DNA of 64,000 bases from Sphaerochaeta sp. GTDB lineage: Bacteria; Spirochaetota; Spirochaetia; Sphaerochaetales; Sphaerochaetaceae. Of the stretch, positions 1-64,000 are shown in pieces. Below the pieces are notes generated by a model that was given only the letters and a program-made list of their open reading frames with translations, was not told the origin of the DNA and did no database searches. The stretch is taken from the NCBI GenBank assembly GCA_018399495.1, contig JAGYOG010000011.1:1-64000 (forward strand). Reading direction: 5' to 3'. Positions within the stretch are counted from its first letter, which is position 1. The number at the start of each line of letters is the position of its first letter. The translations under genes were made by a program, and so were the position numbers.

Positions 1-453
1 TTCAATCCACACCTTCGCTTCAATGGGTTCTATTCTGGATTAAATCCAACGAAATATTACTTCCTTCCATCTGGGAACAAGAATGTTTCTGAGTATTACA
101 GGGGGTATCTCTCTCGTTCAAGTGCAATCACGTTTGAAGATGGGCTAATCCCCTACGGTGGCGTGCTCAACCTGAACCTTATGATGGAGTTCATCGATTT
201 CGGATTTGCCAAATCCTATGCAAACCCCTTCCTTGATATCGGTATGTTTGGAAATCCTTACGCAGAAGAGGGCTATTCTCTCCTTGCTACTATAGGTATG
301 GAAGGGTGGGGTGTCCTTGATCGGTTCCCAAGCCACCCAATGCGTGTTTCTCTTGGCTTCAATTTCTTCGATGTCATGGATGCAATGAAAGGGGCAATTG
401 ACCCCCTTGATGTGGAATGGGAATTATCGGTGAGCTTTGAGCTCTACTTCTAA
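1..453 (+). CDS. C-terminal part of a possible outer-membrane protein (5' end outside window)
   Basis: The frame is open from base 1 and runs 150 codons to a TAA at 451-453, so the real start lies before the window. The protein is rich in Phe, Tyr and Gly, has short alternating hydrophobic/polar stretches and ends in ELYF with a terminal Phe. An aromatic last residue and beta-rich composition are typical of outer-membrane beta-barrel proteins, which suits a spirochaete with an outer membrane; this is inference. I recognise no family. It is followed by a hairpin terminator shared with the convergent permease gene. Confidence 0.45.
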   Translation, partial: FNPHLRFNGFYSGLNPTKYYFLPSGNKNVSEYYRGYLSRSSAITFEDGLIPYGGVLNLNLMMEFIDFGFAKSYANPFLDIGMFGNPYAEEGYSLLATIGMEGWGVLDRFPSHPMRVSLGFNFFDVMDAMKGAIDPLDVEWELSVSFELYF

Positions 454-473
454 CCAAATCATAATCATATGAA

Positions 474-510
474 AAAGCCCAACACTCCGTAACGGAATAT
501 GTTGGGCTTT
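474..510. terminator. bidirectional hairpin terminator
   Basis: A perfect 10-bp stem (474-483 with 501-510, GTTGGGCTTT on the right arm) with a 17-nt loop lies between two convergent genes. On the minus strand it is followed by TTTTTC, so it fits best as terminator of the permease gene ending at 529; the plus-strand tail is weaker. Confidence 0.75.
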
Positions 511-528
511 CTTATGTCTTGAGAGGCG

Positions 529-1563
529 TTATCGCAATGTAAGCAACATATCCCCTTCCTTGATCCATCCCTTCCTTCTCATGATGGTACTGAATAAGAG
601 GGTGATGAGAGCTGGAAGCAGGAAGTGCATTAAAAGTACCACTGGCCATGCTTTAACGCCCATTACTGCAATTGCGTTGAACTGACCGACCAAACCACTG
701 GTACCCATACCTGCCCCTGCACTGTTGTTCTCCATCTTGAAGACAATGGTGCTGATCGGACCAAGGATTGCAGAAGTGAGGGTAGGGGGTATCCAGATTA
801 GGGGATTCTTCCAGATGTTTGGAATCTGGATCATACTGGTTCCGAGCCCTTGGCTCAGCAAACCTCCTAGTTTGTTCTCCTTGTAGGAGCTCACTGCAAA
901 ACCAATCATCTGACAACTACATCCAACAACTGCTGCCCCTGCAGCGAGCCCATCGAGGCCAAGGCTTATGCTGATGGCTGCGCTACTGATTGGAAGGGTA
1001 AGCACCATTCCTACCACAGTAGAGACCAGAATTCCCATCGGTAAAGGATAGAGCGTGGTCAATGAGTTGATGAATGCTCCGATGTAACGCATCAAGGCGG
1101 CAATGGGTGGTGCAATGAAGTACCCCACCAGTGACCCGACCAAGATGGTGGTGAGCGGAACGATGAGGATATCCACACCAGTTTTGCCTGCAACAAGTTT
1201 TGAGCTTTCCGCTGCTGCAAGTCCTGCCACCATTGCCCCGACAGGCTCGCCAAGGGTCAGTGCAATACCATTTGCAAAGGAGAATGTCCCAGCCCCAATA
1301 GCACCCGCTACAGCGCTTCCCAGTACCCCTAGAGGGGATGCCCCTACTGCTATAGCAACCCCCATGCCGATTGCAGGGCCTGTAAGGTATTGGGCTACCA
1401 TGCCGATGTGTTCGAGCAGGAGAATTGAGCTGTAATGCCCAATTTGCTTGATAATGAGACCGATGATGAGTGAGGCAAAGAGACCTTGAGCCATACCGCT
1501 CAAAACACGGGTGATGTAACCACCCACCTGCCTCCCCTCTGAAGAAAATGTTCCTTCAGTCAT
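529..1563 (-). CDS. EIIC-like integral membrane permease (PTS_EIIC_2 type)
   Basis: A 344-residue, almost wholly hydrophobic protein with about eight to ten membrane segments and repeated Gly/Ala-rich helices, resembling the stand-alone PTS sugar transporter subunit IIC family (PTS_EIIC_2). Known members are about this length and are usually annotated only by similarity to PTS IIC; the substrate is unknown. No EIIA, EIIB, HPr or EI gene is in the window, so PTS coupling cannot be claimed. The start is an ATG preceded by AGGAGC. It is a single-gene unit with its own promoter (1648-1677) and a terminator at 474-510. The family call is moderately sure, the substrate open. Confidence 0.6.
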   Translation of the reverse strand: MTEGTFSSEGRQVGGYITRVLSGMAQGLFASLIIGLIIKQIGHYSSILLLEHIGMVAQYLTGPAIGMGVAIAVGASPLGVLGSAVAGAIGAGTFSFANGIALTLGEPVGAMVAGLAAAESSKLVAGKTGVDILIVPLTTILVGSLVGYFIAPPIAALMRYIGAFINSLTTLYPLPMGILVSTVVGMVLTLPISSAAISISLGLDGLAAGAAVVGCSCQMIGFAVSSYKENKLGGLLSQGLGTSMIQIPNIWKNPLIWIPPTLTSAILGPISTIVFKMENNSAGAGMGTSGLVGQFNAIAVMGVKAWPVVLLMHFLLPALITLLFSTIMRRKGWIKEGDMLLTLR

Positions 1564-1605
1564 AGAGAGCTCCTATATGATTGGATTTGGTGGATGACTT
1601 AGCAC

Positions 1606-1628
1606 GTGTACAAACCTTGGTTTTACAC
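1606..1628. repeat. inverted repeat in the leader of the EIIC-like gene
   Basis: Arms GTGTA-AAACC and GGTTT-TACAC pair over 10 bp with one bulged base and a 2-nt loop. It lies between the promoter and the start codon of the permease gene, so it could be an operator or an RNA hairpin. No factor can be named. Confidence 0.35.
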
Positions 1629-1647
1629 GAGGCCTCCGTTAAAAAAG

Positions 1648-1677
1648 ACTATACCGTATGAGGGAAACTCTTGTAAA
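1648..1677 (-). promoter_or_regulatory. sigma70-type promoter of the EIIC-like gene
   Basis: On the minus strand, TTTACA, an 18-nt spacer and TATAGT lie about 85 nt upstream of the start codon at 1563. Both hexamers match consensus at 5 of 6 positions. Confidence 0.6.
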
Positions 1678-1717
1678 GAGTATGCAATTATGACACGTGG
1701 TGGGAGGAATATTTAAT

Positions 1718-2863
1718 TTACAGGTTGCTGACACCATTTTCCCTGAGTAATTTCTCTGCATCCTCGACAATCATTTGTGCAAAAGCATCACTATCAAAGG
1801 TGGTAGGGAGTTTTTTAAAAGCTTCCACCATAGCTTGCTGTGCTTGGCTATCCTCACTGTAGGCTTGCAGGATATCAACCTGTTTTTGGATGGTGTTTTC
1901 AACCCAGCCAACTTGATGACGTTCGAAGAACTGAGTAGTGGGTTTTGCTGCGTAGAGCAAGCTTGAGATCAGGAAGGGACGCTTGAGATAAAGAGACTCC
2001 ATCAAGGCATTTGCCCCTGCCTTGCCAGCCTGTACATCACACGCACAAATGTAGTCCTGTATGTTGTCAACAAAGCCAGGAGTATAGAGAGGAAAGGAAG
2101 GATATTTCTCACGAAAATACTTGTAATGCAGTTTTGTGCTACTACTGAGAGTCCCTACAGTAATGATTTGCCAATCAAGGTTTCTCCTTTGTACTTCCTC
2201 AAGGAAATCGGTCGTACCAATACCTTCTCCACCAAGGTTGAGCAAGACGGTAAAACGGTCTTGTAATCCCAGTTTTTCTTGTGCTCGCTGTTGTTCCGGG
2301 ACTTCGGTGTGCATCATCTGGGTTTTCAAGGGAAAAGGGCAAATCGAAATGGTTTTTTCCTCTTGTCCAAACTCCATGGCAAGTTCTTTTCCCAAATGGG
2401 TACAGATATAGAATCGGTCCAATGCAGAATTGATACCCAGCCTAGGGGTGAAGACGACATCCGTAGCATATTCGAATACTGGTACCGGCAACCCTAGCTT
2501 TGCAACGATTGGTTGGATGAGACAGCCAGCAAGGAAGTGAGCAACAACAATACAGTCAGGGGTATTTGCATCGTACCACGCTTTGAAGTCCTTTACAGCA
2601 TGGCTATGGGTCCCCAGGAAGCGGAATAGCCTTGCATTGAACCATGTGTCCTGCTTGGGATCGATGAATGCCTCAAGGCGAGGGAAATGCAACATCATAC
2701 GCCAGTTAGATTTGCTCATCCAATTGATGATAGGTGCGTTGAGTGTTTCAAATAAATCAGCAACAACAGTGGTATGGCCCAGCCGGAGTGCTGCATCACT
2801 CAAAGCTTTTGCAGGGGTGATGTGGCCTTTCCCTGCATCGACATATAAAAATGCTATGTGCAT
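1718..2863 (-). CDS. glycosyltransferase, MGDG synthase/GT28-like
   Basis: A 381-residue GT-B glycosyltransferase. The N-terminus carries DAGKGH (residues 9-14), the glycine/histidine loop of the monogalactosyldiacylglycerol-synthase N-terminal domain. The C-terminal half has the NLGGEG loop and a KAGANALMES segment, the nucleotide-sugar binding region of MurG/GT28 enzymes. Family members transfer a hexose from a UDP-sugar to diacylglycerol at the inner face of the membrane. The divergent GT4 gene at 2981 makes a shared role in membrane glycolipid synthesis likely (inference). No Shine-Dalgarno precedes the ATG; a promoter ends 6 nt before it, so the mRNA may be leaderless. The acceptor is not proven. 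Confidence 0.7.
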   Translation of the reverse strand: MHIAFLYVDAGKGHITPAKALSDAALRLGHTTVVADLFETLNAPIINWMSKSNWRMMLHFPRLEAFIDPKQDTWFNARLFRFLGTHSHAVKDFKAWYDANTPDCIVVAHFLAGCLIQPIVAKLGLPVPVFEYATDVVFTPRLGINSALDRFYICTHLGKELAMEFGQEEKTISICPFPLKTQMMHTEVPEQQRAQEKLGLQDRFTVLLNLGGEGIGTTDFLEEVQRRNLDWQIITVGTLSSSTKLHYKYFREKYPSFPLYTPGFVDNIQDYICACDVQAGKAGANALMESLYLKRPFLISSLLYAAKPTTQFFERHQVGWVENTIQKQVDILQAYSEDSQAQQAMVEAFKKLPTTFDSDAFAQMIVEDAEKLLRENGVSNL

Positions 2864-2869
2864 GCGTCA

Positions 2870-2898
2870 AGAATAGGGTAAAAATCAGACTGGGACAA
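2870..2898 (-). promoter_or_regulatory. promoter abutting the GT28-like start (leaderless candidate)
   Basis: On the minus strand TTGTCC (2893-2898), a 17-nt spacer and TATTCT (2870-2875) are followed by exactly 6 nt and the ATG. Transcription would start at or next to the A of the ATG. Confidence 0.55.
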
Positions 2899-2980
2899 GT
2901 AGTGAAACTGTCTTTAAGACATTTCTCTTGCTTGCGTCTAAGATAGGTAGGAGGTATCATGGGGTTCAGGAGCGTTCTGT

Positions 2981-4186
2981 TTGAAAATTCTTGTCACTAC
3001 AGATTTCTATCTACCACATATTACCGGTGTTACGACTGTAGTGGTAAATGAACAAAACATGTTTAGTCAGCTTGGTCATGAGGTACGTTTGCTCACTATC
3101 GGAAAATCTCCTGTTTCCTCATATGAAGCAGGAGTCTATTACATGAAAGGCAGCAGGATACAACCGCTCAGAGATTCCCAGTTGACCTTTTCATATAAGG
3201 ATCCTCTTCTTGATGACATCCTCTCCTGGAAACCTGACATTGTCCACTCCAATAATGAGTTTCTCACCATGGGATGGGCGAGAAGAATTGCTAAAGCATT
3301 GCACATTCCCCTGATCCATACGTGCCATACTGATTTTACCCGTTACGATGCTGCGCGCCGTATTCGGCACACGCTTTGGGATACCATGATGGCAACCATA
3401 GTTAAGAGACGGGTGCGCTATTGTGATCTCCTGATCAGTCCTTCCCTTTCCCACAGTCAAATGCTGGAGCGCTACCATGTAAAGCAACCAATTGTTGTCC
3501 TTCCCAGTGGCATTGACTTGGAAGGTTTTCAGCGTCCCGTTGGGTCCGATGAAATTACAGCCCTGCGTGCAGGTTTTGGGTTTTCCGAGGAACATTGCAT
3601 CTTGGTTTCAGTATGTCGTCTTGCCAGTGAGAAACGAGTCAATAAGAGCATTGATGACTTCTTTCTCCTCTCCTTTCTTGAACCATCGGCAAGACTGCTG
3701 CTGGTAGGTGGGGGGCCAAAGGAAGAGAGCCTGAAAAAGCAGGTTGCTGATTTGGGGTTGGAAGGGCTTGTGGTATTTGCTGGTGCCATCCCTTCAGAAA
3801 ATGTACATCTGTATTATAGACTTTCAGATGTATTTATCTCCTCCTCTGTGCGTGAGTCACAAGGTTTGGGATTTGTTGAAGCTATGGCAAGTTCTCTTCC
3901 CGTAGTCCTTCGCGAGGACCATAGTCTCGGTCTCTCTGTAGAGGATGAAGGGTGTGGCTACATCTGCGCGGATAGTCACTCGTTTGTGACAGCACTTGCA
4001 ACCCTTGTCTCTGACAAGCAGAAACGGAAAGCTATGGCAGAGAAATCAAAGCAAACAAGTGAGCGTTTTTCAATGTTTCACTGGGCGGAAACCTTGGTCT
4101 CAGTGTGTGAAATGACGCTTGATACGTGTGGTAAGCGTGATGACCGAGGGCATCACCACCAAGGTGGCAAACATGCAGTTCAATAG
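2981..4186 (+). CDS. glycosyltransferase family 4, diacylglycerol glucosyltransferase-like
   Basis: A 401-residue GT4 enzyme. It begins MKILVTTDFYLPHITGV, the usual N-terminal strand plus glycine loop of GT4 lipid glucosyltransferases. It has the donor-site segment CRLASEKR and the ESQGLGFVEA motif with two spaced glutamates. The start is a TTG with AGGAG at 2968-2972; an out-of-frame ATG at 2959 with a stronger Shine-Dalgarno opens a 30-codon ORF over it. The family makes mono- or diglucosyl lipids or other glycoconjugates. It is divergent from the GT28-like gene, so both may build membrane glycolipids (inference). The last 87 bases overlap the convergent RND gene. Confidence 0.72.
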   Translation: MKILVTTDFYLPHITGVTTVVVNEQNMFSQLGHEVRLLTIGKSPVSSYEAGVYYMKGSRIQPLRDSQLTFSYKDPLLDDILSWKPDIVHSNNEFLTMGWARRIAKALHIPLIHTCHTDFTRYDAARRIRHTLWDTMMATIVKRRVRYCDLLISPSLSHSQMLERYHVKQPIVVLPSGIDLEGFQRPVGSDEITALRAGFGFSEEHCILVSVCRLASEKRVNKSIDDFFLLSFLEPSARLLLVGGGPKEESLKKQVADLGLEGLVVFAGAIPSENVHLYYRLSDVFISSSVRESQGLGFVEAMASSLPVVLREDHSLGLSVEDEGCGYICADSHSFVTALATLVSDKQKRKAMAEKSKQTSERFSMFHWAETLVSVCEMTLDTCGKRDDRGHHHQGGKHAVQ

Positions 4187-6508
4187 TGCGATACTCATAA
4201 GACTCCCAAAATAACGTACTGGTGTATAGCTGGCAAAGAGGAACATCATCATTCCGGCAACAATGGATAGGGTAGTGAGAATGATAGGCCGGCCTGTCTC
4301 CTTTATTGTTTCAGAGAGCATATTTTCAACTGACAGTTTTTCTTCAGCAAGCTTGTTTTTATAGCGTATGAGGAAGTGAATTGCATCATCAATTCCAGCT
4401 CCTACTGCAACGGCGGCAAAGCTTACTGTGATCATATCGAACGGAATGTTGAAGAAATACATGAATACATAGTTTGCCATAACCCCTGTGAGTATAGGAA
4501 TAAGTGCATAGAACGCTAGGGATAGCGATTTGAAGGCCACAAAAACCACAAGAAATACCAAGATGTAGCTGGCATAGGTGCTCTTCTTCTGATCTGAGAG
4601 CAAGGTCGAGGAGAAATGAATCACCTTGTGCGGTTCTCCGCCCAGCGTAACTTGTGTGCCATTAGGGAGGAGAGGAAGCAAGCGCTTTACTCCTTCCTCA
4701 ATACGGGTGGAGCTGGAAATGGTCATGAGATCTTGATCGACGGAGTCATAGTTCTGCAAGAAGATAGTAAGCTTGGTCCCCTCAGGATTGAGAATAGCTC
4801 CCAGGTTTTCATCATTCTGGTTGCTCATCAGGATAATCATGCGATTGATAAGATTCAGCAGCCCCCTGGATGATGGAATTCCTTCCTCACCACTGTACAC
4901 TTGGTTGGCGAAGCTTACATAGCTGGCAAATGAGAGTATCTGTCGTACATCAGGAAGTTCTGAGCGTATGGCCTCCTCAAAGGCATATACCTGGGATAGG
5001 TTTTCGCTTTGGAGGAAGAATTGCTCTGCACCTTCGGGTGCATCAATGGTGATCGTATAGGGTGTGTCTCCCCCCATCTTCTGGGCGAAATAGCGTGAGC
5101 TCTGGGCAAATGTGTCCTTCTTTGGCAGGTAGGACATGTAGTTGGTATTGATGGGAATATGATCTTTGGTTAGTCCATACCCCGCAATAACCACAAGCCA
5201 GAGTAGGATAAATAGTACATATTTTCTTTTGACGAGGTTGTCGATTATGACAACAAGCCGTGCAAGATACCCCTTCTTGTATGTTCTAATCTGTGCTTTC
5301 TTGGGAGGGACTACCAAGCTAAGCTGGGCTGGAAGGTAGGTCGAAGCAAGAATTGCACAGTAGGTCACCCCTATACCCACTGCAATGCCGAACTCCCTGA
5401 GCGCAGGGGTCTGGGAGAAAAGCAGGCTGAGGAATCCAATCACTGTTGTCAGGCAGGCAAAGAAGATGGTCCTAAGAATTTTCTTGGTGGATTCGATGGA
5501 GTTTAAACCCTTCGCATAGTCGGTGTAATACTCTCCGATGACATGGATTGCGTAGGAAGAGCCGAGGTTGAGTACCATACAGGGGGTTACAATGTTGACA
5601 ATGGTAAGTGAATACCCGAGTAGTCTCATAGTCCCGAAGGTCCAGATGATGCCTATGACAGACATAGAGAAGGGGAGTAAAACACTTCGCTTTGCTCGGA
5701 AACTCAGGTAGTAGACTATCAAGATAGCGATGAAACAGAGCGATAGAAGCATGCTGAGGTCTCTGCTGAGGTATTTGATCAAGAGGTTGGTGATTACCGC
5801 TCCTCCATTGATGTGTACCCCCATTCCTTCATTTCGAAGGGGGTCCAACATGGCCGAGAGTTCACTCTCCTGCTCTGGGGTGAGTGCCAAGGAATCGAAG
5901 GAGAACAACATCCCATTCAGGTCCTCACTGACTAGATAGTCTTTTACGATAGGATCCTGTTCTATTCGTTGTCTTAAAAGTTCAGCATCAGCTGCATCCC
6001 ATTCACCTTGGGAGGCAAAGGGAACACTCATTAACCTGGTTCCCTTCTTTTCAAGGGTTACAAAATCAAGGATGGAGAACTTGTTTCCCAAGTAATCCGT
6101 TCCATCCATTTCTTCCATGACTCTACTGATCATATTGAGTGAGTCCGCTTCGAAAAGTCGGTCACTCTCCACCAATACAAGATATCTGGTAGTATAGGGT
6201 GGTTCCTTTTCAGGAAGGTCACCGGAAATATCAGCAATGAGATGTTCTGCGAGCATACTGGTCTCAAGCTGCATTGTTTCAGGAATTGCTTCATCTTCAA
6301 TAATAGAAGAATTCTGCTCTGTAGGTATATAAGGACCATCCCCTCCTTGGTATAGAGCAGGGGTTTCGTTTTCATTCATCAGCGTGACATAATCGGCGTC
6401 GAGCTGCAGATGGGTTGCGTGATACCCGAAGAAAACGGTAACCACGAGAATGAAAGCCAAGGTGATTTTGCTATGCTTACCTACAAATGAAAGAAAATCG
6501 AATTTCAT
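4100..6508 (-). CDS. RND superfamily transporter (MMPL/HAE3-like)
   Basis: An 802-residue membrane protein with the RND layout seen twice: one N-terminal helix, a roughly 200-residue external domain, then a block of about six helices, repeated. Motifs such as GAGIDDAIHFLIRYK in the second half match the conserved helix-4 region of MMPL/HAE3 exporters. Such proteins move lipids, hopanoids or other hydrophobic compounds through the inner membrane using the proton gradient; the substrate here is unknown. Neighbouring glycosyltransferases make a lipid substrate plausible but unproven. The ATG has GGAGTGG upstream and TATACT (6536-6541) may be its -10. The 3' end overlaps the GT4 gene by 87 bp. 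Confidence 0.75.
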   Translation of the reverse strand: MKFDFLSFVGKHSKITLAFILVVTVFFGYHATHLQLDADYVTLMNENETPALYQGGDGPYIPTEQNSSIIEDEAIPETMQLETSMLAEHLIADISGDLPEKEPPYTTRYLVLVESDRLFEADSLNMISRVMEEMDGTDYLGNKFSILDFVTLEKKGTRLMSVPFASQGEWDAADAELLRQRIEQDPIVKDYLVSEDLNGMLFSFDSLALTPEQESELSAMLDPLRNEGMGVHINGGAVITNLLIKYLSRDLSMLLSLCFIAILIVYYLSFRAKRSVLLPFSMSVIGIIWTFGTMRLLGYSLTIVNIVTPCMVLNLGSSYAIHVIGEYYTDYAKGLNSIESTKKILRTIFFACLTTVIGFLSLLFSQTPALREFGIAVGIGVTYCAILASTYLPAQLSLVVPPKKAQIRTYKKGYLARLVVIIDNLVKRKYVLFILLWLVVIAGYGLTKDHIPINTNYMSYLPKKDTFAQSSRYFAQKMGGDTPYTITIDAPEGAEQFFLQSENLSQVYAFEEAIRSELPDVRQILSFASYVSFANQVYSGEEGIPSSRGLLNLINRMIILMSNQNDENLGAILNPEGTKLTIFLQNYDSVDQDLMTISSSTRIEEGVKRLLPLLPNGTQVTLGGEPHKVIHFSSTLLSDQKKSTYASYILVFLVVFVAFKSLSLAFYALIPILTGVMANYVFMYFFNIPFDMITVSFAAVAVGAGIDDAIHFLIRYKNKLAEEKLSVENMLSETIKETGRPIILTTLSIVAGMMMFLFASYTPVRYFGSLMSIALLNCMFATLVVMPSVITLTTRIKRHFTH

Positions 6509-6560
6509 ACCACTCCAAATTCAATTCGGCCTACCAGTATAGCGTGGAAGAACAGGTGAA

Positions 6561-6588
6561 ACACCCACTTGAAAGTTCAAGTGGGTGT
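6561..6588 (-). terminator. terminator after the DEAD-box helicase gene
   Basis: A perfect 13-bp inverted repeat (ACACCCACTTGAA and its complement) with a 2-nt centre lies 7 nt past the helicase stop. The U-run on the minus strand is short (TTT), so efficiency is uncertain. Confidence 0.6.
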
Positions 6589-6594
6589 ACTTTA

Positions 6595-8469
6595 TTAGTC
6601 ACGGTATCGCTTTTTAGGGCGAGAACCATTCTTTCCTTTAGGGGAACTGTATTTCCCATGGGAGCGATTCGACCGGTCATCCTGGAAACTACTGGGACGG
6701 GGGCGATAGTCATCACCACCACCATAGGAGTCCCTACCATATGGCTGGTAATCACTATTGTCCCGGCGAGGACGTCTGCCTTGACTCCTACGGTCAGAAG
6801 AACTGGGTCGATCGTCATAACGGTCTCCTTTTCTTCCTGAGAGATGCTTTCCATTGGGATTATCCGGCTTTGCCCGGGTAATGATTGGTTTGCCTTCAGA
6901 ACCTACGGAGCTGAAAGTCTGCAAGATACGTTCGGCAACCTGCAGTGGAGCACTGACGAAGGAGAAATCATCTCTGACCGTTACATTCTGGATGTCGCGA
7001 TCTTCTGCTCCTACCTGCTCGATTAAATAGTCAACAAGCCTACGCTTGTCCAGACCATCTTTCCTCCCACGGGCGATGAAGAGTCGGGTAAACCCATTAT
7101 CTTCACTGCGCTGTTCCCTTGGACCACGTTCATTTCTTCCCCCTAAGGAGATATTCTGGTACTTGGAAACATCCAATTCATCCTTGTAGAAGTGATCAAG
7201 CAATGAAGCTACTACATCATTAGGACGTTTATCTTCCAAGAGCTGCTCTGCAATATCGAGGAAGGGACTTTCTTGACCCTCATCAGTTGTGATTGAAGAG
7301 AGTTTGCTAATGATTCTTGTTCTCTTGGTTTCGATGATATCACGGGCATCGGGCACCGATTCCCGTCGGATTTCAGATCGTGAGACCTTCTGGATAAAGC
7401 TGAAACGTCTGAATTCTCTTGGACCGACAAACGTAATGGCAATACCGGTTTTACCTGCTCTTCCTGTTCTTCCAATTCGGTGGATGTAAGCCTCCGGATC
7501 TTCAGGGAGAGAGAAGTTGATAACATGGGTAAGATCGGAGATGTCGATACCACGGGCAGCCACATCAGTAGCGACGATAATACTGATCGATCGATCCCGC
7601 ATTTTGTGCAGGATATTTTCCCTCTGTTTCTGAGAAAGGTCACCATGTAATGGTTCTGCGTCATATCCACGGTCCATCAGCTTACGGCCGATTTCATCAC
7701 ACTGGACCTTGGTCCTACAGAATACAATTCCGTAGAAGCTCTCTTCCATATCGATGATACGGGTCAGTGCTTCGAACTTGTCCGATTCTCTTACTTCGAC
7801 GTAAATCTGGTCAGTAAGGCTGCTGGTCGGGGTATCCTGTTTGATTGTTACCAGTTGTGGTTCGTGCATGAACCTACCGGCAAGTCGCTGAATCGGGGCA
7901 GGCATGGTTGCAGAGAAACAGAGCATCCGTTTGTTTTCGGGTGTCTGCTTCAAAACTTCCTCGATATCCTCGACAAATCCCATATCAAGCATTTCATCAG
8001 CTTCGTCTAGGACAACAAACTTTAGCTGATCCAGTTTGAGGGAACCTCTTCTGAGGTGGTCAAGGATACGACCTGGGGTACCGACTACTACGTGGACACC
8101 TCTTCTCAACTTTCTGAGCTGTAAGTCCATGGATGCTCCTCCATAGACTGCTGCGATTTCTAAATGACGATCTCCCTTCAGGGAGTTGATCTCTTCGGAA
8201 ACCTGTACAGCCAGTTCTCTCGTCGGAGCAAGAATAAGTGCCTGCACCTGCCTGACAGAAGGGTCTACAATTTCTAGAATAGGGAGACCGAAAGCGGCAG
8301 TTTTGCCGGTTCCGGTTTGTGCCTGACCGATGACATCAATTTGATCCTTGAGAAGCAATGGGATACACGCTGTTTGGATTTTCGTGGGTTCTTCAAATCC
8401 CTTGGATTTGACGGCGGCAATGGTTTGTGCGGACAGTCCTAGGTCCGCAAAGCTTAATAACTCTGACAT
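6595..8469 (-). CDS. DEAD-box ATP-dependent RNA helicase (DeaD/CsdA-like)
   Basis: A 624-residue RNA helicase. It shows the Q motif (GFEEPTKIQ), motif I AQTGTGKT, motif Ia PTRELA, motif II DEAD, motif III SAT and motif VI HRIGRTGRAGK. After the two RecA domains comes a DbpA-type RNA-binding domain (about residues 455-530, starting GFTRLFIARGRK). A long basic low-complexity tail rich in Arg, Asp, Ser and Gly follows. Such proteins unwind structured RNA in ribosome assembly, mRNA decay and cold adaptation. The start is well supported by AGGAGTTCC just upstream. The gene is monocistronic with its own terminator. The call is secure; the DeaD subfamily rests on length and C-terminal layout. Confidence 0.93.
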   Translation of the reverse strand: MSELLSFADLGLSAQTIAAVKSKGFEEPTKIQTACIPLLLKDQIDVIGQAQTGTGKTAAFGLPILEIVDPSVRQVQALILAPTRELAVQVSEEINSLKGDRHLEIAAVYGGASMDLQLRKLRRGVHVVVGTPGRILDHLRRGSLKLDQLKFVVLDEADEMLDMGFVEDIEEVLKQTPENKRMLCFSATMPAPIQRLAGRFMHEPQLVTIKQDTPTSSLTDQIYVEVRESDKFEALTRIIDMEESFYGIVFCRTKVQCDEIGRKLMDRGYDAEPLHGDLSQKQRENILHKMRDRSISIIVATDVAARGIDISDLTHVINFSLPEDPEAYIHRIGRTGRAGKTGIAITFVGPREFRRFSFIQKVSRSEIRRESVPDARDIIETKRTRIISKLSSITTDEGQESPFLDIAEQLLEDKRPNDVVASLLDHFYKDELDVSKYQNISLGGRNERGPREQRSEDNGFTRLFIARGRKDGLDKRRLVDYLIEQVGAEDRDIQNVTVRDDFSFVSAPLQVAERILQTFSSVGSEGKPIITRAKPDNPNGKHLSGRKGDRYDDRPSSSDRRSQGRRPRRDNSDYQPYGRDSYGGGDDYRPRPSSFQDDRSNRSHGKYSSPKGKNGSRPKKRYRD

Positions 8470-8593
8470 GGAACTCCTGATAATGTATGAGTGGATTATC
8501 GGTTAAATACCGAGACATGCAATATAACTTCCCCAGTTTATACAAATGAACAAGTTCTTGCAAGACATACACATCTGAATTATAAAAAAAGCC

Positions 8594-9634
8594 CTACCAA
8601 CGGTTATAGACCTGTTCAGCAAACCCAGGAACCTCTTTGATTGCAAGTTCACTCCCATCATCAAGAACACAGGTTCCACTAAAATATCCAAACAGCTGAT
8701 GTTGTACAGACTTGATCACTGAAAAATTTGTGTTGCTGGAACGGTCAACTACCGGAGTGAATATCAAGTTGAGTCTTTCCTCCTCATCCTTGATTCTCCA
8801 CGTCTTATGTATGTCCTCTTCGGTAAATACAAATTTAACTTTTCCTATCTTATGAATCTTTCCATTATAGAATATAGCATTTTCACTTGCTGTACTTCGA
8901 TCTGAGAAACCATAACCAAGATTCAAGCCAAAGGGAACATTTTCCAATAGGGCAGATGCACTGGCCCAGTACCAGGTGTTCTGATACGTCCAGCGGCCAC
9001 GGCCCCAATCCAGCACACCCCAGGATTCTCCCTTGAGAAGGTCTTCACTTTCCATTCCTCTTCGTATTTTTCCCTTGGCTGGCAAACAAGTAACTTTTTC
9101 ATTGAGATAAAAAGCCTTACGTTGTTTTTTCCAGCTTGTTGCAATATTCATGCTTTCTATTTCTGGTTCTTGGGTAAGGATAATGTCATAATCCAATCCT
9201 ACACTTCCGTCAGGAAGGACGAGGGAAGGGCAAGCAACCATTAAGTGTCTCTGTGTTCCCTTTTTAATGAAGGCTAGACGAAGTTTTGAGTTTGACCAAG
9301 CAACTTGGTTATCCTCGGTACTAGAAGCACTCAGCCCAATGTTACCTAAGGGGAAGAAGCGTAAAGCATCAAACTGGCTTACTGCTTTTCGTTCAAAATC
9401 GATATAACTGATAGCGAACAACGCTGCATATCCAAGGTCACTGATAGTGGCAGTCACTGCATAGCGCTTTTCTGTATTGATTATCGCGTAGTAATCCCAC
9501 TCCTTGATCCTCAGACGACCTCCCTTTATAAAAGCTCGGTCATAATCCCACATAGGGTGGCGAGCCCAGCCTTCTTCCTTGATATGTCCCTTTTTATCCA
9601 GCAGGTCCTGCTTTTGTGTTACCTCATGTTCCAT
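8594..9634 (-). CDS. DUF2804 domain-containing protein
   Basis: A 346-residue soluble protein that resembles the DUF2804 family across its length: aromatic-rich N-terminus (GWARHPMWDYDR), a central LDWGRGRW segment and beta-strand-rich sequence. The biochemical role of DUF2804 is not known to me; predicted folds resemble lipocalin-like or AttH-type beta structures, which is weak evidence. It lies 12 bp after the metallophosphoesterase gene and is probably cotranscribed with it. Its Shine-Dalgarno AAGGAGGAA is strong. No signal peptide is visible. Confidence 0.7.
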   Translation of the reverse strand: MEHEVTQKQDLLDKKGHIKEEGWARHPMWDYDRAFIKGGRLRIKEWDYYAIINTEKRYAVTATISDLGYAALFAISYIDFERKAVSQFDALRFFPLGNIGLSASSTEDNQVAWSNSKLRLAFIKKGTQRHLMVACPSLVLPDGSVGLDYDIILTQEPEIESMNIATSWKKQRKAFYLNEKVTCLPAKGKIRRGMESEDLLKGESWGVLDWGRGRWTYQNTWYWASASALLENVPFGLNLGYGFSDRSTASENAIFYNGKIHKIGKVKFVFTEEDIHKTWRIKDEEERLNLIFTPVVDRSSNTNFSVIKSVQHQLFGYFSGTCVLDDGSELAIKEVPGFAEQVYNRW

Positions 9635-9646
9635 TGCTATTCCTCC

Positions 9647-10723
9647 TTATAACTCCCAATGATCAACTGTGTAGGTATGGACCTGGTAAGGAGAACCATC
9701 AGCATAGAGAGTAATGGTTTTCACTCCTTTTGCATGATCCTTCGAACCATAGGAGCCGTAACTGGCACTTCTTCCATAGTGTAGGTCAATTTCATCCCAA
9801 GTGCCATGGAAGTCGTTCAAATGGTCATGGCCACTGAATACAGCCACGGTGTTTCCTTTTTCCTGCATGGCAGCAAAAAGACCACTATTTTCCAGCGGTA
9901 CGTTGATCTTCCTGTCCAACTGAATCCCCTCGGCGGTTCCACTCTCCCAAAGCAATTTAAACTCAGGTAGGGGGATGTGTGTGAAGGCATACAATGGAAT
10001 ATCCCCTAGTCCATCTTCCACCCAACGGTACCAAGCGATTTGGGAAGGATAGATATAGTCAGGAGCGATCACATCATCTGCATAGACTCTGCTGTCATGG
10101 GAGTCAAGCAGCATAAGTGCATTCTTAGCCACTCCGTTCTGGGTCAATACAAGGGGGTAGTTACTATATCCCCGTACCCACTCATCTCCACTGGAGAAAA
10201 GTGCATGGGGATAGTCATCCAAGACCTTGGCGAGTGTAGGTCGGTCGTATGTATGTTCGCCGTCATGGTTTCCGAAAGAATAAACCCAGAGATGATCATG
10301 CTCCTCCATGAAAGTAGCAAACTCATTGAGCATTGCCTTCGCATCAAAGGAGAACAGCAGATCCCCAGTTATTATGGTAAGGTCAGGGTCTGTTTCTTTA
10401 AATGCCTTTTCCATCAGAGCATAAAGCTTGTCCCTGCCTGCGAAAGGCCCTCTCCTGAGATGAAAATCAGTTCCCCAGAGAAGGGTAAACACCCCGCTTT
10501 CTGGGTATTCCAATGTAAATGCTTTTCCCTCGTGAACGGCTATCTGTAGATCGAACGGCTCTTGGGGGTGTACAATAACTTCTGTGTGCCTACTGACTTC
10601 TTCAAAGATTTTGGTATTGGATAAGCGATCGATAATTATATACGAGGCAATCCCTACGATGAGAATTAGAGCTAAAAAGAGCAGTATCAATATTCTAAAG
10701 ATTGAGTGTAATGATCGTTTCAT
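9647..10723 (-). CDS. membrane-anchored calcineurin-like metallophosphoesterase
   Basis: A 358-residue protein with one N-terminal membrane helix (about residues 9-30) and then a metallophosphoesterase domain. Metal-binding motifs are TDFH (D and H), TGDLL, GNHDGE, THIPLPE and SGHDHLND, in the canonical order of the calcineurin/Dcr2-like fold. The anchor places the active site outside the inner membrane. Substrates of this group range from phosphoesters to nucleotides, so none is assigned. It is the first gene of a two-gene unit with the DUF2804 gene. No clear Shine-Dalgarno precedes the ATG. Confidence 0.8.
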   Translation of the reverse strand: MKRSLHSIFRILILLFLALILIVGIASYIIIDRLSNTKIFEEVSRHTEVIVHPQEPFDLQIAVHEGKAFTLEYPESGVFTLLWGTDFHLRRGPFAGRDKLYALMEKAFKETDPDLTIITGDLLFSFDAKAMLNEFATFMEEHDHLWVYSFGNHDGEHTYDRPTLAKVLDDYPHALFSSGDEWVRGYSNYPLVLTQNGVAKNALMLLDSHDSRVYADDVIAPDYIYPSQIAWYRWVEDGLGDIPLYAFTHIPLPEFKLLWESGTAEGIQLDRKINVPLENSGLFAAMQEKGNTVAVFSGHDHLNDFHGTWDEIDLHYGRSASYGSYGSKDHAKGVKTITLYADGSPYQVHTYTVDHWEL

Positions 10724-10756
10724 GGGTAGCAGTAATCTACCACGAAAATGGCAAAT

Positions 10757-10784
10757 AAAAAAGCCGGCACAACTGTACCGGCTT
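10757..10784 (-). terminator. terminator of the PpiD-like gene
   Basis: The stem AAGCCGG/CCGGCTT (10761-10767 with 10778-10784) is followed on the minus strand by a run of T residues continuing into ATTT. It lies just past the stop codon at 10807 and is a strong intrinsic terminator. Confidence 0.85.
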
Positions 10785-10806
10785 GATTAAAACAAGGGGG
10801 AAAAGA

Positions 10807-12387
10807 TTATTCGCTCTGTCCCAGCACTACGTTGAGGAAGGTGGTCAGGAAGTTATCCTCAAATGCATCAGAGGAGTAGAGAGCCTGACTGAAGTCTTGC
10901 TGGTTCTGTGTTCCGCTGTAGTAGTCATAGAACATCGTGATATAGCTTCCCATGCTGTCGTCTTTAACGTCTTCACCAGTCTCAACAAGGAGGTAGGAAG
11001 TTTCCGACTTGATGGGATCAAGAAGTGTGTTCTCACTTGCGGTGTAGAGTTGCTTGGCTACTGCTTCATCACTTGCAGCATTTGCGAGCAGTCCTGCATT
11101 GTCCGTGTAGGAGAAGTTGCTCATATACTGGCTCTCTCCAAGGTTGTAGGGAGTTGCACTGACATCCACGACCGAAAGATCATGCTCAAGTGCTACTTCG
11201 TCCAAGCCTTTGCTTGCAACCTCTTCCTGTAGATCTGTAGCAAGGTCTGTAAGGAAGGTGTCAATGATGGCACTGTCGCTGGTTGCCAAGTATGCCTTGA
11301 CTGAGCCAAGGAGTTCTTCACTGGCATAGTCGGCTTCCTCCGGAGAAGTGTTCAGCTTGTAGATTGTCCAAGCTTCGTTTCCTTCATAGGGTCCAAGGAC
11401 ATCATCACTCTCTGCAGAGAGCAAGGTGACTGCTTCATCAGCATTCTTGAAGTTGGAAACCAAGCCATAGTAGTAAAGACGGCCAACGTTGCCCCCTTCA
11501 GTTGCATAGGAGTCAAGACTGTTCTGGGTTGCTGCCTCTTCGAAAGAGGTCTCGCCACTCACGATAGAGTCATAGACAGCCTTGGCATTCTCTTCGGAAT
11601 CCAAGCTGATGATGCTCATGTCCATGCTGTAGAAGAGTTGCTTGTTCTGCATTGCGTACTGTGAAGCGAGCTCATCAGGATAGAGCGTTGGATTTAAGCT
11701 GAGGTAGCGGAACGTTCTCCCGTTACCGGCCATTTCAGCGATGTAGTCGATTTCAGAAGAGGAAGAAAGTACCGTACCTACATCGTCGATTACGATCTGG
11801 TAGGGTAGGCCTCGTCGGATGGAGTTCTCTACAGATGTTTTTCTTTCAGCCGAAGCATTTTGATAGGTTTGCACATCAAACTTTCCATCCTTGTCATAGG
11901 CACCACTATCGATGATGGCTCGTTTGACTACTTCGTCAGCTGTAATGATTCCGGCCTTTGAAGCAAGCTGGTTGATCGCCGTAAACATAACGGTACTGTC
12001 ATAGGCGCTCTTCCAAATCTGGTAAAGGGCTTGCGTCTGGTTGGCTTCCGATCCACTGTACTCGTTGGCATAGTTCTGGACCTGGTCATAGAAGTAGTTG
12101 CCATAGGCGTACTTGATTTCGTCCTTGCCGTATTTTCCAAATACAATCCCATTGCTGGTGCCCTGGCCGACAAAGGCCTGAATAGCGGGAGCCAACACAA
12201 AGGAGATGGCGATCAGAATCAAGACGATCATTCCAAACACCCATCCAATGGTAATTTTGTGCTTCGGCTTGAGTGCGGCTTCATTCTTACCTTTTTTCTC
12301 TACTGCGCTCTTCTTCTCTTTCCCGAAGGCGAGTACTTTCCCGTTCTCTTCGGGTTTCTTTCCATTTGTGTTGTCGTTTGAAGACAT
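10807..12387 (-). CDS. PpiD/SurA-like peptidyl-prolyl isomerase family foldase
   Basis: A 526-residue protein anchored by one membrane helix (near residues 45-66) after a charged Lys-rich cytoplasmic tail. The rest lies outside: a SurA-N-like helical region and then a parvulin-like segment (SGETSFEEAATQNS... GGNVGRLYYYG). This is the PpiD layout: a periplasmic chaperone that helps fold exported proteins. An in-frame ATG 33 bases upstream is possible, but ATG 12387 has GAGAAAGAGG six bases before it and is preferred. A good promoter and terminator make it a single-gene unit. Isomerase activity is not assured, since PpiD parvulin domains are often inactive. Confidence 0.75.
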   Translation of the reverse strand: MSSNDNTNGKKPEENGKVLAFGKEKKSAVEKKGKNEAALKPKHKITIGWVFGMIVLILIAISFVLAPAIQAFVGQGTSNGIVFGKYGKDEIKYAYGNYFYDQVQNYANEYSGSEANQTQALYQIWKSAYDSTVMFTAINQLASKAGIITADEVVKRAIIDSGAYDKDGKFDVQTYQNASAERKTSVENSIRRGLPYQIVIDDVGTVLSSSSEIDYIAEMAGNGRTFRYLSLNPTLYPDELASQYAMQNKQLFYSMDMSIISLDSEENAKAVYDSIVSGETSFEEAATQNSLDSYATEGGNVGRLYYYGLVSNFKNADEAVTLLSAESDDVLGPYEGNEAWTIYKLNTSPEEADYASEELLGSVKAYLATSDSAIIDTFLTDLATDLQEEVASKGLDEVALEHDLSVVDVSATPYNLGESQYMSNFSYTDNAGLLANAASDEAVAKQLYTASENTLLDPIKSETSYLLVETGEDVKDDSMGSYITMFYDYYSGTQNQQDFSQALYSSDAFEDNFLTTFLNVVLGQSE

Positions 12388-12439
12388 TATAAACCTCTTT
12401 CTCCCGTGCATTTTCCGCATTTTACGGACAGTCTTATGA

Positions 12440-12468
12440 AAAATACCATTTCACCTAGGCACTGTCAA
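12440..12468 (-). promoter_or_regulatory. sigma70-type promoter of the PpiD-like gene
   Basis: On the minus strand: perfect TTGACA (12463-12468), 17-nt spacer, TATTTT (12440-12445), about 50 nt before the start codon. Confidence 0.7.
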
Positions 12469-12510
12469 TGAATAGGTTGAGAATAGCAAAGATAGCCTAT
12501 TTGGCTTCGC

Positions 12511-12540
12511 TTGACAATCTTCTCAGCTATTAGGTATATT
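12511..12540 (+). promoter_or_regulatory. promoter of the tRNA-Pro gene
   Basis: TTGACA (12511-12516), an 18-nt spacer and TATATT (12535-12540) lie about 20 nt before the tRNA. Confidence 0.65.
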
Positions 12541-12561
12541 GAACCTCGGCTGTATCGATTA

Positions 12562-12634
12562 CGGGTAGTAGCGCAGGGGCTAGCGCACCTGGTTCGGGAC
12601 CAGGGGGTCGGAGGTTCAAATCCTCTCTGCCCGA
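12562..12634 (+). tRNA. tRNA-Pro (anticodon CGG)
   Basis: A 73-nt cloverleaf: acceptor stem CGGGTAG/CTGCCCG (one G-U pair), anticodon stem CCTGG/CCAGG with loop TTCGGGA, so positions 34-36 read CGG and position 37 is G as usual for proline tRNAs. The T arm is GGAGG-TTCAAAT-CCTCT. The discriminator base is A and CCA is not encoded. It has its own promoter upstream. Confidence 0.95.
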
Positions 12635-12693
12635 TAGTAGAGACTCCTTGTTTCAGGAAATGGAATAGGGAGTTTTTTGCTTTTTAGGAGGAG

Positions 12694-13509
12694 ATGCCCA
12701 TGTATACGGTAGTAGCTCTTGACTTGGATGGAACGCTCACCAACGAAAAAAAGGAAATTACGTCCCGCACCAAGGATGCAATCAGAAGAGCCAGAGAACA
12801 GGGTTGCCATATTGTGCTTGCCAGTGGCAGACCCCTTTTGGGAATCGAACACGTCGCAGCATCCCTCGATCTTATGGGAAGTGAAGGTACCATCCTTGCC
12901 TATAATGGCGGACAGCTTTTCGACACGAAAACTTCTCAAGTACTCTGGGAGCGTACGGTTGATCTTACAACCATCCACACGTGCTTCACGTATGCCAGAG
13001 TACATCATCTTGCTGCCCTCTCCTATGATGATGTAGGTACCATCACAGAGATGGAAGACGATGTATATGTAGGCAAAGAAGCCTATAACAACGCCATCCC
13101 CATCAGGAAAGTTTCCAATCTTATCGATGCAGTACAACACCCGATGCCTAAAGTTATGATCGTTGGAGAGCCTCTGCTTCTCCAGAAGGCAAGAGAGGAT
13201 TTACTGCCTTTGGTGGGGCATGTCGCAGATTTGGGCTTCAGTGAACCCTGTTTTATGGAGATCACTGCCAAGGGTGTGCAGAAAGCAAGCAGTTTGCAGG
13301 TATTGCTTTCCCTGCTAGGAAGGGATGAAAGCTCCTTGATGGTAATTGGAGATGGTCTCAATGATGTGCCTATGTTTGGGATAGCTGCGTTGGCAGTTGC
13401 CATGGACAACGCATCAGATGAAGTGAAGTCGTATGCCCATGTCGTTACGGATTCCAATGAAGAAAACGGGGTTGCCTTGGCATTTGAGCGATATATATTG
13501 ACAAAATAG
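12694..13509 (+). CDS. Cof-type HAD-IIB sugar/nucleotide phosphatase
   Basis: A 271-residue HAD hydrolase. Motif I is LDLDGTLT (residues 8-15), motif II the serine of LASGRP, motif III the Lys of AKGVQK, and motif IV GDGLNDVPMF near residue 225. The cap between motifs II and III is the C2B type of the Cof/YbiV group, which dephosphorylates sugar phosphates, FMN or PLP with broad specificity. The Shine-Dalgarno AGGAGGAG precedes the ATG. It lies just after tRNA-Pro and before the nucleoside transporter operon; a role in nucleotide salvage is possible but not shown. A second Cof protein is at 51706. Confidence 0.85.
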   Translation: MPMYTVVALDLDGTLTNEKKEITSRTKDAIRRAREQGCHIVLASGRPLLGIEHVAASLDLMGSEGTILAYNGGQLFDTKTSQVLWERTVDLTTIHTCFTYARVHHLAALSYDDVGTITEMEDDVYVGKEAYNNAIPIRKVSNLIDAVQHPMPKVMIVGEPLLLQKAREDLLPLVGHVADLGFSEPCFMEITAKGVQKASSLQVLLSLLGRDESSLMVIGDGLNDVPMFGIAALAVAMDNASDEVKSYAHVVTDSNEENGVALAFERYILTK

Positions 13510-13598
13510 CAATAAAACTCAATATTCCAAATCCGTTTTCTTGTGATACAATACGAGATACATAATAATCACGGACCTACTACTAAGGAGGGTAATCC

Positions 13599-14705
13599 AT
13601 GAAGAAAGTAAGTATTTTGCTACTGGTTCTGGTGATGGGCACCATGGTGTTCGCACAGGGAGGCGGTGAATCTGCTCCCGCACAGGCTGACGGTAGACCA
13701 ACTATTCGGTTGCTCACCGATGCAACCGGCATCGATGACAAGTCCTTCAACGCAGCAGCGTGGAGGGGCATCGTACAGTACTACGGTGATACCGTAGAGA
13801 ACGCAACTGGTCGTGGCTCACTGTATGATGTTGTGACCGCACAGACCCAGGACATGTATATCCCGAATCTTCGCCAGGCTGCTGACGAGGGGTATGAATT
13901 GATCATGGTCACTGGTTTTACTTGGGCTGATGCTCTTGGTGAAGTTGCACCACAGTATCCTGACCAGAAATTTACCATCGTTGATGTTGACTGGGTTGGA
14001 CAGCCAAACGTCATGGAGTTCATTTACTCCGAGGAGCAGGGCTCCTACCTCGTTGGCATGGTCGCAGCGCTCCAGGCTAAGGAAGATGGCATTGCCAATC
14101 CTAAGTTTGGATTCATCGGTGGAGTTCCCGGTGCTACTATCACCAAGTTTGAGATGGGGTATGTGCAGGGAATTCTCTCTGTGTTCCCTAATGCAGAAAT
14201 CTATGACTACTATGCCAACGACTGGGGTAAGCCGGAGCTTGCAAAAGCACAGGCAAAGAACTGGTACGACATGGGTGTCTACTGCATCTTCAGTGCAGCT
14301 GGTGGAACCGGAAATGGAACCATCGCACAGGCTAAAGAATACCGTAATCAGGGTAAGAATGTCTGGGCAATCGGCGTAGACAGTGACCAGTATGCTGACG
14401 GTCTGTATAGTGGCGACAAGAGTGCTGTACTCACCAGTATGCTCAAGCGTGTTGAAAACTCCTCTCTGATGGTACTTGAGGCAGTTGCCGACGGAACCTT
14501 CAAGGGTGGCGTGGTACAGATGGGCATGGTTGATGATGGCGTTGGGTATTCAACTGCTAATCCTGAGCTCAGCAAGAGCGTTGTTGAGAAGGTTGAAACA
14601 GCTAAGGCTGACGTTATCAGTGGAAAGATCAAGCTTTACAAGACCTACAAGGACGCTCTGGCCAATGGCGCAGCTCCCCGTGGGCTTTCCGCACTTGACG
14701 ACTAA
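13599..14705 (+). CDS. BMP family nucleoside-binding protein (PnrA-like) of an ABC importer
   Basis: A 368-residue exported protein. The first 20 residues form a signal peptide ending MVFAQGG, with no lipobox cysteine. The mature part is a Bmp/PnrA domain (IDDKSFNAAAWRG, DVDWVGQPNV, GFIGGVPG, GVDSDQYADG). In Treponema pallidum PnrA binds purine nucleosides, and here the next genes are a nucleoside-type ABC transporter and a purine nucleoside phosphorylase, so the same substrate is likely. The Shine-Dalgarno AAGGAGGG is strong. Two hairpins follow the stop codon and probably protect this mRNA segment. Confidence 0.88.
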   Translation: MKKVSILLLVLVMGTMVFAQGGGESAPAQADGRPTIRLLTDATGIDDKSFNAAAWRGIVQYYGDTVENATGRGSLYDVVTAQTQDMYIPNLRQAADEGYELIMVTGFTWADALGEVAPQYPDQKFTIVDVDWVGQPNVMEFIYSEEQGSYLVGMVAALQAKEDGIANPKFGFIGGVPGATITKFEMGYVQGILSVFPNAEIYDYYANDWGKPELAKAQAKNWYDMGVYCIFSAAGGTGNGTIAQAKEYRNQGKNVWAIGVDSDQYADGLYSGDKSAVLTSMLKRVENSSLMVLEAVADGTFKGGVVQMGMVDDGVGYSTANPELSKSVVEKVETAKADVISGKIKLYKTYKDALANGAAPRGLSALDD

Positions 14706-14716
14706 GTTTGTTTTAC

Positions 14717-14777
14717 AGCCGGCAGGAGACTGCCGGCTCTCTTTGAATCCATTGGAGTCAGTGGATTCAAAGAGAGC
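14717..14777 (+). other. two overlapping intercistronic hairpins
   Basis: The first stem is 9 bp with a GAGA loop (14717-14725 with 14730-14738). The second is a perfect 16-bp stem (14736-14751 with 14762-14777) with a 10-nt loop. They share bases 14736-14738, so only one can form fully. There is no U-run, so this is not a classic terminator. The placement suits 3' stabilisation of the binding-protein mRNA or partial attenuation. Confidence 0.65.
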
Positions 14778-14796
14778 TGACAAAGAGGAGCTGAGG

Positions 14797-16326
14797 GTGA
14801 GTGAATACGCAATTGAAATGAAGAATATCACCAAGACGTTTCCCGGTGTGGTGGCAAACGACAAGGTGACACTCCAGGTAAGGAAACAGGAAATACATGC
14901 CCTGCTTGGAGAGAATGGTGCGGGTAAATCGACACTGATGTCCATCTTGTTCGGGTCATACATTGCTGATAGTGGGGAAATTTTGCTTGATGGCAAACCG
15001 GTGGAAATCAAGAATCCCAATGTGGCAACCTCACTGGGAATTGGTATGGTACACCAGCACTTCAAACTTGTGCAAAACTTCACCGTTACAGAGAATATTG
15101 TGTTGGGAATGGAACCTGTGAAAGGACGAGTTCTCGACTTGAAGAGTGCAAGTAAGCGTGTAGCTGAACTCAGCAAACAGTACGGCCTGCAGGTGGACCC
15201 GGATGCCTTGATCGAGGATATCTCGGTCGGACAGCAACAGCGAGTTGAGATTCTCAAGACGCTCTACCGCAATGCAAATATCATTATCTTTGATGAACCT
15301 ACCGCGGTCCTTACCCCTCAGGAGATTGATGAGCTGATGGATATCCTTAAAGCGCTCAGAGCGGAAGGGAAAACCATCTTACTCATCACCCATAAGCTTA
15401 GGGAAATCAAGGAAGTTTCTGACCGTTGTACAGTTCTTAGACGAGGAACCTATATCGGCACTGTTGATGTTGCTGATGTCAGTGAGCAGGAGCTTGCTGA
15501 GATGATGGTAGGTCGGGCAGTAAAATTTGAGATTGAGAAACCAGAGAAGACTCCTGGGGATGTAATGCTCAGCTTACAGCATCTTGAAGTGAAAGACGAA
15601 AATGGTGCTGTAAAGATAAAGGACTTGAACCTCGATATCCACGATGGAGAGATAGTCGGTGTTGCAGGGGTTGATGGCAATGGTCAGAGCGAGCTCCTTG
15701 GTGCCATTACCGGTCTGATCCCACTCTCCAATGGCTCAATCGTTCTGGATGGAGAACCCATCGAACAGCTCACCATCCGCGAACGTATTGAAAAAGGCCT
15801 CGGCTATATACCGGAAGATCGCAGAAGATACGGGGTTGTTGGAGAGTTTACCATTGCTGAGAACTCTGCCATCAAGAGCTACTACAAGAGTCCCTACAGA
15901 AAGCAATTCGGTATCCTGGATTTTGAGGCCATGAAGAGTGGTGCGGAGCACCTTATCGACCAGTTTGATATCAGAAGTGCTGAAGGGCCGATAACCAAGG
16001 CAGGCAGTCTCTCAGGGGGGAACCAGCAGAAGGTCATCGTTGCACGGGAGATATCCCTCTCCCCTAAGGTATTGGTGGTTGCCCAGCCAACCCGTGGATT
16101 GGATGTTGGTGCTATTGAGTACATCAGAAAGAGAATTATCGATGAAAGAATGAAAGGACGCGCCATATTGTTGGTCTCACTGGAACTTGATGAGATCATG
16201 AACCTATGCGACCGTATCGCAACCATCAGTAAGGGGAGCATCGTAGCAGTGAACAAGCAGCATGAAGTCACCGAGCGAGAGATCGGGATGATGATGGCTG
16301 GGTCTCATAAGGAGGCGCAGGCATGA
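14797..16326 (+). CDS. nucleoside ABC importer, tandem ATP-binding protein
   Basis: A 509-residue protein with two fused ABC domains of the RbsA/NupO/YufO type. Domain 1 has Walker A GENGAGKST and a signature segment VGQQQRVEI; domain 2 has VDGNGQSE and LSGGNQQKVIVARE with a degenerate Walker B (VAQPTRGLD). It powers import with the two permeases that follow. The reading frame is open further upstream (to 14476), but that part lies inside the binding-protein gene; the GTG at 14797 with GAGGAG seven bases before it is chosen. It overlaps the first permease gene by 4 bp. Confidence 0.92.
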   Translation: MSEYAIEMKNITKTFPGVVANDKVTLQVRKQEIHALLGENGAGKSTLMSILFGSYIADSGEILLDGKPVEIKNPNVATSLGIGMVHQHFKLVQNFTVTENIVLGMEPVKGRVLDLKSASKRVAELSKQYGLQVDPDALIEDISVGQQQRVEILKTLYRNANIIIFDEPTAVLTPQEIDELMDILKALRAEGKTILLITHKLREIKEVSDRCTVLRRGTYIGTVDVADVSEQELAEMMVGRAVKFEIEKPEKTPGDVMLSLQHLEVKDENGAVKIKDLNLDIHDGEIVGVAGVDGNGQSELLGAITGLIPLSNGSIVLDGEPIEQLTIRERIEKGLGYIPEDRRRYGVVGEFTIAENSAIKSYYKSPYRKQFGILDFEAMKSGAEHLIDQFDIRSAEGPITKAGSLSGGNQQKVIVAREISLSPKVLVVAQPTRGLDVGAIEYIRKRIIDERMKGRAILLVSLELDEIMNLCDRIATISKGSIVAVNKQHEVTEREIGMMMAGSHKEAQA

Positions 16327-17423
16327 AACTTTCCAGGGAACGACTCATCCAAAGCGACGGGGCAGTCTCAGTCCTTGTCGTAATCCTTGGATTCCTGGTA
16401 GGAACCATACTTGTTGCCTTGGTAGGGAAGAACCCACTCAACATGTACAAGGCAATACTGCAAGCACTTAGTGGATACAACATTGACAACGGAAAGATGA
16501 ACGTCCGCTACATTGGTGAGACCCTCAACTATTCGGTCCCCTTCATCCTCTGTGGTCTATCGATGGGATTCGCGAACCGTGTTGGTCTCTTCAATATTGG
16601 AGGAGAAGGGCAGTACATCATGGGCATGACAGTCGCCCAGATGGTTGCCCTGCTCGGGCCTCAAATTCAAGGATTGCACTGGGTGCTTGCCATCGTCTGT
16701 GCGGTACTTGTCGGATCTCTTTGGGGTGGATTGGTAGGAGTCCTTAAAGCAAAGTATGAGGTAAGTGAGGTTGTTTCAACCATCATGCTTAACTACATTG
16801 CCTTGTACTTGAGCCGAATTATCTCACTCCAAATGCCTGGAGCTACCACCTACAAGACAGCCGACTTTCCTGAGACTGCCTTGATCACCAACGATTTCTT
16901 TACCAAGATCACCAACTACTCACTCTTGAATAATGGAATCTTCATGATGATCATTGCGGTGATTGTGTTCTGGTTCATCATGGAGAAAACCAGTCTCGGG
17001 TTTGGCATGCGGGCAACCGGATTCAACAAGGAAGCAGCAAGGGCCAGCGGTATTCCTGTGGTAAAATCCATTGCACTTTCCATGGCAATTGCCGGAGCGT
17101 TCGCTGGGCTTGCCGGTGGGATTATTGCACTGGGTTCCTTCAAGTATGGAAGGGTACTCTCAGGAATGGACAACTATGGTTTTGACGGCATTGCTGTTGC
17201 CTTGGTAGGAAACAGTACGGCACTGGGAACCACTCTTGCTGGACTCTTGTTCGGAATGCTCAAGAACGCACAAGCCCTGATGCAGGGCAAGCAGATTCCC
17301 AAGGAGATTACTTTCATCATCCAGGGAATGATTGTAATTTTCATTGCTCTCCGTTCAGCCTTGATACTCTACCAACAGCACCTTGATAAGATGAAACTTC
17401 AGAAGGAGGTAGGAGTCAAATGA
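16323..17423 (+). CDS. nucleoside ABC importer, permease 1 (BPD_transp_2, NupP-like)
   Basis: A 366-residue polytopic protein of the BPD_transp_2 family, with about ten helices and segments such as LFNIGGEGQYIMG that are typical of BMP-linked permeases. It pairs with the permease at 17420 to form the channel of the nucleoside importer. Both ends overlap neighbours by 4 bp (ATGA), showing tight translational coupling. Confidence 0.88.
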   Translation: MKLSRERLIQSDGAVSVLVVILGFLVGTILVALVGKNPLNMYKAILQALSGYNIDNGKMNVRYIGETLNYSVPFILCGLSMGFANRVGLFNIGGEGQYIMGMTVAQMVALLGPQIQGLHWVLAIVCAVLVGSLWGGLVGVLKAKYEVSEVVSTIMLNYIALYLSRIISLQMPGATTYKTADFPETALITNDFFTKITNYSLLNNGIFMMIIAVIVFWFIMEKTSLGFGMRATGFNKEAARASGIPVVKSIALSMAIAGAFAGLAGGIIALGSFKYGRVLSGMDNYGFDGIAVALVGNSTALGTTLAGLLFGMLKNAQALMQGKQIPKEITFIIQGMIVIFIALRSALILYQQHLDKMKLQKEVGVK

Positions 17424-18331
17424 GTATGATACTTGGAATGCTTCCTTCTGTATTGATGATCGTAGCCCCCATCCTCATCACCGCCATCGGTGGGATGATC
17501 TGTGAGAAGTCAGGGGTCGTAAACATAGCCTTGGAAGGCCTCATGGCGATCGGGGCATGTACTGCCGCGGCTGCACATGTCCTGATGGAGATGGCAGGGG
17601 TTCCCCAGACGCTTTCTCTCTTCTTGGCCTTGTTTATGGGGTTTGTGGTCGGTGGCCTGTTCTCTCTTATACATGCTGTGGCAGCGATCAACCTTAATGC
17701 TGACCAGACCATCAGTGGTACTGGTATTAACCTGCTTTCCACTGGTGTGACAATATTTGCAAGTCAGATTCTCTTCAATGCCGATAGAACCAAGGAGTTC
17801 GTGATGGGCATGCAGACCGACGCGCTTGGCATTTACCCGACTGCATACATTGCTGTTGCCGTGGTGGTTCTCTCATGGATTTTGCTCTACAAGCTTCCCT
17901 TTGGGATGCATCTAAGAGCATGTGGTGAACATCCCGGAGCAGCCGAAAGTGTGGGTATCAACGTCAAGAAGATGCGCTATTTTGCTGTTGTTTCCAGTGG
18001 TGTACTAGCTGGTCTTGCCGGTGGATGCGTAGTGCTTACCCAGACCATCCAATATACGAGCAACACCATCAATGGTCGTGGATTTATTGCACTCGCTGCA
18101 GTTTCTTTCGGTCGTTGGAGTCCCCTTGGGGTGACTGGTGCAGCTTTCCTCTTTGGAACCGCACAAGCATTTACCATTATCGCAAACAATATTCCAGCTC
18201 TGAAGGCACTTCCCTCGGAAGTGTTCAATATCCTTCCCTATGTTGTTACACTTGTGGCGCTTGTGCTCTCCAGTGGAAAGAACTATGCACCACGTGCTGC
18301 AGGAAAACCATATGAGAAGGGGGCAAGCTGA
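17420..18331 (+). CDS. nucleoside ABC importer, permease 2 (BPD_transp_2, NupQ-like)
   Basis: A 303-residue permease of the same family as its upstream neighbour but shorter, as is usual for the second subunit. Typical segments are ICEKSGVVNIALEGLM near the N-terminus and RACGEHPGAAESVGI in the cytoplasmic loop that contacts the ATPase. It completes the importer: binding protein, tandem ATPase and two permeases. The stop codon overlaps the ATG of the phosphorylase gene by one base. Confidence 0.88.
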   Translation: MSMILGMLPSVLMIVAPILITAIGGMICEKSGVVNIALEGLMAIGACTAAAAHVLMEMAGVPQTLSLFLALFMGFVVGGLFSLIHAVAAINLNADQTISGTGINLLSTGVTIFASQILFNADRTKEFVMGMQTDALGIYPTAYIAVAVVVLSWILLYKLPFGMHLRACGEHPGAAESVGINVKKMRYFAVVSSGVLAGLAGGCVVLTQTIQYTSNTINGRGFIALAAVSFGRWSPLGVTGAAFLFGTAQAFTIIANNIPALKALPSEVFNILPYVVTLVALVLSSGKNYAPRAAGKPYEKGAS

Positions 18332-19050
18332 TGACTCCTCACAATAGAGCATCCAAGGCAGATATTGCCCCTGTGGTGCTTGCCCCTGGGGATCCCGTGC
18401 GGGCAAAGCTGGTAGCTGAACACTTCCTGGAAGATGCTCGCCTCGTCACCGATGTGAGAAATATTCTTGGGTACACCGGTGTCTATAAGAACATGCCGGT
18501 CTCGGTGCTCTCTACTGGTATGGGGGGACCTTCTGTCGGCATATACAGTTATGAACTATTCACTGACTATGGAGTGGATGCCATCATCCGTATCGGGACC
18601 TGTGGAGGGTTGCAACCCTCCCTCGAGGTTGGGGATCTGGTGGCTGCGATGACAGCCAGTACCGATAGCAATTGGGCTCACCAGTACAACCTTAAGGGGA
18701 GTTTCAGCCCTGTATGTGATACCAATCTGCTGTTGAGAGCACTTGCTGCTGCCAAGAATCTTGAGATACCAATGCATGCAGGTATGGTGTTTTCAAGCGA
18801 TCTTTTCTCTTCCTACAATGCGTTGGGTGAGGATAGTTGGCAAGCGTGGGCGCGGATGGGCGCCCTAGCACAGGATATGGAAACCTATGCCTTGTATAGT
18901 ACTGCTGCCTGGACGAAGAAGCATGCATTGAGTCTACTTACCATGACCGACAGCTGTGTAACCGGCCAGGGATTTGGCGATGAAATGCGTACCGTGGGTT
19001 TGTACCCCATGATTGAGGTGGCATTGCAAGTTGCGAGCGAGGTGCGCTGA
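18331..19050 (+). CDS. deoD: purine nucleoside phosphorylase (DeoD type)
   Basis: A 239-residue NP-I family enzyme. It has LAPGDPVRAKL (phosphate-binding Gly and Arg), GMGGPSVGIYSYEL, RIGTCGGL and the substrate loop TMTDSCVTG with an Asp in the position that protonates the base. It splits purine nucleosides with phosphate to base and ribose-1-phosphate in the cytoplasm. Length and motifs fit hexameric DeoD proteins. Its place directly after the nucleoside importer (1-bp overlaps on both sides) strongly supports purine salvage as the operon's job. Confidence 0.9.
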   Translation: MTPHNRASKADIAPVVLAPGDPVRAKLVAEHFLEDARLVTDVRNILGYTGVYKNMPVSVLSTGMGGPSVGIYSYELFTDYGVDAIIRIGTCGGLQPSLEVGDLVAAMTASTDSNWAHQYNLKGSFSPVCDTNLLLRALAAAKNLEIPMHAGMVFSSDLFSSYNALGEDSWQAWARMGALAQDMETYALYSTAAWTKKHALSLLTMTDSCVTGQGFGDEMRTVGLYPMIEVALQVASEVR

Positions 19051-19661
19051 TGGAATTTCTTGATGCCATGCAACATCGTTTTGCTTGTAAACGGTACGAT
19101 GAGAATAGAGCGGTCAGTGATGCTCAACTGAAAAGGATTTTGGACTACGGTAGACTCACACCTACTTCCTTTGGGCTTGAACTATGGTCCTTCCATGTTA
19201 TCCAGAGTGCAGAGAAGAAAAATGCTCTCTTTCATGCCTGTTTTGACCAGGAATCAGTGGCAACCAGTGCCTTTACCATTGCAGTAATGGTGAGAAATGC
19301 TGCATTTGCCAATCCCGATGGGGATCTGGTGCATAGCCGTGGGAAACGGTTTCCCGATCCCTTGGATGTTTTCGTTGACGATTATCGTCCTTACTATGAG
19401 TTTCTTAAACAGGAAGGGCGTCTAGATTGTTGGTTGAAGAGTCAAGGGTACCTAGCCATTGCCAATATGATGACAGGGGCGGCAGCGATGGGAATTCAAA
19501 GCTGCGCAATCGAGGGTTACAACGAACAGCAGGTGCTTGAGGTGTTGTCTCTTGATGGACACCAGTGGCAAGCTTCCTTGCTCGCTACCTTCGGCTATCC
19601 CGCTGAAGCAGAACGGCCGAAGATTCGCGAAAGCTTGGAAGACCTGGTTTTCTACCATTAG
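19050..19661 (+). CDS. nitroreductase family protein (NfsB-like flavoenzyme)
   Basis: A 203-residue FMN-dependent oxidoreductase of the nitroreductase family. The N-terminal RFACKRYDENR matches the FMN-phosphate binding segment, LTPTSFGLELW the following helix, and AIEGYNEQQV the C-terminal FMN site. Family members reduce nitro groups, quinones or flavins using NAD(P)H; the natural substrate here is unknown. It is translationally coupled (1-bp overlap) to deoD as last gene of the nucleoside operon, yet no link between the reactions is evident. It overlaps the convergent nucleoside hydrolase gene by 4 bp. Confidence 0.85.
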   Translation: MEFLDAMQHRFACKRYDENRAVSDAQLKRILDYGRLTPTSFGLELWSFHVIQSAEKKNALFHACFDQESVATSAFTIAVMVRNAAFANPDGDLVHSRGKRFPDPLDVFVDDYRPYYEFLKQEGRLDCWLKSQGYLAIANMMTGAAAMGIQSCAIEGYNEQQVLEVLSLDGHQWQASLLATFGYPAEAERPKIRESLEDLVFYH

Positions 19662-20575
19662 GGAAGTACTGCAAAAGCACTGTCTACCAGTGACCAGAAC
19701 CAAGGAATATCGATGGAGGTGGCAATATGCACTCCATCGTTTTCTTTGGTCTCTTCCTTTACGGTTCTTCCGTAGGAAGGACCTCTATCGGTCACCACCC
19801 ATACCTTCCTGTACTCAGTCTGCACTTTAGCTGGATCAGCCAGGTAAGCAACACACAAGGGGTCATGCATCTGTGGCCAACCCTGCTTCTGTCGTTCGTA
19901 GTTTGCTTGGTATGTATCCATACAAGCAGCGAAGACCTGTGCTGAATTTGTCTTGATCGTATGGTACCCCTCCAGGCGTGAGGGGCTCAATGTAACCTGC
20001 CTGGTACAGTCCAGGGGGAAAAGCACCAACTTGGCACCACTGGAGAAGACAACCTGCGCTGCCTCAGGATCTGCATAGATATTGAACTCGGCAAGGGCTG
20101 TGACATTCCCTGCACTGAAAGATCCTCCCATGATGATGATCTGCTTGGCAAGTTGAACTACCTCACTGTCTTTCTGCATTGCCAAGGCAAGGTCGGTAAG
20201 TGGTCCGACGCTGATGATGGTTATCTCCCCTGGATGCGTATGCAAGAGCCTGATCATGGCATCGATGCCGCTCTCTTCCTGTACTGTTTGTCTCTGGCGA
20301 GGAGGAAAATTGGGGCCATCGAGACCCGACTTCCCATGAAAATCCCCTGCAGCTACCGGTTCACGGACCAGAGGTTTTTCGGCTCCTTTATAGACATGGC
20401 ACTCCAATCCAGCAGTCTCAGCAATATTCAGCGTATTTTCAAGGGTCTTCTCAAGCCCTACATTCCCGTTGGTGGCTATAAGCGCCTCAATGTGAAGTGT
20501 GTCCAATCCTGCTGCAAGAAACAGCGCAACCGCATCATCAAGACCGGTATCGACATCCAGAATGACTCGTTCCAT
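19658..20575 (-). CDS. nucleoside hydrolase (IUNH family)
   Basis: A 305-residue inosine-uridine-preferring nucleoside hydrolase. The calcium and ribose-binding cluster DVDTGLDDAVAL is at residues 6-17. Further motifs are HGKSGLDGPNFP, SVGPLTDLALA, IIIMGGSF and the C-terminal MHDPLCVAY with its conserved His and Asp. It cleaves N-glycosidic bonds of nucleosides to base and ribose. Its ATG touches the stop codon of a nucleobase-permease remnant, so it was once part of a base-uptake operon. It overlaps the nitroreductase gene tail to tail, in keeping with a nucleoside salvage island. Confidence 0.9.
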   Translation of the reverse strand: MERVILDVDTGLDDAVALFLAAGLDTLHIEALIATNGNVGLEKTLENTLNIAETAGLECHVYKGAEKPLVREPVAAGDFHGKSGLDGPNFPPRQRQTVQEESGIDAMIRLLHTHPGEITIISVGPLTDLALAMQKDSEVVQLAKQIIIMGGSFSAGNVTALAEFNIYADPEAAQVVFSSGAKLVLFPLDCTRQVTLSPSRLEGYHTIKTNSAQVFAACMDTYQANYERQKQGWPQMHDPLCVAYLADPAKVQTEYRKVWVVTDRGPSYGRTVKEETKENDGVHIATSIDIPWFWSLVDSAFAVLP

Positions 20576-20890
20576 CTAATCCCTCTTTGGTAACATGATA
20601 TTCAAAGCAACTGCTACTACCGTTGCGATAACTACCGGGGACTGTCCGAATACCGTCTGGAACCATACAGGGAAGGTCGCCAGGGCAGCAGACGATTCTG
20701 CTATTCCGATACCCAACGCTGCAGAGAGTCCTACGATCGAAGTGTTTCGGTAGTTCATCTCCTCAGATACTACCAGTTTCATCCCTGTCATGGCAATTGA
20801 GGCGATAGTGTAGCAAAACGATACCACATCTGGATTCCCCAAAGAAGCATTTTTCACGCTCTTAAAAGTGAAGTTTGTGGTACTATACAC
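20576..20890 (-). pseudogene. C-terminal remnant of a NCS2 xanthine/uracil permease
   Basis: The 104-codon frame ends with a segment typical of the last quarter of NCS2 (UraA/XanP) nucleobase permeases: the helix VVSFCYTIASIAMTGMKLV, then NYRNTSIVGLSAALGIG, then VVIATVVAVALNIMLPK at the C-terminus. Whole family members are about 430-460 residues, so some 320 residues are missing. The first 20 or so codons look unrelated. Its TAG stop directly abuts the ATG of the nucleoside hydrolase gene. A 5' deletion that brought in the divergent esterase promoter is the simplest reading (inference). Confidence 0.7.
20881..20886 (+). promoter_or_regulatory. -10 element abutting the esterase start (leaderless candidate)
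   Basis: TACTAT is followed by exactly 6 nt and the ATG at 20893. No Shine-Dalgarno is present, and no good -35 is seen at the usual distance. Confidence 0.35.
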
Positions 20891-20892
20891 CT

Positions 20893-21693
20893 ATGAAAAT
20901 TATACAAATTGCTGTTGGACCAAACCAAGTTCCGCTTACAGGATACCTCCAGGACATTACCGGGGACGGAGGGATCAGGAATATTCGGCCGACAATTGTC
21001 ATCTGTCCAGGGGGTGGCTATCGGTTTCGCTCTGAACGTGAACGCGACCCAGTTGCGTTGCACTTCCTCTCAATGAGCTACAATGTATTCATACTGGACT
21101 ATTCAGTACAGGAAGAGGCAAAGGACCTGAATCCCTTGCTGGAAGCCAGTGATGCCTTGGTCAAGATTCGTGAACATGCGTTTGAATGGATGTGTGACCC
21201 AACCAGGATTGCCATCATGGGGTTCAGTGCCGGTGGGCATCTGGCAGCCTCCTTGGCGCTGTTGCACAAACACCCCATGCTTTCGGCTAAGCAGAAGATT
21301 GTGGATGAAAACAATAAACCGGATGCCGCCATACTGTGTTATCCAGTGATCAGCGGAGGTAAGTATGCCCATGAGGAGAGTCTGGACTGGGTGAGTGGGA
21401 AAGATCCGGCACTACGCTCCCTCTTGAGTCTGGAAAATCAAGTCAGCAAGGATGCCTCTCCCTTATTCATCTGGCACACCGTTACTGATGGAAGTGTACC
21501 AGTGGAGAACAACCTTCAGTTGGCGGTAAACCTGCAGAAAGCAAAAGTCCCCTACGAACTTCATCTGTTCGAGAGCGGGGACCATGGTTTGTCGATGTGT
21601 ACTGAGGAGGTAGGTACCCCTCATGAAGCGTGTCGCCAATGGGTGGCTTTAGCCTCCAATTGGCTGAACAATCACTTCACTCACACCTTATAG
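20893..21693 (+). CDS. alpha/beta hydrolase, esterase/lipase-like
   Basis: A 266-residue serine hydrolase. The oxyanion region is VICPGGGYRFRS, the nucleophile elbow GFSAGGH, and the C-terminal acid/His pair lies in WHTVTDGSVP and SGDHGLS. It resembles bacterial acetyl-xylan esterase-like or BD-FAE carboxylesterases, which are intracellular here as no signal peptide is seen. ATG 20893 is preferred because MKIIQIAVG looks like a natural N-terminus; a TTG at 20875 would add six residues. It overlaps the convergent FAD oxidoreductase by 6 bp. The substrate is unknown. Confidence 0.78.
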   Translation: MKIIQIAVGPNQVPLTGYLQDITGDGGIRNIRPTIVICPGGGYRFRSERERDPVALHFLSMSYNVFILDYSVQEEAKDLNPLLEASDALVKIREHAFEWMCDPTRIAIMGFSAGGHLAASLALLHKHPMLSAKQKIVDENNKPDAAILCYPVISGGKYAHEESLDWVSGKDPALRSLLSLENQVSKDASPLFIWHTVTDGSVPVENNLQLAVNLQKAKVPYELHLFESGDHGLSMCTEEVGTPHEACRQWVALASNWLNNHFTHTL

Positions 21694-22971
21694 CGTGTCG
21701 AGAATGCCCTCAGCACTGCGTATTCCGCTGGCCCAAGCCCCGGTAATTCCCCGGCTGGTGCCAGCACCATCTCCAGCAAACCAGATAGCCTCTTTTACGC
21801 GGAAGCGTTCATCCAGGTATGCTGGCTTGTTTGCGTAGAGCTTAATTTCAGGGTAGTACATGATGGTGGAAGGATGAAGGACCCCAGGTACAATGGTGTC
21901 CAGATTTTTCATGGCCTTCCAGATTGCACGGAGAATTTTCGCAGGAATTGCTAGGGAGATATCCCCGGGACAACAAGTCTTCAGTGTGGGTTCAAAGTCA
22001 TAGAGGTCACCACTGAAGCTGGCCTCCTTGCTTCTGGAACCGAGCCGAAAATCGCCAACGCGTTGCATCAAGGGCTGCCCGCCACCCATCAGGGCAGCCT
22101 GCAAGCCTAGGTTTTCTGCGAAAGCCTGGCCACTGGCAAGAGGAGCGGTGAACCGTACTGTTTTCAAGATGGCGAAGTTCACCAATCCATTATCATGTTT
22201 ACTGTCTGGGGCAAAGGCATGCCCATTTACCGAATACCACTGGTCTCCCCGGTTTGTTGCATACCGCTCACGAACCACATGGGCATTGCCGCTATTGGTG
22301 CAGAATGTACGTACCTTTTCAGGGAAATAGAATTTCGGGTCGTAGTAATCTCTTACGATGGGGTAGTGTTCAATCCTGGTCTCTACCCGTACTCCGATGT
22401 CAACGATATTGTCGATATACTGGATATCAAGTAACCGCATAAGGTCCTGAAGAAAATGGAAACCTTTTCTTCCGGGTGCTATCAGCAACCGTTTATATCC
22501 GATTTCTCGCTTTTCCGTAACGATGAATTGCTTCTCAGCATTCACCGTCTCCATTGCTTCTCCTAGCGCTAGGTCGATGCCTAACGCTTCCAGACGCGCA
22601 AGCAGCTCCTTGATGAGCTTGAGCCCACCATCAGTACCAAGGTGGGTTTGCTTGATTTCCAGAAGTGAACAGCCAAGCCTCTCAGCTCGTTTCTGGTAAA
22701 TGTCGATATTGTTCTTTTCTAGAAATGTAGGCTTCAGGAAGTCGATAACTTGTTTGAGATAGTGCTCAGCAGCCTCTTCATTCCAATATTCAATGGGAAA
22801 CCCAATCGGGTAGGTGAAGTTCATCTTGCAGTCATTACGCATGCCACCTGTCGATACCTTTTCACGGTCAAGTATTACTATCTTTAGATCAGGCCGTTTC
22901 TCCCGCAGTGTAAAGGCCGCGCCCATTCCTGCCGGTCCGCTTCCTACAATGACAACATCATATTGATCCAT
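21688..22971 (-). CDS. FAD-dependent oxidoreductase (COG2509-type)
   Basis: A 427-residue flavoprotein. It starts with the Rossmann motif VVIVGSGPAGMGAAF (residues 6-20), followed by an acidic strand end (ILDRE) that binds the FAD ribose. The C-terminal WFAGDGAGTSRGITGAW segment is the second FAD-contact motif of this family of uncharacterised FAD-dependent dehydrogenases. A CCPGD motif and a Cys near residue 48 are also present. The reaction is not known. The Shine-Dalgarno GGGAGGG is strong. The gene is divergent from the pseudo-Fic operon, with 164 bp between them holding a 7-bp GGAAAGG hairpin at 22995-23012. Confidence 0.82.
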   Translation of the reverse strand: MDQYDVVIVGSGPAGMGAAFTLREKRPDLKIVILDREKVSTGGMRNDCKMNFTYPIGFPIEYWNEEAAEHYLKQVIDFLKPTFLEKNNIDIYQKRAERLGCSLLEIKQTHLGTDGGLKLIKELLARLEALGIDLALGEAMETVNAEKQFIVTEKREIGYKRLLIAPGRKGFHFLQDLMRLLDIQYIDNIVDIGVRVETRIEHYPIVRDYYDPKFYFPEKVRTFCTNSGNAHVVRERYATNRGDQWYSVNGHAFAPDSKHDNGLVNFAILKTVRFTAPLASGQAFAENLGLQAALMGGGQPLMQRVGDFRLGSRSKEASFSGDLYDFEPTLKTCCPGDISLAIPAKILRAIWKAMKNLDTIVPGVLHPSTIMYYPEIKLYANKPAYLDERFRVKEAIWFAGDGAGTSRGITGAWASGIRSAEGILDTL

Positions 22972-23135
22972 GGAGTACCCTCCCAGTTATGATAGGAAAG
23001 GTTCCCCTTTCCAACCAATTATCCCCATTCTTTCTACTTTGCTCAAGCCCTTCTCAGTATAGGAAGCCTTGTACAGAGCACAGATTCATGGTACTACACC
23101 TACATAGGAAGGATTGAAAGGAAGGGGAGAAGAGC

Positions 23136-24056
23136 ATGTACATCAGTGCCAAAGAAGCTGCCAAAAAATGGGGAATCAGTGAGAGACGGGTGAGAATACT
23201 CTGTGCAGAGGGAAGAGTGGACGGAGTGCTCCGCTCCTCCTGGGCTTGGAATATCCCCAGCGATGCTCCGAAACCCGGGGATGGAAGACAACTGCGGCAT
23301 ATGAAAAATCTCAATCTTCGGATTGGGATGATGGACTTCTCCAAACTTGAACAGACTCGTATAGTGCTACAATCCCTTGCTGATGCAGAACAATTCACAC
23401 ATTCCTACAAACATCTGGTCAACCGTTTCATCCTTGCTTCCTTTGTAGCAGAAAATATGGAACTGGACCCACAGGACCTAGCTGTACTCTTCAACCAGTG
23501 TTTTGTTCCCTCTTTACAGTTCGACACGCAAGTACTTGCCTTGAACATGAGGACCATCATGATGAGGATGCTTCACCAGTATGGTCTTGGTCCGGTCAAG
23601 GGAAAGAGCCGACCACAGATGAGTGAACAGCGTTTGATGCAACTCTACCAGATGCTGATGCAAGGATTGGATACGGAAGGGAAGGTTTCCTACCGCACGG
23701 AGAGTGTAATCGACCAGAACAAGAGCATAACGGTTATCCAGCAGATGGAAACGCTGTTTGTCCAGTGGGACCGGGATTGGACTGAACTTCATCCGGTAGT
23801 TAGAGCAATCTTCCTTTATGGGGAGTTGCTGAGGATCAAGCCCTTTGGGGCCTATGATGGACTACTTGCTTCACTCGCTTTTGCACAGGAGCTCATACAT
23901 GGCGGCTTTCCTCCTGCATTGGTTCAGGATGAGCATAAAGATGAGTTCAAAGCTGCCATGATTCTTACCAGAAGCAGGGGAAACTATCAGAATGTGCTCA
24001 GGATGATTGAGCAGGTCGTATTACGTGAATGCAAGACGTTGCAGGGTGAAGCATGA
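23136..24056 (+). CDS. HTH-fused degenerate Fic-domain protein (predicted inactive)
   Basis: A 306-residue protein. Residues 1-55 form an excisionase/MerR-like helix-turn-helix (SAKEAAKKWGISERRVRIL, then a wing ending in WNIP). The rest follows the Fic fold: an inhibitory-helix motif SFVAEN matching [S/T]xxxE[G/N], and near residue 230 HPVVRAIFLYGELLRIKPF, the helix before the active site. The expected HPFxxGNGR reads KPFGAYDGL, so catalytic His, Asn and Arg are replaced. AMP transfer is therefore unlikely; it may act as a DNA-binding or scaffold protein. It overlaps the D-aminoacylase gene by 4 bp. The Fic assignment is by eye. Confidence 0.6.
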   Translation: MYISAKEAAKKWGISERRVRILCAEGRVDGVLRSSWAWNIPSDAPKPGDGRQLRHMKNLNLRIGMMDFSKLEQTRIVLQSLADAEQFTHSYKHLVNRFILASFVAENMELDPQDLAVLFNQCFVPSLQFDTQVLALNMRTIMMRMLHQYGLGPVKGKSRPQMSEQRLMQLYQMLMQGLDTEGKVSYRTESVIDQNKSITVIQQMETLFVQWDRDWTELHPVVRAIFLYGELLRIKPFGAYDGLLASLAFAQELIHGGFPPALVQDEHKDEFKAAMILTRSRGNYQNVLRMIEQVVLRECKTLQGEA

Positions 24057-25627
24057 ATCACTACCACCTCAGAAATGCAGAGATCATAGATGGATCTGAT
24101 TCAACCCCGTTTCGGGGCGATCTTCTTGTTGCCTCAGATACAATACAGGATGTTCTTCCTCCTCTATTTCCACTTGCGAAGGATTACACAGAGATTGACT
24201 GTACCGGCAAGGTTCTCTGCCCTGGATTCATTGACATGCATGGGCATAGTGACCTCGAAGTGCTGCGAAACCCTCCAATGCACTCCAAGATTGGTCAGGG
24301 AATCACCACAGAGGTTGCCGGGAATTGTGGTATCGGGGTGTTTCCTGCTGAACCGGGAAGTGCCTTTTTGAGAGAACTCTGCGGTGATGTCCTGGGAGCG
24401 TATCCTGGTTCAGGTTGGAGATCCTTTGAATCCTACAAAAAGCATTGGAAAAGTGGTACCAACATGGCCTTCCTGCAGGCACACAGTACGTTACGAAGAG
24501 AGAGTATGGCTGGTACTGTGAACAGAGCAGCACTTGACGGAGAGGTTTCCAGGATGTGCACCCTTCTCAGGGAGAGCTTGGAAGCAGGATGCCTGGGGAT
24601 GTCCACGGGTTTATATTATGCACCCTGTATCTTTGCCGAAGAGAAGGAGTTGTTTGCACTTCTAAAGGTAGTCGCTGAGTATAATAAACTCTTTGCAGTA
24701 CATATGCGCTGTGAGGGCAGTGACGTTGTTGCTTCTGTCCATGAGGTGCTCTCCCTTGCAGAGCGAACTGATGTAAGATTGGAGATTAGCCATCTCAAGG
24801 TAATCGGTAAGAAGAACCAGCACCTGGTAGGGGAAGTACTCTCCATGATTGAGCAAGCAAAAGAGAGAGGATTGGATGTACAGTTTGACCAGTATCCCTA
24901 CAACTATGGATCAACCAGCCTGTTCAGTCTTCTTCCTCCTTCCTACCTACGCTTGCCCCGCGAGGAGTTGCAATCCTTACTGAAGAATCCTTCTGTTCGG
25001 CGGGAGATCAAGAGGGAGATGGCACACCCAGTGGGATGGGACTCTATCGCTGAACTTTGTGGATGGGATCAGGTAAGCATCTTGAGTCTGGAGAGCAATA
25101 AGCAATACGAAATGATGAGCCTGAGCGATATAGCAATAGGGCGGGGTAGTGATCCCTACAATGCTTTCTTCGATCTTCTCCAGGAAGAAAAGGGAATCGC
25201 GCTGATGATGGATGTTACTGAGAGCGAAGACTCTCTCAAGAAGATACTCTCTCATCCTCTCATGTGCTTCGGAACTGATGCCCTGTATGCAGGCCCCTTA
25301 AGTCACCCACGATCCTACCAGAGTACCCTCCACTTGCTTGATAGGTATGGAAAACAGGAAGCAGTGCTTCCCCTCCATTCCCTGATTGCAAGAATGACAG
25401 ACAAACCTGCAAAACGATTGGGCCTGCAAGACAGAGGGATAATTAAAGCAGGATACAAAGCAGACTTGGTGCTCCTCGATTGGCAACATCTTGCTGAACA
25501 CAATGACATCAAGCATCCTGAGGTTACCGGAGACGGTATTTCACTGGTAATGGTAAATGGTGTGGTGGCCTATCAGGATGGGAAGTACTTTGACAGTACG
25601 AGCGGTTCTCTCTTGCTCTATTCGTAG
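24053..25627 (+). CDS. N-acyl-D-amino-acid deacylase (D-aminoacylase family amidohydrolase)
   Basis: A 524-residue amidohydrolase. Metal-binding HGHSD follows the family's [10 protein letters not shown] strand; the conserved cysteine is in GNCGIG, then [10 protein letters not shown], the metal His of ISHLKVIG, and the catalytic Asp in FGTDALYAG. The end ([15 protein letters not shown]-type strand) is the small beta domain. The enzyme removes the acyl group from N-acyl-D-amino acids, or acts on related dipeptides, in the cytoplasm. It is translationally coupled to the pseudo-Fic/HTH gene, which could be its regulator (inference). It overlaps the amino-acid ABC ATPase by 10 bp. Confidence 0.85.
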
Positions 25628-26376
25628 CGGTTAAGGAACTTCTGTGTCCTGGGGTTCTGAGGGTTGTTGAACAACGCTTCTGGATTGCCTTCCTCTACAA
25701 TCAGGCCGTCGTCCATGAAGATGATACGGTCGGATATATCCCTTGCAAAGGCCATCTCGTGGGTTACCACGATCATGGTCATTTTTTCTTTCGCCAAGTC
25801 CTTGATGACACGGAGAATTTCACCGGTCAACTCAGGGTCGAGTGCACTGGTGGGTTCATCAAAACAGAGTACGGTTGGATTGAGTGCCAAGGCACGGGCA
25901 ATGGAAACCCTCTGCTGCTGTCCACCGGATAGTTGGGTGGGGTAGGCCTTTTCTTTCTCTTCCAAGCCCATTTTTTTTAAGAGCTCTCTCCCGACTTTCT
26001 CTGCCTCCTGCTTGCTGCGCTTGAGCACATGCATTTGTGGCTCTGTAATGTTTCTTATTACATTCATATGAGGAAAGAGATTGAAATTTTGGAACACGAG
26101 GCCAAGATTGAGTCTTACTGAGCGGAGTGTTTGCTTGTCTGAGTAGGAAACAACCCTTTCCTTGGATGATGAGACCATGGTCTCTCCACACACATTGATC
26201 GTCCCCCCATCAACTGGTTCAAGCTGGGTGAGGCAACGAAGCAAGGTGCTTTTCCCACTTCCAGAAGGTCCAATGATGGAAAGAACCTCACCCTCGTTCA
26301 GGGTGAACGAGATACCCTTGAGTACACCAAGGCCATCGAATGATTTCAGTAGGTTTTCTACGGTTATGATTTCCAT
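25618..26376 (-). CDS. polar amino-acid ABC importer, ATP-binding protein
   Basis: A 252-residue single ABC domain of the GlnQ/HisP type: Walker [11 protein letters not shown]-loop [13 protein letters not shown], signature [15 protein letters not shown] and Walker [15 protein letters not shown] followed by the H-loop VVTHEMAFA. It drives uptake with the permease just upstream (9 bp apart). A small insertion with [13 protein letters not shown] between Walker A and the Q-loop is seen in some members. The adjacent D-aminoacylase gene suggests, without proof, that the cargo includes amino acids or derivatives it releases. Confidence 0.92.
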
Positions 26377-26385
26377 CTTTCTCTC

Positions 26386-27021
26386 CTAGCGGTAGTAGTT
26401 GAGCTTTCTTTCAAGCAGGTCGAATGAACGGGAGACCACTGCGTTCATCAGGAAGTAGAATACCCCGGCAATAAAGATGGGCATGGTTGAGAACTCCCTT
26501 GCGGAGGCATTCTGAGCCACCCTGAAGAGCTCAGCTACACCGATTGTCTGGGCGAGTGCAGTATCTTTTACCAAGGTAATTACCTCGTTTCCCATTGCAG
26601 GGATGATACGCTTGACGACCTGTGGTGCAATGACATGGGTGAATGTGTGTGCCTTGGAGAACCCAAGCACCAAGGATGCCTCATACTGTCCGACGGGAAT
26701 CGACTGGATTCCTCCACGGTAAATCTCGGCAAAGTATGCAGCGTAGTTGATCGTATACCCAACGATTACAGCAGTAAAACGGTCATAGGAGGAACCGAAG
26801 ATGTAGTAAGGGGCAAAGTAGACAAACAAGAGCTGTAGGATCAGGGGGGTTCCCCGCATGATCATGATGTACACATTTACCACATTGGATATGACTGGGT
26901 TCTTCGACATTCTGCCTTTTGCAACCAGCATGCCCAGAGGGAGGGAGAATAGCAGGGTAAGGCCGAATATCTTCAAGCTGGTCATCGTAGCAACCAGCAT
27001 CTGCATTAAGAGGTTTCCCAT
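26386..27021 (-). CDS. polar amino-acid ABC importer, permease
   Basis: A 211-residue HisM/GlnP-type permease with about five helices. The EAA loop (VLGFSKAHTFTHVIAPQV) that docks with the ATPase is clear, and the following helices GNEVITLVKDTALAQ fit the family signature. Only one permease gene is present, so the channel is probably a homodimer. It sits between the binding-protein and ATPase genes. A terminator-like hairpin at 27059-27079 separates it from the binding-protein gene and may lower its expression. Confidence 0.9.
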   Translation of the reverse strand: MGNLLMQMLVATMTSLKIFGLTLLFSLPLGMLVAKGRMSKNPVISNVVNVYIMIMRGTPLILQLLFVYFAPYYIFGSSYDRFTAVIVGYTINYAAYFAEIYRGGIQSIPVGQYEASLVLGFSKAHTFTHVIAPQVVKRIIPAMGNEVITLVKDTALAQTIGVAELFRVAQNASAREFSTMPIFIAGVFYFLMNAVVSRSFDLLERKLNYYR

Positions 27022-27047
27022 TGGTGTCTCCTAGAGATAAGGTGTTG

Positions 27048-27079
27048 AAAAAAAGAAAACGGGGAGCCAAGCTCCCCGT
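27048..27079 (-). terminator. hairpin with U-tract between binding protein and permease genes
   Basis: A perfect 9-bp stem ACGGGGAGC/GCTCCCCGT with a 3-nt loop (27059-27079) is followed on the minus strand by TTTTCTTTTTTT. It lies 16 nt past the binding-protein stop codon, inside the operon, and probably acts as a leaky terminator and 3' protector. Confidence 0.75.
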
Positions 27080-27095
27080 CATCATAACGTTTTCG

Positions 27096-27911
27096 TTATT
27101 TTGCTACAACAGTAATATCGCTACCGAACCACTCGGTGGAAATCTTCGCAAGTGTGCCGTCATCGGCCATTGCCTCGAGCTGCTGCCATATTGCGTCTGC
27201 GAGCTTCTGCTCACCCTTGCGGAATCCAATTCCGTAGTCTTCAGGAGCAAGTTCTTCCTCCAGGATCCTGAAGGGCTTTCCACTGCGCTTGATGTTATCC
27301 TCTGCAACGGTTACATCAACCACCAGTGCGTCGATTCCTCCAATCTCAAGGTCCATCAAGCCGGTAAGGTTCTCCTTGAACTCTACGAAGCTCTTGATAG
27401 ATTCCTTGAACTCAGGAGAGTCATCGATGGCGTTTGATGCGGAAGATCCAGCCTGGTAACCAACGGTCTTTCCATTGAGTGAAGCCAGTGTGGTATAATG
27501 GCTGTCATCTCTAACTACAACAACCTGAGCATTGTGGATGTAGGGAGGAGTAAAGGTCATGGCTTCCATACGCTCAGGAGTGATGGTGAAACCATTCCAG
27601 ATACAATCGATGTTGCCGGTATTCAGTTCCTGTTCCTTGGCATTCCAGTCGATGGCCTGGAGCTTAAGCTCAACACCGAGGCGCTTCATTGCTTCCTTGG
27701 CGAGGTCTACGTCAAAACCCACGAGATTTCCTTTCTCATCACGGAAACCCATTGGGGGAAAGTTGTCATCCAGACCCATGACGAGTACGCCTTTGTCCAT
27801 GATTTTCTGAAGGGAATTATCAACACCGGGTGCTTGTTCCTTGGTCCCTGTGGCAAAAAGACTCACCGAGACCAGTAATAGTGACAATAGTACAACAATG
27901 CTTCGTTTCAT
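27096..27911 (-). CDS. polar amino-acid ABC importer, substrate-binding protein
   Basis: A 271-residue SBP_bac_3 protein. Residues 1-20 are a signal peptide ending LFATGTKE; no cysteine follows, so it is not an obvious lipoprotein. Mature motifs are GVLVMGLDDNFPPMGF and GFDVDLAKEAM (substrate amino-group and carboxylate contacts), DCIWNGFTITPERME and GYQAGSSAS. It captures an amino acid for the permease/ATPase downstream. The exact ligand cannot be read from sequence; basic amino acids or cystine are possibilities. Confidence 0.9.
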   Translation of the reverse strand: MKRSIVVLLSLLLVSVSLFATGTKEQAPGVDNSLQKIMDKGVLVMGLDDNFPPMGFRDEKGNLVGFDVDLAKEAMKRLGVELKLQAIDWNAKEQELNTGNIDCIWNGFTITPERMEAMTFTPPYIHNAQVVVVRDDSHYTTLASLNGKTVGYQAGSSASNAIDDSPEFKESIKSFVEFKENLTGLMDLEIGGIDALVVDVTVAEDNIKRSGKPFRILEEELAPEDYGIGFRKGEQKLADAIWQQLEAMADDGTLAKISTEWFGSDITVVAK

Positions 27912-28008
27912 TTCTCTCTCTCCTCAAACAATACTACCCGTTCTGGGTGTTAGGAAGAGTGTAACGAAAATAGGGGGAAATATCCAGACTTACTGCATAA
28001 ATATTCAA

Positions 28009-28194
28009 TTAATGAATGGTTTTATTGCAATGATCAGCGTATTGGCAACCTTTGCATGCATTCCCTTTTTTTGTTGAACAGGAGGAACAACTATCCTCCT
28101 TGCTTTGCTTCACCAAGGTCTTTATTGCATAAGCGACAAGGAAAATTATGAGGGCTGCAACGACCACATTAGCCAATATTGTTGTCATAGGCAT
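28009..28194 (-). CDS. FeoB-associated Cys-rich membrane protein
   Basis: A 61-residue protein with one membrane helix (about residues 6-26) and a short tail with five or six cysteines (CSSCSTKKGNACKGCQYADHC). This is the layout of the FeoB_associated family, found next to feoB in many anaerobes. It may take part in ferrous-iron passage or FeoB assembly, perhaps as an equivalent of FeoC, but no function is proven. It lies 3 bp after the feoB stop codon and is the last gene of the feo operon. Confidence 0.85.
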   Translation of the reverse strand: MPMTTILANVVVAALIIFLVAYAIKTLVKQSKEDSCSSCSTKKGNACKGCQYADHCNKTIH

Positions 28195-28197
28195 TCC

Positions 28198-30159
28198 TTA
28201 TATCAACAGCAGCACGATGTAACGAACCAAGAGTGCTGATACATAGGCGAATCCTGTCTGCCATAATAGGGCATACAGGAGTTTCCTCATGCTTCCCAGC
28301 TCCTTGAACATTGCACTGATTGCGGCAATACAGGGAGAAGAAAGCAAGATGAAGGTCATAAAGGAGAGTGCGGATGCAGGATCGAAGAAAGAACCAAGAT
28401 TGGTCGTACCAATGGTAACACTCAACGTACTGACGATGGTTTCCTTGGCAGCGATACCGGTCAACAAGGCAACACTGGCCTGCCAGAATCCGAATCCTAA
28501 AGGGATAAACAACGGTGCAATAATTCGCCCCATGATAGCGAGCATACTTCTCTCAGCATCAACTGTCTGGAGCGTGAATGAGTAGGAAGATAAGAGGTAG
28601 ATGATAACCGAAGAGAGCAGGATAATAGTTCCTGCCTTTATAATGAATCCAAGGGTACGCTCCTTGGTCTGGAGCCAAACATTCTTTACAGTAGGAAGTT
28701 GGTAACGAGGTAGTTCAAGGATGAACGCATTGGTCTCCTTGTGCTTGTCAATTGCCTGGGCAAGTAGTCCGGTAACAATGACTGCAACAATACCAAGTAG
28801 GTAGATCAAGGGAGCAATATACCACTGACCGGGGAAAAAATACGTGAGCATTAGGGCAAAAACTGGCATTTTTGCTCCACAGGGAATGAATGGAGTGACA
28901 ATGACAGTCAGTTCCCGTTGTTTCTGATGCTCGATTGTTCTGCTGCTCATGATTGCAGGGACCGAACAACCGGTTCCTATGACCAAGGGGATGATTGACT
29001 TTCCAGAGAGTCCAAGGGTACGCATCATCCTGTCCATGATGAATGCAATACGGGCCATATAGCCGCAATCCTCCAAGATGGAGAGCAGGAGGAAGAGGAT
29101 GAAGAGCTGGGGAACAAAGGTAAGTACTGCTCCGACCCCTGCTATGATTCCATCCACGAGTATTCCAGAGAGCAGAGGATGCACACCCAATGTATCTGAT
29201 AGTGTGAGTACCTGCCCCCCGAGATAGCCAAAGAGGTTCTCCAGGATTGGGGTGGTGTACCCTCCTACCAAACCGATGGAAAGGTAGAAGACTGCTCCCA
29301 TAATGAGAATAAAGAGAGGAATTGCTGCTATGCGATTGGTGGCAATGGAATCGAAATTGAATGATTTCACTTTCTGCTTGCGGATTTGACAATCCTTGGC
29401 TATATGCTCGGCAACCTTGTAGCGTTGGTCGATGATGATTGCCTCTGGGTCATCATCATAGTGATCTGCCAACTCCGCACGGGATTTTGTGAGATAGGTA
29501 TTAAAGGCATCAGGAAGGGGAGGCATAGAGGAGAGAAAGAGTTCGTCTTCCTCTATAAGCTTGATAGCAGCCCATCGCATCTGTCTTCCTTGAGGTATCG
29601 CATGGAGGTAGTCATCCTCAATGATGTGAGAGATGTACCGTTCTACAAAGTTGGAAAAGAGTGGACACAGAGCTACATATTTCTCTTCCAAGCTCTGTTC
29701 AATTGTTTCTTTCAGAGCATTAATACCGGTTCCCTTGCTTGCTGAGACAATTACTACAGGAGATCCTGTCATCTGGCTGAGTCTTTTGGTGTCAATCGTG
29801 ATCCCTTCCTTCTCCAGGAGGTCCGCCATATTAAGCACAAGCAACAGGGGACACCCCAGCTCAGCAAGTTGGGTAACCAGGTAGAGGCTGCGTTCCAGAT
29901 TGGTTGCATCAATAACATCTATAATGAGGTCTGGCTGTTCGTCGAGAATATAACGACGAGAAAGCTGCTCCTCTGGGCTGTAGGGGGATAGAGAGTAGAT
30001 ACCGGGAAGATCGAGGATCTTGTGGCTGTTGAGCATTCCCTCTTTTTTCTCCACGGTAACACCTGGCCAGTTCCCTACGTAGGCACTGGTGCCTGTCAAT
30101 GCATTGAACAAGGTAGTCTTCCCAGAGTTGGGATTTCCGATGAGGGCAATAGTGTGCAT
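28198..30159 (-). CDS. feoB: ferrous iron transport protein B
   Basis: A 653-residue FeoB. The cytoplasmic G domain has G1 GNPNSGKTT (residues 8-16), G3 DLPGIYSLSP, G4 NMAD and a G5-like SASKG, followed by the helical switch domain. The membrane part has two Gate segments (the first with VIGTGCSVPAIMSSRT, including the Cys proposed to line the iron path, and a second around IAAKETIVSTLS). It takes up Fe(II) across the inner membrane using GTP/ATP hydrolysis. It lies 3 bp after feoA. Length is slightly short of E. coli FeoB (773) but normal for this group. Confidence 0.95.
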   Translation of the reverse strand: MHTIALIGNPNSGKTTLFNALTGTSAYVGNWPGVTVEKKEGMLNSHKILDLPGIYSLSPYSPEEQLSRRYILDEQPDLIIDVIDATNLERSLYLVTQLAELGCPLLLVLNMADLLEKEGITIDTKRLSQMTGSPVVIVSASKGTGINALKETIEQSLEEKYVALCPLFSNFVERYISHIIEDDYLHAIPQGRQMRWAAIKLIEEDELFLSSMPPLPDAFNTYLTKSRAELADHYDDDPEAIIIDQRYKVAEHIAKDCQIRKQKVKSFNFDSIATNRIAAIPLFILIMGAVFYLSIGLVGGYTTPILENLFGYLGGQVLTLSDTLGVHPLLSGILVDGIIAGVGAVLTFVPQLFILFLLLSILEDCGYMARIAFIMDRMMRTLGLSGKSIIPLVIGTGCSVPAIMSSRTIEHQKQRELTVIVTPFIPCGAKMPVFALMLTYFFPGQWYIAPLIYLLGIVAVIVTGLLAQAIDKHKETNAFILELPRYQLPTVKNVWLQTKERTLGFIIKAGTIILLSSVIIYLLSSYSFTLQTVDAERSMLAIMGRIIAPLFIPLGFGFWQASVALLTGIAAKETIVSTLSVTIGTTNLGSFFDPASALSFMTFILLSSPCIAAISAMFKELGSMRKLLYALLWQTGFAYVSALLVRYIVLLLI

Positions 30160-30162
30160 AAG

Positions 30163-30396
30163 CTAGCTCAGTTCAATCTTGCGTGCTTCTGCTCTTCTCA
30201 AGCAGAGATGATATCCACGTACGGATACCTCGATGGGATCGCCCATCGGAGCCAGCTTGACAACCTCAATATCTACACCCTTGGTAAAACCCATATCCAT
30301 TAATCGTCGCTTCAGCTGTTTTGGGGCATGTATTGCTTTTATTGCCCCTCTCTGTCCTACGGTCAATTCATCCATCGTCATTTGCATCATATACAT
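30163..30396 (-). CDS. feoA: ferrous iron transport protein A
   Basis: A 77-residue SH3-like FeoA domain: LTVGQRGAIKAI, then LKRRLMDMGFTKGVDIEVV, then DPIEVSVRGYHLCLRRAEA. It is a small cytosolic partner thought to tune FeoB. Several ATGs crowd the start; with AAGG at the right spacing, the third codon (ATG at 30390) is an equally good initiator. It is the first gene of feoA-feoB-Cys-rich, divergent from a DtxR-type regulator that is the likely iron sensor for the operon. Confidence 0.92.
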   Translation of the reverse strand: MYMMQMTMDELTVGQRGAIKAIHAPKQLKRRLMDMGFTKGVDIEVVKLAPMGDPIEVSVRGYHLCLRRAEARKIELS

Positions 30397-30406
30397 CCTT
30401 GCTTAT

Positions 30407-30435
30407 AAGTTAGCCATATCAAACATCTGTGTCAA
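30407..30435 (-). promoter_or_regulatory. feo operon promoter with possible DtxR-type half-site
   Basis: On the minus strand, perfect TTGACA (30430-30435), 17-nt spacer, TAACTT (30407-30412). The -10 overlaps GTTAGCC (30409-30415 on the plus strand), which resembles half of the DtxR/IdeR site core. The full palindrome is not present, so the operator reading is tentative. Confidence 0.4.
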
Positions 30436-30450
30436 GATATTTTATCAACG

Positions 30451-30479
30451 ATGACAAAAACTTGTATTCGTGATATACT
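30451..30479 (+). promoter_or_regulatory. promoter abutting the DtxR-type regulator start (leaderless candidate)
   Basis: ATGACA (30451-30456), a 17-nt spacer and TATACT (30474-30479) are followed by 6 nt and the ATG at 30486. Transcription would begin at the start codon; no Shine-Dalgarno is present. Confidence 0.6.
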
Positions 30480-30485
30480 CCACGC

Positions 30486-30863
30486 ATGCAAAAGTCAGGA
30501 GAAGATTATCTTGAAGCCGTTTTGGCACTGGGTGAACAACACGAAAAGGTACGGACGACCGATGTCGCCCTTCGCCTTGGTGTTTCCAAACCAAGTGTGA
30601 ACCGTGCGATGAAGGTTCTCTCCTCCGAGGGATATGTGAAGCAGGAGACCTACGGGGATATTCACTTGACTGAGAAGGGGAGACTGAAAGCTTCTCAGGT
30701 TTACTTCAGACATAAAACACTTACACATTTCTTTCAGGAGGTGTTGGGTGTTGACTCAGTCATTGCAGAACAAGATGCTTGCCTCATTGAGCATGACATT
30801 TCAAGCGAAACGATGGAGAAACTTGCCAGTTATTTGCGCTCGGTAAAAAAAGATTTCTCATAG
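30486..30863 (+). CDS. DtxR/MntR-type metal-dependent regulator
   Basis: A 125-residue protein with an N-terminal winged helix (SGEDYLEAVLALGEQ, then VRTTDVALRLGVSKPSVNRAM as helix-turn-helix, then a wing ending HLTEKGR). The dimerisation/metal domain follows (FRHKTLTHFFQEVLGV, EQDACLIEHDIS). It lacks the C-terminal SH3 domain and so is the short MntR-like form. Metal ligands Glu, Cys and His (EQDACLIEH) fit a Fe/Mn sensor. It is divergent from feoAB and probably represses it when iron is plentiful (inference from position). The mRNA may be leaderless. Confidence 0.85.
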   Translation: MQKSGEDYLEAVLALGEQHEKVRTTDVALRLGVSKPSVNRAMKVLSSEGYVKQETYGDIHLTEKGRLKASQVYFRHKTLTHFFQEVLGVDSVIAEQDACLIEHDISSETMEKLASYLRSVKKDFS

Positions 30864-31014
30864 TAGAGATTTCATCAATTTATATATTTCTTAATCAATC
30901 TTGATGACCTGTTCATATTCTCCACAAACATGTCTCCAGAAACACAAAACCTTTTTCTTGAGGAATTACCCCAACCATCTACACTAAAAGCAGTAAGACT
31001 TGAGGAGGTCAAAC

Positions 31015-32325
31015 ATGAAACGATCAATTGCTTTGGTATTGATGGTTGCACTGCTGATTCCTTTCTCCTTGTTTGCACAAGGTGGAAAAGAAACTGTCGT
31101 AGATGAGAACGCACCTGTAACGGTGCAGTATTGGACACATGAGGATCCAGCTCGAACAGATTTGGAGAATGAGTTGATTGCCGCCTTCATGGCACAGAAT
31201 CCGAACATCACGGTAGTGAGAACGACCCAATCATCTGCGAAGCAGATTGAGCTGGTCCAGACCGCATTTGCCGCAAACCAAGGCCCTGATATGTTCAATC
31301 TCCCGATTGAAAACCAGTATGCCTACATCTCCAATTACCGTGTTGCACCGGTTGACTACCAGGCAGCAGGATATACCGACAAGGAAGACTTGTTGGACAC
31401 CTATGTGGAGGGAGTGCTGGATACTGTTACCGTTGATGGAGAGGTATTTGGCTTGCCTTTGGAGCTGACCAACTGGGCCATCTATGTGAACAAGAAGATT
31501 TTCCGCGATGCTGGACTCAACCCTGAGACCGATTATCCGAAGACCTGGGAAGAGATGGCCGAGGTATCGGAGAAGCTCGTCATTCGTGATGGTGATATTC
31601 TCATCCGTCGTGGTTATGACTTCCGCTATCCCTACTATTTGACGTTCTTTGTACCCATGGTAGAACAGCTCGGGGGAGAGCTTATCAGCAGCGATGGCAA
31701 ACAGGCCATTGTGAATGATGATGCTTGGCTCAAGGCACTTACCTACATGCAGGAGTGGGGTCCCTCGGGACGTAATCTTGGTTCCCCCACCTATAAGAAT
31801 GCCAGAAAATTGTTCGATCTGGACAACAATGACATGGCAATGGCTCACTCCGGTCTCTACCAGCAGGGTAGAATTGCCGAGGACAACCCAGAGTTCTTCG
31901 AAAGTGGTGAGTGGATGGTAATTCCGTATCCTGTGTTCGAGGATGCAGTCCGTGATGTAGCAGCCTGTTACTACGGCCATTTCTTCATGGTAAACGAAGA
32001 TAGTGATCCTAATGTGCAGAAGGCAGCATGGAAATTGGCAGGATTCCTGCTCAGCCATGGAGAGGACTACCTCACCCGTGGTGGCAACATCATCCAGCCG
32101 ACCAAGGCACTGTTTGCAAGCGATACACTGAAGAACATGCCTTACAGTGATGTGTTCATCAATGATATGGAACGCTCGCACATGATCTACTACGGAGCAA
32201 ACTCTGCAGAGATCCAGACCCAGATCCGCTACGCGGTTGAGTCGGTCATGCTTAGTGGTGTCAGTCCCCAGAAGGCCTTGGCAACCCTTCGCCCCGCTGT
32301 TCAAGAGATTGTCGACGAACAGTAG
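31015..32325 (+). CDS. sugar ABC importer, solute-binding protein (family 1)
   Basis: A 436-residue extracellular solute-binding protein of family 1 (MalE-like). Residues 1-21 are a signal peptide ending LFAQGGKE with no lipobox cysteine. The mature part shows VQYWTHEDP, QIELVQTAFAANQGPDMF and GLPLELTNWAIYVNKKIF, the hinge and binding-cleft segments of this family. The start is ATG 31015 with GAGGAGG before it, rather than an upstream TTG. Two MalFG-type permeases and a HAD phosphatase follow. The sugar is unknown. No ATPase gene is in the operon, so a shared MsmK/MalK-type ATPase elsewhere is likely. Confidence 0.9.
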   Translation: MKRSIALVLMVALLIPFSLFAQGGKETVVDENAPVTVQYWTHEDPARTDLENELIAAFMAQNPNITVVRTTQSSAKQIELVQTAFAANQGPDMFNLPIENQYAYISNYRVAPVDYQAAGYTDKEDLLDTYVEGVLDTVTVDGEVFGLPLELTNWAIYVNKKIFRDAGLNPETDYPKTWEEMAEVSEKLVIRDGDILIRRGYDFRYPYYLTFFVPMVEQLGGELISSDGKQAIVNDDAWLKALTYMQEWGPSGRNLGSPTYKNARKLFDLDNNDMAMAHSGLYQQGRIAEDNPEFFESGEWMVIPYPVFEDAVRDVAACYYGHFFMVNEDSDPNVQKAAWKLAGFLLSHGEDYLTRGGNIIQPTKALFASDTLKNMPYSDVFINDMERSHMIYYGANSAEIQTQIRYAVESVMLSGVSPQKALATLRPAVQEIVDEQ

Positions 32326-32335
32326 AAACCAATAC

Positions 32336-32361
32336 TCGGTCCTGCCTTCCGGCAGGGCCGA
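32336..32361 (+). other. intercistronic hairpin after the sugar-binding protein gene
   Basis: An 11-bp GC-rich stem (one T-G pair) with loop TTCC starts 11 nt after the stop codon. There is no U-run, so it is better read as an mRNA 3' stabiliser than a terminator. Confidence 0.65.
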
Positions 32362-32392
32362 ATTCTCGTACATCAATCTGTAGGAGTACTTC

Positions 32393-33325
32393 ATGGGTAT
32401 GAAAAAATACCGAGGCATCGAGAAAAAACAAGCTCGGTGGGGATTTCTATTTGTGGTTCCCTCCCTGCTTTTTTTCTCCTTGTTTAGTTTTTATCCAATC
32501 ATCAACGCCTTTTATACCAGTTTTTTTGATAAGCGTGCACTAAGCAAGGCTCCGCCGGCTTTTCTGGGGTTGGGAAACTACATCAGGCTCTTTGACCCCA
32601 ATAGGGCAGCCAGTGAACTCTCGTTTCTCAACAGCTTGAGAGCCACGTTGGTCTTTACGGTCGGGACGTTTGTCCCCCTTTTGATCATCAGCTTGTTGCT
32701 TGCTGTATTCATCAGCAATCTTGGTAGCAGAAAGGCAAAGAAATTCCTGCAGATTGCCTACTATACCCCGGCTATCCTCTCCAGTGTGGTTGCAGCAACC
32801 ATCTGGATGATTATCTTCGACCCGAGAGGGTTGGGAAATCAGTGGGTCAATGCCTTGATGAATACCCCCGGAGTCGACCACCGCTGGCTTGTAGATCCTG
32901 TCATGGAACAGGTCTCGACCATGGTAATTTACTTCTGGAAGTACATAGGATATTTTGTCATTCTCTTCATCACAGGCCTTGCCTCCATTCCCCCCACAAT
33001 CTATGAGGCGGCGACCATTGATGGGGCAGGCAAGGGTCAGGTATTCTGGCGTATTACACTTCCCTTGCTCAAGCCGACTGTAGTTTTGGTCTCTGTCATG
33101 GCGATGTTGCAGTGTCTGAAGACCTTCAGCACCCAGTACATGTTGTACACGAACGGGGCGCCCCGTGCACCGATCAATGTAATTACATTCAATATCTATA
33201 TAACAGGTATCCAGCAACAGTATCTTGGAAGAGCCAGTGCGATGAGCGTTGTACTCTTCATCCTGATGTTGATGCTCACCTTGTTGCAGTTCAAAACAAC
33301 TAAAAGTGAACAGGTGGAGTATTAG
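32393..33325 (+). CDS. sugar ABC importer, permease (MalF/UgpA-like)
   Basis: A 310-residue permease with six predicted helices. The EAA motif IYEAATIDGAGKGQVFWRIT is clear and docks with a MalK-type ATPase. Start ATG 32393 has GTAGGAGTACTTC before it. The N-terminus is basic and cytoplasmic. It pairs with the permease 3 bp downstream. Confidence 0.9.
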   Translation: MGMKKYRGIEKKQARWGFLFVVPSLLFFSLFSFYPIINAFYTSFFDKRALSKAPPAFLGLGNYIRLFDPNRAASELSFLNSLRATLVFTVGTFVPLLIISLLLAVFISNLGSRKAKKFLQIAYYTPAILSSVVAATIWMIIFDPRGLGNQWVNALMNTPGVDHRWLVDPVMEQVSTMVIYFWKYIGYFVILFITGLASIPPTIYEAATIDGAGKGQVFWRITLPLLKPTVVLVSVMAMLQCLKTFSTQYMLYTNGAPRAPINVITFNIYITGIQQQYLGRASAMSVVLFILMLMLTLLQFKTTKSEQVEY

Positions 33326-33328
33326 AAG

Positions 33329-34177
33329 ATGCAGATATCCAAGAAAATTAGCGTTAACAACATAGTCGTCTGGATCGTCTTGGCAGTGATGCTCCTGTTC
33401 ACCTTGACCCCGATCATCTTCATGATCAGTGCATCCATGATGGAACGAAACCAAATCATGCGGATGCCATTCTCCTGGATTCCTGAATCCTTCAACAGTG
33501 AGAACTTCATCAAGGCAGTTGCCGGGAATGACCAGACATTCATCTTTGTCCGCAATCTCTCCAACTCACTCTTTGTAAGTATTACGGTCGCCATTACCAC
33601 CGTCCTGATCGCAAGTCTCACTGGGTATGGATTGGCTAAGTTCCGTTTCCGAGGACGAAATACCATCTTCATCATGATCATGGCAACCATGATGATTCCC
33701 TTTGAGGCAATCATGATCCCCCTCTACATGGTTGTAATGATGCTCAGGATCCAGAACACCTATACCGGTTTGATTCTTCCCTTCCTGGTAAGTGCATTTG
33801 GTGTGTTCCAGATGCGCCAGTACCTGACAACGTTTCCCACAGAATTCCTTGATGCAGCACGCGTTGATGGTATGGGTGAGTTCGGCATCTATTGGAGAAT
33901 TGTACTTCCCAACTGCATGCCGGTCATTGCAACGCTCTCCATTCTCTCCTTCCGGAGTCAGTGGGACAACCTGCTTTGGCCTCTTTTGGTAAGCCAGAGT
34001 GAGAAGATGAAGACAATTCCTCAGTACATCAGCTCTTTCGCCCTTGAACGTAACACAGATGAAGGTGCTATGATGGCTGCAGCCCTGCTTGCATCCATCC
34101 CGATGTTTGTACTCTTCATGTCCTTGACCAAGTACTTTATCGGTGGATCGGCAGTATATGAATCAAGGAAGGGGTGA
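33329..34177 (+). CDS. sugar ABC importer, permease (MalG/UgpE-like)
   Basis: A 282-residue permease with six helices and the EAA loop FLDAARVDGMGEFGIYWRI. The N-terminal helix and the TPIIFMISASMM segment are typical for MalG-type subunits. It follows the MalF-like gene by 3 bp, and its stop codon lies at the start of the HAD phosphatase gene. Confidence 0.9.
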   Translation: MQISKKISVNNIVVWIVLAVMLLFTLTPIIFMISASMMERNQIMRMPFSWIPESFNSENFIKAVAGNDQTFIFVRNLSNSLFVSITVAITTVLIASLTGYGLAKFRFRGRNTIFIMIMATMMIPFEAIMIPLYMVVMMLRIQNTYTGLILPFLVSAFGVFQMRQYLTTFPTEFLDAARVDGMGEFGIYWRIVLPNCMPVIATLSILSFRSQWDNLLWPLLVSQSEKMKTIPQYISSFALERNTDEGAMMAAALLASIPMFVLFMSLTKYFIGGSAVYESRKG

Positions 34178-34179
34178 GC

Positions 34180-35031
34180 ATGTTTGAGTATGTATACACC
34201 GATCTGAAAGAAAGTGATGCAGATTTTCCGGTTGTGGAACGTTTCAAGGACCATCTAGTCGCCGATCCTCCTAAGGATTCCTTTTCACGGTACCTTCTGG
34301 TAAGCAAATCTGAAGCTGCTCGAAAGGAAGCCAGAGAGAAGGGAATGGGTGTACTGCAGTGGGGGGGACGTCTTGAACCCCAGGATATTGAAATAAAGCT
34401 AGCTTCCTGTGATCCTGTACTCAGTAGCAATCATACGCTTTTCCTGTTTGATATGGGCAATGTGGTAGTGAATAATATCTCGATGATTGAGAAGATTTCC
34501 CGCCTATGGGGAATTGAGAAACAAGCATTCGTAGCTGATTATCTGCACTATGTCTTTCCCTTGATGGAAGGCGTGGTCTCTGAAGCACAGTACTGGCAGC
34601 ACATCACCCATGTCTTTGGAGTCTCTGTCTCTGGTAATCCGTTTGCCGATGTATTCAATCCGGTGTTCAACGAACCGATCGTCACCCTGATAAAAGCTCT
34701 GCGCTCAAAAGGACACCGCGTGGTATGTGCTAGTAACACCATCCTGAGCCATTGGGATATTCTAGGGGAAATGGGTGCCTTGGACTTGTTTGACAAAGCC
34801 TACGCATCCCACGAGATGGGGTTGAGCAAGCCCTCTAGCCAGTTCTATACATCGATACTTGCAGCAGAAGGTGCTTCTGCAGAACAAGTATTCTTCATTG
34901 ACGACAGGATGGACAATATAACCAGTAGCAGGAGCCTTGGTATTGCAAGCCTTCTCTATGCTGATCTTTCTTCTGGGACTAAAGATGAAAGAGTCCACAA
35001 AGTCTTCAGATCGTATCTCCCTCGTCTCTGA
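34180..35031 (+). CDS. HAD-IA phosphatase, YihX-like, with N-terminal extension
   Basis: A 283-residue protein. About 85 N-terminal residues are of unknown type (charged, no membrane segment). Then comes a HAD-IA domain: motif I LFLFDMGNVVV, motif II CASNT, motif III KPSSQFY and motif IV FFIDDRMDNI. The second residue pair of motif I is Asn instead of Asp, as in YihX (alpha-glucose-1-phosphate phosphatase). It probably dephosphorylates a sugar phosphate from the imported sugar (inference from the operon). ATG 34180 is chosen, since the GTG at 34174 lies inside the AAGGAAGGGG Shine-Dalgarno. It overlaps the response-regulator gene tail to tail by 26 bp. Confidence 0.75.
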   Translation: MFEYVYTDLKESDADFPVVERFKDHLVADPPKDSFSRYLLVSKSEAARKEAREKGMGVLQWGGRLEPQDIEIKLASCDPVLSSNHTLFLFDMGNVVVNNISMIEKISRLWGIEKQAFVADYLHYVFPLMEGVVSEAQYWQHITHVFGVSVSGNPFADVFNPVFNEPIVTLIKALRSKGHRVVCASNTILSHWDILGEMGALDLFDKAYASHEMGLSKPSSQFYTSILAAEGASAEQVFFIDDRMDNITSSRSLGIASLLYADLSSGTKDERVHKVFRSYLPRL

Positions 35032-35773
35032 ACTGGGTTGGGGTCTTGCCGATAAAGCGTTTGAATATTTTTGCAAAGTAGCCGGGAGTGGGAAATCCAC
35101 AGTTCGTGGCAATCTCGCTGATGTTTTTCTTGGGATCCTTCATCATGATTGCTGCTTTATTGATTCGGTATGCATTGAGATATTGCAAGAAGTTCAGTTC
35201 GGTAACCTCTTTGAAGAGGCGGCTGAGATGGCTCTCTGATAAATCGAGGTAGGTTGCTGCCTCCTGGAGTCCCACCGGCTCTGAGTACATGTCAGCTATG
35301 TAGGCGATGGTTGCATTGATAACATGGTTCCCGGCCTGCTTGGGGAGGGGAATGAGTTCACTCTGGGAACGTTCCTTCTTTTTCAACTCCTCATACTCAC
35401 GATCTTCTTCCTGTAATTTTCTCACCAAAAATGCAAGGGTTTCTTCCAGCTCTTCGTCATCGATCGGCTTGAGCAGGTAGTCGAACACGCCGAGGCGGAT
35501 AGCACTCTTCATATAGGAGAAGTCTGCGTGTCCGGTCAGGATGATGGCATGGTTGATTGGACAGTTGCTGAGCATGGTCAACCCATCCTGTGCTGGCAGG
35601 CGAATATCAGTAATGACAATGTCTGGATCCTTTTCTTTGATCAGTTTCTCTCCGCTTAGTCCATCAGAAGCGGTTCCCACCAACTCCAGACCAAGAAGAT
35701 CCCACCTGATCGAGGAGACAATCTCCTCACGGACGATCTGCTCATCTTCCACAAAAACAACGCTATAACTCAT
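35006..35773 (-). CDS. response regulator with AraC-type DNA-binding domain (YesN-like)
   Basis: A 255-residue regulator. The receiver domain (residues 1-120) keeps the acidic pocket VEDE, the phospho-acceptor in ITDIRLP, the Thr of IILTGHAD and the Lys of LLKPID. A linker rich in Glu and Lys follows, then an AraC helix-turn-helix pair (SEPVGLQEAATYLDLSES and ISEIATNCGFPTPGYF). It is translated with the kinase gene (11-bp overlap). YesN regulators usually control a neighbouring sugar ABC transporter; here that would be the operon at 31015-35031, which it faces. Confidence 0.9.
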   Translation of the reverse strand: MSYSVVFVEDEQIVREEIVSSIRWDLLGLELVGTASDGLSGEKLIKEKDPDIVITDIRLPAQDGLTMLSNCPINHAIILTGHADFSYMKSAIRLGVFDYLLKPIDDEELEETLAFLVRKLQEEDREYEELKKKERSQSELIPLPKQAGNHVINATIAYIADMYSEPVGLQEAATYLDLSESHLSRLFKEVTELNFLQYLNAYRINKAAIMMKDPKKNISEIATNCGFPTPGYFAKIFKRFIGKTPTQFRDEGDTI

Positions 35774-37544
35774 TTTTTTCTTCCTTTATTGCTTTTTTGT
35801 CCGGAAACGATATGTTCGCCCAAGTTCCTTCATCCTCTATTGATTTCAGTGAGAAGTGCAATTTTTTTCCATATTTTAAAAATAATCTTCTATATACATT
35901 GTATACACCAACGTGTGGTGAGTTGGCAAGTTCATCAAGGTTCTCAGGTAAACGATCGGGAGGGAATCCAATACCATCATCGCATACAGCTATGAATATT
36001 CTTTCTTCCTTTTTTTCTACACGAACACTGAGATTCCAACTTCCAACCTTGGGTTCCAAACCATGGATGATGGAATTCTCAACCAATGGTTGGATGATCA
36101 GCTTCGGGGTCTTAACATCCTTGCAGCTGGGGTCCAGATATGTGTCGGTAGTCAGCTTATCAGCAAATCGTAATTTCTGGATGGTGAGATAGGATTCGAT
36201 CAAGGCCATGCTCTGTTCAAGGGTTGCCTCATTTTCGTGGTTGTCGACTGAGGAACGAAGGAGTTTGCCCAACTTGACGGTAATGGTGTAGATGTCTTCC
36301 TCTCCGTGCAGACGTGCTAGTGCCTTGATCGTATTGAGGGTATTGAAGAGGAAATGGGGATTCATCTGGCTTTCAAGAGCCTTTCTTTCAGCCTCGTTGA
36401 GTTTCGCCTGCTCTTCCCTGGTAAGGTCGAGGAGGCTGATGATCTGTTTGATCATTGCATTGAAAGAGTGTTCCAGCTGGCTGAACTCGCTGATCGAGCT
36501 GCTGACTTCCCGGCTTTCCAGTTTTCCTTGTTCCACCTCCCTCATCCGCTTGGCAAGGCTCTTTATCGGACGTGCAATGGAGCGTGAGAAAAGATAAGAG
36601 AGCCCCAATGCAAGAATCACCCCGATAAGCATGGTGGTGATGAATACTGAGAGCCAGTTCTCCATGCTCTGGAAAAATGGTGCGCTGCTGAGTGAGCCCA
36701 CCAGATGCAATCCAGTTCCTCCAATCGGTGAGACCGCAATGATGGAGGTGTCAGCAAGAAGAGAGCGGGGGGTATAATCTCCATCAAGTGCCTTGAGGGC
36801 TGGGAAACGGTCAAAGGAACCAAATCGCTCAGGATGGATCAAGCTGGTGACATAAAAGGACTTATTGTCAACCAGTAACATATCAGTGAGAACATGGTCA
36901 TTGTTGACTTGGGGAGCGAGTGCATCTGCATACAGGTCTACTACCAGGTATCCAAGATTTGTTCCTTCCTCGTCATAGACCCGTCGTAGTATTGAGGCTA
37001 CAACCTGTCTGCCGTTCTCGGCTATTCGATGGCCTTGAATGCTGATGAGACTCGCAGTAGGGGAAACCTGGCTGTTTTGGTTGATGATGGAGTTCACATC
37101 CCAGTCATTGCCATGGTAACGCAGGTCATACACCTCGGGAAATACATGGGTGGAAACTCGTACCTTTCCTGTATTACTGACAAGATTTGCACTGGCAAGA
37201 TAAATATCCCCGTGCATGACGGTAAACAGGAGTTCATAGAGTTCCCTGCTCTGTGATGATTCCGCTTCAAGCGTATCTGCCTTGAGGATTTCTACAATCA
37301 ATGGGTTAGTGGAGAGTAGGTATGCCTTGTGACGATACGACTCAAGAGCTTGGGCAACGATGTTCGCATCACCTGTGGTCATGTTCATTGCCTGTCTCAT
37401 CAGATACCGTTCTTGGTTTGTATTTCCTGCAAGTGCATAGTATGCAGAGAAGAGTCCCAAGGGTACAATGAGGACAATGAGGAAGTAGAAGAAGAGCAGC
37501 GTGAATAGGTTTGGCTTCTTGCGGCAACCCAAGAAGAATTTCAT
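35763..37544 (-). CDS. sensor histidine kinase (YesM-like, LytS-type HisKA_7TM-less)
   Basis: A 593-residue kinase: first membrane helix near residues 15-35, a roughly 250-residue extracellular sensor region, second helix, then a HAMP domain (SRSIARPIKSLAKRM). The phospho-acceptor is the His of QMNPHFLFNTLN (His_kinase family), and the ATP lid region includes NSIIHGLEP and DDGIGFP. It senses an external signal, likely a sugar, and phosphorylates the YesN-like protein. ATG 37544 is preferred: a -10 hexamer lies 6 nt upstream and the protein then begins just before the first helix. ATG 37616 or 37610 would add about 24 residues without a Shine-Dalgarno. Confidence 0.85.
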   Translation of the reverse strand: MKFFLGCRKKPNLFTLLFFYFLIVLIVPLGLFSAYYALAGNTNQERYLMRQAMNMTTGDANIVAQALESYRHKAYLLSTNPLIVEILKADTLEAESSQSRELYELLFTVMHGDIYLASANLVSNTGKVRVSTHVFPEVYDLRYHGNDWDVNSIINQNSQVSPTASLISIQGHRIAENGRQVVASILRRVYDEEGTNLGYLVVDLYADALAPQVNNDHVLTDMLLVDNKSFYVTSLIHPERFGSFDRFPALKALDGDYTPRSLLADTSIIAVSPIGGTGLHLVGSLSSAPFFQSMENWLSVFITTMLIGVILALGLSYLFSRSIARPIKSLAKRMREVEQGKLESREVSSSISEFSQLEHSFNAMIKQIISLLDLTREEQAKLNEAERKALESQMNPHFLFNTLNTIKALARLHGEEDIYTITVKLGKLLRSSVDNHENEATLEQSMALIESYLTIQKLRFADKLTTDTYLDPSCKDVKTPKLIIQPLVENSIIHGLEPKVGSWNLSVRVEKKEERIFIAVCDDGIGFPPDRLPENLDELANSPHVGVYNVYRRLFLKYGKKLHFSLKSIEDEGTWANISFPDKKAIKEEKNEL

Positions 37545-37550
37545 AGGAGC

Positions 37551-37579
37551 AGTGTATCGGCTATCAAGCGTGGATGCAA
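37551..37579 (-). promoter_or_regulatory. promoter candidate abutting the YesM-like start
   Basis: On the minus strand TTGCAT, a 17-nt spacer and TACACT are followed by 6 nt and ATG 37544. Both hexamers are only partial matches; it counts mainly as one of a set with the same geometry. Confidence 0.35.
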
Positions 37580-37706
37580 TATTGTTAAATGAAACGAATT
37601 CTTTTTGCATAAACATACTGTTTTATGAATAGCAGGGTTGACAAACATCCTTAAAGAGCGATACAAACAAGAAACAGCATACTAGGCTGTTCTTGAGGAG
37701 AGTACC

Positions 37707-37922
37707 TTGAACGCGTTCACTATGCAGGTGCAGCAGCACCGCCCATTTGCAAGGAATCGGAAGACGCAGGGCTATACAAGTTCCTGTAGTTCTATGTGTG
37801 ACACCACTTCTTTTTCTGTCCCCTCCTTGCTTCTAGTCCTAACGCGTCTCATTCTAACCCTCCTCCTCCCCCTTCTTTCCCTCATTTCCCTTCTTATTGT
37901 AGTAAGCCTAATTATTCTCTGA
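37707..37922 (+). CDS. leader peptide of the ilv-leu operon
   Basis: A 71-codon ORF starting TTG with AGGAG six bases before it. It lies 103 nt upstream of ilvN. Residues 37-71 contain 16 Leu, 5 Ile and 4 Val out of 35, including runs LLL, LLLPLL and LIIL, with four rare CTA leucine codons. Such enrichment in the end products of the operon is the hallmark of an attenuation leader peptide. It is unusually long (classic ilv leaders have about 30 residues) and its first half is polar. An internal ATG at codon 30 could give a 42-residue form. Confidence 0.75.
   Translation: MNAFTMQVQQHRPFARNRKTQGYTSSCSSMCDTTSFSVPSLLLVLTRLILTLLLPLLSLISLLIVVSLIIL
37797..37903 (+). promoter_or_regulatory. C/U-rich, G-poor tract in the ilv-leu leader (rut-like)
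   Basis: About 105 nt with very few G residues and many C residues (for example CTCCTCCTCCCCC) overlap the Leu-rich codons. This is the composition expected of a Rho loading site. It also contains CTCCTT (37823-37828), complementary to the ilvN Shine-Dalgarno AAGGAG (38009-38014). Confidence 0.45.
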
Positions 37923-37989
37923 CCACGGCTGCAATAGCTATTGCATGGACCGTGGATGGAAGCCCCCGAGGAACCGGGGAGCAATTGCT
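37923..37989 (+). other. hairpin cluster between leader peptide and ilvN
   Basis: Directly after the leader stop codon: an outer CCACGG/CCGTGG stem (37923-37928 with 37950-37955) enclosing the palindrome TGCAATAGCTATTGCA (37930-37945), then CCCCG/CGGGG (37964-37968 with 37975-37979), then AGCAATTGCT. No U-run follows, so no intrinsic terminator is visible. Confidence 0.6.
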
Positions 37990-38025
37990 TATACCCAAAT
38001 ATCATACAAAGGAGTGAAATTTTAG

Positions 38026-38559
38026 ATGAATACAAAAGAAAAACGTTACACACTGGCAATTCTGGTTAACAACCACCCTGGTGTACTCATGCGAGTTGTT
38101 TCCCTGTTTAGTCGCAGGGGTTACAACATTGACAGTCTCTCGGTGGGGGAGACGGAGAATGAGGCATTCAGCCGTATTACCATTGTGGTCAGTGGAGACC
38201 GCCCGGTTGTTGAGCAGATCAAGAAACAAGTAGGGAAGTTGTATGACGTACAGCGTGTCTATGAGATGGCAGGGGAGAAGAGCCTGCAGCGTGAGCTGGT
38301 AATGGTCAAGGTCTCCACTGAGCATAATGACCGCTCCCAGGTCATTGAACTCGCGGAGATTTTCAAGGCAAAAATCAACGATGTTACCTCTTCAACCATT
38401 ACCTTGGAGATGACCGGAAGTCTGGATAAAATTCAGTCATTCCTGGATTTGATGACTCCCTTCGGGATTGTGGAGATGGCAAGGACCGGTATCACAGCCC
38501 TCGAGCGGGGTGCCAGAGCACTGAGCTCGATCAGTTACAGCGAAGACGAAGAAGTATAA
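38026..38559 (+). CDS. ilvN: acetolactate synthase small (regulatory) subunit
   Basis: A 177-residue IlvN/IlvH protein with an N-terminal ACT domain (LAILVNNHPGVLMRVVSLFSR, then GYNIDSLSVGET) that binds valine for feedback inhibition, and the C-terminal ALS_ss_C domain ending with ALERGARAL. It regulates the catalytic subunit, whose gene is far downstream (47403). This is the first structural gene of the operon after the leader. AAAGGAG lies 11 nt before the ATG. Confidence 0.92.
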   Translation: MNTKEKRYTLAILVNNHPGVLMRVVSLFSRRGYNIDSLSVGETENEAFSRITIVVSGDRPVVEQIKKQVGKLYDVQRVYEMAGEKSLQRELVMVKVSTEHNDRSQVIELAEIFKAKINDVTSSTITLEMTGSLDKIQSFLDLMTPFGIVEMARTGITALERGARALSSISYSEDEEV

Positions 38560-38602
38560 GCATACAAACGCGCCAAACGGTGCGAACCATAACGGAGGAT
38601 AG

Positions 38603-39601
<999 letters not shown>

Positions 39602-39637
39602 CACAACCAAATTATATACATAACCGGGAAGGACACT

Positions 39638-41254
39638 ATGGAAAAGGACAGAATCTATATCTTTGATACTACATTGAGAGATGGCGAACAGGCTCCTGGC
39701 TACAGCATGAACCTGGATGAGAAAATTCGCATGGCCCTACAACTAGAGGCCCTCGGTGTGGATACCCTAGAAGCCGGGTTTGCCATAGCGTCGCCCGGTG
39801 ACTTTGCCAGCGTTCAGGCTATCAGTAAAGAGGTGAAGGACGTTACCGTTGCCTCTCTTTCAAGAGCCTTGGAAAAAGATATCGAGGTTGCTTGGGAAGC
39901 AGTGAAACATGCAAGGAGACCTAGGATACACACCTTTCTGGCAACGAGTGACCTCCATCTGAAGTATAAGTTGAAGATGAGCCGGGAAGATGCATTGAAA
40001 CGCTCCATCGCCATGGTAAAGTTCGCTCGAAGTTTTACTGATGATGTTGAGTTCTCACTCGAGGACGCAACCCGAACCGACATTGACTATATGTGCAAGG
40101 TTGTAGAGGAAGTGATCAAGGCAGGAGCAAGTGTGGTCAATCTACCGGATACCGTTGGGTATGCAACCCCCGATGACATGACAAAGATGGTTTCCACCGT
40201 CATGAACAAAGTTCCCAATGTGGATAAGGCAATCCTGGCAGTCCACTGTCACAATGATTTGGGTTTGGCAGTGGCCAATAGCCTTGCAGGATTGAAGGCT
40301 GGAGCCCGTCAAGCTGAGTGTACTGTGTGCGGCATCGGGGAGCGAGCGGGAAATGCCGCAATTGAAGAACTGGTGATGGCCATCAGGACAAGAAATGATG
40401 ACTACCCATTCTCCTACCAGGTCCGCACTGAGGAGATATCCCGTTCCAGTCGTCTTCTCTCTCAGATCACCGGTGTCAAACCGAATCCTTCCAAGGCTAT
40501 CGTTGGTGCAAATGCTTTTGCCCATGAGAGTGGCATTCACCAGCATGGAATTATGGCAAACAGCCTTACCTATGAAATTATGACCCCAGAAAGTGTAGGA
40601 GTAATGACTACCAGTCTTGTACTGGGTAAACACAGTGGGCAACATGCCTTTGAGAAACGCCTGGTTGATCTTGGTTACACACTGAATAAAGAGGAAGTCA
40701 AGACGCTTTTTGAAGAATTCAAGAATCTTGCAGACCGCAAGAAAACCATCACCGATCGCGATCTCATCGCTTTGGTGGAGATTTCCAGCCAGAGTAGTCC
40801 TGTCATCTGGGAGCTGGAGCGTTTCGTGGTCAACAGTGGCAATCTGATGACCAGTACTGCCTGTGTCACCTTGCGTAAGGATGGTAAGACCTACCAGGAA
40901 GTTGCACTTGGCACCGGCCCTGTATATGCAGCCCTTAGAGCGGTTGAGAAGATTATCCGTCATCCGTTCAGTCTGGAAGATTACAGCTTACAGGCAGTTA
41001 CCGAACACCGCGATGCGCTTGGGGAAGTCCATGTAAAGATTACTGACGGACACGGTATGTATCGTGGACGGGGTGTGAGCACCGATGTCATCGAAGCCTC
41101 GATTCTCAGTTGTCTTGCAGCAGTGAACCGGATGCTCGATGAAGCATCCTCAATCTCAGGAGGTGGTTCGCTCAAGCCAACCACTTCACCAAGTTTTGAG
41201 AACGACATGTTGCGTTCCCACTCAGATAAGGAGAAAGAACAAGGTGATGCATAA
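39638..41254 (+). CDS. leuA: 2-isopropylmalate synthase
   Basis: A 538-residue enzyme. The TIM barrel begins FDTTLRDGEQAPGYS and carries the metal site HCHNDLGLAVAN; a LeuA allosteric dimer domain (leucine feedback) follows to about residue 500. It condenses acetyl-CoA with 2-ketoisovalerate, the first step of leucine synthesis. It ends in a charged tail rich in Ser, Glu and Lys. It overlaps cimA by 8 bp. Confidence 0.93.
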   Translation: MEKDRIYIFDTTLRDGEQAPGYSMNLDEKIRMALQLEALGVDTLEAGFAIASPGDFASVQAISKEVKDVTVASLSRALEKDIEVAWEAVKHARRPRIHTFLATSDLHLKYKLKMSREDALKRSIAMVKFARSFTDDVEFSLEDATRTDIDYMCKVVEEVIKAGASVVNLPDTVGYATPDDMTKMVSTVMNKVPNVDKAILAVHCHNDLGLAVANSLAGLKAGARQAECTVCGIGERAGNAAIEELVMAIRTRNDDYPFSYQVRTEEISRSSRLLSQITGVKPNPSKAIVGANAFAHESGIHQHGIMANSLTYEIMTPESVGVMTTSLVLGKHSGQHAFEKRLVDLGYTLNKEEVKTLFEEFKNLADRKKTITDRDLIALVEISSQSSPVIWELERFVVNSGNLMTSTACVTLRKDGKTYQEVALGTGPVYAALRAVEKIIRHPFSLEDYSLQAVTEHRDALGEVHVKITDGHGMYRGRGVSTDVIEASILSCLAAVNRMLDEASSISGGGSLKPTTSPSFENDMLRSHSDKEKEQGDA

Positions 41255-42839
41255 GATAGCACTGTTTGATTCAACCCTTCGAGATGGGAGCCAAGGAGAA
41301 GGCATCAGTTTCTCTGTAGAGGATAAGCTGAAGATTGTCAAAGCTCTTGATTCATTGGGGATTGCTTTCATAGAGGCAGGAAATCCAGGGTCGAATCCCA
41401 AGGATCTGGAATTTTTCCACCGCGCTGAACAGCTCTCCCTCTCCCATGCAACCTTGGTTGCATTTGGTTCTACGCGGAGAAAGAACTGTAAAGCAGCAGA
41501 GGACCCCAATCTGAAAAACCTTGCCAGCGTAAGAACCAAGGTGGTTACTATCTTCGGCAAGAGTTGGGACCTTCATGTCACTGATGTAATCCGCACCTCT
41601 CGTGAAGAGAATCTTGCGATGATCCGCGACAGTGTGCAGTTCATTACTGAGCGTGGAAGCGAAGTGTTCTTTGATGCTGAACACTATTACGATGGGTATC
41701 TTGCCGATAGCGAGTATGCTAAGGCAACTTTGCAAGCAGCACTCGATGGGGGAGCATCTACGTTGGTGCTCTGTGAAACCCGTGGAGGATTGATTCCCAG
41801 CGAAGTGGCTCGAATCACTAATGAGACAGCAAAAGCATTTCCTGGAATTCCCCTAGGAATCCATGTCCATGATGACATTGGCTGTGGAGTGGCTAGCTCG
41901 ATTGCTGCAGTTGAAGCTGGCGCCATCCAGGTGCAGGGGACCCTGCTCGGGTTTGGAGAGCGTTGTGGAAATGCAAATCTTGCAACTGTGGCAGGAATTC
42001 TTGGAACCAAGCTTTCCGTGGATTGTCTCTGTGGGGAAAGTCTTGAGCATCTGACGGCAACCAGCCGTCAGGTTGCTGAGATTGCCAATGTCCGTATTAT
42101 TGGTGGTGCTCCCTTCATCGGAAAGAGTGCCTTTGCCCATAAGGGTGGCATGCATATCGATGGTGTGCAGAAGATTCCTCAATCCTTTGAGCATATCGAT
42201 CCCTTGCAGGTGGGCAATGAACGCAGGCTTCTGATGAGTGAAGTAGCTGGCAGGGCATTGATGCTCAAGAGAATTGCACGGGTGGTCCCCGATTTGGATA
42301 AGGATGACCCGGTAACCATGAGCCTGATGGATGAGCTCAAGCAACTGGAAGCAGATGGGTACCAGTTCGAGGGTGCTGAGAGTAGCTTCGATCTGGTAAT
42401 CAGACGGCATCTGAAGATGTACAAGCCCTATTTTACACTGGTGCACTACCAGACCATCGGAAGCAGTCCCTATGTAGATCCGCTCAGCGATGCAACGCAT
42501 GCTGCAGTGGTAAAGGTAAAGGTGGGGGGAGAGAGCGCCATCACTGCTGCAGAGGGTGAAGGTCCGGTTAATGCATTGGACCAAGCACTGAGGAAGGTTC
42601 TCGAGCAGTTCTATCCCTCCCTCAAACGGGTGCATCTAACCGACTACAAGGTACGGGTCTTGGACTCTGCAGGGGCAACTGCCAGTAAGGTCAGGGTTCT
42701 CATTGAATCCACCGATGGAAACGAGACTTGGACGACAATCGGGGTCAGTAGGGACATCATCGAGGCTAGCTGGTTTGCCTTGAGTGACAGTATCGAGTAT
42801 AAATTAATTGCCGAGGGGATAGATCCCTCGGTTGAATGA
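41247..42839 (+). CDS. cimA: (R)-citramalate synthase
   Basis: A 530-residue homologue of LeuA. It starts [17 protein letters not shown], the form typical of citramalate synthases (CimA, TIGR00977 type) rather than LeuA; metal ligands are in [10 protein letters not shown]. The C-terminal LeuA_dimer-like domain is present. It condenses acetyl-CoA with pyruvate to citramalate, which LeuCDB turn into 2-ketobutyrate for isoleucine, bypassing threonine deaminase. The frame is open back to 41139, but ATG 41247 is chosen, giving the canonical N-terminus and an 8-bp overlap with leuA. It lies between leuA and leuC, which supports this role. Confidence 0.88.
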
Positions 42840-42856
42840 GAGGAAGGAGAAACCCC

Positions 42857-44125
42857 ATGGGTATGACAATGACACAGAAAATTCTGGCCCACCACGCCAA
42901 ACTGGAAAGCGTACGCGCTGGACAGTTGATCATGGCGGACTTGGATATGGTATTGGGCAACGATATTACAGCACCAGTTGCCATCAACGAATTTGGAAAA
43001 TTTGGCAAAGATACAGTATTTAATAAGGACAAGGTAGCCCTCGTTCCCGACCACTTTTCCCCAAACAAAGATATCAAGGCAGCAGAGCAGTGCAAAGCCC
43101 TTCGCTGTTTCGCAAGAAAGCATGAGATTACCAACTACTTTGATGTAGGCCAGATGGGTATTGAACATGCCTTGCTTCCTGAGAAAGGATTGGTGGGGGC
43201 TGGGGATCTGGTCATCGGGGCAGACAGCCACACCTGTACCTATGGTGCCTTGGGCGCTTTCTCAACCGGGGTGGGATCCACTGACATGGCTTGCGGTATG
43301 GCTACCGGACAAGCTTGGTTCAAGGTCCCAACCGCCATTAAGTTCAACATTACTGGTTCGTTCGGCCTGCATGTGAGTGGGAAGGACCTAATCCTCCATA
43401 TCATTGGGATGATCGGGGTGGATGGCGCGCTCTACCAGAGCATGGAATTCAGTGGGGAAGGAGTGAAAAACCTCTCCATCGACGACCGTTTCACCATTGC
43501 CAACATGGCTATCGAGGCCGGAGCCAAGAACGGGATATTCCCCGTTGACGCGATAACCCTGGAATACTTGAAGGAACACTGTCCAAAGGATCCTGTCGTT
43601 TACGAAGCAGATAGTGATGCCGAGTATGAACAGGTGATCACTATCGATCTATCTACTGTAAAGAGCACGGTGAGCTTCCCCCATCTCCCGTCCAACACCA
43701 GGACCATCGATGAGGTTGGTGAGATACGAATTGATCAGGTTGTCATCGGAAGCTGTACCAACGGCCATATCAGTGATTTGAGAGAGGCTGCGGCCATTCT
43801 CAAGGGCAAGAAGATTGCAAAGCATGTACGTACCCTGATTTTCCCTGCTACACAGGAAATCTGGAAGCAGGCGATGCACGAGGGGCTCTTTGATATCTTC
43901 ATCGACAGCGGTTGTGCTGTTTCCACTCCCACCTGTGGTCCCTGCCTTGGCGGTCACATGGGAGTTCTCGCTGAAGGGGAGCGTGCGGTGAGTACCACCA
44001 ATCGTAACTTTGTGGGAAGAATGGGTCATGTGAAGAGTGAAGTTTATCTTGCCAGTCCGGCGGTTGCCGCTGCAAGTGCAATAGCAGGGTACATTGCCGA
44101 TCCTGCAAAGGTTATGGAGGAGTAA
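42857..44125 (+). CDS. leuC: 3-isopropylmalate dehydratase large subunit
   Basis: A 422-residue aconitase-fold protein. Fe-S ligands are the Cys of GSCTNG and the CXXC pair of [10 protein letters not shown]; an early segment [18 protein letters not shown] matches the family. With LeuD it isomerises isopropylmalate, and probably citramalate, through a dehydrated intermediate. ATG 42857 with AGGAAGGAG six bases upstream is preferred over an in-frame upstream ATG that overlaps cimA. Confidence 0.94.
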
Positions 44126-44126
44126 A

Positions 44127-44624
44127 ATGCAAGCCAAAGGAACGGTTTTTAGATATGGGGACAACGTCGATACCGATGTAATCATCCCGGCGAGGTACTT
44201 GAATACCTCCAATCATAAGGAGTTGGCCTCCCACTGCATGGAGGATATTGACCAGGATTTCATCAAGCAGGTGAAAGAGGGTGATATCATGGTGGCTGAC
44301 AAGAACTTTGGTTGTGGCTCAAGTCGTGAACATGCTCCCATAGCCATCAAGGAGAGCGGGGTCAGCTGTGTCATTGCTAGAACCTTTGCAAGGATTTTCT
44401 ACCGCAACTCGATCAACATCGGTCTTCCAATCCTCGAATGCCCTGAGGCATGTGACGGGATCAAGGCAGGAGATGTGGTAAGCGTTGATTTCACCACCGG
44501 TACCATCACCAATGAGACCACTGGAGATGTGTTCCATAGTGAGCCATTCCCTCCCTTTATGCAGGACCTGATTGCAAGTGGTGGACTAGCCGGTTACATT
44601 GCTAACGGAGGAAAAAAGGTATGA
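44127..44624 (+). CDS. leuD: 3-isopropylmalate dehydratase small subunit
   Basis: A 165-residue swivelling domain partner of LeuC. The segments DVIIPARYL near the N-terminus and [14 protein letters not shown] (substrate phosphate/carboxylate loop) are diagnostic, followed by [15 protein letters not shown]. The short length matches the archaeal/clostridial LeuD type. GGAGGAG lies just before the ATG; it is 1 bp after leuC and overlaps leuB by 4 bp. Confidence 0.94.
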
Positions 44625-45679
44625 AGAAGCATATAGCACTTGTACCCGGTGATGGCATCGGACCAGATATTGTAAGAGAGGGTGTGAAAATCCTTTCTGC
44701 AATTGCAGAAAAGTTTTCCCATGATTTTACCACCAGCAGCTATGTTGCAGGTGGTGTGGCCCTCGATAGTGAGGGGATTCCCCTTCCCGAAGCTACCCTC
44801 GATGGGTGCAAGCAGAGCGATGGTGTGCTCCTTGGAGCAGTTGGTGGACCTAAGTGGGATACCCTGCCTTCCCACCTCAGACCTGAGAAGGCACTGCTTG
44901 GGCTTCGTGGTGGCATGGGGTTGTTCTGCAACCTCCGCCCTGCCATTCTCTACAAGCAACTCTCTGGTGCATGTCCACTGAAGCGTGAAATAATAGGTGA
45001 CGGACTGGACATCATGGTAGTGCGTGAACTTACCGGTGGTATTTACTTCGGCGAGCGTGGTCGCAGTGAGGACCGTGCCTATGATACCATGGCTTATACA
45101 GTGACTGAGGTTGAGCGGATTGTACGGAAAGGGTTCGAGATTGCCCAGAAGCGGTCAAAGCTCCTGTGCAGTGTGGACAAGGCGAACATTCTGAACTCCA
45201 GCCAGCTTTGGAGAGAGGTGGTACAGCGAGTCCAAAGCGAGTATCCTGATGTAGAGGTGAGCCACATGTATGTGGACAATGCAGCCATGCAATTGGTACG
45301 TAATCCCCGCCAGTTCGATGTGATTGTCACCTCGAACATGTTTGGGGATATCCTCAGCGATGAGGCCAGCCAGATTACTGGTTCCATTGGAATGCTGCCA
45401 TCTGCTTCCTTGGCTGAAGACGGATTTGGAATGTACGAGCCGATACACGGTAGTGCCCCTGATATTGCGGGAAAAGATCTTGCAAACCCGATTGCAACAA
45501 TTCTTTCTGTTGCCATGATGTTGCGCTACAGTTTCTCTCTCTTTGAGGAAGCTGATGCAATCGAGAATGCAGTCAGCTCCGTGTTGGACGAAGGATACCG
45601 TACAGCAGATATTTATACCGACGGAATGAAAAAGGTCGGTACGAGTGAGATGGGCAACTTGATAGCCCAAGCCCTGTAA
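44621..45679 (+). CDS. leuB: 3-isopropylmalate dehydrogenase
   Basis: A 352-residue NAD-dependent enzyme. Motifs: [11 protein letters not shown] (N-terminus), [23 protein letters not shown], and the metal/substrate Asp segment [17 protein letters not shown] followed by [14 protein letters not shown] at the cofactor site. It makes 2-ketoisocaproate, and probably 2-ketobutyrate from methylmalate. Coupled by 4 bp to leuD. Confidence 0.95.
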
Positions 45680-45694
45680 AAGGAGGAGGATAGT

Positions 45695-47380
45695 ATGGAC
45701 GAAAGCAAGAGACGCTCAGCGCAGATGACTGAGGGAGCCGATAGGTCCCCTCACCGGTCGCTGATGAAGGCACTGGGATGGACTGATCGTGAAATACATA
45801 TGCCGATCATTGGCATCGTGAATGGGGCCAATGAGATCATTCCAGGACATATTCACCTTGATAGAATTGTCAATGCTGTAAAGAGTGGGGTACGACAGGC
45901 TGGAGGAAATCCAGTGGCATTCCCCGTTATCGGGGTGTGTGATGGAATTGCAATGGGCCATACGGGGATGAAATACTCACTGGCAAGTCGTGAGATCATC
46001 GCCGATTCCATTGAGATCATGGCCACAGCCCATCCTTTCGATGCTCTGGTTTTCGTACCCAATTGTGACAAGATTGTACCGGGTATGTTGATGGCAGCTG
46101 CCAGAATCAATATTCCTTCCATTTTCGTCTCCGGTGGGCCGATGCTTGCCGGTAAGATTCCTGGGGACAGTTCCTGCGGTACGAGCCTTTCAGTGATGTT
46201 TGAAAAGGTGGGAAGTTTTGCCGCTGGATTGATTGGTGAGGAAGAGTTGCTCTCCTATGAAAATAATGCCTGTCCAACCTGTGGTTCTTGTAGTGGGATG
46301 TTCACGGCAAACAGCATGAATTGTCTGACCGAGGCTATCGGAATGGGACTTCCTGGTAACGGAACCATTCCTGCTGTCTATAGTGCCCGTGACCGGCTTG
46401 CCAAAGAGGCAGGATACCAGGTAATGGAGTTATTGAAAAAGAACATCCGACCCTTGGATATTATGACCAAGGAAGCTTTTGCCAATGCAATGGCCGTGGA
46501 TATGGCCTTGGGATGTAGTACCAATACCATGCTTCATCTGCCGGCTATTGCCCATGAGGCTGGTGTCGACTTGGATATTTTCATGGCAAATGATATTGCT
46601 GGGAAGGTTCCCAATCTTTGCCACCTTGCTCCAGCAGGGCCTGACCATATTGAAAATCTCTTTGAGGCTGGTGGGGTGCTTGCTGTTATGCGTGAGCTGG
46701 GAGAGGCTGGATTGCTCAATGCAGACCTGCAGACGGTAAGTGCAAAGACCATTGGTGAACTCTATAGCAAAGCCCCAATCTACAACCATGAGGTAATACG
46801 TCCATTCGGCAACCCGTTCTCCAAGACCGGGGGAATTGCCGTCCTCAGGGGCAACCTTGCTCCAGACGGAGCTGTGGTCAAGCAGAGTGCTGTTGACGAG
46901 AAAATGTTGGTACATAGTGGACCTGCAAGGGTCTTTGAAAGCGAAGAGGAAACCATCAAGGCAATCTTCGGGGGAAAGATCAAGGTAGGGGATGTCATCG
47001 TCATCCGCTATGAGGGGCCAAAGGGAGGCCCAGGCATGCGTGAGATGCTCAGTCCCACCAGTGCCATTGCCGGTATGAACCTGGATAAGGATGTCGCCTT
47101 GATCACCGATGGACGTTTCAGCGGTGCTACCCGAGGCGCATCAATCGGGCATGTCAGCCCTGAGGCTGCAGAAGGTGGACTGATTTCCTTAGTTCAGGAA
47201 GGTGATATAATACATATTGATATTCCAGAAGGCAAGCTTGAGCTTATGGTCGATGAGAAGATACTTGCTGAGCGTAAAAAGCAGTGGGTCTGCAAGGAGC
47301 CGTCAATTACTACAGGGTATTTGGCCCGCTATTCAAAGCAGGTAACCAGTGCTGCCACCGGAGCAGTCTTCAAGAAATGA
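45695..47380 (+). CDS. ilvD: dihydroxy-acid dehydratase
   Basis: A 561-residue IlvD/Edd family protein. The cluster cysteines appear in [10 protein letters not shown] and [16 protein letters not shown]; further motifs are [12 protein letters not shown] and [11 protein letters not shown] near the C-terminus with the catalytic serine. It dehydrates dihydroxy acids to 2-keto acids, the last shared step before transamination in Val and Ile synthesis. The AAAGGAGGA Shine-Dalgarno is strong. Confidence 0.95.
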
Positions 47381-47402
47381 TATTCAACAAGGAGAATCTA
47401 CC

Positions 47403-49082
47403 ATGCAGATGACTGGAGCACAAATAATTATAGAATGTCTGATAGAACAGGGAGTGGATACCGTCTTCGGTTTTCCTGGTGGGGCAGTACTGCCTCTTTA
47501 TGACGCCCTGTACCAGAACCAGAGCAGAATCCGACATATCCTTACCAGCCATGAGCAGGGTGCTGCCCATGCTGCTGATGGATATGCACGTAGTACTGGC
47601 AAGGTCGGGGTATGTATGTCAACCAGTGGGCCAGGTGCGACAAACCTTGTAACCGGCATTGCCACTGCCTACATGGATAGTGTCCCCATGGTTGCATTCA
47701 CTGGGAATGTGACCGTACCTCTTTTGGGTAAAGACAGTTTTCAGGAAGTGGATATCACTGGTATTACCATGCCGATCACCAAGCACAATTTCATCGTGAA
47801 GGATGTAGCTGACCTGGCTGACACAATACGCACCGCTTTCAAGATTGCCCAGGAGGGAAGACCTGGTCCTGTCTTGATCGATGTACCGAAGGATGTGACA
47901 GTCTATACCGCAGATTTCTCTCCCCAGCCACTCGAGGCATTGAAGCCCCGCACTGAGAGACTGAGTGAGAAGAGTGTGGAACAGGCTTTGCAGCTGATCA
48001 AGCAAGCCCAGAGACCGATGTGCTATGTCGGTGGCGGCGTAATCAGGGCGAAGGCAAGTGAAGAACTTTCCGGTTTCCTGGAAAACATTGACAGCCCGGC
48101 TTGTACCTCCCTGATGGGTGTCGGGGCTGTAAGTTCGCTCAGTCCCAGGTTCACCGGATTGGTTGGCATGCACGGAACAAAAGTCTCTAATATGAGTGTT
48201 TCTGCTTGCGACTTGCTGGTAGTAATTGGTGCACGGTTCAGCGATCGTGTCGTCAGTAATGCCAGTGCCTTTGCAAAAAACGCAAAGATCATCCATATCG
48301 ATGTGGACCCAGCTGAGATTGACAAGAACATCAAGACGTACTGTCATTTGATTGGTGATTTGAAGGTGGTGCTTGCAGAGTTGAACAGTCGTATTGCAAA
48401 GCCAATGGCACACACAAAATGGATGGAACAGGTCGCTGAGTACAAGAAGCGTTATCCCCTCAGAGTGGACAGCGAAAGTGCTCGCTCCAAGGAAATCCTG
48501 AAAGCATTGCAGAGTGTACTTCCTAAAGGGTTCTTTGCGGTGACAGAGGTTGGGCAACACCAGATGTGGGCTGCCCAGTTCCTCAAGCATCTTGAGCCTG
48601 GTCACTTTCTCACCAGTGGGGGGTTGGGAACCATGGGATATGGTACCGGAGCAGCTATTGGTGCACAGGTCGGCAATCCCGAGGCCCGCGTAGTCAACGT
48701 TGCGGGGGACGGTAGTTTCAAGATGAACTGCAATGAACTGGCAACCATTGCACGTTACCAGATTCCGGTTATCATTCTGTTAATGAACAACCAGACCTTG
48801 GGTATGGTACGCCAGTGGCAGACACTCTTCTTTGACCGTCGCTACAGTGAAACCACCCTCGATACCATAATTGATTGGATGAAGCTTGCAGAGGCTTATG
48901 GGGTAAAGGGAATGCGTATCAGCAAAACTGATGACCCGAAACCGATTCTTCAGGCTGCAATGGACCTTGGGCAGGCTGTCCTCATCGATTGTGAGATTCC
49001 TGTCGATGACAAGGTCTATCCGATGGTTGCTCCTGGTGCATCCATTGATGAAATGCTTGGTGTTGAAGAAGTAGGTGTGTAG
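47403..49082 (+). CDS. ilvB: acetolactate synthase large (catalytic) subunit
   Basis: A 559-residue thiamine-diphosphate enzyme. The N-terminal catalytic Glu lies in SHEQGAAHAADGYAR; a central domain binds FAD, and the ThDP motif GDGSFKMNCNELATIARYQI precedes NNQTLGMVRQWQ. It joins two pyruvates, or pyruvate and 2-ketobutyrate. ATG 47403 with AAGGAG eight bases upstream is chosen over an upstream start inside ilvD. It is unusual that ilvB is last and ilvN first in the operon. The final 67 bp overlap an antisense XRE gene. Confidence 0.94.
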   Translation: MQMTGAQIIIECLIEQGVDTVFGFPGGAVLPLYDALYQNQSRIRHILTSHEQGAAHAADGYARSTGKVGVCMSTSGPGATNLVTGIATAYMDSVPMVAFTGNVTVPLLGKDSFQEVDITGITMPITKHNFIVKDVADLADTIRTAFKIAQEGRPGPVLIDVPKDVTVYTADFSPQPLEALKPRTERLSEKSVEQALQLIKQAQRPMCYVGGGVIRAKASEELSGFLENIDSPACTSLMGVGAVSSLSPRFTGLVGMHGTKVSNMSVSACDLLVVIGARFSDRVVSNASAFAKNAKIIHIDVDPAEIDKNIKTYCHLIGDLKVVLAELNSRIAKPMAHTKWMEQVAEYKKRYPLRVDSESARSKEILKALQSVLPKGFFAVTEVGQHQMWAAQFLKHLEPGHFLTSGGLGTMGYGTGAAIGAQVGNPEARVVNVAGDGSFKMNCNELATIARYQIPVIILLMNNQTLGMVRQWQTLFFDRRYSETTLDTIIDWMKLAEAYGVKGMRISKTDDPKPILQAAMDLGQAVLIDCEIPVDDKVYPMVAPGASIDEMLGVEEVGV

Positions 49083-49291
49083 CGATAGAGATAATGTACA
49101 AACTCGAGAAATGTAAGCTCGAGTGCGTCACAAATACTGTGAATAGTAGGTAGACGGGGTGTCCGTCTCCCCGATTCTATGTAATAGAGCTGGCTTCGAG
49201 AGAGGTCAGCTCTTTCTATGAGCTCTTCCTGTGTCATGTTTTTTTGTTGCCTGAGTTCCTTTATAGCTTGTCCGATTTCTCTCTGCTTCAT
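49016..49291 (-). CDS. small XRE-family transcriptional regulator
   Basis: A 91-residue protein with a Cro/CI-type helix-turn-helix over residues 6-65 (IGQAIKELRQQKNMTQEEL, then ADLSRSQLYYIESGRRTPRL, then LPTIHSICDALE). The tail is Ser/Pro-rich. It is convergent with the ilv-leu operon and overlaps the end of ilvB by 67 bp. A 21-bp inverted repeat upstream (49331-49351) could be its own operator. No Shine-Dalgarno is visible, and CATACT lies 6 nt before the ATG. Its target is unknown; control of the adjacent operons is only a possibility. Confidence 0.8.
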   Translation of the reverse strand: MKQREIGQAIKELRQQKNMTQEELIERADLSRSQLYYIESGRRTPRLPTIHSICDALELTFLEFVHYLYRYTPTSSTPSISSMDAPGATIG

Positions 49292-49297
49292 GGTGAA

Positions 49298-49303
49298 AGT
49301 ATG
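49298..49303 (-). promoter_or_regulatory. -10 element abutting the XRE gene start (leaderless candidate)
   Basis: CATACT on the minus strand is followed by exactly 6 nt and the ATG. No good -35 is seen, so the regulator may need an activator or another sigma factor. Confidence 0.3.
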
Positions 49304-49330
49304 ACTTTGCTAACTCTTTCTATTCTTTAA

Positions 49331-49351
49331 AATCGTCATTTTATAACGATT
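49331..49351. promoter_or_regulatory. 21-bp inverted repeat, possible operator of the XRE regulator
   Basis: AATCGT and ACGATT are separated by 9 nt, in an AT-rich region 40 nt upstream of the XRE start codon. Size and spacing suit a dimeric helix-turn-helix protein. Confidence 0.35.
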
Positions 49352-49490
49352 CTTGTAGAAAATTATACATTTTATGCAACAAGTCTAAAATTTATACACG
49401 TGTCTAAATGATTGATGCTATAAACTTACCTACCACATACAGGGATAGGATAAATCAAGAGAGTTTTTCCAATAATCAAGCATGAGATGG

Positions 49491-49496
49491 TATACT
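49491..49496 (+). promoter_or_regulatory. -10 element upstream of the rubredoxin-like gene
   Basis: TATACT lies 30 nt before the GTG start; the -35 (TTCCAA, 18-nt spacer) is weak. Confidence 0.4.
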
Positions 49497-49525
49497 AAGG
49501 GCTATAACCAGCAAGGAGGTTGTAC

Positions 49526-49996
49526 GTGGAAGATGATATGAGGCAAATGACAGCTGAGGAACTTGGCGCTCTTTGTACTAATTTACAGAAGGCTTGTACC
49601 AAACAGCTTAGGAATGAGGAAGCTTCCCTATTTGGGACTCTCGCTGCATATTATGACAAGCAGCGTACTATTGAGAAGGCTCAGGATCTCAAAACATTGC
49701 TTGCTGCAATCAACACTGACTTGTCTAATGGCTTTGCAGAAGCAAGCAATGCAGCTGAAGAATCCAATGACAGAGGAACCAAACGTGCCTTGGTATGGGG
49801 GGAGAAAGCCTCCAAATTGCTTAAGGCGCTTATGATACGCTATGAAAAACAAGGTAGTGCTCTGCTGGAAAACACCAATATATGGGTATGTGAAATCTGT
49901 GGTTTTGTGTATGTAGGAGACATTCCTCCTTCGGTTTGCCCGATTTGCAAAGTACCCAGTTTCAAGATTCACCCTATCCAGAAGGAGGCCGTCTGA
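49526..49996 (+). CDS. rubrerythrin-like protein with C-terminal rubredoxin domain
   Basis: A 156-residue protein. The first 115 residues are helical, with an EEASLFGTLAAYYDKQ segment that recalls the rubrerythrin four-helix bundle, but the usual diiron ExxH glutamate/histidine set is not evident. The last 35 residues form a rubredoxin site: VCEICGFVY and VCPICKVP, two CxxC pairs for one iron. Such proteins pass electrons in oxygen or peroxide defence. The start is GTG 49526 with AAGGAGG six bases upstream. The TGA overlaps the ATG of the ferredoxin-like gene, so the two are coupled. Confidence 0.7.
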   Translation: MEDDMRQMTAEELGALCTNLQKACTKQLRNEEASLFGTLAAYYDKQRTIEKAQDLKTLLAAINTDLSNGFAEASNAAEESNDRGTKRALVWGEKASKLLKALMIRYEKQGSALLENTNIWVCEICGFVYVGDIPPSVCPICKVPSFKIHPIQKEAV

Positions 49997-50481
49997 TGCA
50001 TGCTGCAAGAAATACTTCCCTGTGTACAAAAGATTGTGTCTGCCTGTTTGTATGCCCCACTGGTGCCACCGATACCGAAACTGGACAGATAGATTTTACC
50101 AAATGCCTGGACGGTTGCCGTCTCTGCGTGGATGCTTGTCCCAGTCATGCAATCTACTTGGTGCCTTCTGTATACCCTGCTCCGCAGGAAAAGAGTGAAG
50201 CAGTACGGAAGAGCTTGTTCGCTCTTGCTAAGAGCAAAGCAGGACAGGAACGTCTGGCTAGAAGCCTCTCAGAAGCAAGTGATGATCCAATTTTCAAGCA
50301 ACTTATGAATGCGGTTGCAACAAGCAATCGGGTGCTTGCTGAGGATTGCTACCGCGAAGCGGGGTATATTTTGCCACAGAGTGAAGCGGTACAGTTATGG
50401 TTGCATAATTTACTTAGTGAGCATGAGAAGGATGAGGATTTCCCCTCTGATGCAGTAAAGACACTGTTGGAGAAGCTGTAA
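49996..50481 (+). CDS. 4Fe-4S ferredoxin-like protein
   Basis: A 161-residue protein whose N-terminal 60 residues hold two four-cysteine motifs: LCTKDCVCLFVCPTGA (spacing C-x3-C-x-C-x3-CP) and KCLDGCRLCVDACPSHA (C-x3-C-x2-C-x3-CP). Both depart slightly from the standard C-x2-C-x2-C-x3-CP. About 95 helical residues of unknown type follow. It is probably a small electron carrier working with the rubrerythrin-like protein encoded one base upstream. Four base pairs separate its stop codon from the convergent MFS gene. Confidence 0.75.
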   Translation: MHAARNTSLCTKDCVCLFVCPTGATDTETGQIDFTKCLDGCRLCVDACPSHAIYLVPSVYPAPQEKSEAVRKSLFALAKSKAGQERLARSLSEASDDPIFKQLMNAVATSNRVLAEDCYREAGYILPQSEAVQLWLHNLLSEHEKDEDFPSDAVKTLLEKL

Positions 50482-50485
50482 GGAT

Positions 50486-51709
50486 TTATTTTTGTTCCTG
50501 TTTTTCTTTCAGGTAGATCAGGAAGACCCCGGTTGCCCCGATAAGGGCAGCCAGGGCAGTTGTAATCCAGAGCACGCTCATGGAGTACGATTCGATGATC
50601 AGGCCCCCGGTTATGGGGGCTATTGCATGTCCGGTGCCCATGATGATGGGCAAGATTGCAGAGAAACGGGAGCGATGACTAATTGGGGTGTTGTTTGCCA
50701 CATAGAAGTTGTCATTGGTTGCTGATATGATCTCCCCCAATGTGTAGATAACCGTTAATCCCATAAAAACGAATGGGGTGGTGGCAAAGGCAAAGAGTCC
50801 GAACCCGATTGCATAGAATATGCCACTGAGCGTTGAATTTGCCAGAGGGTGAAATCGTCTGAGCAAGCTCACAATGATGGGATTGCATAGAACGACTACA
50901 ATCCCGTTGATCGCCATCATCCTCCCATACAGAGGAGCTCCTGCCTCACCGAACAAGTTGGTGGTAAGCAGGGGAAGGGCAAACAACGTCTGGCTGTAGG
51001 CGAAACTGAAAAAGGTGACCGAAAGAGCGAAGAGAAGAAGCCTTGGTCGGGTGATCAAGGCCTTAAAGAGGCCTCCCTCTTCTCCCTTCTCTGTCGTTTC
51101 CCATCCCTTGCTCTCCTCGATCAGTTCCTTGGAGGGTTTGCTTTCCTTCACTTTGAGCATGACAAGCAGAACAGAGAGAATGCCAGCTGCTGCGTTTCCG
51201 TAAAACAACCACTGTGGAGCTGAGTAGAAGAGATAACCAGCAATGACCGGCCCTATGGAGAATCCGAGATTATGTCCAAGGTAGATGAGACTGAATGAGA
51301 CCTGGCGGTTCTCGATGCTGGTTACATCGGTTTTTAAGGCCTCCCGGGCAGGGTCAACCGCTCCATCAAAAAACAAGCCCATTAGGATGAAGTAAGGCAC
51401 AAATGCATCTCCCTCAAAGAAACCTGCCAGAATAAAACAAAGATCCATCAGCAATTGAAATACCACAAGCACAGGCTTACGCCCGATGGTGTCGGCAAGC
51501 TTGCTGCCGAGGAACGAGCCGGGGACATAGAGCATTGAGGCTATGGTCATGAATGTACCCGCTTGCAGCGGGGTATAGCCCAGCCTTCTGGTGAGATAGA
51601 GCGTCAAGAACGGATAGATGAATATGCCTATTGCGTTGATGACCGTGGCAAAGAAAAGTACATAGATTGGCTCTGGTAACCCTCTATAGAGGGAGAAGAG
51701 CCGTTTCAT
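50486..51709 (-). CDS. MFS transporter
   Basis: A 407-residue protein with 12 predicted helices in two halves. The loop after helix 2 reads GSKLADTIGRKPVLV, the MFS signature motif A (GxxxDxxGRR type), and a soluble loop rich in Glu and Lys (ESKPSKELIEESKGWE) joins the halves. The family exports drugs or moves sugars; the substrate cannot be told. It is coupled by 4 bp to the Cof phosphatase upstream, so the two may act on the same compound. Confidence 0.82.
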   Translation of the reverse strand: MKRLFSLYRGLPEPIYVLFFATVINAIGIFIYPFLTLYLTRRLGYTPLQAGTFMTIASMLYVPGSFLGSKLADTIGRKPVLVVFQLLMDLCFILAGFFEGDAFVPYFILMGLFFDGAVDPAREALKTDVTSIENRQVSFSLIYLGHNLGFSIGPVIAGYLFYSAPQWLFYGNAAAGILSVLLVMLKVKESKPSKELIEESKGWETTEKGEEGGLFKALITRPRLLLFALSVTFFSFAYSQTLFALPLLTTNLFGEAGAPLYGRMMAINGIVVVLCNPIIVSLLRRFHPLANSTLSGIFYAIGFGLFAFATTPFVFMGLTVIYTLGEIISATNDNFYVANNTPISHRSRFSAILPIIMGTGHAIAPITGGLIIESYSMSVLWITTALAALIGATGVFLIYLKEKQEQK

Positions 51710-52512
51710 AGGACAGCCTCGATGGCAAGTGCCAGACCGTCCTCACTGTTGCTGGCTGTACATGCATGTGCATGCGATCTTACCTCTTGGGGAGCATTGG
51801 CCATAGCCACCGCATATCCCGCTGCACGGAACATCCCAATGTCGTTATAGTAGTCACCCACTGCCATGACGGTTCCTGGGTTTACGCCATACGATTCACA
51901 GAGGGAGCGAACCGCATGCCCCTTATCTACACCTCTGGCTAGGATCTCGATATAGCGGGGGGAGGAGCTGAAAATATTCAAGGAGCTACCAAACCGGGTC
52001 TGCAACTCTTTCTCTTGTTCTTTCATATACTCACTCTCATCATGCATAGCCAATACCTTGAAGGGTCTCTCCCCCTTGCCAAGAGAGTCGCAGAGACTAT
52101 TCAGTGTGGCTATACGTCCCTGTGTGCGGGAAGCTCTCACTTCAACATCGTACCAGGCATTCATTTCATTCATGTACCAACTCTCATTGGTAAAAACAAA
52201 GTACTCAAGTTCAGTCTGCCCAAGGTAGGAGAGGACCTGCATGCACTGGTCTTTACTGATGGTATGTGCTTCCAGTTCCTTCCCGTCCTCGTCAAGCACG
52301 AGCGAGCCATTGAAACACCCCAGTGGCCCGGTGATTCCCAGTTCCTCTTGGATCAGGGTAAGACTTCCTGAGATCCTGCCGCTGACAAGCGCAACAATGA
52401 TGCCCTTTCGCCTGGCACGGCGAATGGCTTCTTTGGTTCTTGTGCTGATCTGGTGGTTTGGATCAAGCAGGGTTCCGTCTATATCGGTACAAATGAGTTT
52501 GCATTCAAACAT
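51706..52512 (-). CDS. Cof-type HAD-IIB phosphatase
   Basis: A 268-residue HAD hydrolase with motif I ICTDIDGTLLD, motif II ALVSGR, motif III ARGVDKGHAV and motif IV AVGDYYNDIGMF. The C2B cap groups it with Cof/YbiV sugar-phosphate phosphatases, like its paralogue at 12694. ATG 52512 is chosen: it begins just before motif I and has a promoter whose -10 ends 6 nt before it. An in-frame upstream ATG at 52530 would lie inside the promoter. First gene of a two-gene unit with the MFS transporter. Confidence 0.85.
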   Translation of the reverse strand: MFECKLICTDIDGTLLDPNHQISTRTKEAIRRARRKGIIVALVSGRISGSLTLIQEELGITGPLGCFNGSLVLDEDGKELEAHTISKDQCMQVLSYLGQTELEYFVFTNESWYMNEMNAWYDVEVRASRTQGRIATLNSLCDSLGKGERPFKVLAMHDESEYMKEQEKELQTRFGSSLNIFSSSPRYIEILARGVDKGHAVRSLCESYGVNPGTVMAVGDYYNDIGMFRAAGYAVAMANAPQEVRSHAHACTASNSEDGLALAIEAVL

Positions 52513-52518
52513 GCGAGC

Positions 52519-52547
52519 ATAGTAATACAAGAGACATTTCTTGTACA
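52519..52547 (-). promoter_or_regulatory. promoter abutting the Cof phosphatase start (leaderless candidate)
   Basis: On the minus strand TGTACA (52542-52547), a 17-nt spacer and TACTAT (52519-52524) are followed by 6 nt and the ATG. No Shine-Dalgarno is present. Confidence 0.5.
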
Positions 52548-52630
52548 GAAGCCCAGGTTGTCGGTTTTTGTACGCAATCCCTTATCCATATTCTTTCATT
52601 TTTAGAGATGCATTATTTCTTGAACACAGA

Positions 52631-52661
52631 AGAGAGGACCCCGTATATCGGAGTCCTCTCT
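52631..52661 (-). terminator. hairpin terminator after adhE
   Basis: A 9-bp stem AGAGAGGAC/GTCCTCTCT with a 13-nt loop lies 20 nt past the adhE stop codon. The U-run on the minus strand is weak (TTCTGTG). Confidence 0.6.
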
Positions 52662-52680
52662 GGTAAATGTTCCCTTGCTC

Positions 52681-55347
52681 TTATGCTTCCTGGTACACGT
52701 TTCCATAGAAACAGTCCAGATAGAGTTGCTTGATCTCGCCGATCAAAGGATAGCGGGGGTTGCTACCCGTGCACTGGTCGTCGAATGCTTTCACTGCAAG
52801 CTCGTCAACCACGGCCAGGAAGTCCTCTTCCTTGATTCCCCACTCCTTGATGGAGGAAGGGATATCAAGTTCCTTTTTCAGCTTCTCAATGCCTGCAACC
52901 AGTGCCTCTACCTTCTTGGCTTGGCTGTCAGTTGCAGTGGTCTTGATGTAAGGAGTGTTCTCCTGTTCATTAACCACCATGGCGATGTAGTCTGCAGCTC
53001 TTGCATACCTGCTCACAGCAGAGGGATACTCGTACTGCGGGAAGGAAGCCTGCTTGGTCGGATTGTCAGTCGCATTGTAGCGGATGACATTGGTCAGCAG
53101 CAGAGCATTTGCCATGCCATGGGGAATATGGAACTGGGCTCCCAGCTTATGTGCCATCGAGTGACAGACTCCCAGGAATGCATTACTGAAAGCCATACCT
53201 GCCATGGTTGAAGCATTGTGGACCTTTTCACGTGCCTTCTTGTCAGTTCCATCCCGATAGGCCTTCGGCAGGTACTTGAAGATAACACGGGCAGCCTCCA
53301 AGCTCAAACCATTGGTGTAGTCGGTGGACATGCTCGAGGCAAGTGCTTCCAGTGCATGCGTCAATACATCGACACCACAGCTTGAGGTCAATCCCTTCGG
53401 CATTCCCATGGCAAGCTCACTATCCACGATTGCCATGGATGGGGTGAGTGCGTAGTCGGCGATTGCGTACTTCAACCCGCTTTTCTCATCGGTGATGATG
53501 GCAAACGGAGTAACCTCACTACCAGTTCCACTAGTGGTAGGTACACACACAAGTTCGGCTTTTTTCCCCATATTGGGGAAGGCATAGATTCGTTTCTGGA
53601 TATCCATGAACCGTAAGGCAAGTCCTTCGAACTGTACCTCTGGATGCTCATAGAGCAACCACATGATCTTTGCAGCATCCATCGGGGAACCTCCACCAAG
53701 ACCGATGAGTACATCGGGCTTGAAAGCGTTTATCAGCTTCATTCCCTCGGTGATGGTTGCTAGTGTTGGATCGGGTTTTACCTGGTGGAAGGTCTCGCAT
53801 TCGATTCCCATTCCGTCAAGTGTGTCGGTGATCTTGTCCACCATGCCACTGGTGAACAGGAAGGAGTCGGTGATAATGAATGCACGCTTCTTGCCCTTCA
53901 GCTCGCCAAGGGCTACAGGTAGGCAACCGTACTTGAAATACGTCTTTGGAGGCAGTTTGAACCAGAGCATGTTTTCCCTCCTGGCAGCTTCGGTCTTGAT
54001 GTTCAACAGGTGTTTGGGTCCTACGTTCTCACTGATCGAGTTGTTTCCCCAGGAACCACAGCCAAGGGTGAGGGAAGGCTCCAGGCGGAAGTTGTAGATG
54101 TCCCCAATGGCTCCCTGACTGGCTGGCATATTCAACAGTACACGACTGGTTTTTACGGTCCTGCTGTAGGTGTCAACCTTCTCCGTCTCCTTCTCATCAA
54201 TATAGAGGACACTGGTATGTCCAAACCCACCCAAGGCAACCAATTTTGCTGCCATGTTGGTTCCTTCCCCGTAGTTCTCACACTTGTACATAGCCAACAC
54301 CGGGCTGAGCTTCTCATGGGCGAAGGGCTCAGAAGCATCGGCATGTTCCACCTCCCCAATGAGCACTTTAGTGCTCTCGGGAACTGTGAATCCAGCAATC
54401 TCTGCAACCTTGGAAGCTTTCTGCCCAACAATGGCAGGATTTACGGTTCCCCGCTTCGGGTCGAGGATTACCTTGCGGAGCATGTCAGCCTCTTTCTTGG
54501 TAAGGAATCGTGCACCACGATCAGTAAGCTCTTTCTTTACTGCGTCATAGATGTCCTTGTGGCAGATTACTGCCTGCTCACTGGCACAGACGACTCCATT
54601 GTCAAAGGTTTTGCTCATAAGAATCGAGCTGACCGCCATCTTAACGTCTGCGCTCTTGTCGATGAGGGCAGGGGTGTTGCCTGGCCCGACACCAATGGCA
54701 GGAATACCCGAGGAGTAGGCACTCTTGACCATGGAAGGACCTCCGGTGGCAAGGATGAGATTCACCAGCTTGTTTTTCATCAGGTAGTCTGTTTTCTCGA
54801 TGGAAGGTTCATCGATCCAGCTAATGACATCCTCAGGTGCCCCTGCTTTCACTGCAGCTTCAAGAATGACACGTGCTGCTTCACAGGTGCACTCCTTTGC
54901 TCTTGGATGGGGGCTGAAGATGATTGCGTTACGGGTTTTTAGAGCGATTAAACTCTTGAAGATTGCGGTACTGGTGGGGTTGGTGGTGGGGATGATACCG
55001 CAGATGACGCCTTTCGGTTCAGCAATTTTCTTGATGCCGAAAGCCTGGTCCACCTCTATGATTCCACAGGTCTTGTCATCCTTGTATTTGTTGAAGATGT
55101 ATTCTGCGGAGAAGTGGTTCTTGATAACCTTGTCCTCCACAATGCCCATACCGGTCTCTTTCACTGCCATTGAAGCCAGCTTGATACGCTCATCGTTCGC
55201 TGCAATGGCAGCAGCGCGGAATATGGCATCGACCTGTTCCTGGGAATAGGTAGCGAATTTGGCTTGTGCACGTTTCACACGTTCAATCATGTCCTGGAGT
55301 TTTTTCTGCCCTGCAAAAAGCTCTTCGGTTTCTTTCTTTTCAGCCAT
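52681..55347 (-). CDS. adhE: bifunctional acetaldehyde-CoA/alcohol dehydrogenase
   Basis: An 888-residue fusion. Residues 1 to about 450 are the CoA-acylating aldehyde dehydrogenase, with the catalytic Cys in FDNGVVCASEQ. Residues from about 455 are the iron-dependent alcohol dehydrogenase, with GGGSPMDAAKIMW (NAD site) and metal ligands in AHKLGAQFHIPHGMANAL. It reduces acetyl-CoA to ethanol and regenerates two NAD+, a key step of anaerobic fermentation; such proteins form spirosomes. ATG 55347 with GAGGAG is chosen over an upstream start that lies in the promoter. Single-gene unit. Confidence 0.95.
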   Translation of the reverse strand: MAEKKETEELFAGQKKLQDMIERVKRAQAKFATYSQEQVDAIFRAAAIAANDERIKLASMAVKETGMGIVEDKVIKNHFSAEYIFNKYKDDKTCGIIEVDQAFGIKKIAEPKGVICGIIPTTNPTSTAIFKSLIALKTRNAIIFSPHPRAKECTCEAARVILEAAVKAGAPEDVISWIDEPSIEKTDYLMKNKLVNLILATGGPSMVKSAYSSGIPAIGVGPGNTPALIDKSADVKMAVSSILMSKTFDNGVVCASEQAVICHKDIYDAVKKELTDRGARFLTKKEADMLRKVILDPKRGTVNPAIVGQKASKVAEIAGFTVPESTKVLIGEVEHADASEPFAHEKLSPVLAMYKCENYGEGTNMAAKLVALGGFGHTSVLYIDEKETEKVDTYSRTVKTSRVLLNMPASQGAIGDIYNFRLEPSLTLGCGSWGNNSISENVGPKHLLNIKTEAARRENMLWFKLPPKTYFKYGCLPVALGELKGKKRAFIITDSFLFTSGMVDKITDTLDGMGIECETFHQVKPDPTLATITEGMKLINAFKPDVLIGLGGGSPMDAAKIMWLLYEHPEVQFEGLALRFMDIQKRIYAFPNMGKKAELVCVPTTSGTGSEVTPFAIITDEKSGLKYAIADYALTPSMAIVDSELAMGMPKGLTSSCGVDVLTHALEALASSMSTDYTNGLSLEAARVIFKYLPKAYRDGTDKKAREKVHNASTMAGMAFSNAFLGVCHSMAHKLGAQFHIPHGMANALLLTNVIRYNATDNPTKQASFPQYEYPSAVSRYARAADYIAMVVNEQENTPYIKTTATDSQAKKVEALVAGIEKLKKELDIPSSIKEWGIKEEDFLAVVDELAVKAFDDQCTGSNPRYPLIGEIKQLYLDCFYGNVYQEA

Positions 55348-55377
55348 GATGTACTCCTCGTTAGGTTTCTTGGCTAT

Positions 55378-55407
55378 AATGTATAAAAAAATATCTAATA
55401 AGGTCAA
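55378..55407 (-). promoter_or_regulatory. adhE promoter
   Basis: On the minus strand TTGACC (55402-55407) with TATACA (16-nt spacer) or TACATT (18-nt spacer), in AT-rich DNA. No clear Rex palindrome was found near it. Confidence 0.55.
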
Positions 55408-55440
55408 TACGATTTAAAAATATTAATGGTATAAATTTGC

Positions 55441-55473
55441 AAAAAAAAATGCACTAAAACGTAAATTAGTGCA
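55441..55473 (-). terminator. strong terminator of the Gx transporter gene
   Basis: A perfect 8-bp stem TGCACTAA/TTAGTGCA with an 8-nt loop (55450-55473) is followed on the minus strand by nine T residues (55441-55449). It lies 75 nt past the stop at 55548. Confidence 0.85.
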
Positions 55474-55547
55474 CATAAAAATGAAATAAATAAGAATAAA
55501 ATATAAATAATATACTTATAGTATTGAATAATATTACTGACTAGAAC

Positions 55548-56663
55548 TTAATATACTAGTAAGCTAATGAGTGCAACAGCGAACACTCCCAGAACAATGA
55601 AAAGGAACAGTGGAATGTTAATTGGTTTTTTATGAGCAGGGATTGGTGCTTTATCTGTACTATTTCCGTTTGCGGTTGCCTGTAGTGCTTGGTCGACGCG
55701 TTCTATGACTGAACCCTTGGTAGCGCGGAACGAGCGGGTAAGCAGACTGAAGTATGCAAGTGTGAGGGCAAGCAGTGTGCCTGCCTTGCCCTCTATCTTG
55801 GGGTTGCTTGCACTTAGGCTCTGGCTTGCTGCAAGTAGGGCGAGTAATCGAAGGGCTTTGGTGAGTGCAATCGTAAGTGAACCTTCAGTGACTGCAAGAG
55901 ATCCAACATTGAGCAGAACCTTTCCATTTGGTTCAAACAGACTCAGCACAATCAAGGAGAAGATGAGCATTATCGCCGGTAGGATTCTGATCCTTCTCCC
56001 AGCTACCCATTGCAGGAGATACATCAGCGTAGTGATAACAGCGAGCGTGATGAGTCCCTTCGCAAGGAGGATTGCAACGATGGCAAGCAATGATGCAAAG
56101 AGCAGATGTTTGTGGGGAGTTTTCTCTTCAGCTGGTGGAATGGCGAGGGACAGGGTTCCCTGAGTAAGGGCTTTTCCTGTCGTTCCTTTCTGAAGGTATA
56201 TCATAGCAAGGAGTCCCAACGCAAAGCTGGTGACCATGCCGAGTGCAAGCATCAGCGGTGCCGCTATCCAGATGGATGGGCCATAAGCAATCCAGGAGGC
56301 AACCTGCAGTTGGGACAGATTGCTCACAAATGCACCAAGCAGGGAGCAACCGACGAGGCTTACTCTAGCTTTGAAAAGGTGTTTTGCTCCCTTCATGGCA
56401 ATACCACTGCTTAAGGTTCCTGCAAGGGAGATTAAAAAGAGATAGGAGAAGAGCGTTCCGCTTACCATGCCTTGGCCTACCGCCTTGAGCAGCAGGATTA
56501 TGAGGAACGGGCCAAAGGCCATACCATCGAGGATAATAAGGAGAGGGAGGTTTGCAAGTCCGAGCCTCAGAAAGGGGAGGGGCTTCGGAATAAGATACTC
56601 CAAGGTGGAGAGCAGGAGGGTAGTGGCGCTGATGAAGGCAATTTTTTTCTCAGTTTGCGACAT
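55548..56663 (-). CDS. Gx transporter family protein with extra C-terminal membrane domain
   Basis: A 371-residue membrane protein. The first 170 residues match the Gx_transp (HepT/heptaprenyl diphosphate synthase component I-like) family: PKPLPFLRLGLANLPLLI, GTLFSYLFLISLAGT and GAFVSNLSQL. The rest has further helices with a segment (GSLTIALTKALRLLALLAASQSL) reminiscent of the energy-coupling factor EcfT family, so this may be a fused S- and T-like ECF component; that is inference. The second of two tandem ATGs is chosen because GGAGG lies six bases before it. It overlaps the NusG-II gene by 14 bp and has a strong terminator. Confidence 0.68.
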   Translation of the reverse strand: MSQTEKKIAFISATTLLLSTLEYLIPKPLPFLRLGLANLPLLIILDGMAFGPFLIILLLKAVGQGMVSGTLFSYLFLISLAGTLSSGIAMKGAKHLFKARVSLVGCSLLGAFVSNLSQLQVASWIAYGPSIWIAAPLMLALGMVTSFALGLLAMIYLQKGTTGKALTQGTLSLAIPPAEEKTPHKHLLFASLLAIVAILLAKGLITLAVITTLMYLLQWVAGRRIRILPAIMLIFSLIVLSLFEPNGKVLLNVGSLAVTEGSLTIALTKALRLLALLAASQSLSASNPKIEGKAGTLLALTLAYFSLLTRSFRATKGSVIERVDQALQATANGNSTDKAPIPAHKKPINIPLFLFIVLGVFAVALISLLVY

Positions 56664-57027
56664 CATCAACCTCCAGATTCTCATTGTCCCCACCTACGAT
56701 GGTAAGCAGTACCTGGTTTGGCAGGCAGGCGATCCATGCTCGTGCATCGGAAATGGGTTTTTGGAAGGTACAGCTCTTGGTGGGGCAGGCTGAGTCTTCT
56801 ATATGGGCGTGTCCATCCTCGATCACTACGTGGGTCTCCCCAAGTGGTCCGTGTACGGTAATCTCGCGATCGACATCGAGACTATAGCGGTAGGTGGCTT
56901 CACTGCTTTGTATCTGTACGTACCCGTTTCCCCCGCTGGTAGTTTGCTTGCTGATGGCAACCAGGGCAAGGATGCAGAAAATCAGGATAAGTGTGTCTCC
57001 AAAGAGGGGCGCCCACTTGTATTTCAT
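56650..57027 (-). CDS. NusG domain II-containing membrane-anchored protein
   Basis: A 125-residue protein with one N-terminal helix (residues 8-26) and an extracytoplasmic NusG_II domain of about 90 residues (SLDVDREITVHGPLGE, then HIEDSACPTKSC). Two or three cysteines (CPTKSCTF, then IACLPN) are typical of this stand-alone family. It is regularly found beside Gx transporter genes in anaerobes, and here is coupled to one. The role is unknown; a part in cofactor or redox processes has been guessed from context only. Confidence 0.8.
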   Translation of the reverse strand: MKYKWAPLFGDTLILIFCILALVAISKQTTSGGNGYVQIQSSEATYRYSLDVDREITVHGPLGETHVVIEDGHAHIEDSACPTKSCTFQKPISDARAWIACLPNQVLLTIVGGDNENLEVDDVAN

Positions 57028-57136
57028 TGGCCAAGTGTAGCGTGGAAGCCCAACCAGTGCAATAGACGGGTGGTTTGCTAGGATATCTCCATACGCGTGC
57101 AGAATAGATGAACTATGTGATTATCAGCTGTTGTAT

Positions 57137-57166
57137 TTGACATCCAGTACACACTCTGTCTATTAT
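57137..57166 (+). promoter_or_regulatory. promoter of the tandem response-regulator genes
   Basis: Perfect TTGACA (57137-57142), an 18-nt spacer and TATTAT (57161-57166). It lies just before a small ORF at 57178. Confidence 0.7.
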
Positions 57167-57177
57167 TAAGAGGAAAT

Positions 57178-57258
57178 ATGAAGATAATGTGGAGATATGT
57201 GTTGAATCCACAAGAACGCTTGTCAGCCGAGCAAAGGTATGGTGATGTTGCATTATGA
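57178..57258 (+). CDS. small upstream ORF coupled to the response regulator
   Basis: A 26-codon ORF starting ATG with AGAGG in front and ending in TGA that overlaps the ATG of the response regulator (ATGA). The regulator itself has only a poor Shine-Dalgarno (AAAGG, about 17 nt away), so its translation may depend on this ORF. The peptide has no recognisable similarity and the ORF could be chance; position and overlap are the evidence. Confidence 0.45.
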   Translation: MKIMWRYVLNPQERLSAEQRYGDVAL

Positions 57259-57989
57259 AGATGGTTTATGTCGTTGACCCCACAAATGAGGATCGTGAAG
57301 GGGTAAAGCAGTATCTTGAGCTTTCAGGATACGAGGTGCATGTGTTTGAGGATTTGCATGCTGTGCAGGTGGCTATAAGTCGCGAGGTTCCTGACTTGAT
57401 GCTCCTGGAAGTGCAGTTCTCTGATGGGGATGGGTTCAGTTACATAAAGAAACTGAAGCAAACCCATTCTTTTCCGGTCATCTTCGTGACAAACAGGGTT
57501 GCCGAGAGTGACAGGATTCTTGGGTTCGAGCTGGGAGTTGATGACTATGTGTGCAAGCCCTTCAGCTTCAAGGAGCTGGTGCTCAGGGTACACGCATTGT
57601 TTCGACGTATTGATGTCAGTGTCTCCTCCTACCGAGGGGGTTCTACTTGGGTTTTGGCGGGGTCTATATTGCAGTTTGATGAGGTAAGCCATCTCTTCGC
57701 CTTGGATGGGTCACAGATACCGCTTACCGCTGCAGAGTGGAGGATTATGAGTTACTTGGTGAGCAACAGTGGAATTCTCATCACCCGTTCCCAGATCTTG
57801 GAACACTGCTTCGATTACAGTTTTGAGTCGTATGATAGGATCGTCGATACTCATGTGAAAAACATGCGTGCAAAAATGGGTCTTATGGGCCCACAGTGGA
57901 TTGAGACAGTCAGGGGATATGGTTACCGGTTTGCCGGTAAGAGTACTTCCAATCTTCCCATTAATAAGGGAAGTGAAGGGCAGGAATAA
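57255..57989 (+). CDS. OmpR-type response regulator with altered receiver
   Basis: A 244-residue regulator: receiver domain (1-120) and winged-helix OmpR/PhoB DNA-binding domain (about 135-235, with LTAAEWRIMSYLVSN and VDTHVKNMRAKMG and RGYGYRFAG). The phospho-acceptor position carries Glu52 (LLEVQFSDGDGF) instead of Asp, and the acidic pair is DP instead of DD/ED; Thr and Lys are kept. It may thus be locked on, or act without phosphorylation. It shares long identical stretches (ESDRILGFELG, KELVLRV) with the next gene, so the two are tandem duplicates. No kinase gene is adjacent. Confidence 0.88.
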   Translation: MKMVYVVDPTNEDREGVKQYLELSGYEVHVFEDLHAVQVAISREVPDLMLLEVQFSDGDGFSYIKKLKQTHSFPVIFVTNRVAESDRILGFELGVDDYVCKPFSFKELVLRVHALFRRIDVSVSSYRGGSTWVLAGSILQFDEVSHLFALDGSQIPLTAAEWRIMSYLVSNSGILITRSQILEHCFDYSFESYDRIVDTHVKNMRAKMGLMGPQWIETVRGYGYRFAGKSTSNLPINKGSEGQE

Positions 57990-57992
57990 CCA

Positions 57993-58406
57993 ATGGCAGA
58001 GACACAGGACCTTATATATATAGTAGAGGATCATGAGGTGATTCGTGAGGGAGTTCGCCAGTACCTTGAGCTCTCCGGTTATCAAGTAAAAGGGTTTGCA
58101 ACCCTTAGGGCAGCTCGCGAGGCTGTGGCCAGCCAGGTTCCGTCTCTGCTCATTCAGGATGTTATGCTCCCCGATGGGGATGGCTTTGCTTTTGTGAAGC
58201 AACTCAAGGAGAAGTATGACTGTCCGGTAATCTTCATGACTGCCAGAAGTGAGGAGAGTGACAGAATCTTGGGATTCGAACTAGGAGCTGATGACTATAT
58301 CTCAAAGCCGTTCAGCCCAAAGGAGCTGGTGCTCAGGGTACAGGCAGTACTCAGGCGCTACCGGAACAACAGCTACAGCCCAAGCGATGGCTTTATTTGT
58401 CTGTAG
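57993..58406 (+). CDS. truncated response regulator (receiver domain only)
   Basis: A 137-residue receiver domain with a complete phosphorylation site: ED acidic pair (residues 12-13), Asp56 in LIQDVMLPDGDGF, Thr in IFMTARS and Lys in ISKPFSP. It is a paralogue of the preceding regulator but stops just after the receiver; the OmpR DNA-binding domain is missing and the last residues (about from SPSDG) look foreign. The break is at the edge of the IS110 element, so loss by insertion or IS-mediated deletion is likely. It could still act as a free receiver or phosphate sink. Confidence 0.75.
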   Translation: MAETQDLIYIVEDHEVIREGVRQYLELSGYQVKGFATLRAAREAVASQVPSLLIQDVMLPDGDGFAFVKQLKEKYDCPVIFMTARSEESDRILGFELGADDYISKPFSPKELVLRVQAVLRRYRNNSYSPSDGFICL

Positions 58407-58517
58407 CTGTCAAGCATAAAATTTCTATCACTCGGCATTTTTCCAATTTAGAAGAAGTGCACATACCAAAAGGACCTGTGCCTTCAGGCCTTGTCAAATG
58501 AGTATATGGGTAGTAGG

Positions 58518-58540
58518 CTAAGACTTGGAGCGAGTCTTAG
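58518..58540. other. hairpin at the 3' end of the IS110 transposase gene
   Basis: A perfect 8-bp stem CTAAGACT/AGTCTTAG with a 7-nt loop covers the transposase stop codon; a second, imperfect stem (AAGGACCTG with CAGGCCTT) lies at 58470-58490. They could terminate transcription or be part of a bridge RNA. Confidence 0.4.
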
Positions 58541-59703
58541 CAAACAATGGAGCTCTTATCGGAATCAATCTTGGCGGAAGGATGTTCGATAAGGGCTTTC
58601 AGGTTGTAGGTCTTGAGTTTTCTACTGAGATACTGATTACTGTCAGCCATCTGGTAGATTCCTCCGTTCCTAAGCAATGCAAATCCGATGGAGATCATCT
58701 TATTCGCGATTGCCACAGAGGCTTTCTGCCCAAGCTTTCTTCTATCCTCCAACTCTTTCCAATATCTGGTCAGTGAACAATCCCTTGAAAACTTCTTGAT
58801 ACCCCAAGCTCCCTGCATGATATGCCTTCTGACGGGCATACAGCCGAATTTTGTAATTCCAAGTTGCTTGTCCACAGTCCCTGACTGGTCCTTTCTGGGT
58901 ATGAGCCCGATGTAATTCCGCAGCTGGGAAGCCGTAGAAAAACGTTGTCCATCCCCCACATAGGCAATGAGGGTCGCTGCAGTAATGTCACCGATTCCCG
59001 GGATGGAGAGCCATGCCAATGCCTGTCGTGGATGGGATAGGCAGATTCTGTGGATTCTCTCATGGATGGCCTCAATCTGCAATTCGAGGGAATCCAACAA
59101 ATCGGTCAACAAGACAGCAGTAAAGTGGGAAGTCTCATTATCGAGCAAGATTTCTGCATAATCCCTTCTGTACTGTGGGTTTTTCAAATCAGATTTCTTG
59201 AGATCAGGATATCCTTGCCCATTGAAAACTGCATGGAGTTTGTTCACCACCTTGGTGTGGTACTGGGAATACGCTATGTGTAAATTGATGACTGATCGTT
59301 CAGCTGACTCCTGCTCGGTCGGGATCGGAATGAGGCACCAGTTCTCAGGGTGGGTATCCCTGGCATACTTGGCAAGTTTTGCCGCATCCGACTTGTCTGT
59401 CTTACACATTGATTCAAAGATGATGTGGAGTTGCATCGGGTTGAGAACGAATACGTCCGCCTCCGTATTGCTCAGCAGATACCGCGCTAGGGTGAAGGAT
59501 GAGGAACCTCCTTCCATGAACACGGCATCCCCCTTGCCTACCATTGCTGCTAGGCGGGTCCTTCCTTGTGCGTTCATCAACCCATTGAAATGTTTTTTCT
59601 TCTGAAAGCAATCCTCAATGGAGAGAGAACATCCGACCAGGGTCTTCTTGGAGAGGTCCAATCCTATGATCCTGGAAGCCGTCAGTTTGGTTGGTCTGTT
59701 CAT
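58537..59703 (-). CDS. IS110-family transposase (DEDD recombinase)
   Basis: A 388-residue IS110 transposase. The N-terminal RuvC-like DEDD domain has IIGLDLSKKT (first Asp), FMEGGSSS (Glu) and KTDKSDAAKLA (two Asp). The C-terminal Transposase_20 domain has LSIPGIGDITAATLIAYVGD and RNYIGLIPRKDQSGTVDKQ with the probable catalytic Ser. Such enzymes insert the element at a site chosen by a bridge RNA made from its non-coding end. ATG 59703 is chosen for AAGGAGG eight bases upstream; the frame is open further to 59808. The gene looks intact. Confidence 0.92.
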   Translation of the reverse strand: MNRPTKLTASRIIGLDLSKKTLVGCSLSIEDCFQKKKHFNGLMNAQGRTRLAAMVGKGDAVFMEGGSSSFTLARYLLSNTEADVFVLNPMQLHIIFESMCKTDKSDAAKLAKYARDTHPENWCLIPIPTEQESAERSVINLHIAYSQYHTKVVNKLHAVFNGQGYPDLKKSDLKNPQYRRDYAEILLDNETSHFTAVLLTDLLDSLELQIEAIHERIHRICLSHPRQALAWLSIPGIGDITAATLIAYVGDGQRFSTASQLRNYIGLIPRKDQSGTVDKQLGITKFGCMPVRRHIMQGAWGIKKFSRDCSLTRYWKELEDRRKLGQKASVAIANKMISIGFALLRNGGIYQMADSNQYLSRKLKTYNLKALIEHPSAKIDSDKSSIVC

Positions 59704-59970
59704 ACAGGCAACCTCCTTGGTCGTATTGACGGACCGTTGGGAAGCTTTATGAAAGGAAGTGTGCAGATGCCCTTCATTTTTATTATTGGGATCATCCCCA
59801 GAAAGCAAGCTTCCTGGGAAGTCCCGAAGTAGTCTTCGATGATCGGTTAGTGTATCTTTTTAATTGAGGTATGTCTGATTGCTCAGCATCCATCCCAAAA
59901 ACATCTTACACAATCACCGGTTCCCGTCCTCCGTCGAAGACAGGATAGCACCTACGACTTTCCAACTACA

Positions 59971-60336
59971 GACATCCTACTTTTTCTGCTTCTTGTCACC
60001 CTGTTTCCTGTCGCCTTCCTTCGTCTCTTTACCAAGGATGAGCAATTGCTAGAAAGGGCAGTGCCTGCAGCCAGATTGCTGTTGGCCAGTCTACCGCTCT
60101 TGGGAATACAGAGCGTAGGGACAGCCTTTTTCCAGGCAATAGGCAAGGCATTGCCGGCACTCTTGCTCTGGGTAGGGAGGCAGTTTGTTCTCTTGATTCC
60201 GTTAATCTTGTTGCTTGGAAATCACCTTGGAGCAAAAGGTATCTATCTTGCCTTCCCAATCACCGACTTTATCTCTGCTCTTAGCATTCTTTATCTGGTT
60301 CTTCGACACCTTCGTGTACTCAGAAATCAGGGATAG
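59971..60336 (+). pseudogene. C-terminal remnant of a MATE-family efflux transporter
   Basis: An open frame without a proper start whose translation matches the last quarter of MATE transporters: a helix LLLVTLFPVAFLRLFTKDEQ, then GIQSVGTAFFQAIGKA, then LLLWVGRQFVLLIPLILLL and a final helix. Whole members have about 450 residues, so some 330 are missing. The break coincides with the IS110 element. A TTG at 60046 could start a 96-residue product, but it would be non-functional. Confidence 0.75.
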
Positions 60337-60437
60337 GGCTGAAGAACCATCTTCTGCCTCTTGAGAAATTGGCTCTTGATGCTTGCACCATCTAGACAAA
60401 ATTTCTATACTGCCTAAAATTTTCTTGAGGAGCGAGC

Positions 60438-61589
60438 ATGCATAACCGTTGGATTGTCCTGATTGCCGGACTGATCATGCAAACCATACTGGGGGGAATC
60501 TATGCTTGGAGTACCCTTACCCCATGGCTTGCAGAGAGTTATGGTATCAGCAACGGGGAGAGCGGTTTTGTATTCGGCTTGAGTATTGCTGTTTTTACCT
60601 TGGTCATGGTGTACTCCGGCCATCTTTTGGCCAGGAAAGGTCCAAGGACTCCTGCCCTCATTGGTGCGCTCCTGTATCTGGCAGGATATTTCCTGGCATC
60701 CCGTTCCCACGGTTCCTTTCCCCTTTTGTTGCTTGCAGTAGGAGTTGTCGCAGGTTCTGGGATTGGTTTTGCCTATGTGGTTCCTCTCTCGGTTGGGATG
60801 CAGTGGTTCCCTCGCCAAAAGGGCCTGATCACCGGCCTCTCTGTAGGCGGATTTGGAGGAGGGGCAATCATTCTTTCTTCCGTCATTGAGGCAGGTAAGC
60901 TCTCTGGACTTTCCTTGGACCGATTTTTCCTCTTTTATAGTCTTATCAGTGGGTCTCTGCTCTTCCTTGCTTCGCTGTTGCTCTCCTCTCCCCCAGCTGC
61001 CACTGGAAAGAAATCAGGGGAGATGCAGGTTCATCAAGAATATTCCGAGAAGCCTATGCTTCTCAGTATGCTCGGGATGTTCAGTGGAACCTTTGCCGGA
61101 TTGCTTCTTGTAGGCAATCTTGCTCCTTATGCCCTCTCAAAGGGTCTTGCTGAGGAGATGACAGTGCTTTCAGTTGTCTTGTTCTCACTTGGAAACCTGA
61201 GTGGCAGAATCATTTGGGGACACATCTTTGACAAGACAGGCTATCGCGTCATTCCCTGGTCGCTTCTGCTTGCTTCTCTTTTCTATATGGTTTTGCGCGT
61301 TGCTTCAGGTGGTTTTGTGTTCCTGGCAAGCGTATTCTTATTGGGCTTTTTGTTTGGCTCCCAGTTTGTGCTCTATGCAGGGTATCTCTCAAAGACGTAC
61401 GGGGTGGCGGCCTTCTCGAAGCGTTATCCTCTGGTTTTCCTCTCGTATGGACTGGCAGGTATCATTGCCCCCGGTGTTGGTGGCTGGATTGCTGATAGTA
61501 CTGGTTCCTACAATACCGCGATCATACTTTGCTTGGCTCTCCTGTTTGTTTCAGGGGTAATCCTCTTCACTGCGAACAGGAATCGCTAA
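60438..61589 (+). CDS. OFA-type MFS transporter (oxalate/formate antiporter family)
   Basis: A 383-residue MFS protein with about 12 helices. The N-terminus RWIVLIAGLIMQTILGGIY and WSTLTPWL, and the MQWFPRQKGLITGLSVGGFG segment of the central helices, are typical of the OFA family, whose members exchange oxalate, formate or other small carboxylates. The true substrate cannot be told. TTGAGGAG lies before the ATG. The last 23 bp overlap the convergent glycosidase gene. Confidence 0.82.
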   Translation: MHNRWIVLIAGLIMQTILGGIYAWSTLTPWLAESYGISNGESGFVFGLSIAVFTLVMVYSGHLLARKGPRTPALIGALLYLAGYFLASRSHGSFPLLLLAVGVVAGSGIGFAYVVPLSVGMQWFPRQKGLITGLSVGGFGGGAIILSSVIEAGKLSGLSLDRFFLFYSLISGSLLFLASLLLSSPPAATGKKSGEMQVHQEYSEKPMLLSMLGMFSGTFAGLLLVGNLAPYALSKGLAEEMTVLSVVLFSLGNLSGRIIWGHIFDKTGYRVIPWSLLLASLFYMVLRVASGGFVFLASVFLLGFLFGSQFVLYAGYLSKTYGVAAFSKRYPLVFLSYGLAGIIAPGVGGWIADSTGSYNTAIILCLALLFVSGVILFTANRNR

Positions 61590-62919
61590 CTACCAAGGCA
61601 AGAGGGATTGGGCGCTCAGCTTCGCTGTTGTCCTCATACCGATCGGCAATTTTCAGGTATCGTTTCCCTTCATAGATGACCTGTGCCGACCCCCCTCCAT
61701 CAAGATTGATGATCTCTTGGTAGTGTTGTCTGTCACAGAACTGTGCCAAATCGAGCAAAGAAGCCCCTGAGCTCTCCTTTCCTCTCTTATAATCTCGTTT
61801 GCTCGCTCCTTCAGCCCACACCAGTACGGGCTCTCCATCTCTATTTGTTCCCAAGGCAATCCGAGCTGCACGGGCAGTTTCAAATGGGAGGGGATAGACT
61901 GTGGATGGATAGGGAACCTGTTCAACCAAGGGGTTGTAGAAAGGACAGCAGAGGGTTTGCACCATACTGGATTCCCTCATCATGGGTGGCCCTACCTGGA
62001 TGCCGAACTGGTATGCCTCCAAACCAAGAAAGCGAACAGTGGTATCCTGGACAGAAATCTCATTCCTTAGGCTGAGGATAAACCCAGCCATCGGTACTAT
62101 TGTGTTTCCTCCCTGGTTCACCGCTACAACCGTATTCCCGGTAATGACGATATCGGTGCCATTACTAGTAGGAGTACTACGGGTTTCAGGGCGGAAGTAA
62201 AAGATTGCATTCTTGTCATGCTGGTACTGCTTGGAATCGAGTTCAACAACCAGGTCAGTCAGTTCAACCTGTGTGATGTGACAAGTCTCTGTTGTATCTA
62301 CCAGTAGACAGGGGCGGTGGTTCAGTGGTGGATTGATCACCACTCCATCCTTGAGAGCGAGTCCGTGTGGGGTTCCTAGTTCACAGAACGGGGAATCGAG
62401 ATCGGTGGGATCCATTAGGAAGAAATGGGAGTTTACTGCAAGGGGCGCGGTAAGGGAGGAGAGAAAGCCTACCTTGCCATCAATGGGAATGAAGGTGATC
62501 TCCTCTTTCTCTCCCGTAACCATTTCAAGAAAATGGGCTGCTTCCAATTGACCAAGAAACAACGTAACAGAAGCATCCCCACTTTTCCAAGATCCATCCC
62601 AATACAGGCTTCCCTCACTGGCAAGCTTCTGGAGTTGCGCCTTGGCTGAAATGTTCCTGGAAAAAAACTGCATATTCCCGCTGTGGTCAGTGAAAGGAAA
62701 CGCACTACCGCTAGGAACATGAAAAAAGACCAGTCTGCCGTAGGCAGAGGGGTCCTTCTCCACGATGTTGAGTCGGTAGAGCCTTGCAATCTCACGTATG
62801 GCTCTTGGATTGAAACCAGGAGAAGCAAACTGGAGGTTTTTCCATGCGAACTCTTCTAATACTTGGAAGCGTTGTTTCTCCCCGTTTTGGTGGGTCTCTG
62901 TGATTATGGTGGTTCTCAT
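61567..62919 (-). CDS. phosphodiester glycosidase family protein (NAGPA domain)
   Basis: A 450-residue protein. The C-terminal half has the NAGPA/DUF2233 signature: LGTNRDGEPVLVWAEG, then EIINLDGGGSAQVIYEG, matching the family's N-R-GG-S active-site region. The family removes sugar from phosphodiester-linked glycans or nucleotides. About 200 N-terminal residues are of unknown type, and no signal peptide is seen, so it may work in the cytoplasm on imported material; most known members are exported. It lies 1 bp after a sugar ABC permease gene and is probably part of that operon. Confidence 0.75.
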   Translation of the reverse strand: MRTTIITETHQNGEKQRFQVLEEFAWKNLQFASPGFNPRAIREIARLYRLNIVEKDPSAYGRLVFFHVPSGSAFPFTDHSGNMQFFSRNISAKAQLQKLASEGSLYWDGSWKSGDASVTLFLGQLEAAHFLEMVTGEKEEITFIPIDGKVGFLSSLTAPLAVNSHFFLMDPTDLDSPFCELGTPHGLALKDGVVINPPLNHRPCLLVDTTETCHITQVELTDLVVELDSKQYQHDKNAIFYFRPETRSTPTSNGTDIVITGNTVVAVNQGGNTIVPMAGFILSLRNEISVQDTTVRFLGLEAYQFGIQVGPPMMRESSMVQTLCCPFYNPLVEQVPYPSTVYPLPFETARAARIALGTNRDGEPVLVWAEGASKRDYKRGKESSGASLLDLAQFCDRQHYQEIINLDGGGSAQVIYEGKRYLKIADRYEDNSEAERPIPLALVVSDSCSQ

Positions 62920-62920
62920 G

Positions 62921-63757
62921 TTATCCCTTTATTCCTGAGCTCATAGTGCTCTCGATGATGTACCGTTGGCTGAACGCGAAGATGATGAGCAGGGGAAGGA
63001 CGGAGAGCACACTTCCAGCTAAAAGTAGATTCCACTTGACTCCATACTGGTTCTGGAACTGGGAGAGGGCTATGGTTACCGTGTAGAGATCACGGCTTGA
63101 GATGTAGAGCATCGGACGCAAAAGATCGTTCCAGTTGTTCATGAATGCGATGATAAAGAGCGTGGCAATGGGACTGGTTGCCTGGGGCAGATAGATGTGT
63201 GCGAACATCTGGTAGGCATTCACCCCGTCAATGATACCTGCATCAAAAAGTGGGCGGGGCACCTGGGAAAAGAACTCCTTGAGCATGAAGGTTCCAAAGG
63301 CACCGGCAAGGAAGGATGGAACGATCAAGGGGAGATAGGTATCCATCCAGTTGAGTTTGAGGAAGAGATAATACTCAGGGATGATGGTCACCTGCACGGG
63401 AATCATGAGTGTGAAGATCAGAAGGGTGAAGATGAGTCCTTTTCCTCTGAAATGCATCATGGAGAGGGCAAACCCAGCCAGGGAGCAGACCACAATCTGT
63501 CCAAAGGCTGCCAGGGTGTATACCCAGAGACTGTTGATGGTGTACCTGCCGAAGTTGTACTGGGTGAAGACTTCCTTGTAGTTATCGAGCACCTGGTTGG
63601 TGAAAAGAAGGTCTGGGATGAACTTCGGGGGGACGGAAAAGATGTTCTTTGCCGACATGAATGAGTTGGATACCATCCAGAGGAAGGGGAAGATGTAGAT
63701 GATTGCAACCAAGGCGATCAAGAGGAGGCGGTAGCGGTCTGCTTGTTGTTGTTTCAA
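62921..63757 (-). CDS. sugar ABC importer, permease (MalG/UgpE-like)
   Basis: A 278-residue permease with six helices and the EAA loop LFDAGIIDGVNAYQMFAHIY. The N-terminal IFPFLWMVSNSFM segment is typical for the second permease of CUT1 sugar importers. It lies between a MalF-like gene (12 bp) and the glycosidase gene (1 bp), suggesting import of a phosphodiester-linked or amino sugar (inference). Confidence 0.9.
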   Translation of the reverse strand: MKQQQADRYRLLLIALVAIIYIFPFLWMVSNSFMSAKNIFSVPPKFIPDLLFTNQVLDNYKEVFTQYNFGRYTINSLWVYTLAAFGQIVVCSLAGFALSMMHFRGKGLIFTLLIFTLMIPVQVTIIPEYYLFLKLNWMDTYLPLIVPSFLAGAFGTFMLKEFFSQVPRPLFDAGIIDGVNAYQMFAHIYLPQATSPIATLFIIAFMNNWNDLLRPMLYISSRDLYTVTIALSQFQNQYGVKWNLLLAGSVLSVLPLLIIFAFSQRYIIESTMSSGIKG

Positions 63758-63769
63758 TTCACTCCCCCC

Positions 63770-64000
63770 TTAATCCAGGCTCTGGACCAGATGCTTCTTT
63801 ACGTAGAAGTTAAAGATGGTCATCAAGCCAACGAATATCAGGAGGATGTAGGCAATTGCAGAAGCATAGCCTACCCGGTAATAGACAAACGCGTTGAGAT
63901 ACACGTCATAGACCAAGGTACTGCTTGCGTTCTGTGGGCCACCCTTGGTCATGGCGTAGATCAGCTCGAAGTTCTTGAACGAGTCAATGATGGAGATGGT
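63770..64000 (-). CDS. sugar ABC importer, permease (MalF-like), C-terminal part only
   Basis: The frame is open to the window edge (77 codons including the stop). The segment ISIIDSFKNFELIYAMTKGG and the following helices are the last part of a MalF/UgpA-type permease: the helix after the EAA loop, the external loop and the final helix. The rest, and probably the binding-protein gene, lie beyond base 64000. It pairs with the permease at 62921. Confidence 0.85.
   Translation of the reverse strand, partial: TISIIDSFKNFELIYAMTKGGPQNASSTLVYDVYLNAFVYYRVGYASAIAYILLIFVGLMTIFNFYVKKHLVQSLD

Follow-up and report, generated by a model that had tools for sequence, protein, structure and literature searches.

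Six genes in a 64-kb stretch of Sphaerochaeta DNA (the window) encode a GT28-like protein, an alpha/beta-hydrolase esterase, a DtxR-type regulator, a YesM-like histidine kinase, a small XRE/HTH_3 regulator, and a Cof-type HAD phosphatase. A first-pass annotation had reported that each is preceded by a -10-like hexamer ending 6 nt before the ATG, and the sequences and gaps proved to be as described, with a gap of exactly 6 nt at all six genes. A NusG_II-domain gene that was absent from that annotation provides a seventh case (Table 1).

Table 1. Promoter-like elements upstream of the seven genes, in coordinates of the window
Gene	Coordinates	Strand	ATG	-10 hexamer	Gap to ATG (nt)	-35-like hexamer	Spacer (nt)	-10 extension
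GT28-like	1718-2863	-	2863	TATTCT, 2870..2875	6	TTGTCC, 2893-2898	17	
Esterase	20893-21693	+	20893	TACTAT, 20881..20886	6			extended -10, TGG-TACTAT
DtxR-type regulator	30486-30863	+	30486	TATACT, 30474..30479	6	ATGACA, 30451-30456	17	TG, 30471-30472
YesM-like histidine kinase	35763-37544	-	37544	TACACT, 37551..37556	6	TTGCAT, 37574-37579	17	
XRE/HTH_3 regulator	49016-49291	-	49291	CATACT, 49298..49303	6			
Cof-type HAD phosphatase	51706-52512	-	52512	TACTAT, 52519..52524	6	TGTACA (4/6 match), 52542-52547	17	
NusG_II-domain	56650-57027	-	57027	TACACT, 57034..57039	6		17	

A -35-like hexamer is found at a spacer of 17 nt in five of the seven cases, which include the four (GT28-like, DtxR, YesM-like, and Cof) for which a partial -35 had been noted before, and the esterase gene has a TGn motif instead. 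The XRE promoter has neither a clear -35 nor a clear extended -10 in the source genome. All seven genes start with ATG, and our scans were mainly of ATG genes. A core Shine-Dalgarno (SD) sequence, defined as a GGAG, GAGG, AGGA, or AAGG tetramer at positions -18 to -5, is found at none of the seven genes as opposed to 33 of the 53 window genes overall, and the earlier statement that no SD is visible at the six original genes holds under this definition (0/6). Twenty of the 53 window genes are without a core SD. A palindrome in the Cof promoter has the same copy number as its reversed control.

With the score of the weakest of the six originally noted hexamers (3.7 bits) as the cut-off for the -10, seven of the 53 window genes have a hexamer at offset 6 (the gap in Table 1), and each of the other offsets from 0 to 30 has 0-3 such genes. 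The YesM-like (37544) and XRE (49291) starts in this count were taken from the first-pass annotation, whereas a coding-only start caller supplied those of the remaining five genes. In 500 dinucleotide shuffles the mean count at offset 6 was 0.77 and the maximum was 4, such that none reached 7, and the earlier claim of a distinct set of genes withstood this shuffled control.

A peak at the same offset was found in an independent 396 kb of the source genome, which excluded the window and contained 263 ATG genes; all genome statistics given here refer to these 396 kb plus the window, out of ~2.6 Mb. A combined -10 plus -35 score of at least 7 was reached by 13, 7, and 5 of the 263 genes at offsets 6, 7, and 8, and offsets 9 and 10 were likewise raised (5 and 4 genes), against a background of 0-1 genes at each offset from 0 to 5 and 0-6 genes at each offset from 11 to 40. 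The list of genes at this score contains likely chance cases, as offsets 11-40 average ~2.4 hits each, and individual genes, taken singly, could be such cases. Among the 92 genes that lack any SD 4-mer, nine have a hit at offset 6, compared with 0.5 in shuffles (maximum of 4 in 200 shuffles) and with an expectation of 0.3 derived from the full set of ATG trinucleotides. From the excess, we estimate that the class comprises ~7% of the ATG genes in the 396 kb, which makes it a genome-wide minority in Sphaerochaeta. A raw count of TATAMT-N6-ATG (45 versus 32 in a reversed control) was weak because it ignored gene starts, and it was replaced by the gene-anchored scans.

Twenty-four genes were chosen solely for a -10 at offsets 6-8, blind to the -35, and the remaining 239 served for comparison. 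A core SD is present in 2 of the 24 versus 140 of the 239. The trinucleotide TTG occurs 16-18 nt upstream of the -10 in nine of the 24 genes, compared with 0-3 genes at each other spacer from 8 to 35 nt and with 1/18 and 1/14 in control gene sets picked at other offsets. The base at -1 is a pyrimidine in 22 of the 24 genes and in 150 of the 239 others (p = 0.002), which fits transcription starting (+1) with the A of the start codon.

The spacing recurs in relatives. In orthologous upstreams of the six original genes the -10 is nearly always positioned 5-9 nt from the ATG, and offset 6 is the mode in each of the six sets, although orthologues are related and not independent observations. Identical upstreams were merged, and each start was set to the closest in-frame ATG up to 12 codons away, which shifted three YesM-like rows; truncated, paralogous, repeated, or weak loci (L023, L079-L090, L114-L120, L143-L147, L173-L180, and L202-L210) were omitted, and L200 was also excluded from the offset counts. 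Offset 6 occurs in all 19 distinct Cof upstreams, 19 of 20 YesM-like upstreams, 14 of 21 DtxR upstreams (offset 5 in four and 9 in three), 12 of 22 esterase upstreams (offset 7 in ten), and 10 of 14 GT28-like upstreams (offset 9 in four). The XRE set has it in 17 of 20 by the -10 alone and in 6 of 20 once the -35 is also scored. Secondary peaks of the -10 alone (Cof, 13/19 at offset 3; XRE, 12/20 at offset 4; DtxR, 8/21 at offset 11) arise because hexamers overlap, and they fall to 0, 0, and 1, respectively, when the -35 score is added. Five relatives of the NusG_II gene have TACACT 6 nt (three, one of them with GTG) or 7 nt (two) before the start.

A stricter test, which required the -10 to pass at offsets 5-8 in every row used, was applied to contig C12 with 2-4 relatives. 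Fourteen of its 89 genes passed, with 6, 5, and 3 starts at offsets 6, 7, and 8 and 0-2 gene starts at each other offset. Three of the 14 conserved cases lie at starts other than those called, and one of these three has a core SD in four of five rows. Only 2 of 49 window genes passed the every-row test; among the failures, the offsets of the GT28-like, esterase, and NusG_II genes vary across relatives, and the XRE gene has a low -35 score. A genome from the one other family sampled (G029) had no clear peak, with 2, 2, 2, and 4 of 131 genes at offsets 6-9.

The DtxR family members bear either the promoter or an SD, and they offer a natural experiment on why genes are leaderless. Among 33 spirochaete loci (of 44; ten clostridial loci and L281, whose start is unclear, were omitted), 25 have the promoter without a core SD, seven have an SD without the promoter, and one has both (Fisher p = 2e-6, uncorrected for relatedness). 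Five of the 25 promoter calls are weak hexamers (TAAAAA, TTGAAT).

What kinds of genes belong to the class? Among the candidates are dnaA, a gyrase B-type gene, a ParA-like gene, and aromatic-biosynthesis genes, and many are housekeeping genes. By our reading of Pfam hits, five of 32 candidates look like regulators, and two of the 32 queries are fragments cut at stretch ends (L241:19274-19999 and L244:2-727); the richness in regulators noted in the first-pass annotation is not evident from this count. The dnaA gene has its -10 at offset 6 in 20 and at offset 7 in three of 23 readable genus upstreams, and all 23 have TTG at a 17-nt spacer together with a -1 pyrimidine; a core SD is scored in ten of these owing to AAGG at about -16. 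The upstreams of the DAHP synthase/prephenate dehydratase gene are similar, with offset 6 in 21 and offset 7 in three of 24, and with TTG at 17 and a pyrimidine at -1 in all 24 (L346, at a contig edge, and the truncated L375 are omitted from these counts). The dnaA mRNA is apparently among those predicted to begin right at the start codon.

We consider it very probable that these genes are served by sigma70-type promoters with the -10 located 6 (to ~8) nt from the start codon and that these promoters give rise to leaderless mRNAs. This reading, which the first-pass annotation had proposed, is well supported at the sequence level by the offset peak in independent DNA, the genus-wide spacing, the absence of the SD, the -35 TTG, and the -1 pyrimidine. 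The promoter anatomy, its statistical excess, its conservation, and its complementarity with the SD are observed, and from them we infer where the transcripts begin and how they are translated. With a -10 at this distance, transcription would start on the A of the ATG or within 1-2 bases of it. Such mRNAs would be translated without SD contact, through recognition of the 5'-terminal AUG. Recognition of a 5'-terminal AUG is carried out by 70S ribosomes or by 30S subunits with IF2. Leaderless starts would be retained gene by gene across the genus, and SD-led starts may substitute for them in some relatives within the DtxR family.

A possible but unlikely alternative is that transcription of many of these genes begins 1-4 nt upstream of the ATG and leaves a tiny 5' tail. 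The raised counts at offsets 7-10 (7, 5, 5, and 4 of 263 genes) agree with this, as do offset 7 in the esterase set and offset 9 in the GT28-like and DtxR sets, and they imply that some transcripts would carry short leaders; the tallest peak, however, is at offset 6, and the -1 pyrimidine again favors +1 at the A. That the hexamer is instead a conserved non-SD element for translation (e.g., an A/T-rich ribosome contact), with transcription starting farther upstream, seems very doubtful. We found no direct support for such an element, although the window genes without a core SD need some explanation. Arguing against it are the TTG at 16-18 nt from hexamers picked blind to TTG, the TTG at 17 nt throughout the dnaA and DAHP synthase upstreams that we examined, and the TG extensions of the DtxR and esterase genes, which together with the near-fixed spacing are features of promoters.

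It is harder still to credit that chance and selection by the reader account for the whole set. TAnnnT is degenerate and common, the six genes were chosen by eye, and the window hexamers match TATAAT at only 4-5 of 6 positions, but the shuffles, the offset profile, the independent sequence, and the orthologues all oppose this explanation for the set as a whole.

Leaderless initiation is a known phenomenon that is already in print for spirochaetes, and what is new is the Sphaerochaeta case. The remark in the first-pass annotation that leaderless genes are scarcely described in spirochaetes was wrong, as the available excerpts of a Leptospira transcription start site map (PMC5243855) and a 2011 survey (PMC3160421) report them. 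The survey, as excerpted, describes 'TA-led' genes, in which TANNNT lies ~12 bp ahead of the start; 6 of the 18 Spirochaetes genomes have them, at a mean of 3.9% (1.8-6.9) of genes (Zheng et al. 2011). The Sphaerochaeta -10 occupies a comparable place; those excerpts do not name Sphaerochaeta, and relative to them our analysis adds orthologue-by-orthologue conservation, the -35, the -1 pyrimidine, and the promoter/SD exchange. Leptospira interrogans is likewise a spirochaete with many leaderless mRNAs: the excerpted dRNA-seq study places the start site at the start codon of 184 genes at 30 C and 170 genes at 37 C, gives ~440 genes with a leader of <10 nt, and reports no promoter motif except sigma54 (PMC5243855). 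The 5' ends were measured in L. interrogans, whereas those of Sphaerochaeta are predicted but come with a visible -35 and -10. In Deinococcus-Thermus, a -10 motif placed a few bp upstream of the coding sequence (the '-10 region adjacent to ORF' pattern) yields leaderless mRNAs, with enhancement by a -35, and in D. radiodurans the pattern occurs in about one third of genes, according to the excerpted text of PMC12340547; in Sphaerochaeta the class is a minority and the core SD is commoner. Our literature searches found no paper on Sphaerochaeta and leaderless genes and nothing for Treponema combined with leaderless and 'transcription start sites', and no leaderless dnaA was reported in the excerpts consulted from among the matches listed for leaderless and dnaA.

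The candidates can be tested as likely leaderless genes, the replication initiator gene dnaA among them, in a spirochaete genus that has cultured species. More speculatively, and we would sooner expect this to be mistaken, leaderless starts may form an ancient class, maintained by selection, in the Sphaerochaetaceae and families close to them, in which dnaA, a type II topoisomerase B subunit gene, a ParA-like gene, and genes for shikimate-pathway enzymes use 5'-terminal AUGs; a global shift in ribosomes or initiation factors could then separate replication initiation from SD-led expression. Promoter position also fixes start codons. The YesM-like gene has an in-frame ATG at 37616, upstream of 37544, and 37544 is the correct start because the conserved promoter is the one anchored on it.

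The first-pass annotation proposed that six genes of the window, each with a -10-like hexamer ending 6 nt before its ATG and no visible Shine-Dalgarno (SD) sequence, are transcribed as leaderless mRNAs (i.e., mRNAs beginning at the start codon). On re-reading of the sequence all six hexamers are exact at this offset (nt between the end of the -10 and the start codon), and neither these genes nor a seventh, with a NusG_II domain, has a core SD tetramer (GGAG, GAGG, AGGA or AAGG at -18 to -5). At offset 6 such a hexamer precedes 7 of 53 window genes, compared with 0-3 at each other offset from 0 to 30 and with a mean of 0.77 (maximum 4) at offset 6 in 500 dinucleotide shuffles; the cut-off was a score at least that of CATACT, and starts came from a coding-only gene caller except for two entered from the first-pass annotation. 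A core SD tetramer is present at 33 of the 53 genes and at none of the seven. In five relatives of the NusG_II gene, TACACT lies 6 nt (three, one with GTG) or 7 nt (two) before the start.

The source genome is a 2.6-Mb draft Sphaerochaeta assembly (92 contigs, estimated completeness 89%), of which an independent 396 kb, window excluded, holds 263 ATG genes. Promoter matches peak at offset 6, with 13 genes there and 7, 5, 5 and 4 at offsets 7, 8, 9 and 10. No offset from 0 to 5 has more than one, and offsets 11-40, a range that also takes in ordinary leadered promoters, have 0-6 each (mean about 2.4). The scan suggested in the first-pass annotation, of genes without SD against shuffled sequence, gave a result in line with the proposal: among the 92 genes lacking any SD tetramer, 9, 4 and 4 have matches at offsets 6-8, with 0.5 expected at offset 6 from shuffles. 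When 24 genes outside the window were chosen on the -10 alone at offsets 6-8, a core SD was found in 2, versus 140 of 239 others, and TTG at spacers (nt between -35 and -10) of 16-18 in 9 (p = 2e-4 versus spacers 22-35; other spacers, 0-3 each). Control genes with a -10 at offsets 0-4 (n = 18) or 11-15 (n = 14) have such a TTG in one case each and a core SD in 7 and 8, respectively. If transcription starts on the A of ATG, a pyrimidine is expected at -1; one is present in 22 of the 24 genes versus 150 of 239 (p = 0.002).

The orthologue search covered 40 relatives for DtxR and 26 genus genomes for the other five genes; distinct upstreams were compared gap-free, anchored on the aligned ATG (see table). 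The -10 score alone gives secondary peaks from overlapping hexamers (Cof, 13 at offset 3; XRE, 12 at 4; DtxR, 8 at 11), which fall to 0, 0 and 1 once a -35 is added. Of five upstream blocks, the -10 is best kept in all genes but DtxR, where the -35 (0.71) is better kept by major-base frequency; the 25 bases farthest upstream reach 0.44-0.64. A stricter scan compared contig C12 with 2-4 relatives and required the -10 to pass in all rows used; it retained 14 of 89 genes at offsets 5-8. Three of the 14 lie at a start that differs from the called one, and one of these three has a core SD in 4 of 5 rows. In the window, the same scan retains only 2 of 49 genes, and differing offsets between relatives account for some of the failures.

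Features in the window and divergent gene pairs at other loci, with offsets in distinct orthologue upstreams that have a -10
Feature	Position	Strand	Offsets	Offset 6 with -35	-10 major-base frequency	Core SD rows
GT28-like	ATG 2863		6 in 10/14, 9 in 4	10	0.82	1
Esterase	ATG 20893		6 in 12/22, 7 in 10	11	0.58	5
DtxR	ATG 30486		6 in 14/21, 5 in 4, 9 in 3	14	0.64	0
YesM-like	ATG 37544		6 in 19/20	19	0.97	1
XRE	ATG 49291		6 in 17/20, 5 in 2	6	0.86	1
Cof	ATG 52512		6 in 19/19	16	0.92	2
NusG_II domain gene (Pfam)	ATG 57027	minus				
Cof inverted repeat	52525-52546	minus				
Divergent pair	L241:14750-14829					
Divergent pair	L246:15908-15988					
Divergent pair	L235:14648-14742					

Of most interest here is dnaA, which 24 of the 26 genus genomes have and whose leaderless-type promoter is conserved. 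TTG-17-TA(A/G)AAT followed by ATG is found in all 23 readable upstreams, with a gap of 6 nt in 20 and 7 nt in 3 and a pyrimidine at -1 throughout; 10 of the 23 score as core SD, via AAGG at about -16. In a search of 79 genomes, 76 had a match, and of 20 further upstreams fetched and read by eye, seven have a promoter 6-9 nt before an ATG and no core SD: three of the five upstreams of the same family (L407, L408, L409) and four of the 15 taken from other families (L412-L415). Nine have a core SD and no convincing promoter at that place, three have neither (L419, L420, L425) and one has an ambiguous start (L410). The DAHP synthase/prephenate dehydratase gene has offset 6 in 21 upstreams and 7 in 3, with TTG at 17 in 24/24. 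Read by eye, the last bases of the dnaA -10 form part of an out-of-frame ATG (TAAAATG...) in 19 of 23 upstreams (L335-L345, L347-L354); if transcribed, the one in the source genome would start an ORF of three codons.

Of 290 genes called outside the window, 25 reach a score of 7 or more at offsets 5-8. Their Pfam matches include DnaA, a DNA gyrase B-type protein, a ParA-like ATPase, DAHP synthase/prephenate dehydratase, dehydroquinate synthase, serine dehydratase, MTHFR, MazG, a response regulator and an ArsR-like regulator. Within the window the matches are an alpha/beta hydrolase, a DtxR-type repressor, a Cache/HAMP histidine kinase, an HTH_3 regulator, a HAD phosphatase and the NusG_II protein; the 'GT28-like' label is unconfirmed because that protein has no Pfam match at E 0.001. 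By our reading of these matches, 5 of the 32 candidates would be regulators. Three divergent pairs, with 78-93 bp between genes, carry such promoters on both sides.

Among 33 spirochaete DtxR orthologues, uncorrected for relatedness, 25 combine a promoter at offsets 5-9 with the absence of a core SD (five of them with weak hexamers, TAAAAA or TTGAAT), seven have an SD without such a promoter and one has both. In 200-kb samples, a peak is seen in G016, a genome of the same genus (4 and 6 of 128 genes at offsets 6 and 7), and in two of other families, G030 (7/155 at offset 6; other offsets, 0-4) and G028 (6/129; 0-3), with no clear peak in G029. Regions syntenic with the window have 6/52 (G002) and 4/54 (G005) at offset 6.

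The layout is that expected of a sigma70 promoter whose 6-nt discriminator would place +1 on the A of AUG. The sequence itself shows the sites, their spacing and conservation, the lack of SD and the -1 pyrimidine; the 5' ends, and translation from a 5'-terminal AUG, are inferred. The finding holds up as a sequence feature and belongs to a kind already described. According to a survey of 953 bacterial genomes, TA-led genes occur in 6 of 18 Spirochaetes, at a mean of 3.9% (PMC3160421), and in Leptospira interrogans the transcription start site is reported at the start codon in 184 and 170 genes at two temperatures (PMC5243855). The same arrangement as in Sphaerochaeta is described for D. radiodurans, where about a third of the genes use it (PMC12340547). 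In the literature searched, no paper on leaderless genes in Sphaerochaeta came up.

Several further features accompany individual upstreams. In GT28-like orthologues with a 9-nt gap (L075-L078), the 6-nt position holds ATC or ATT and ATG comes next, as would be expected if an earlier start codon had been lost by mutation and its neighbour had replaced it. TGACG/TGACA-like elements repeat farther upstream of XRE (L151-L172) and are possibly an operator or activator site. The Cof promoter has an inverted repeat, GTACAAG-N8-CTTGTAT, between its -35 and its -10, seen by eye in L181-L192. A genome search returned one exact copy and, on contig C23, a second with 1 mismatch, with no excess over a reversed control. 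It is possible that this repeat is an operator.
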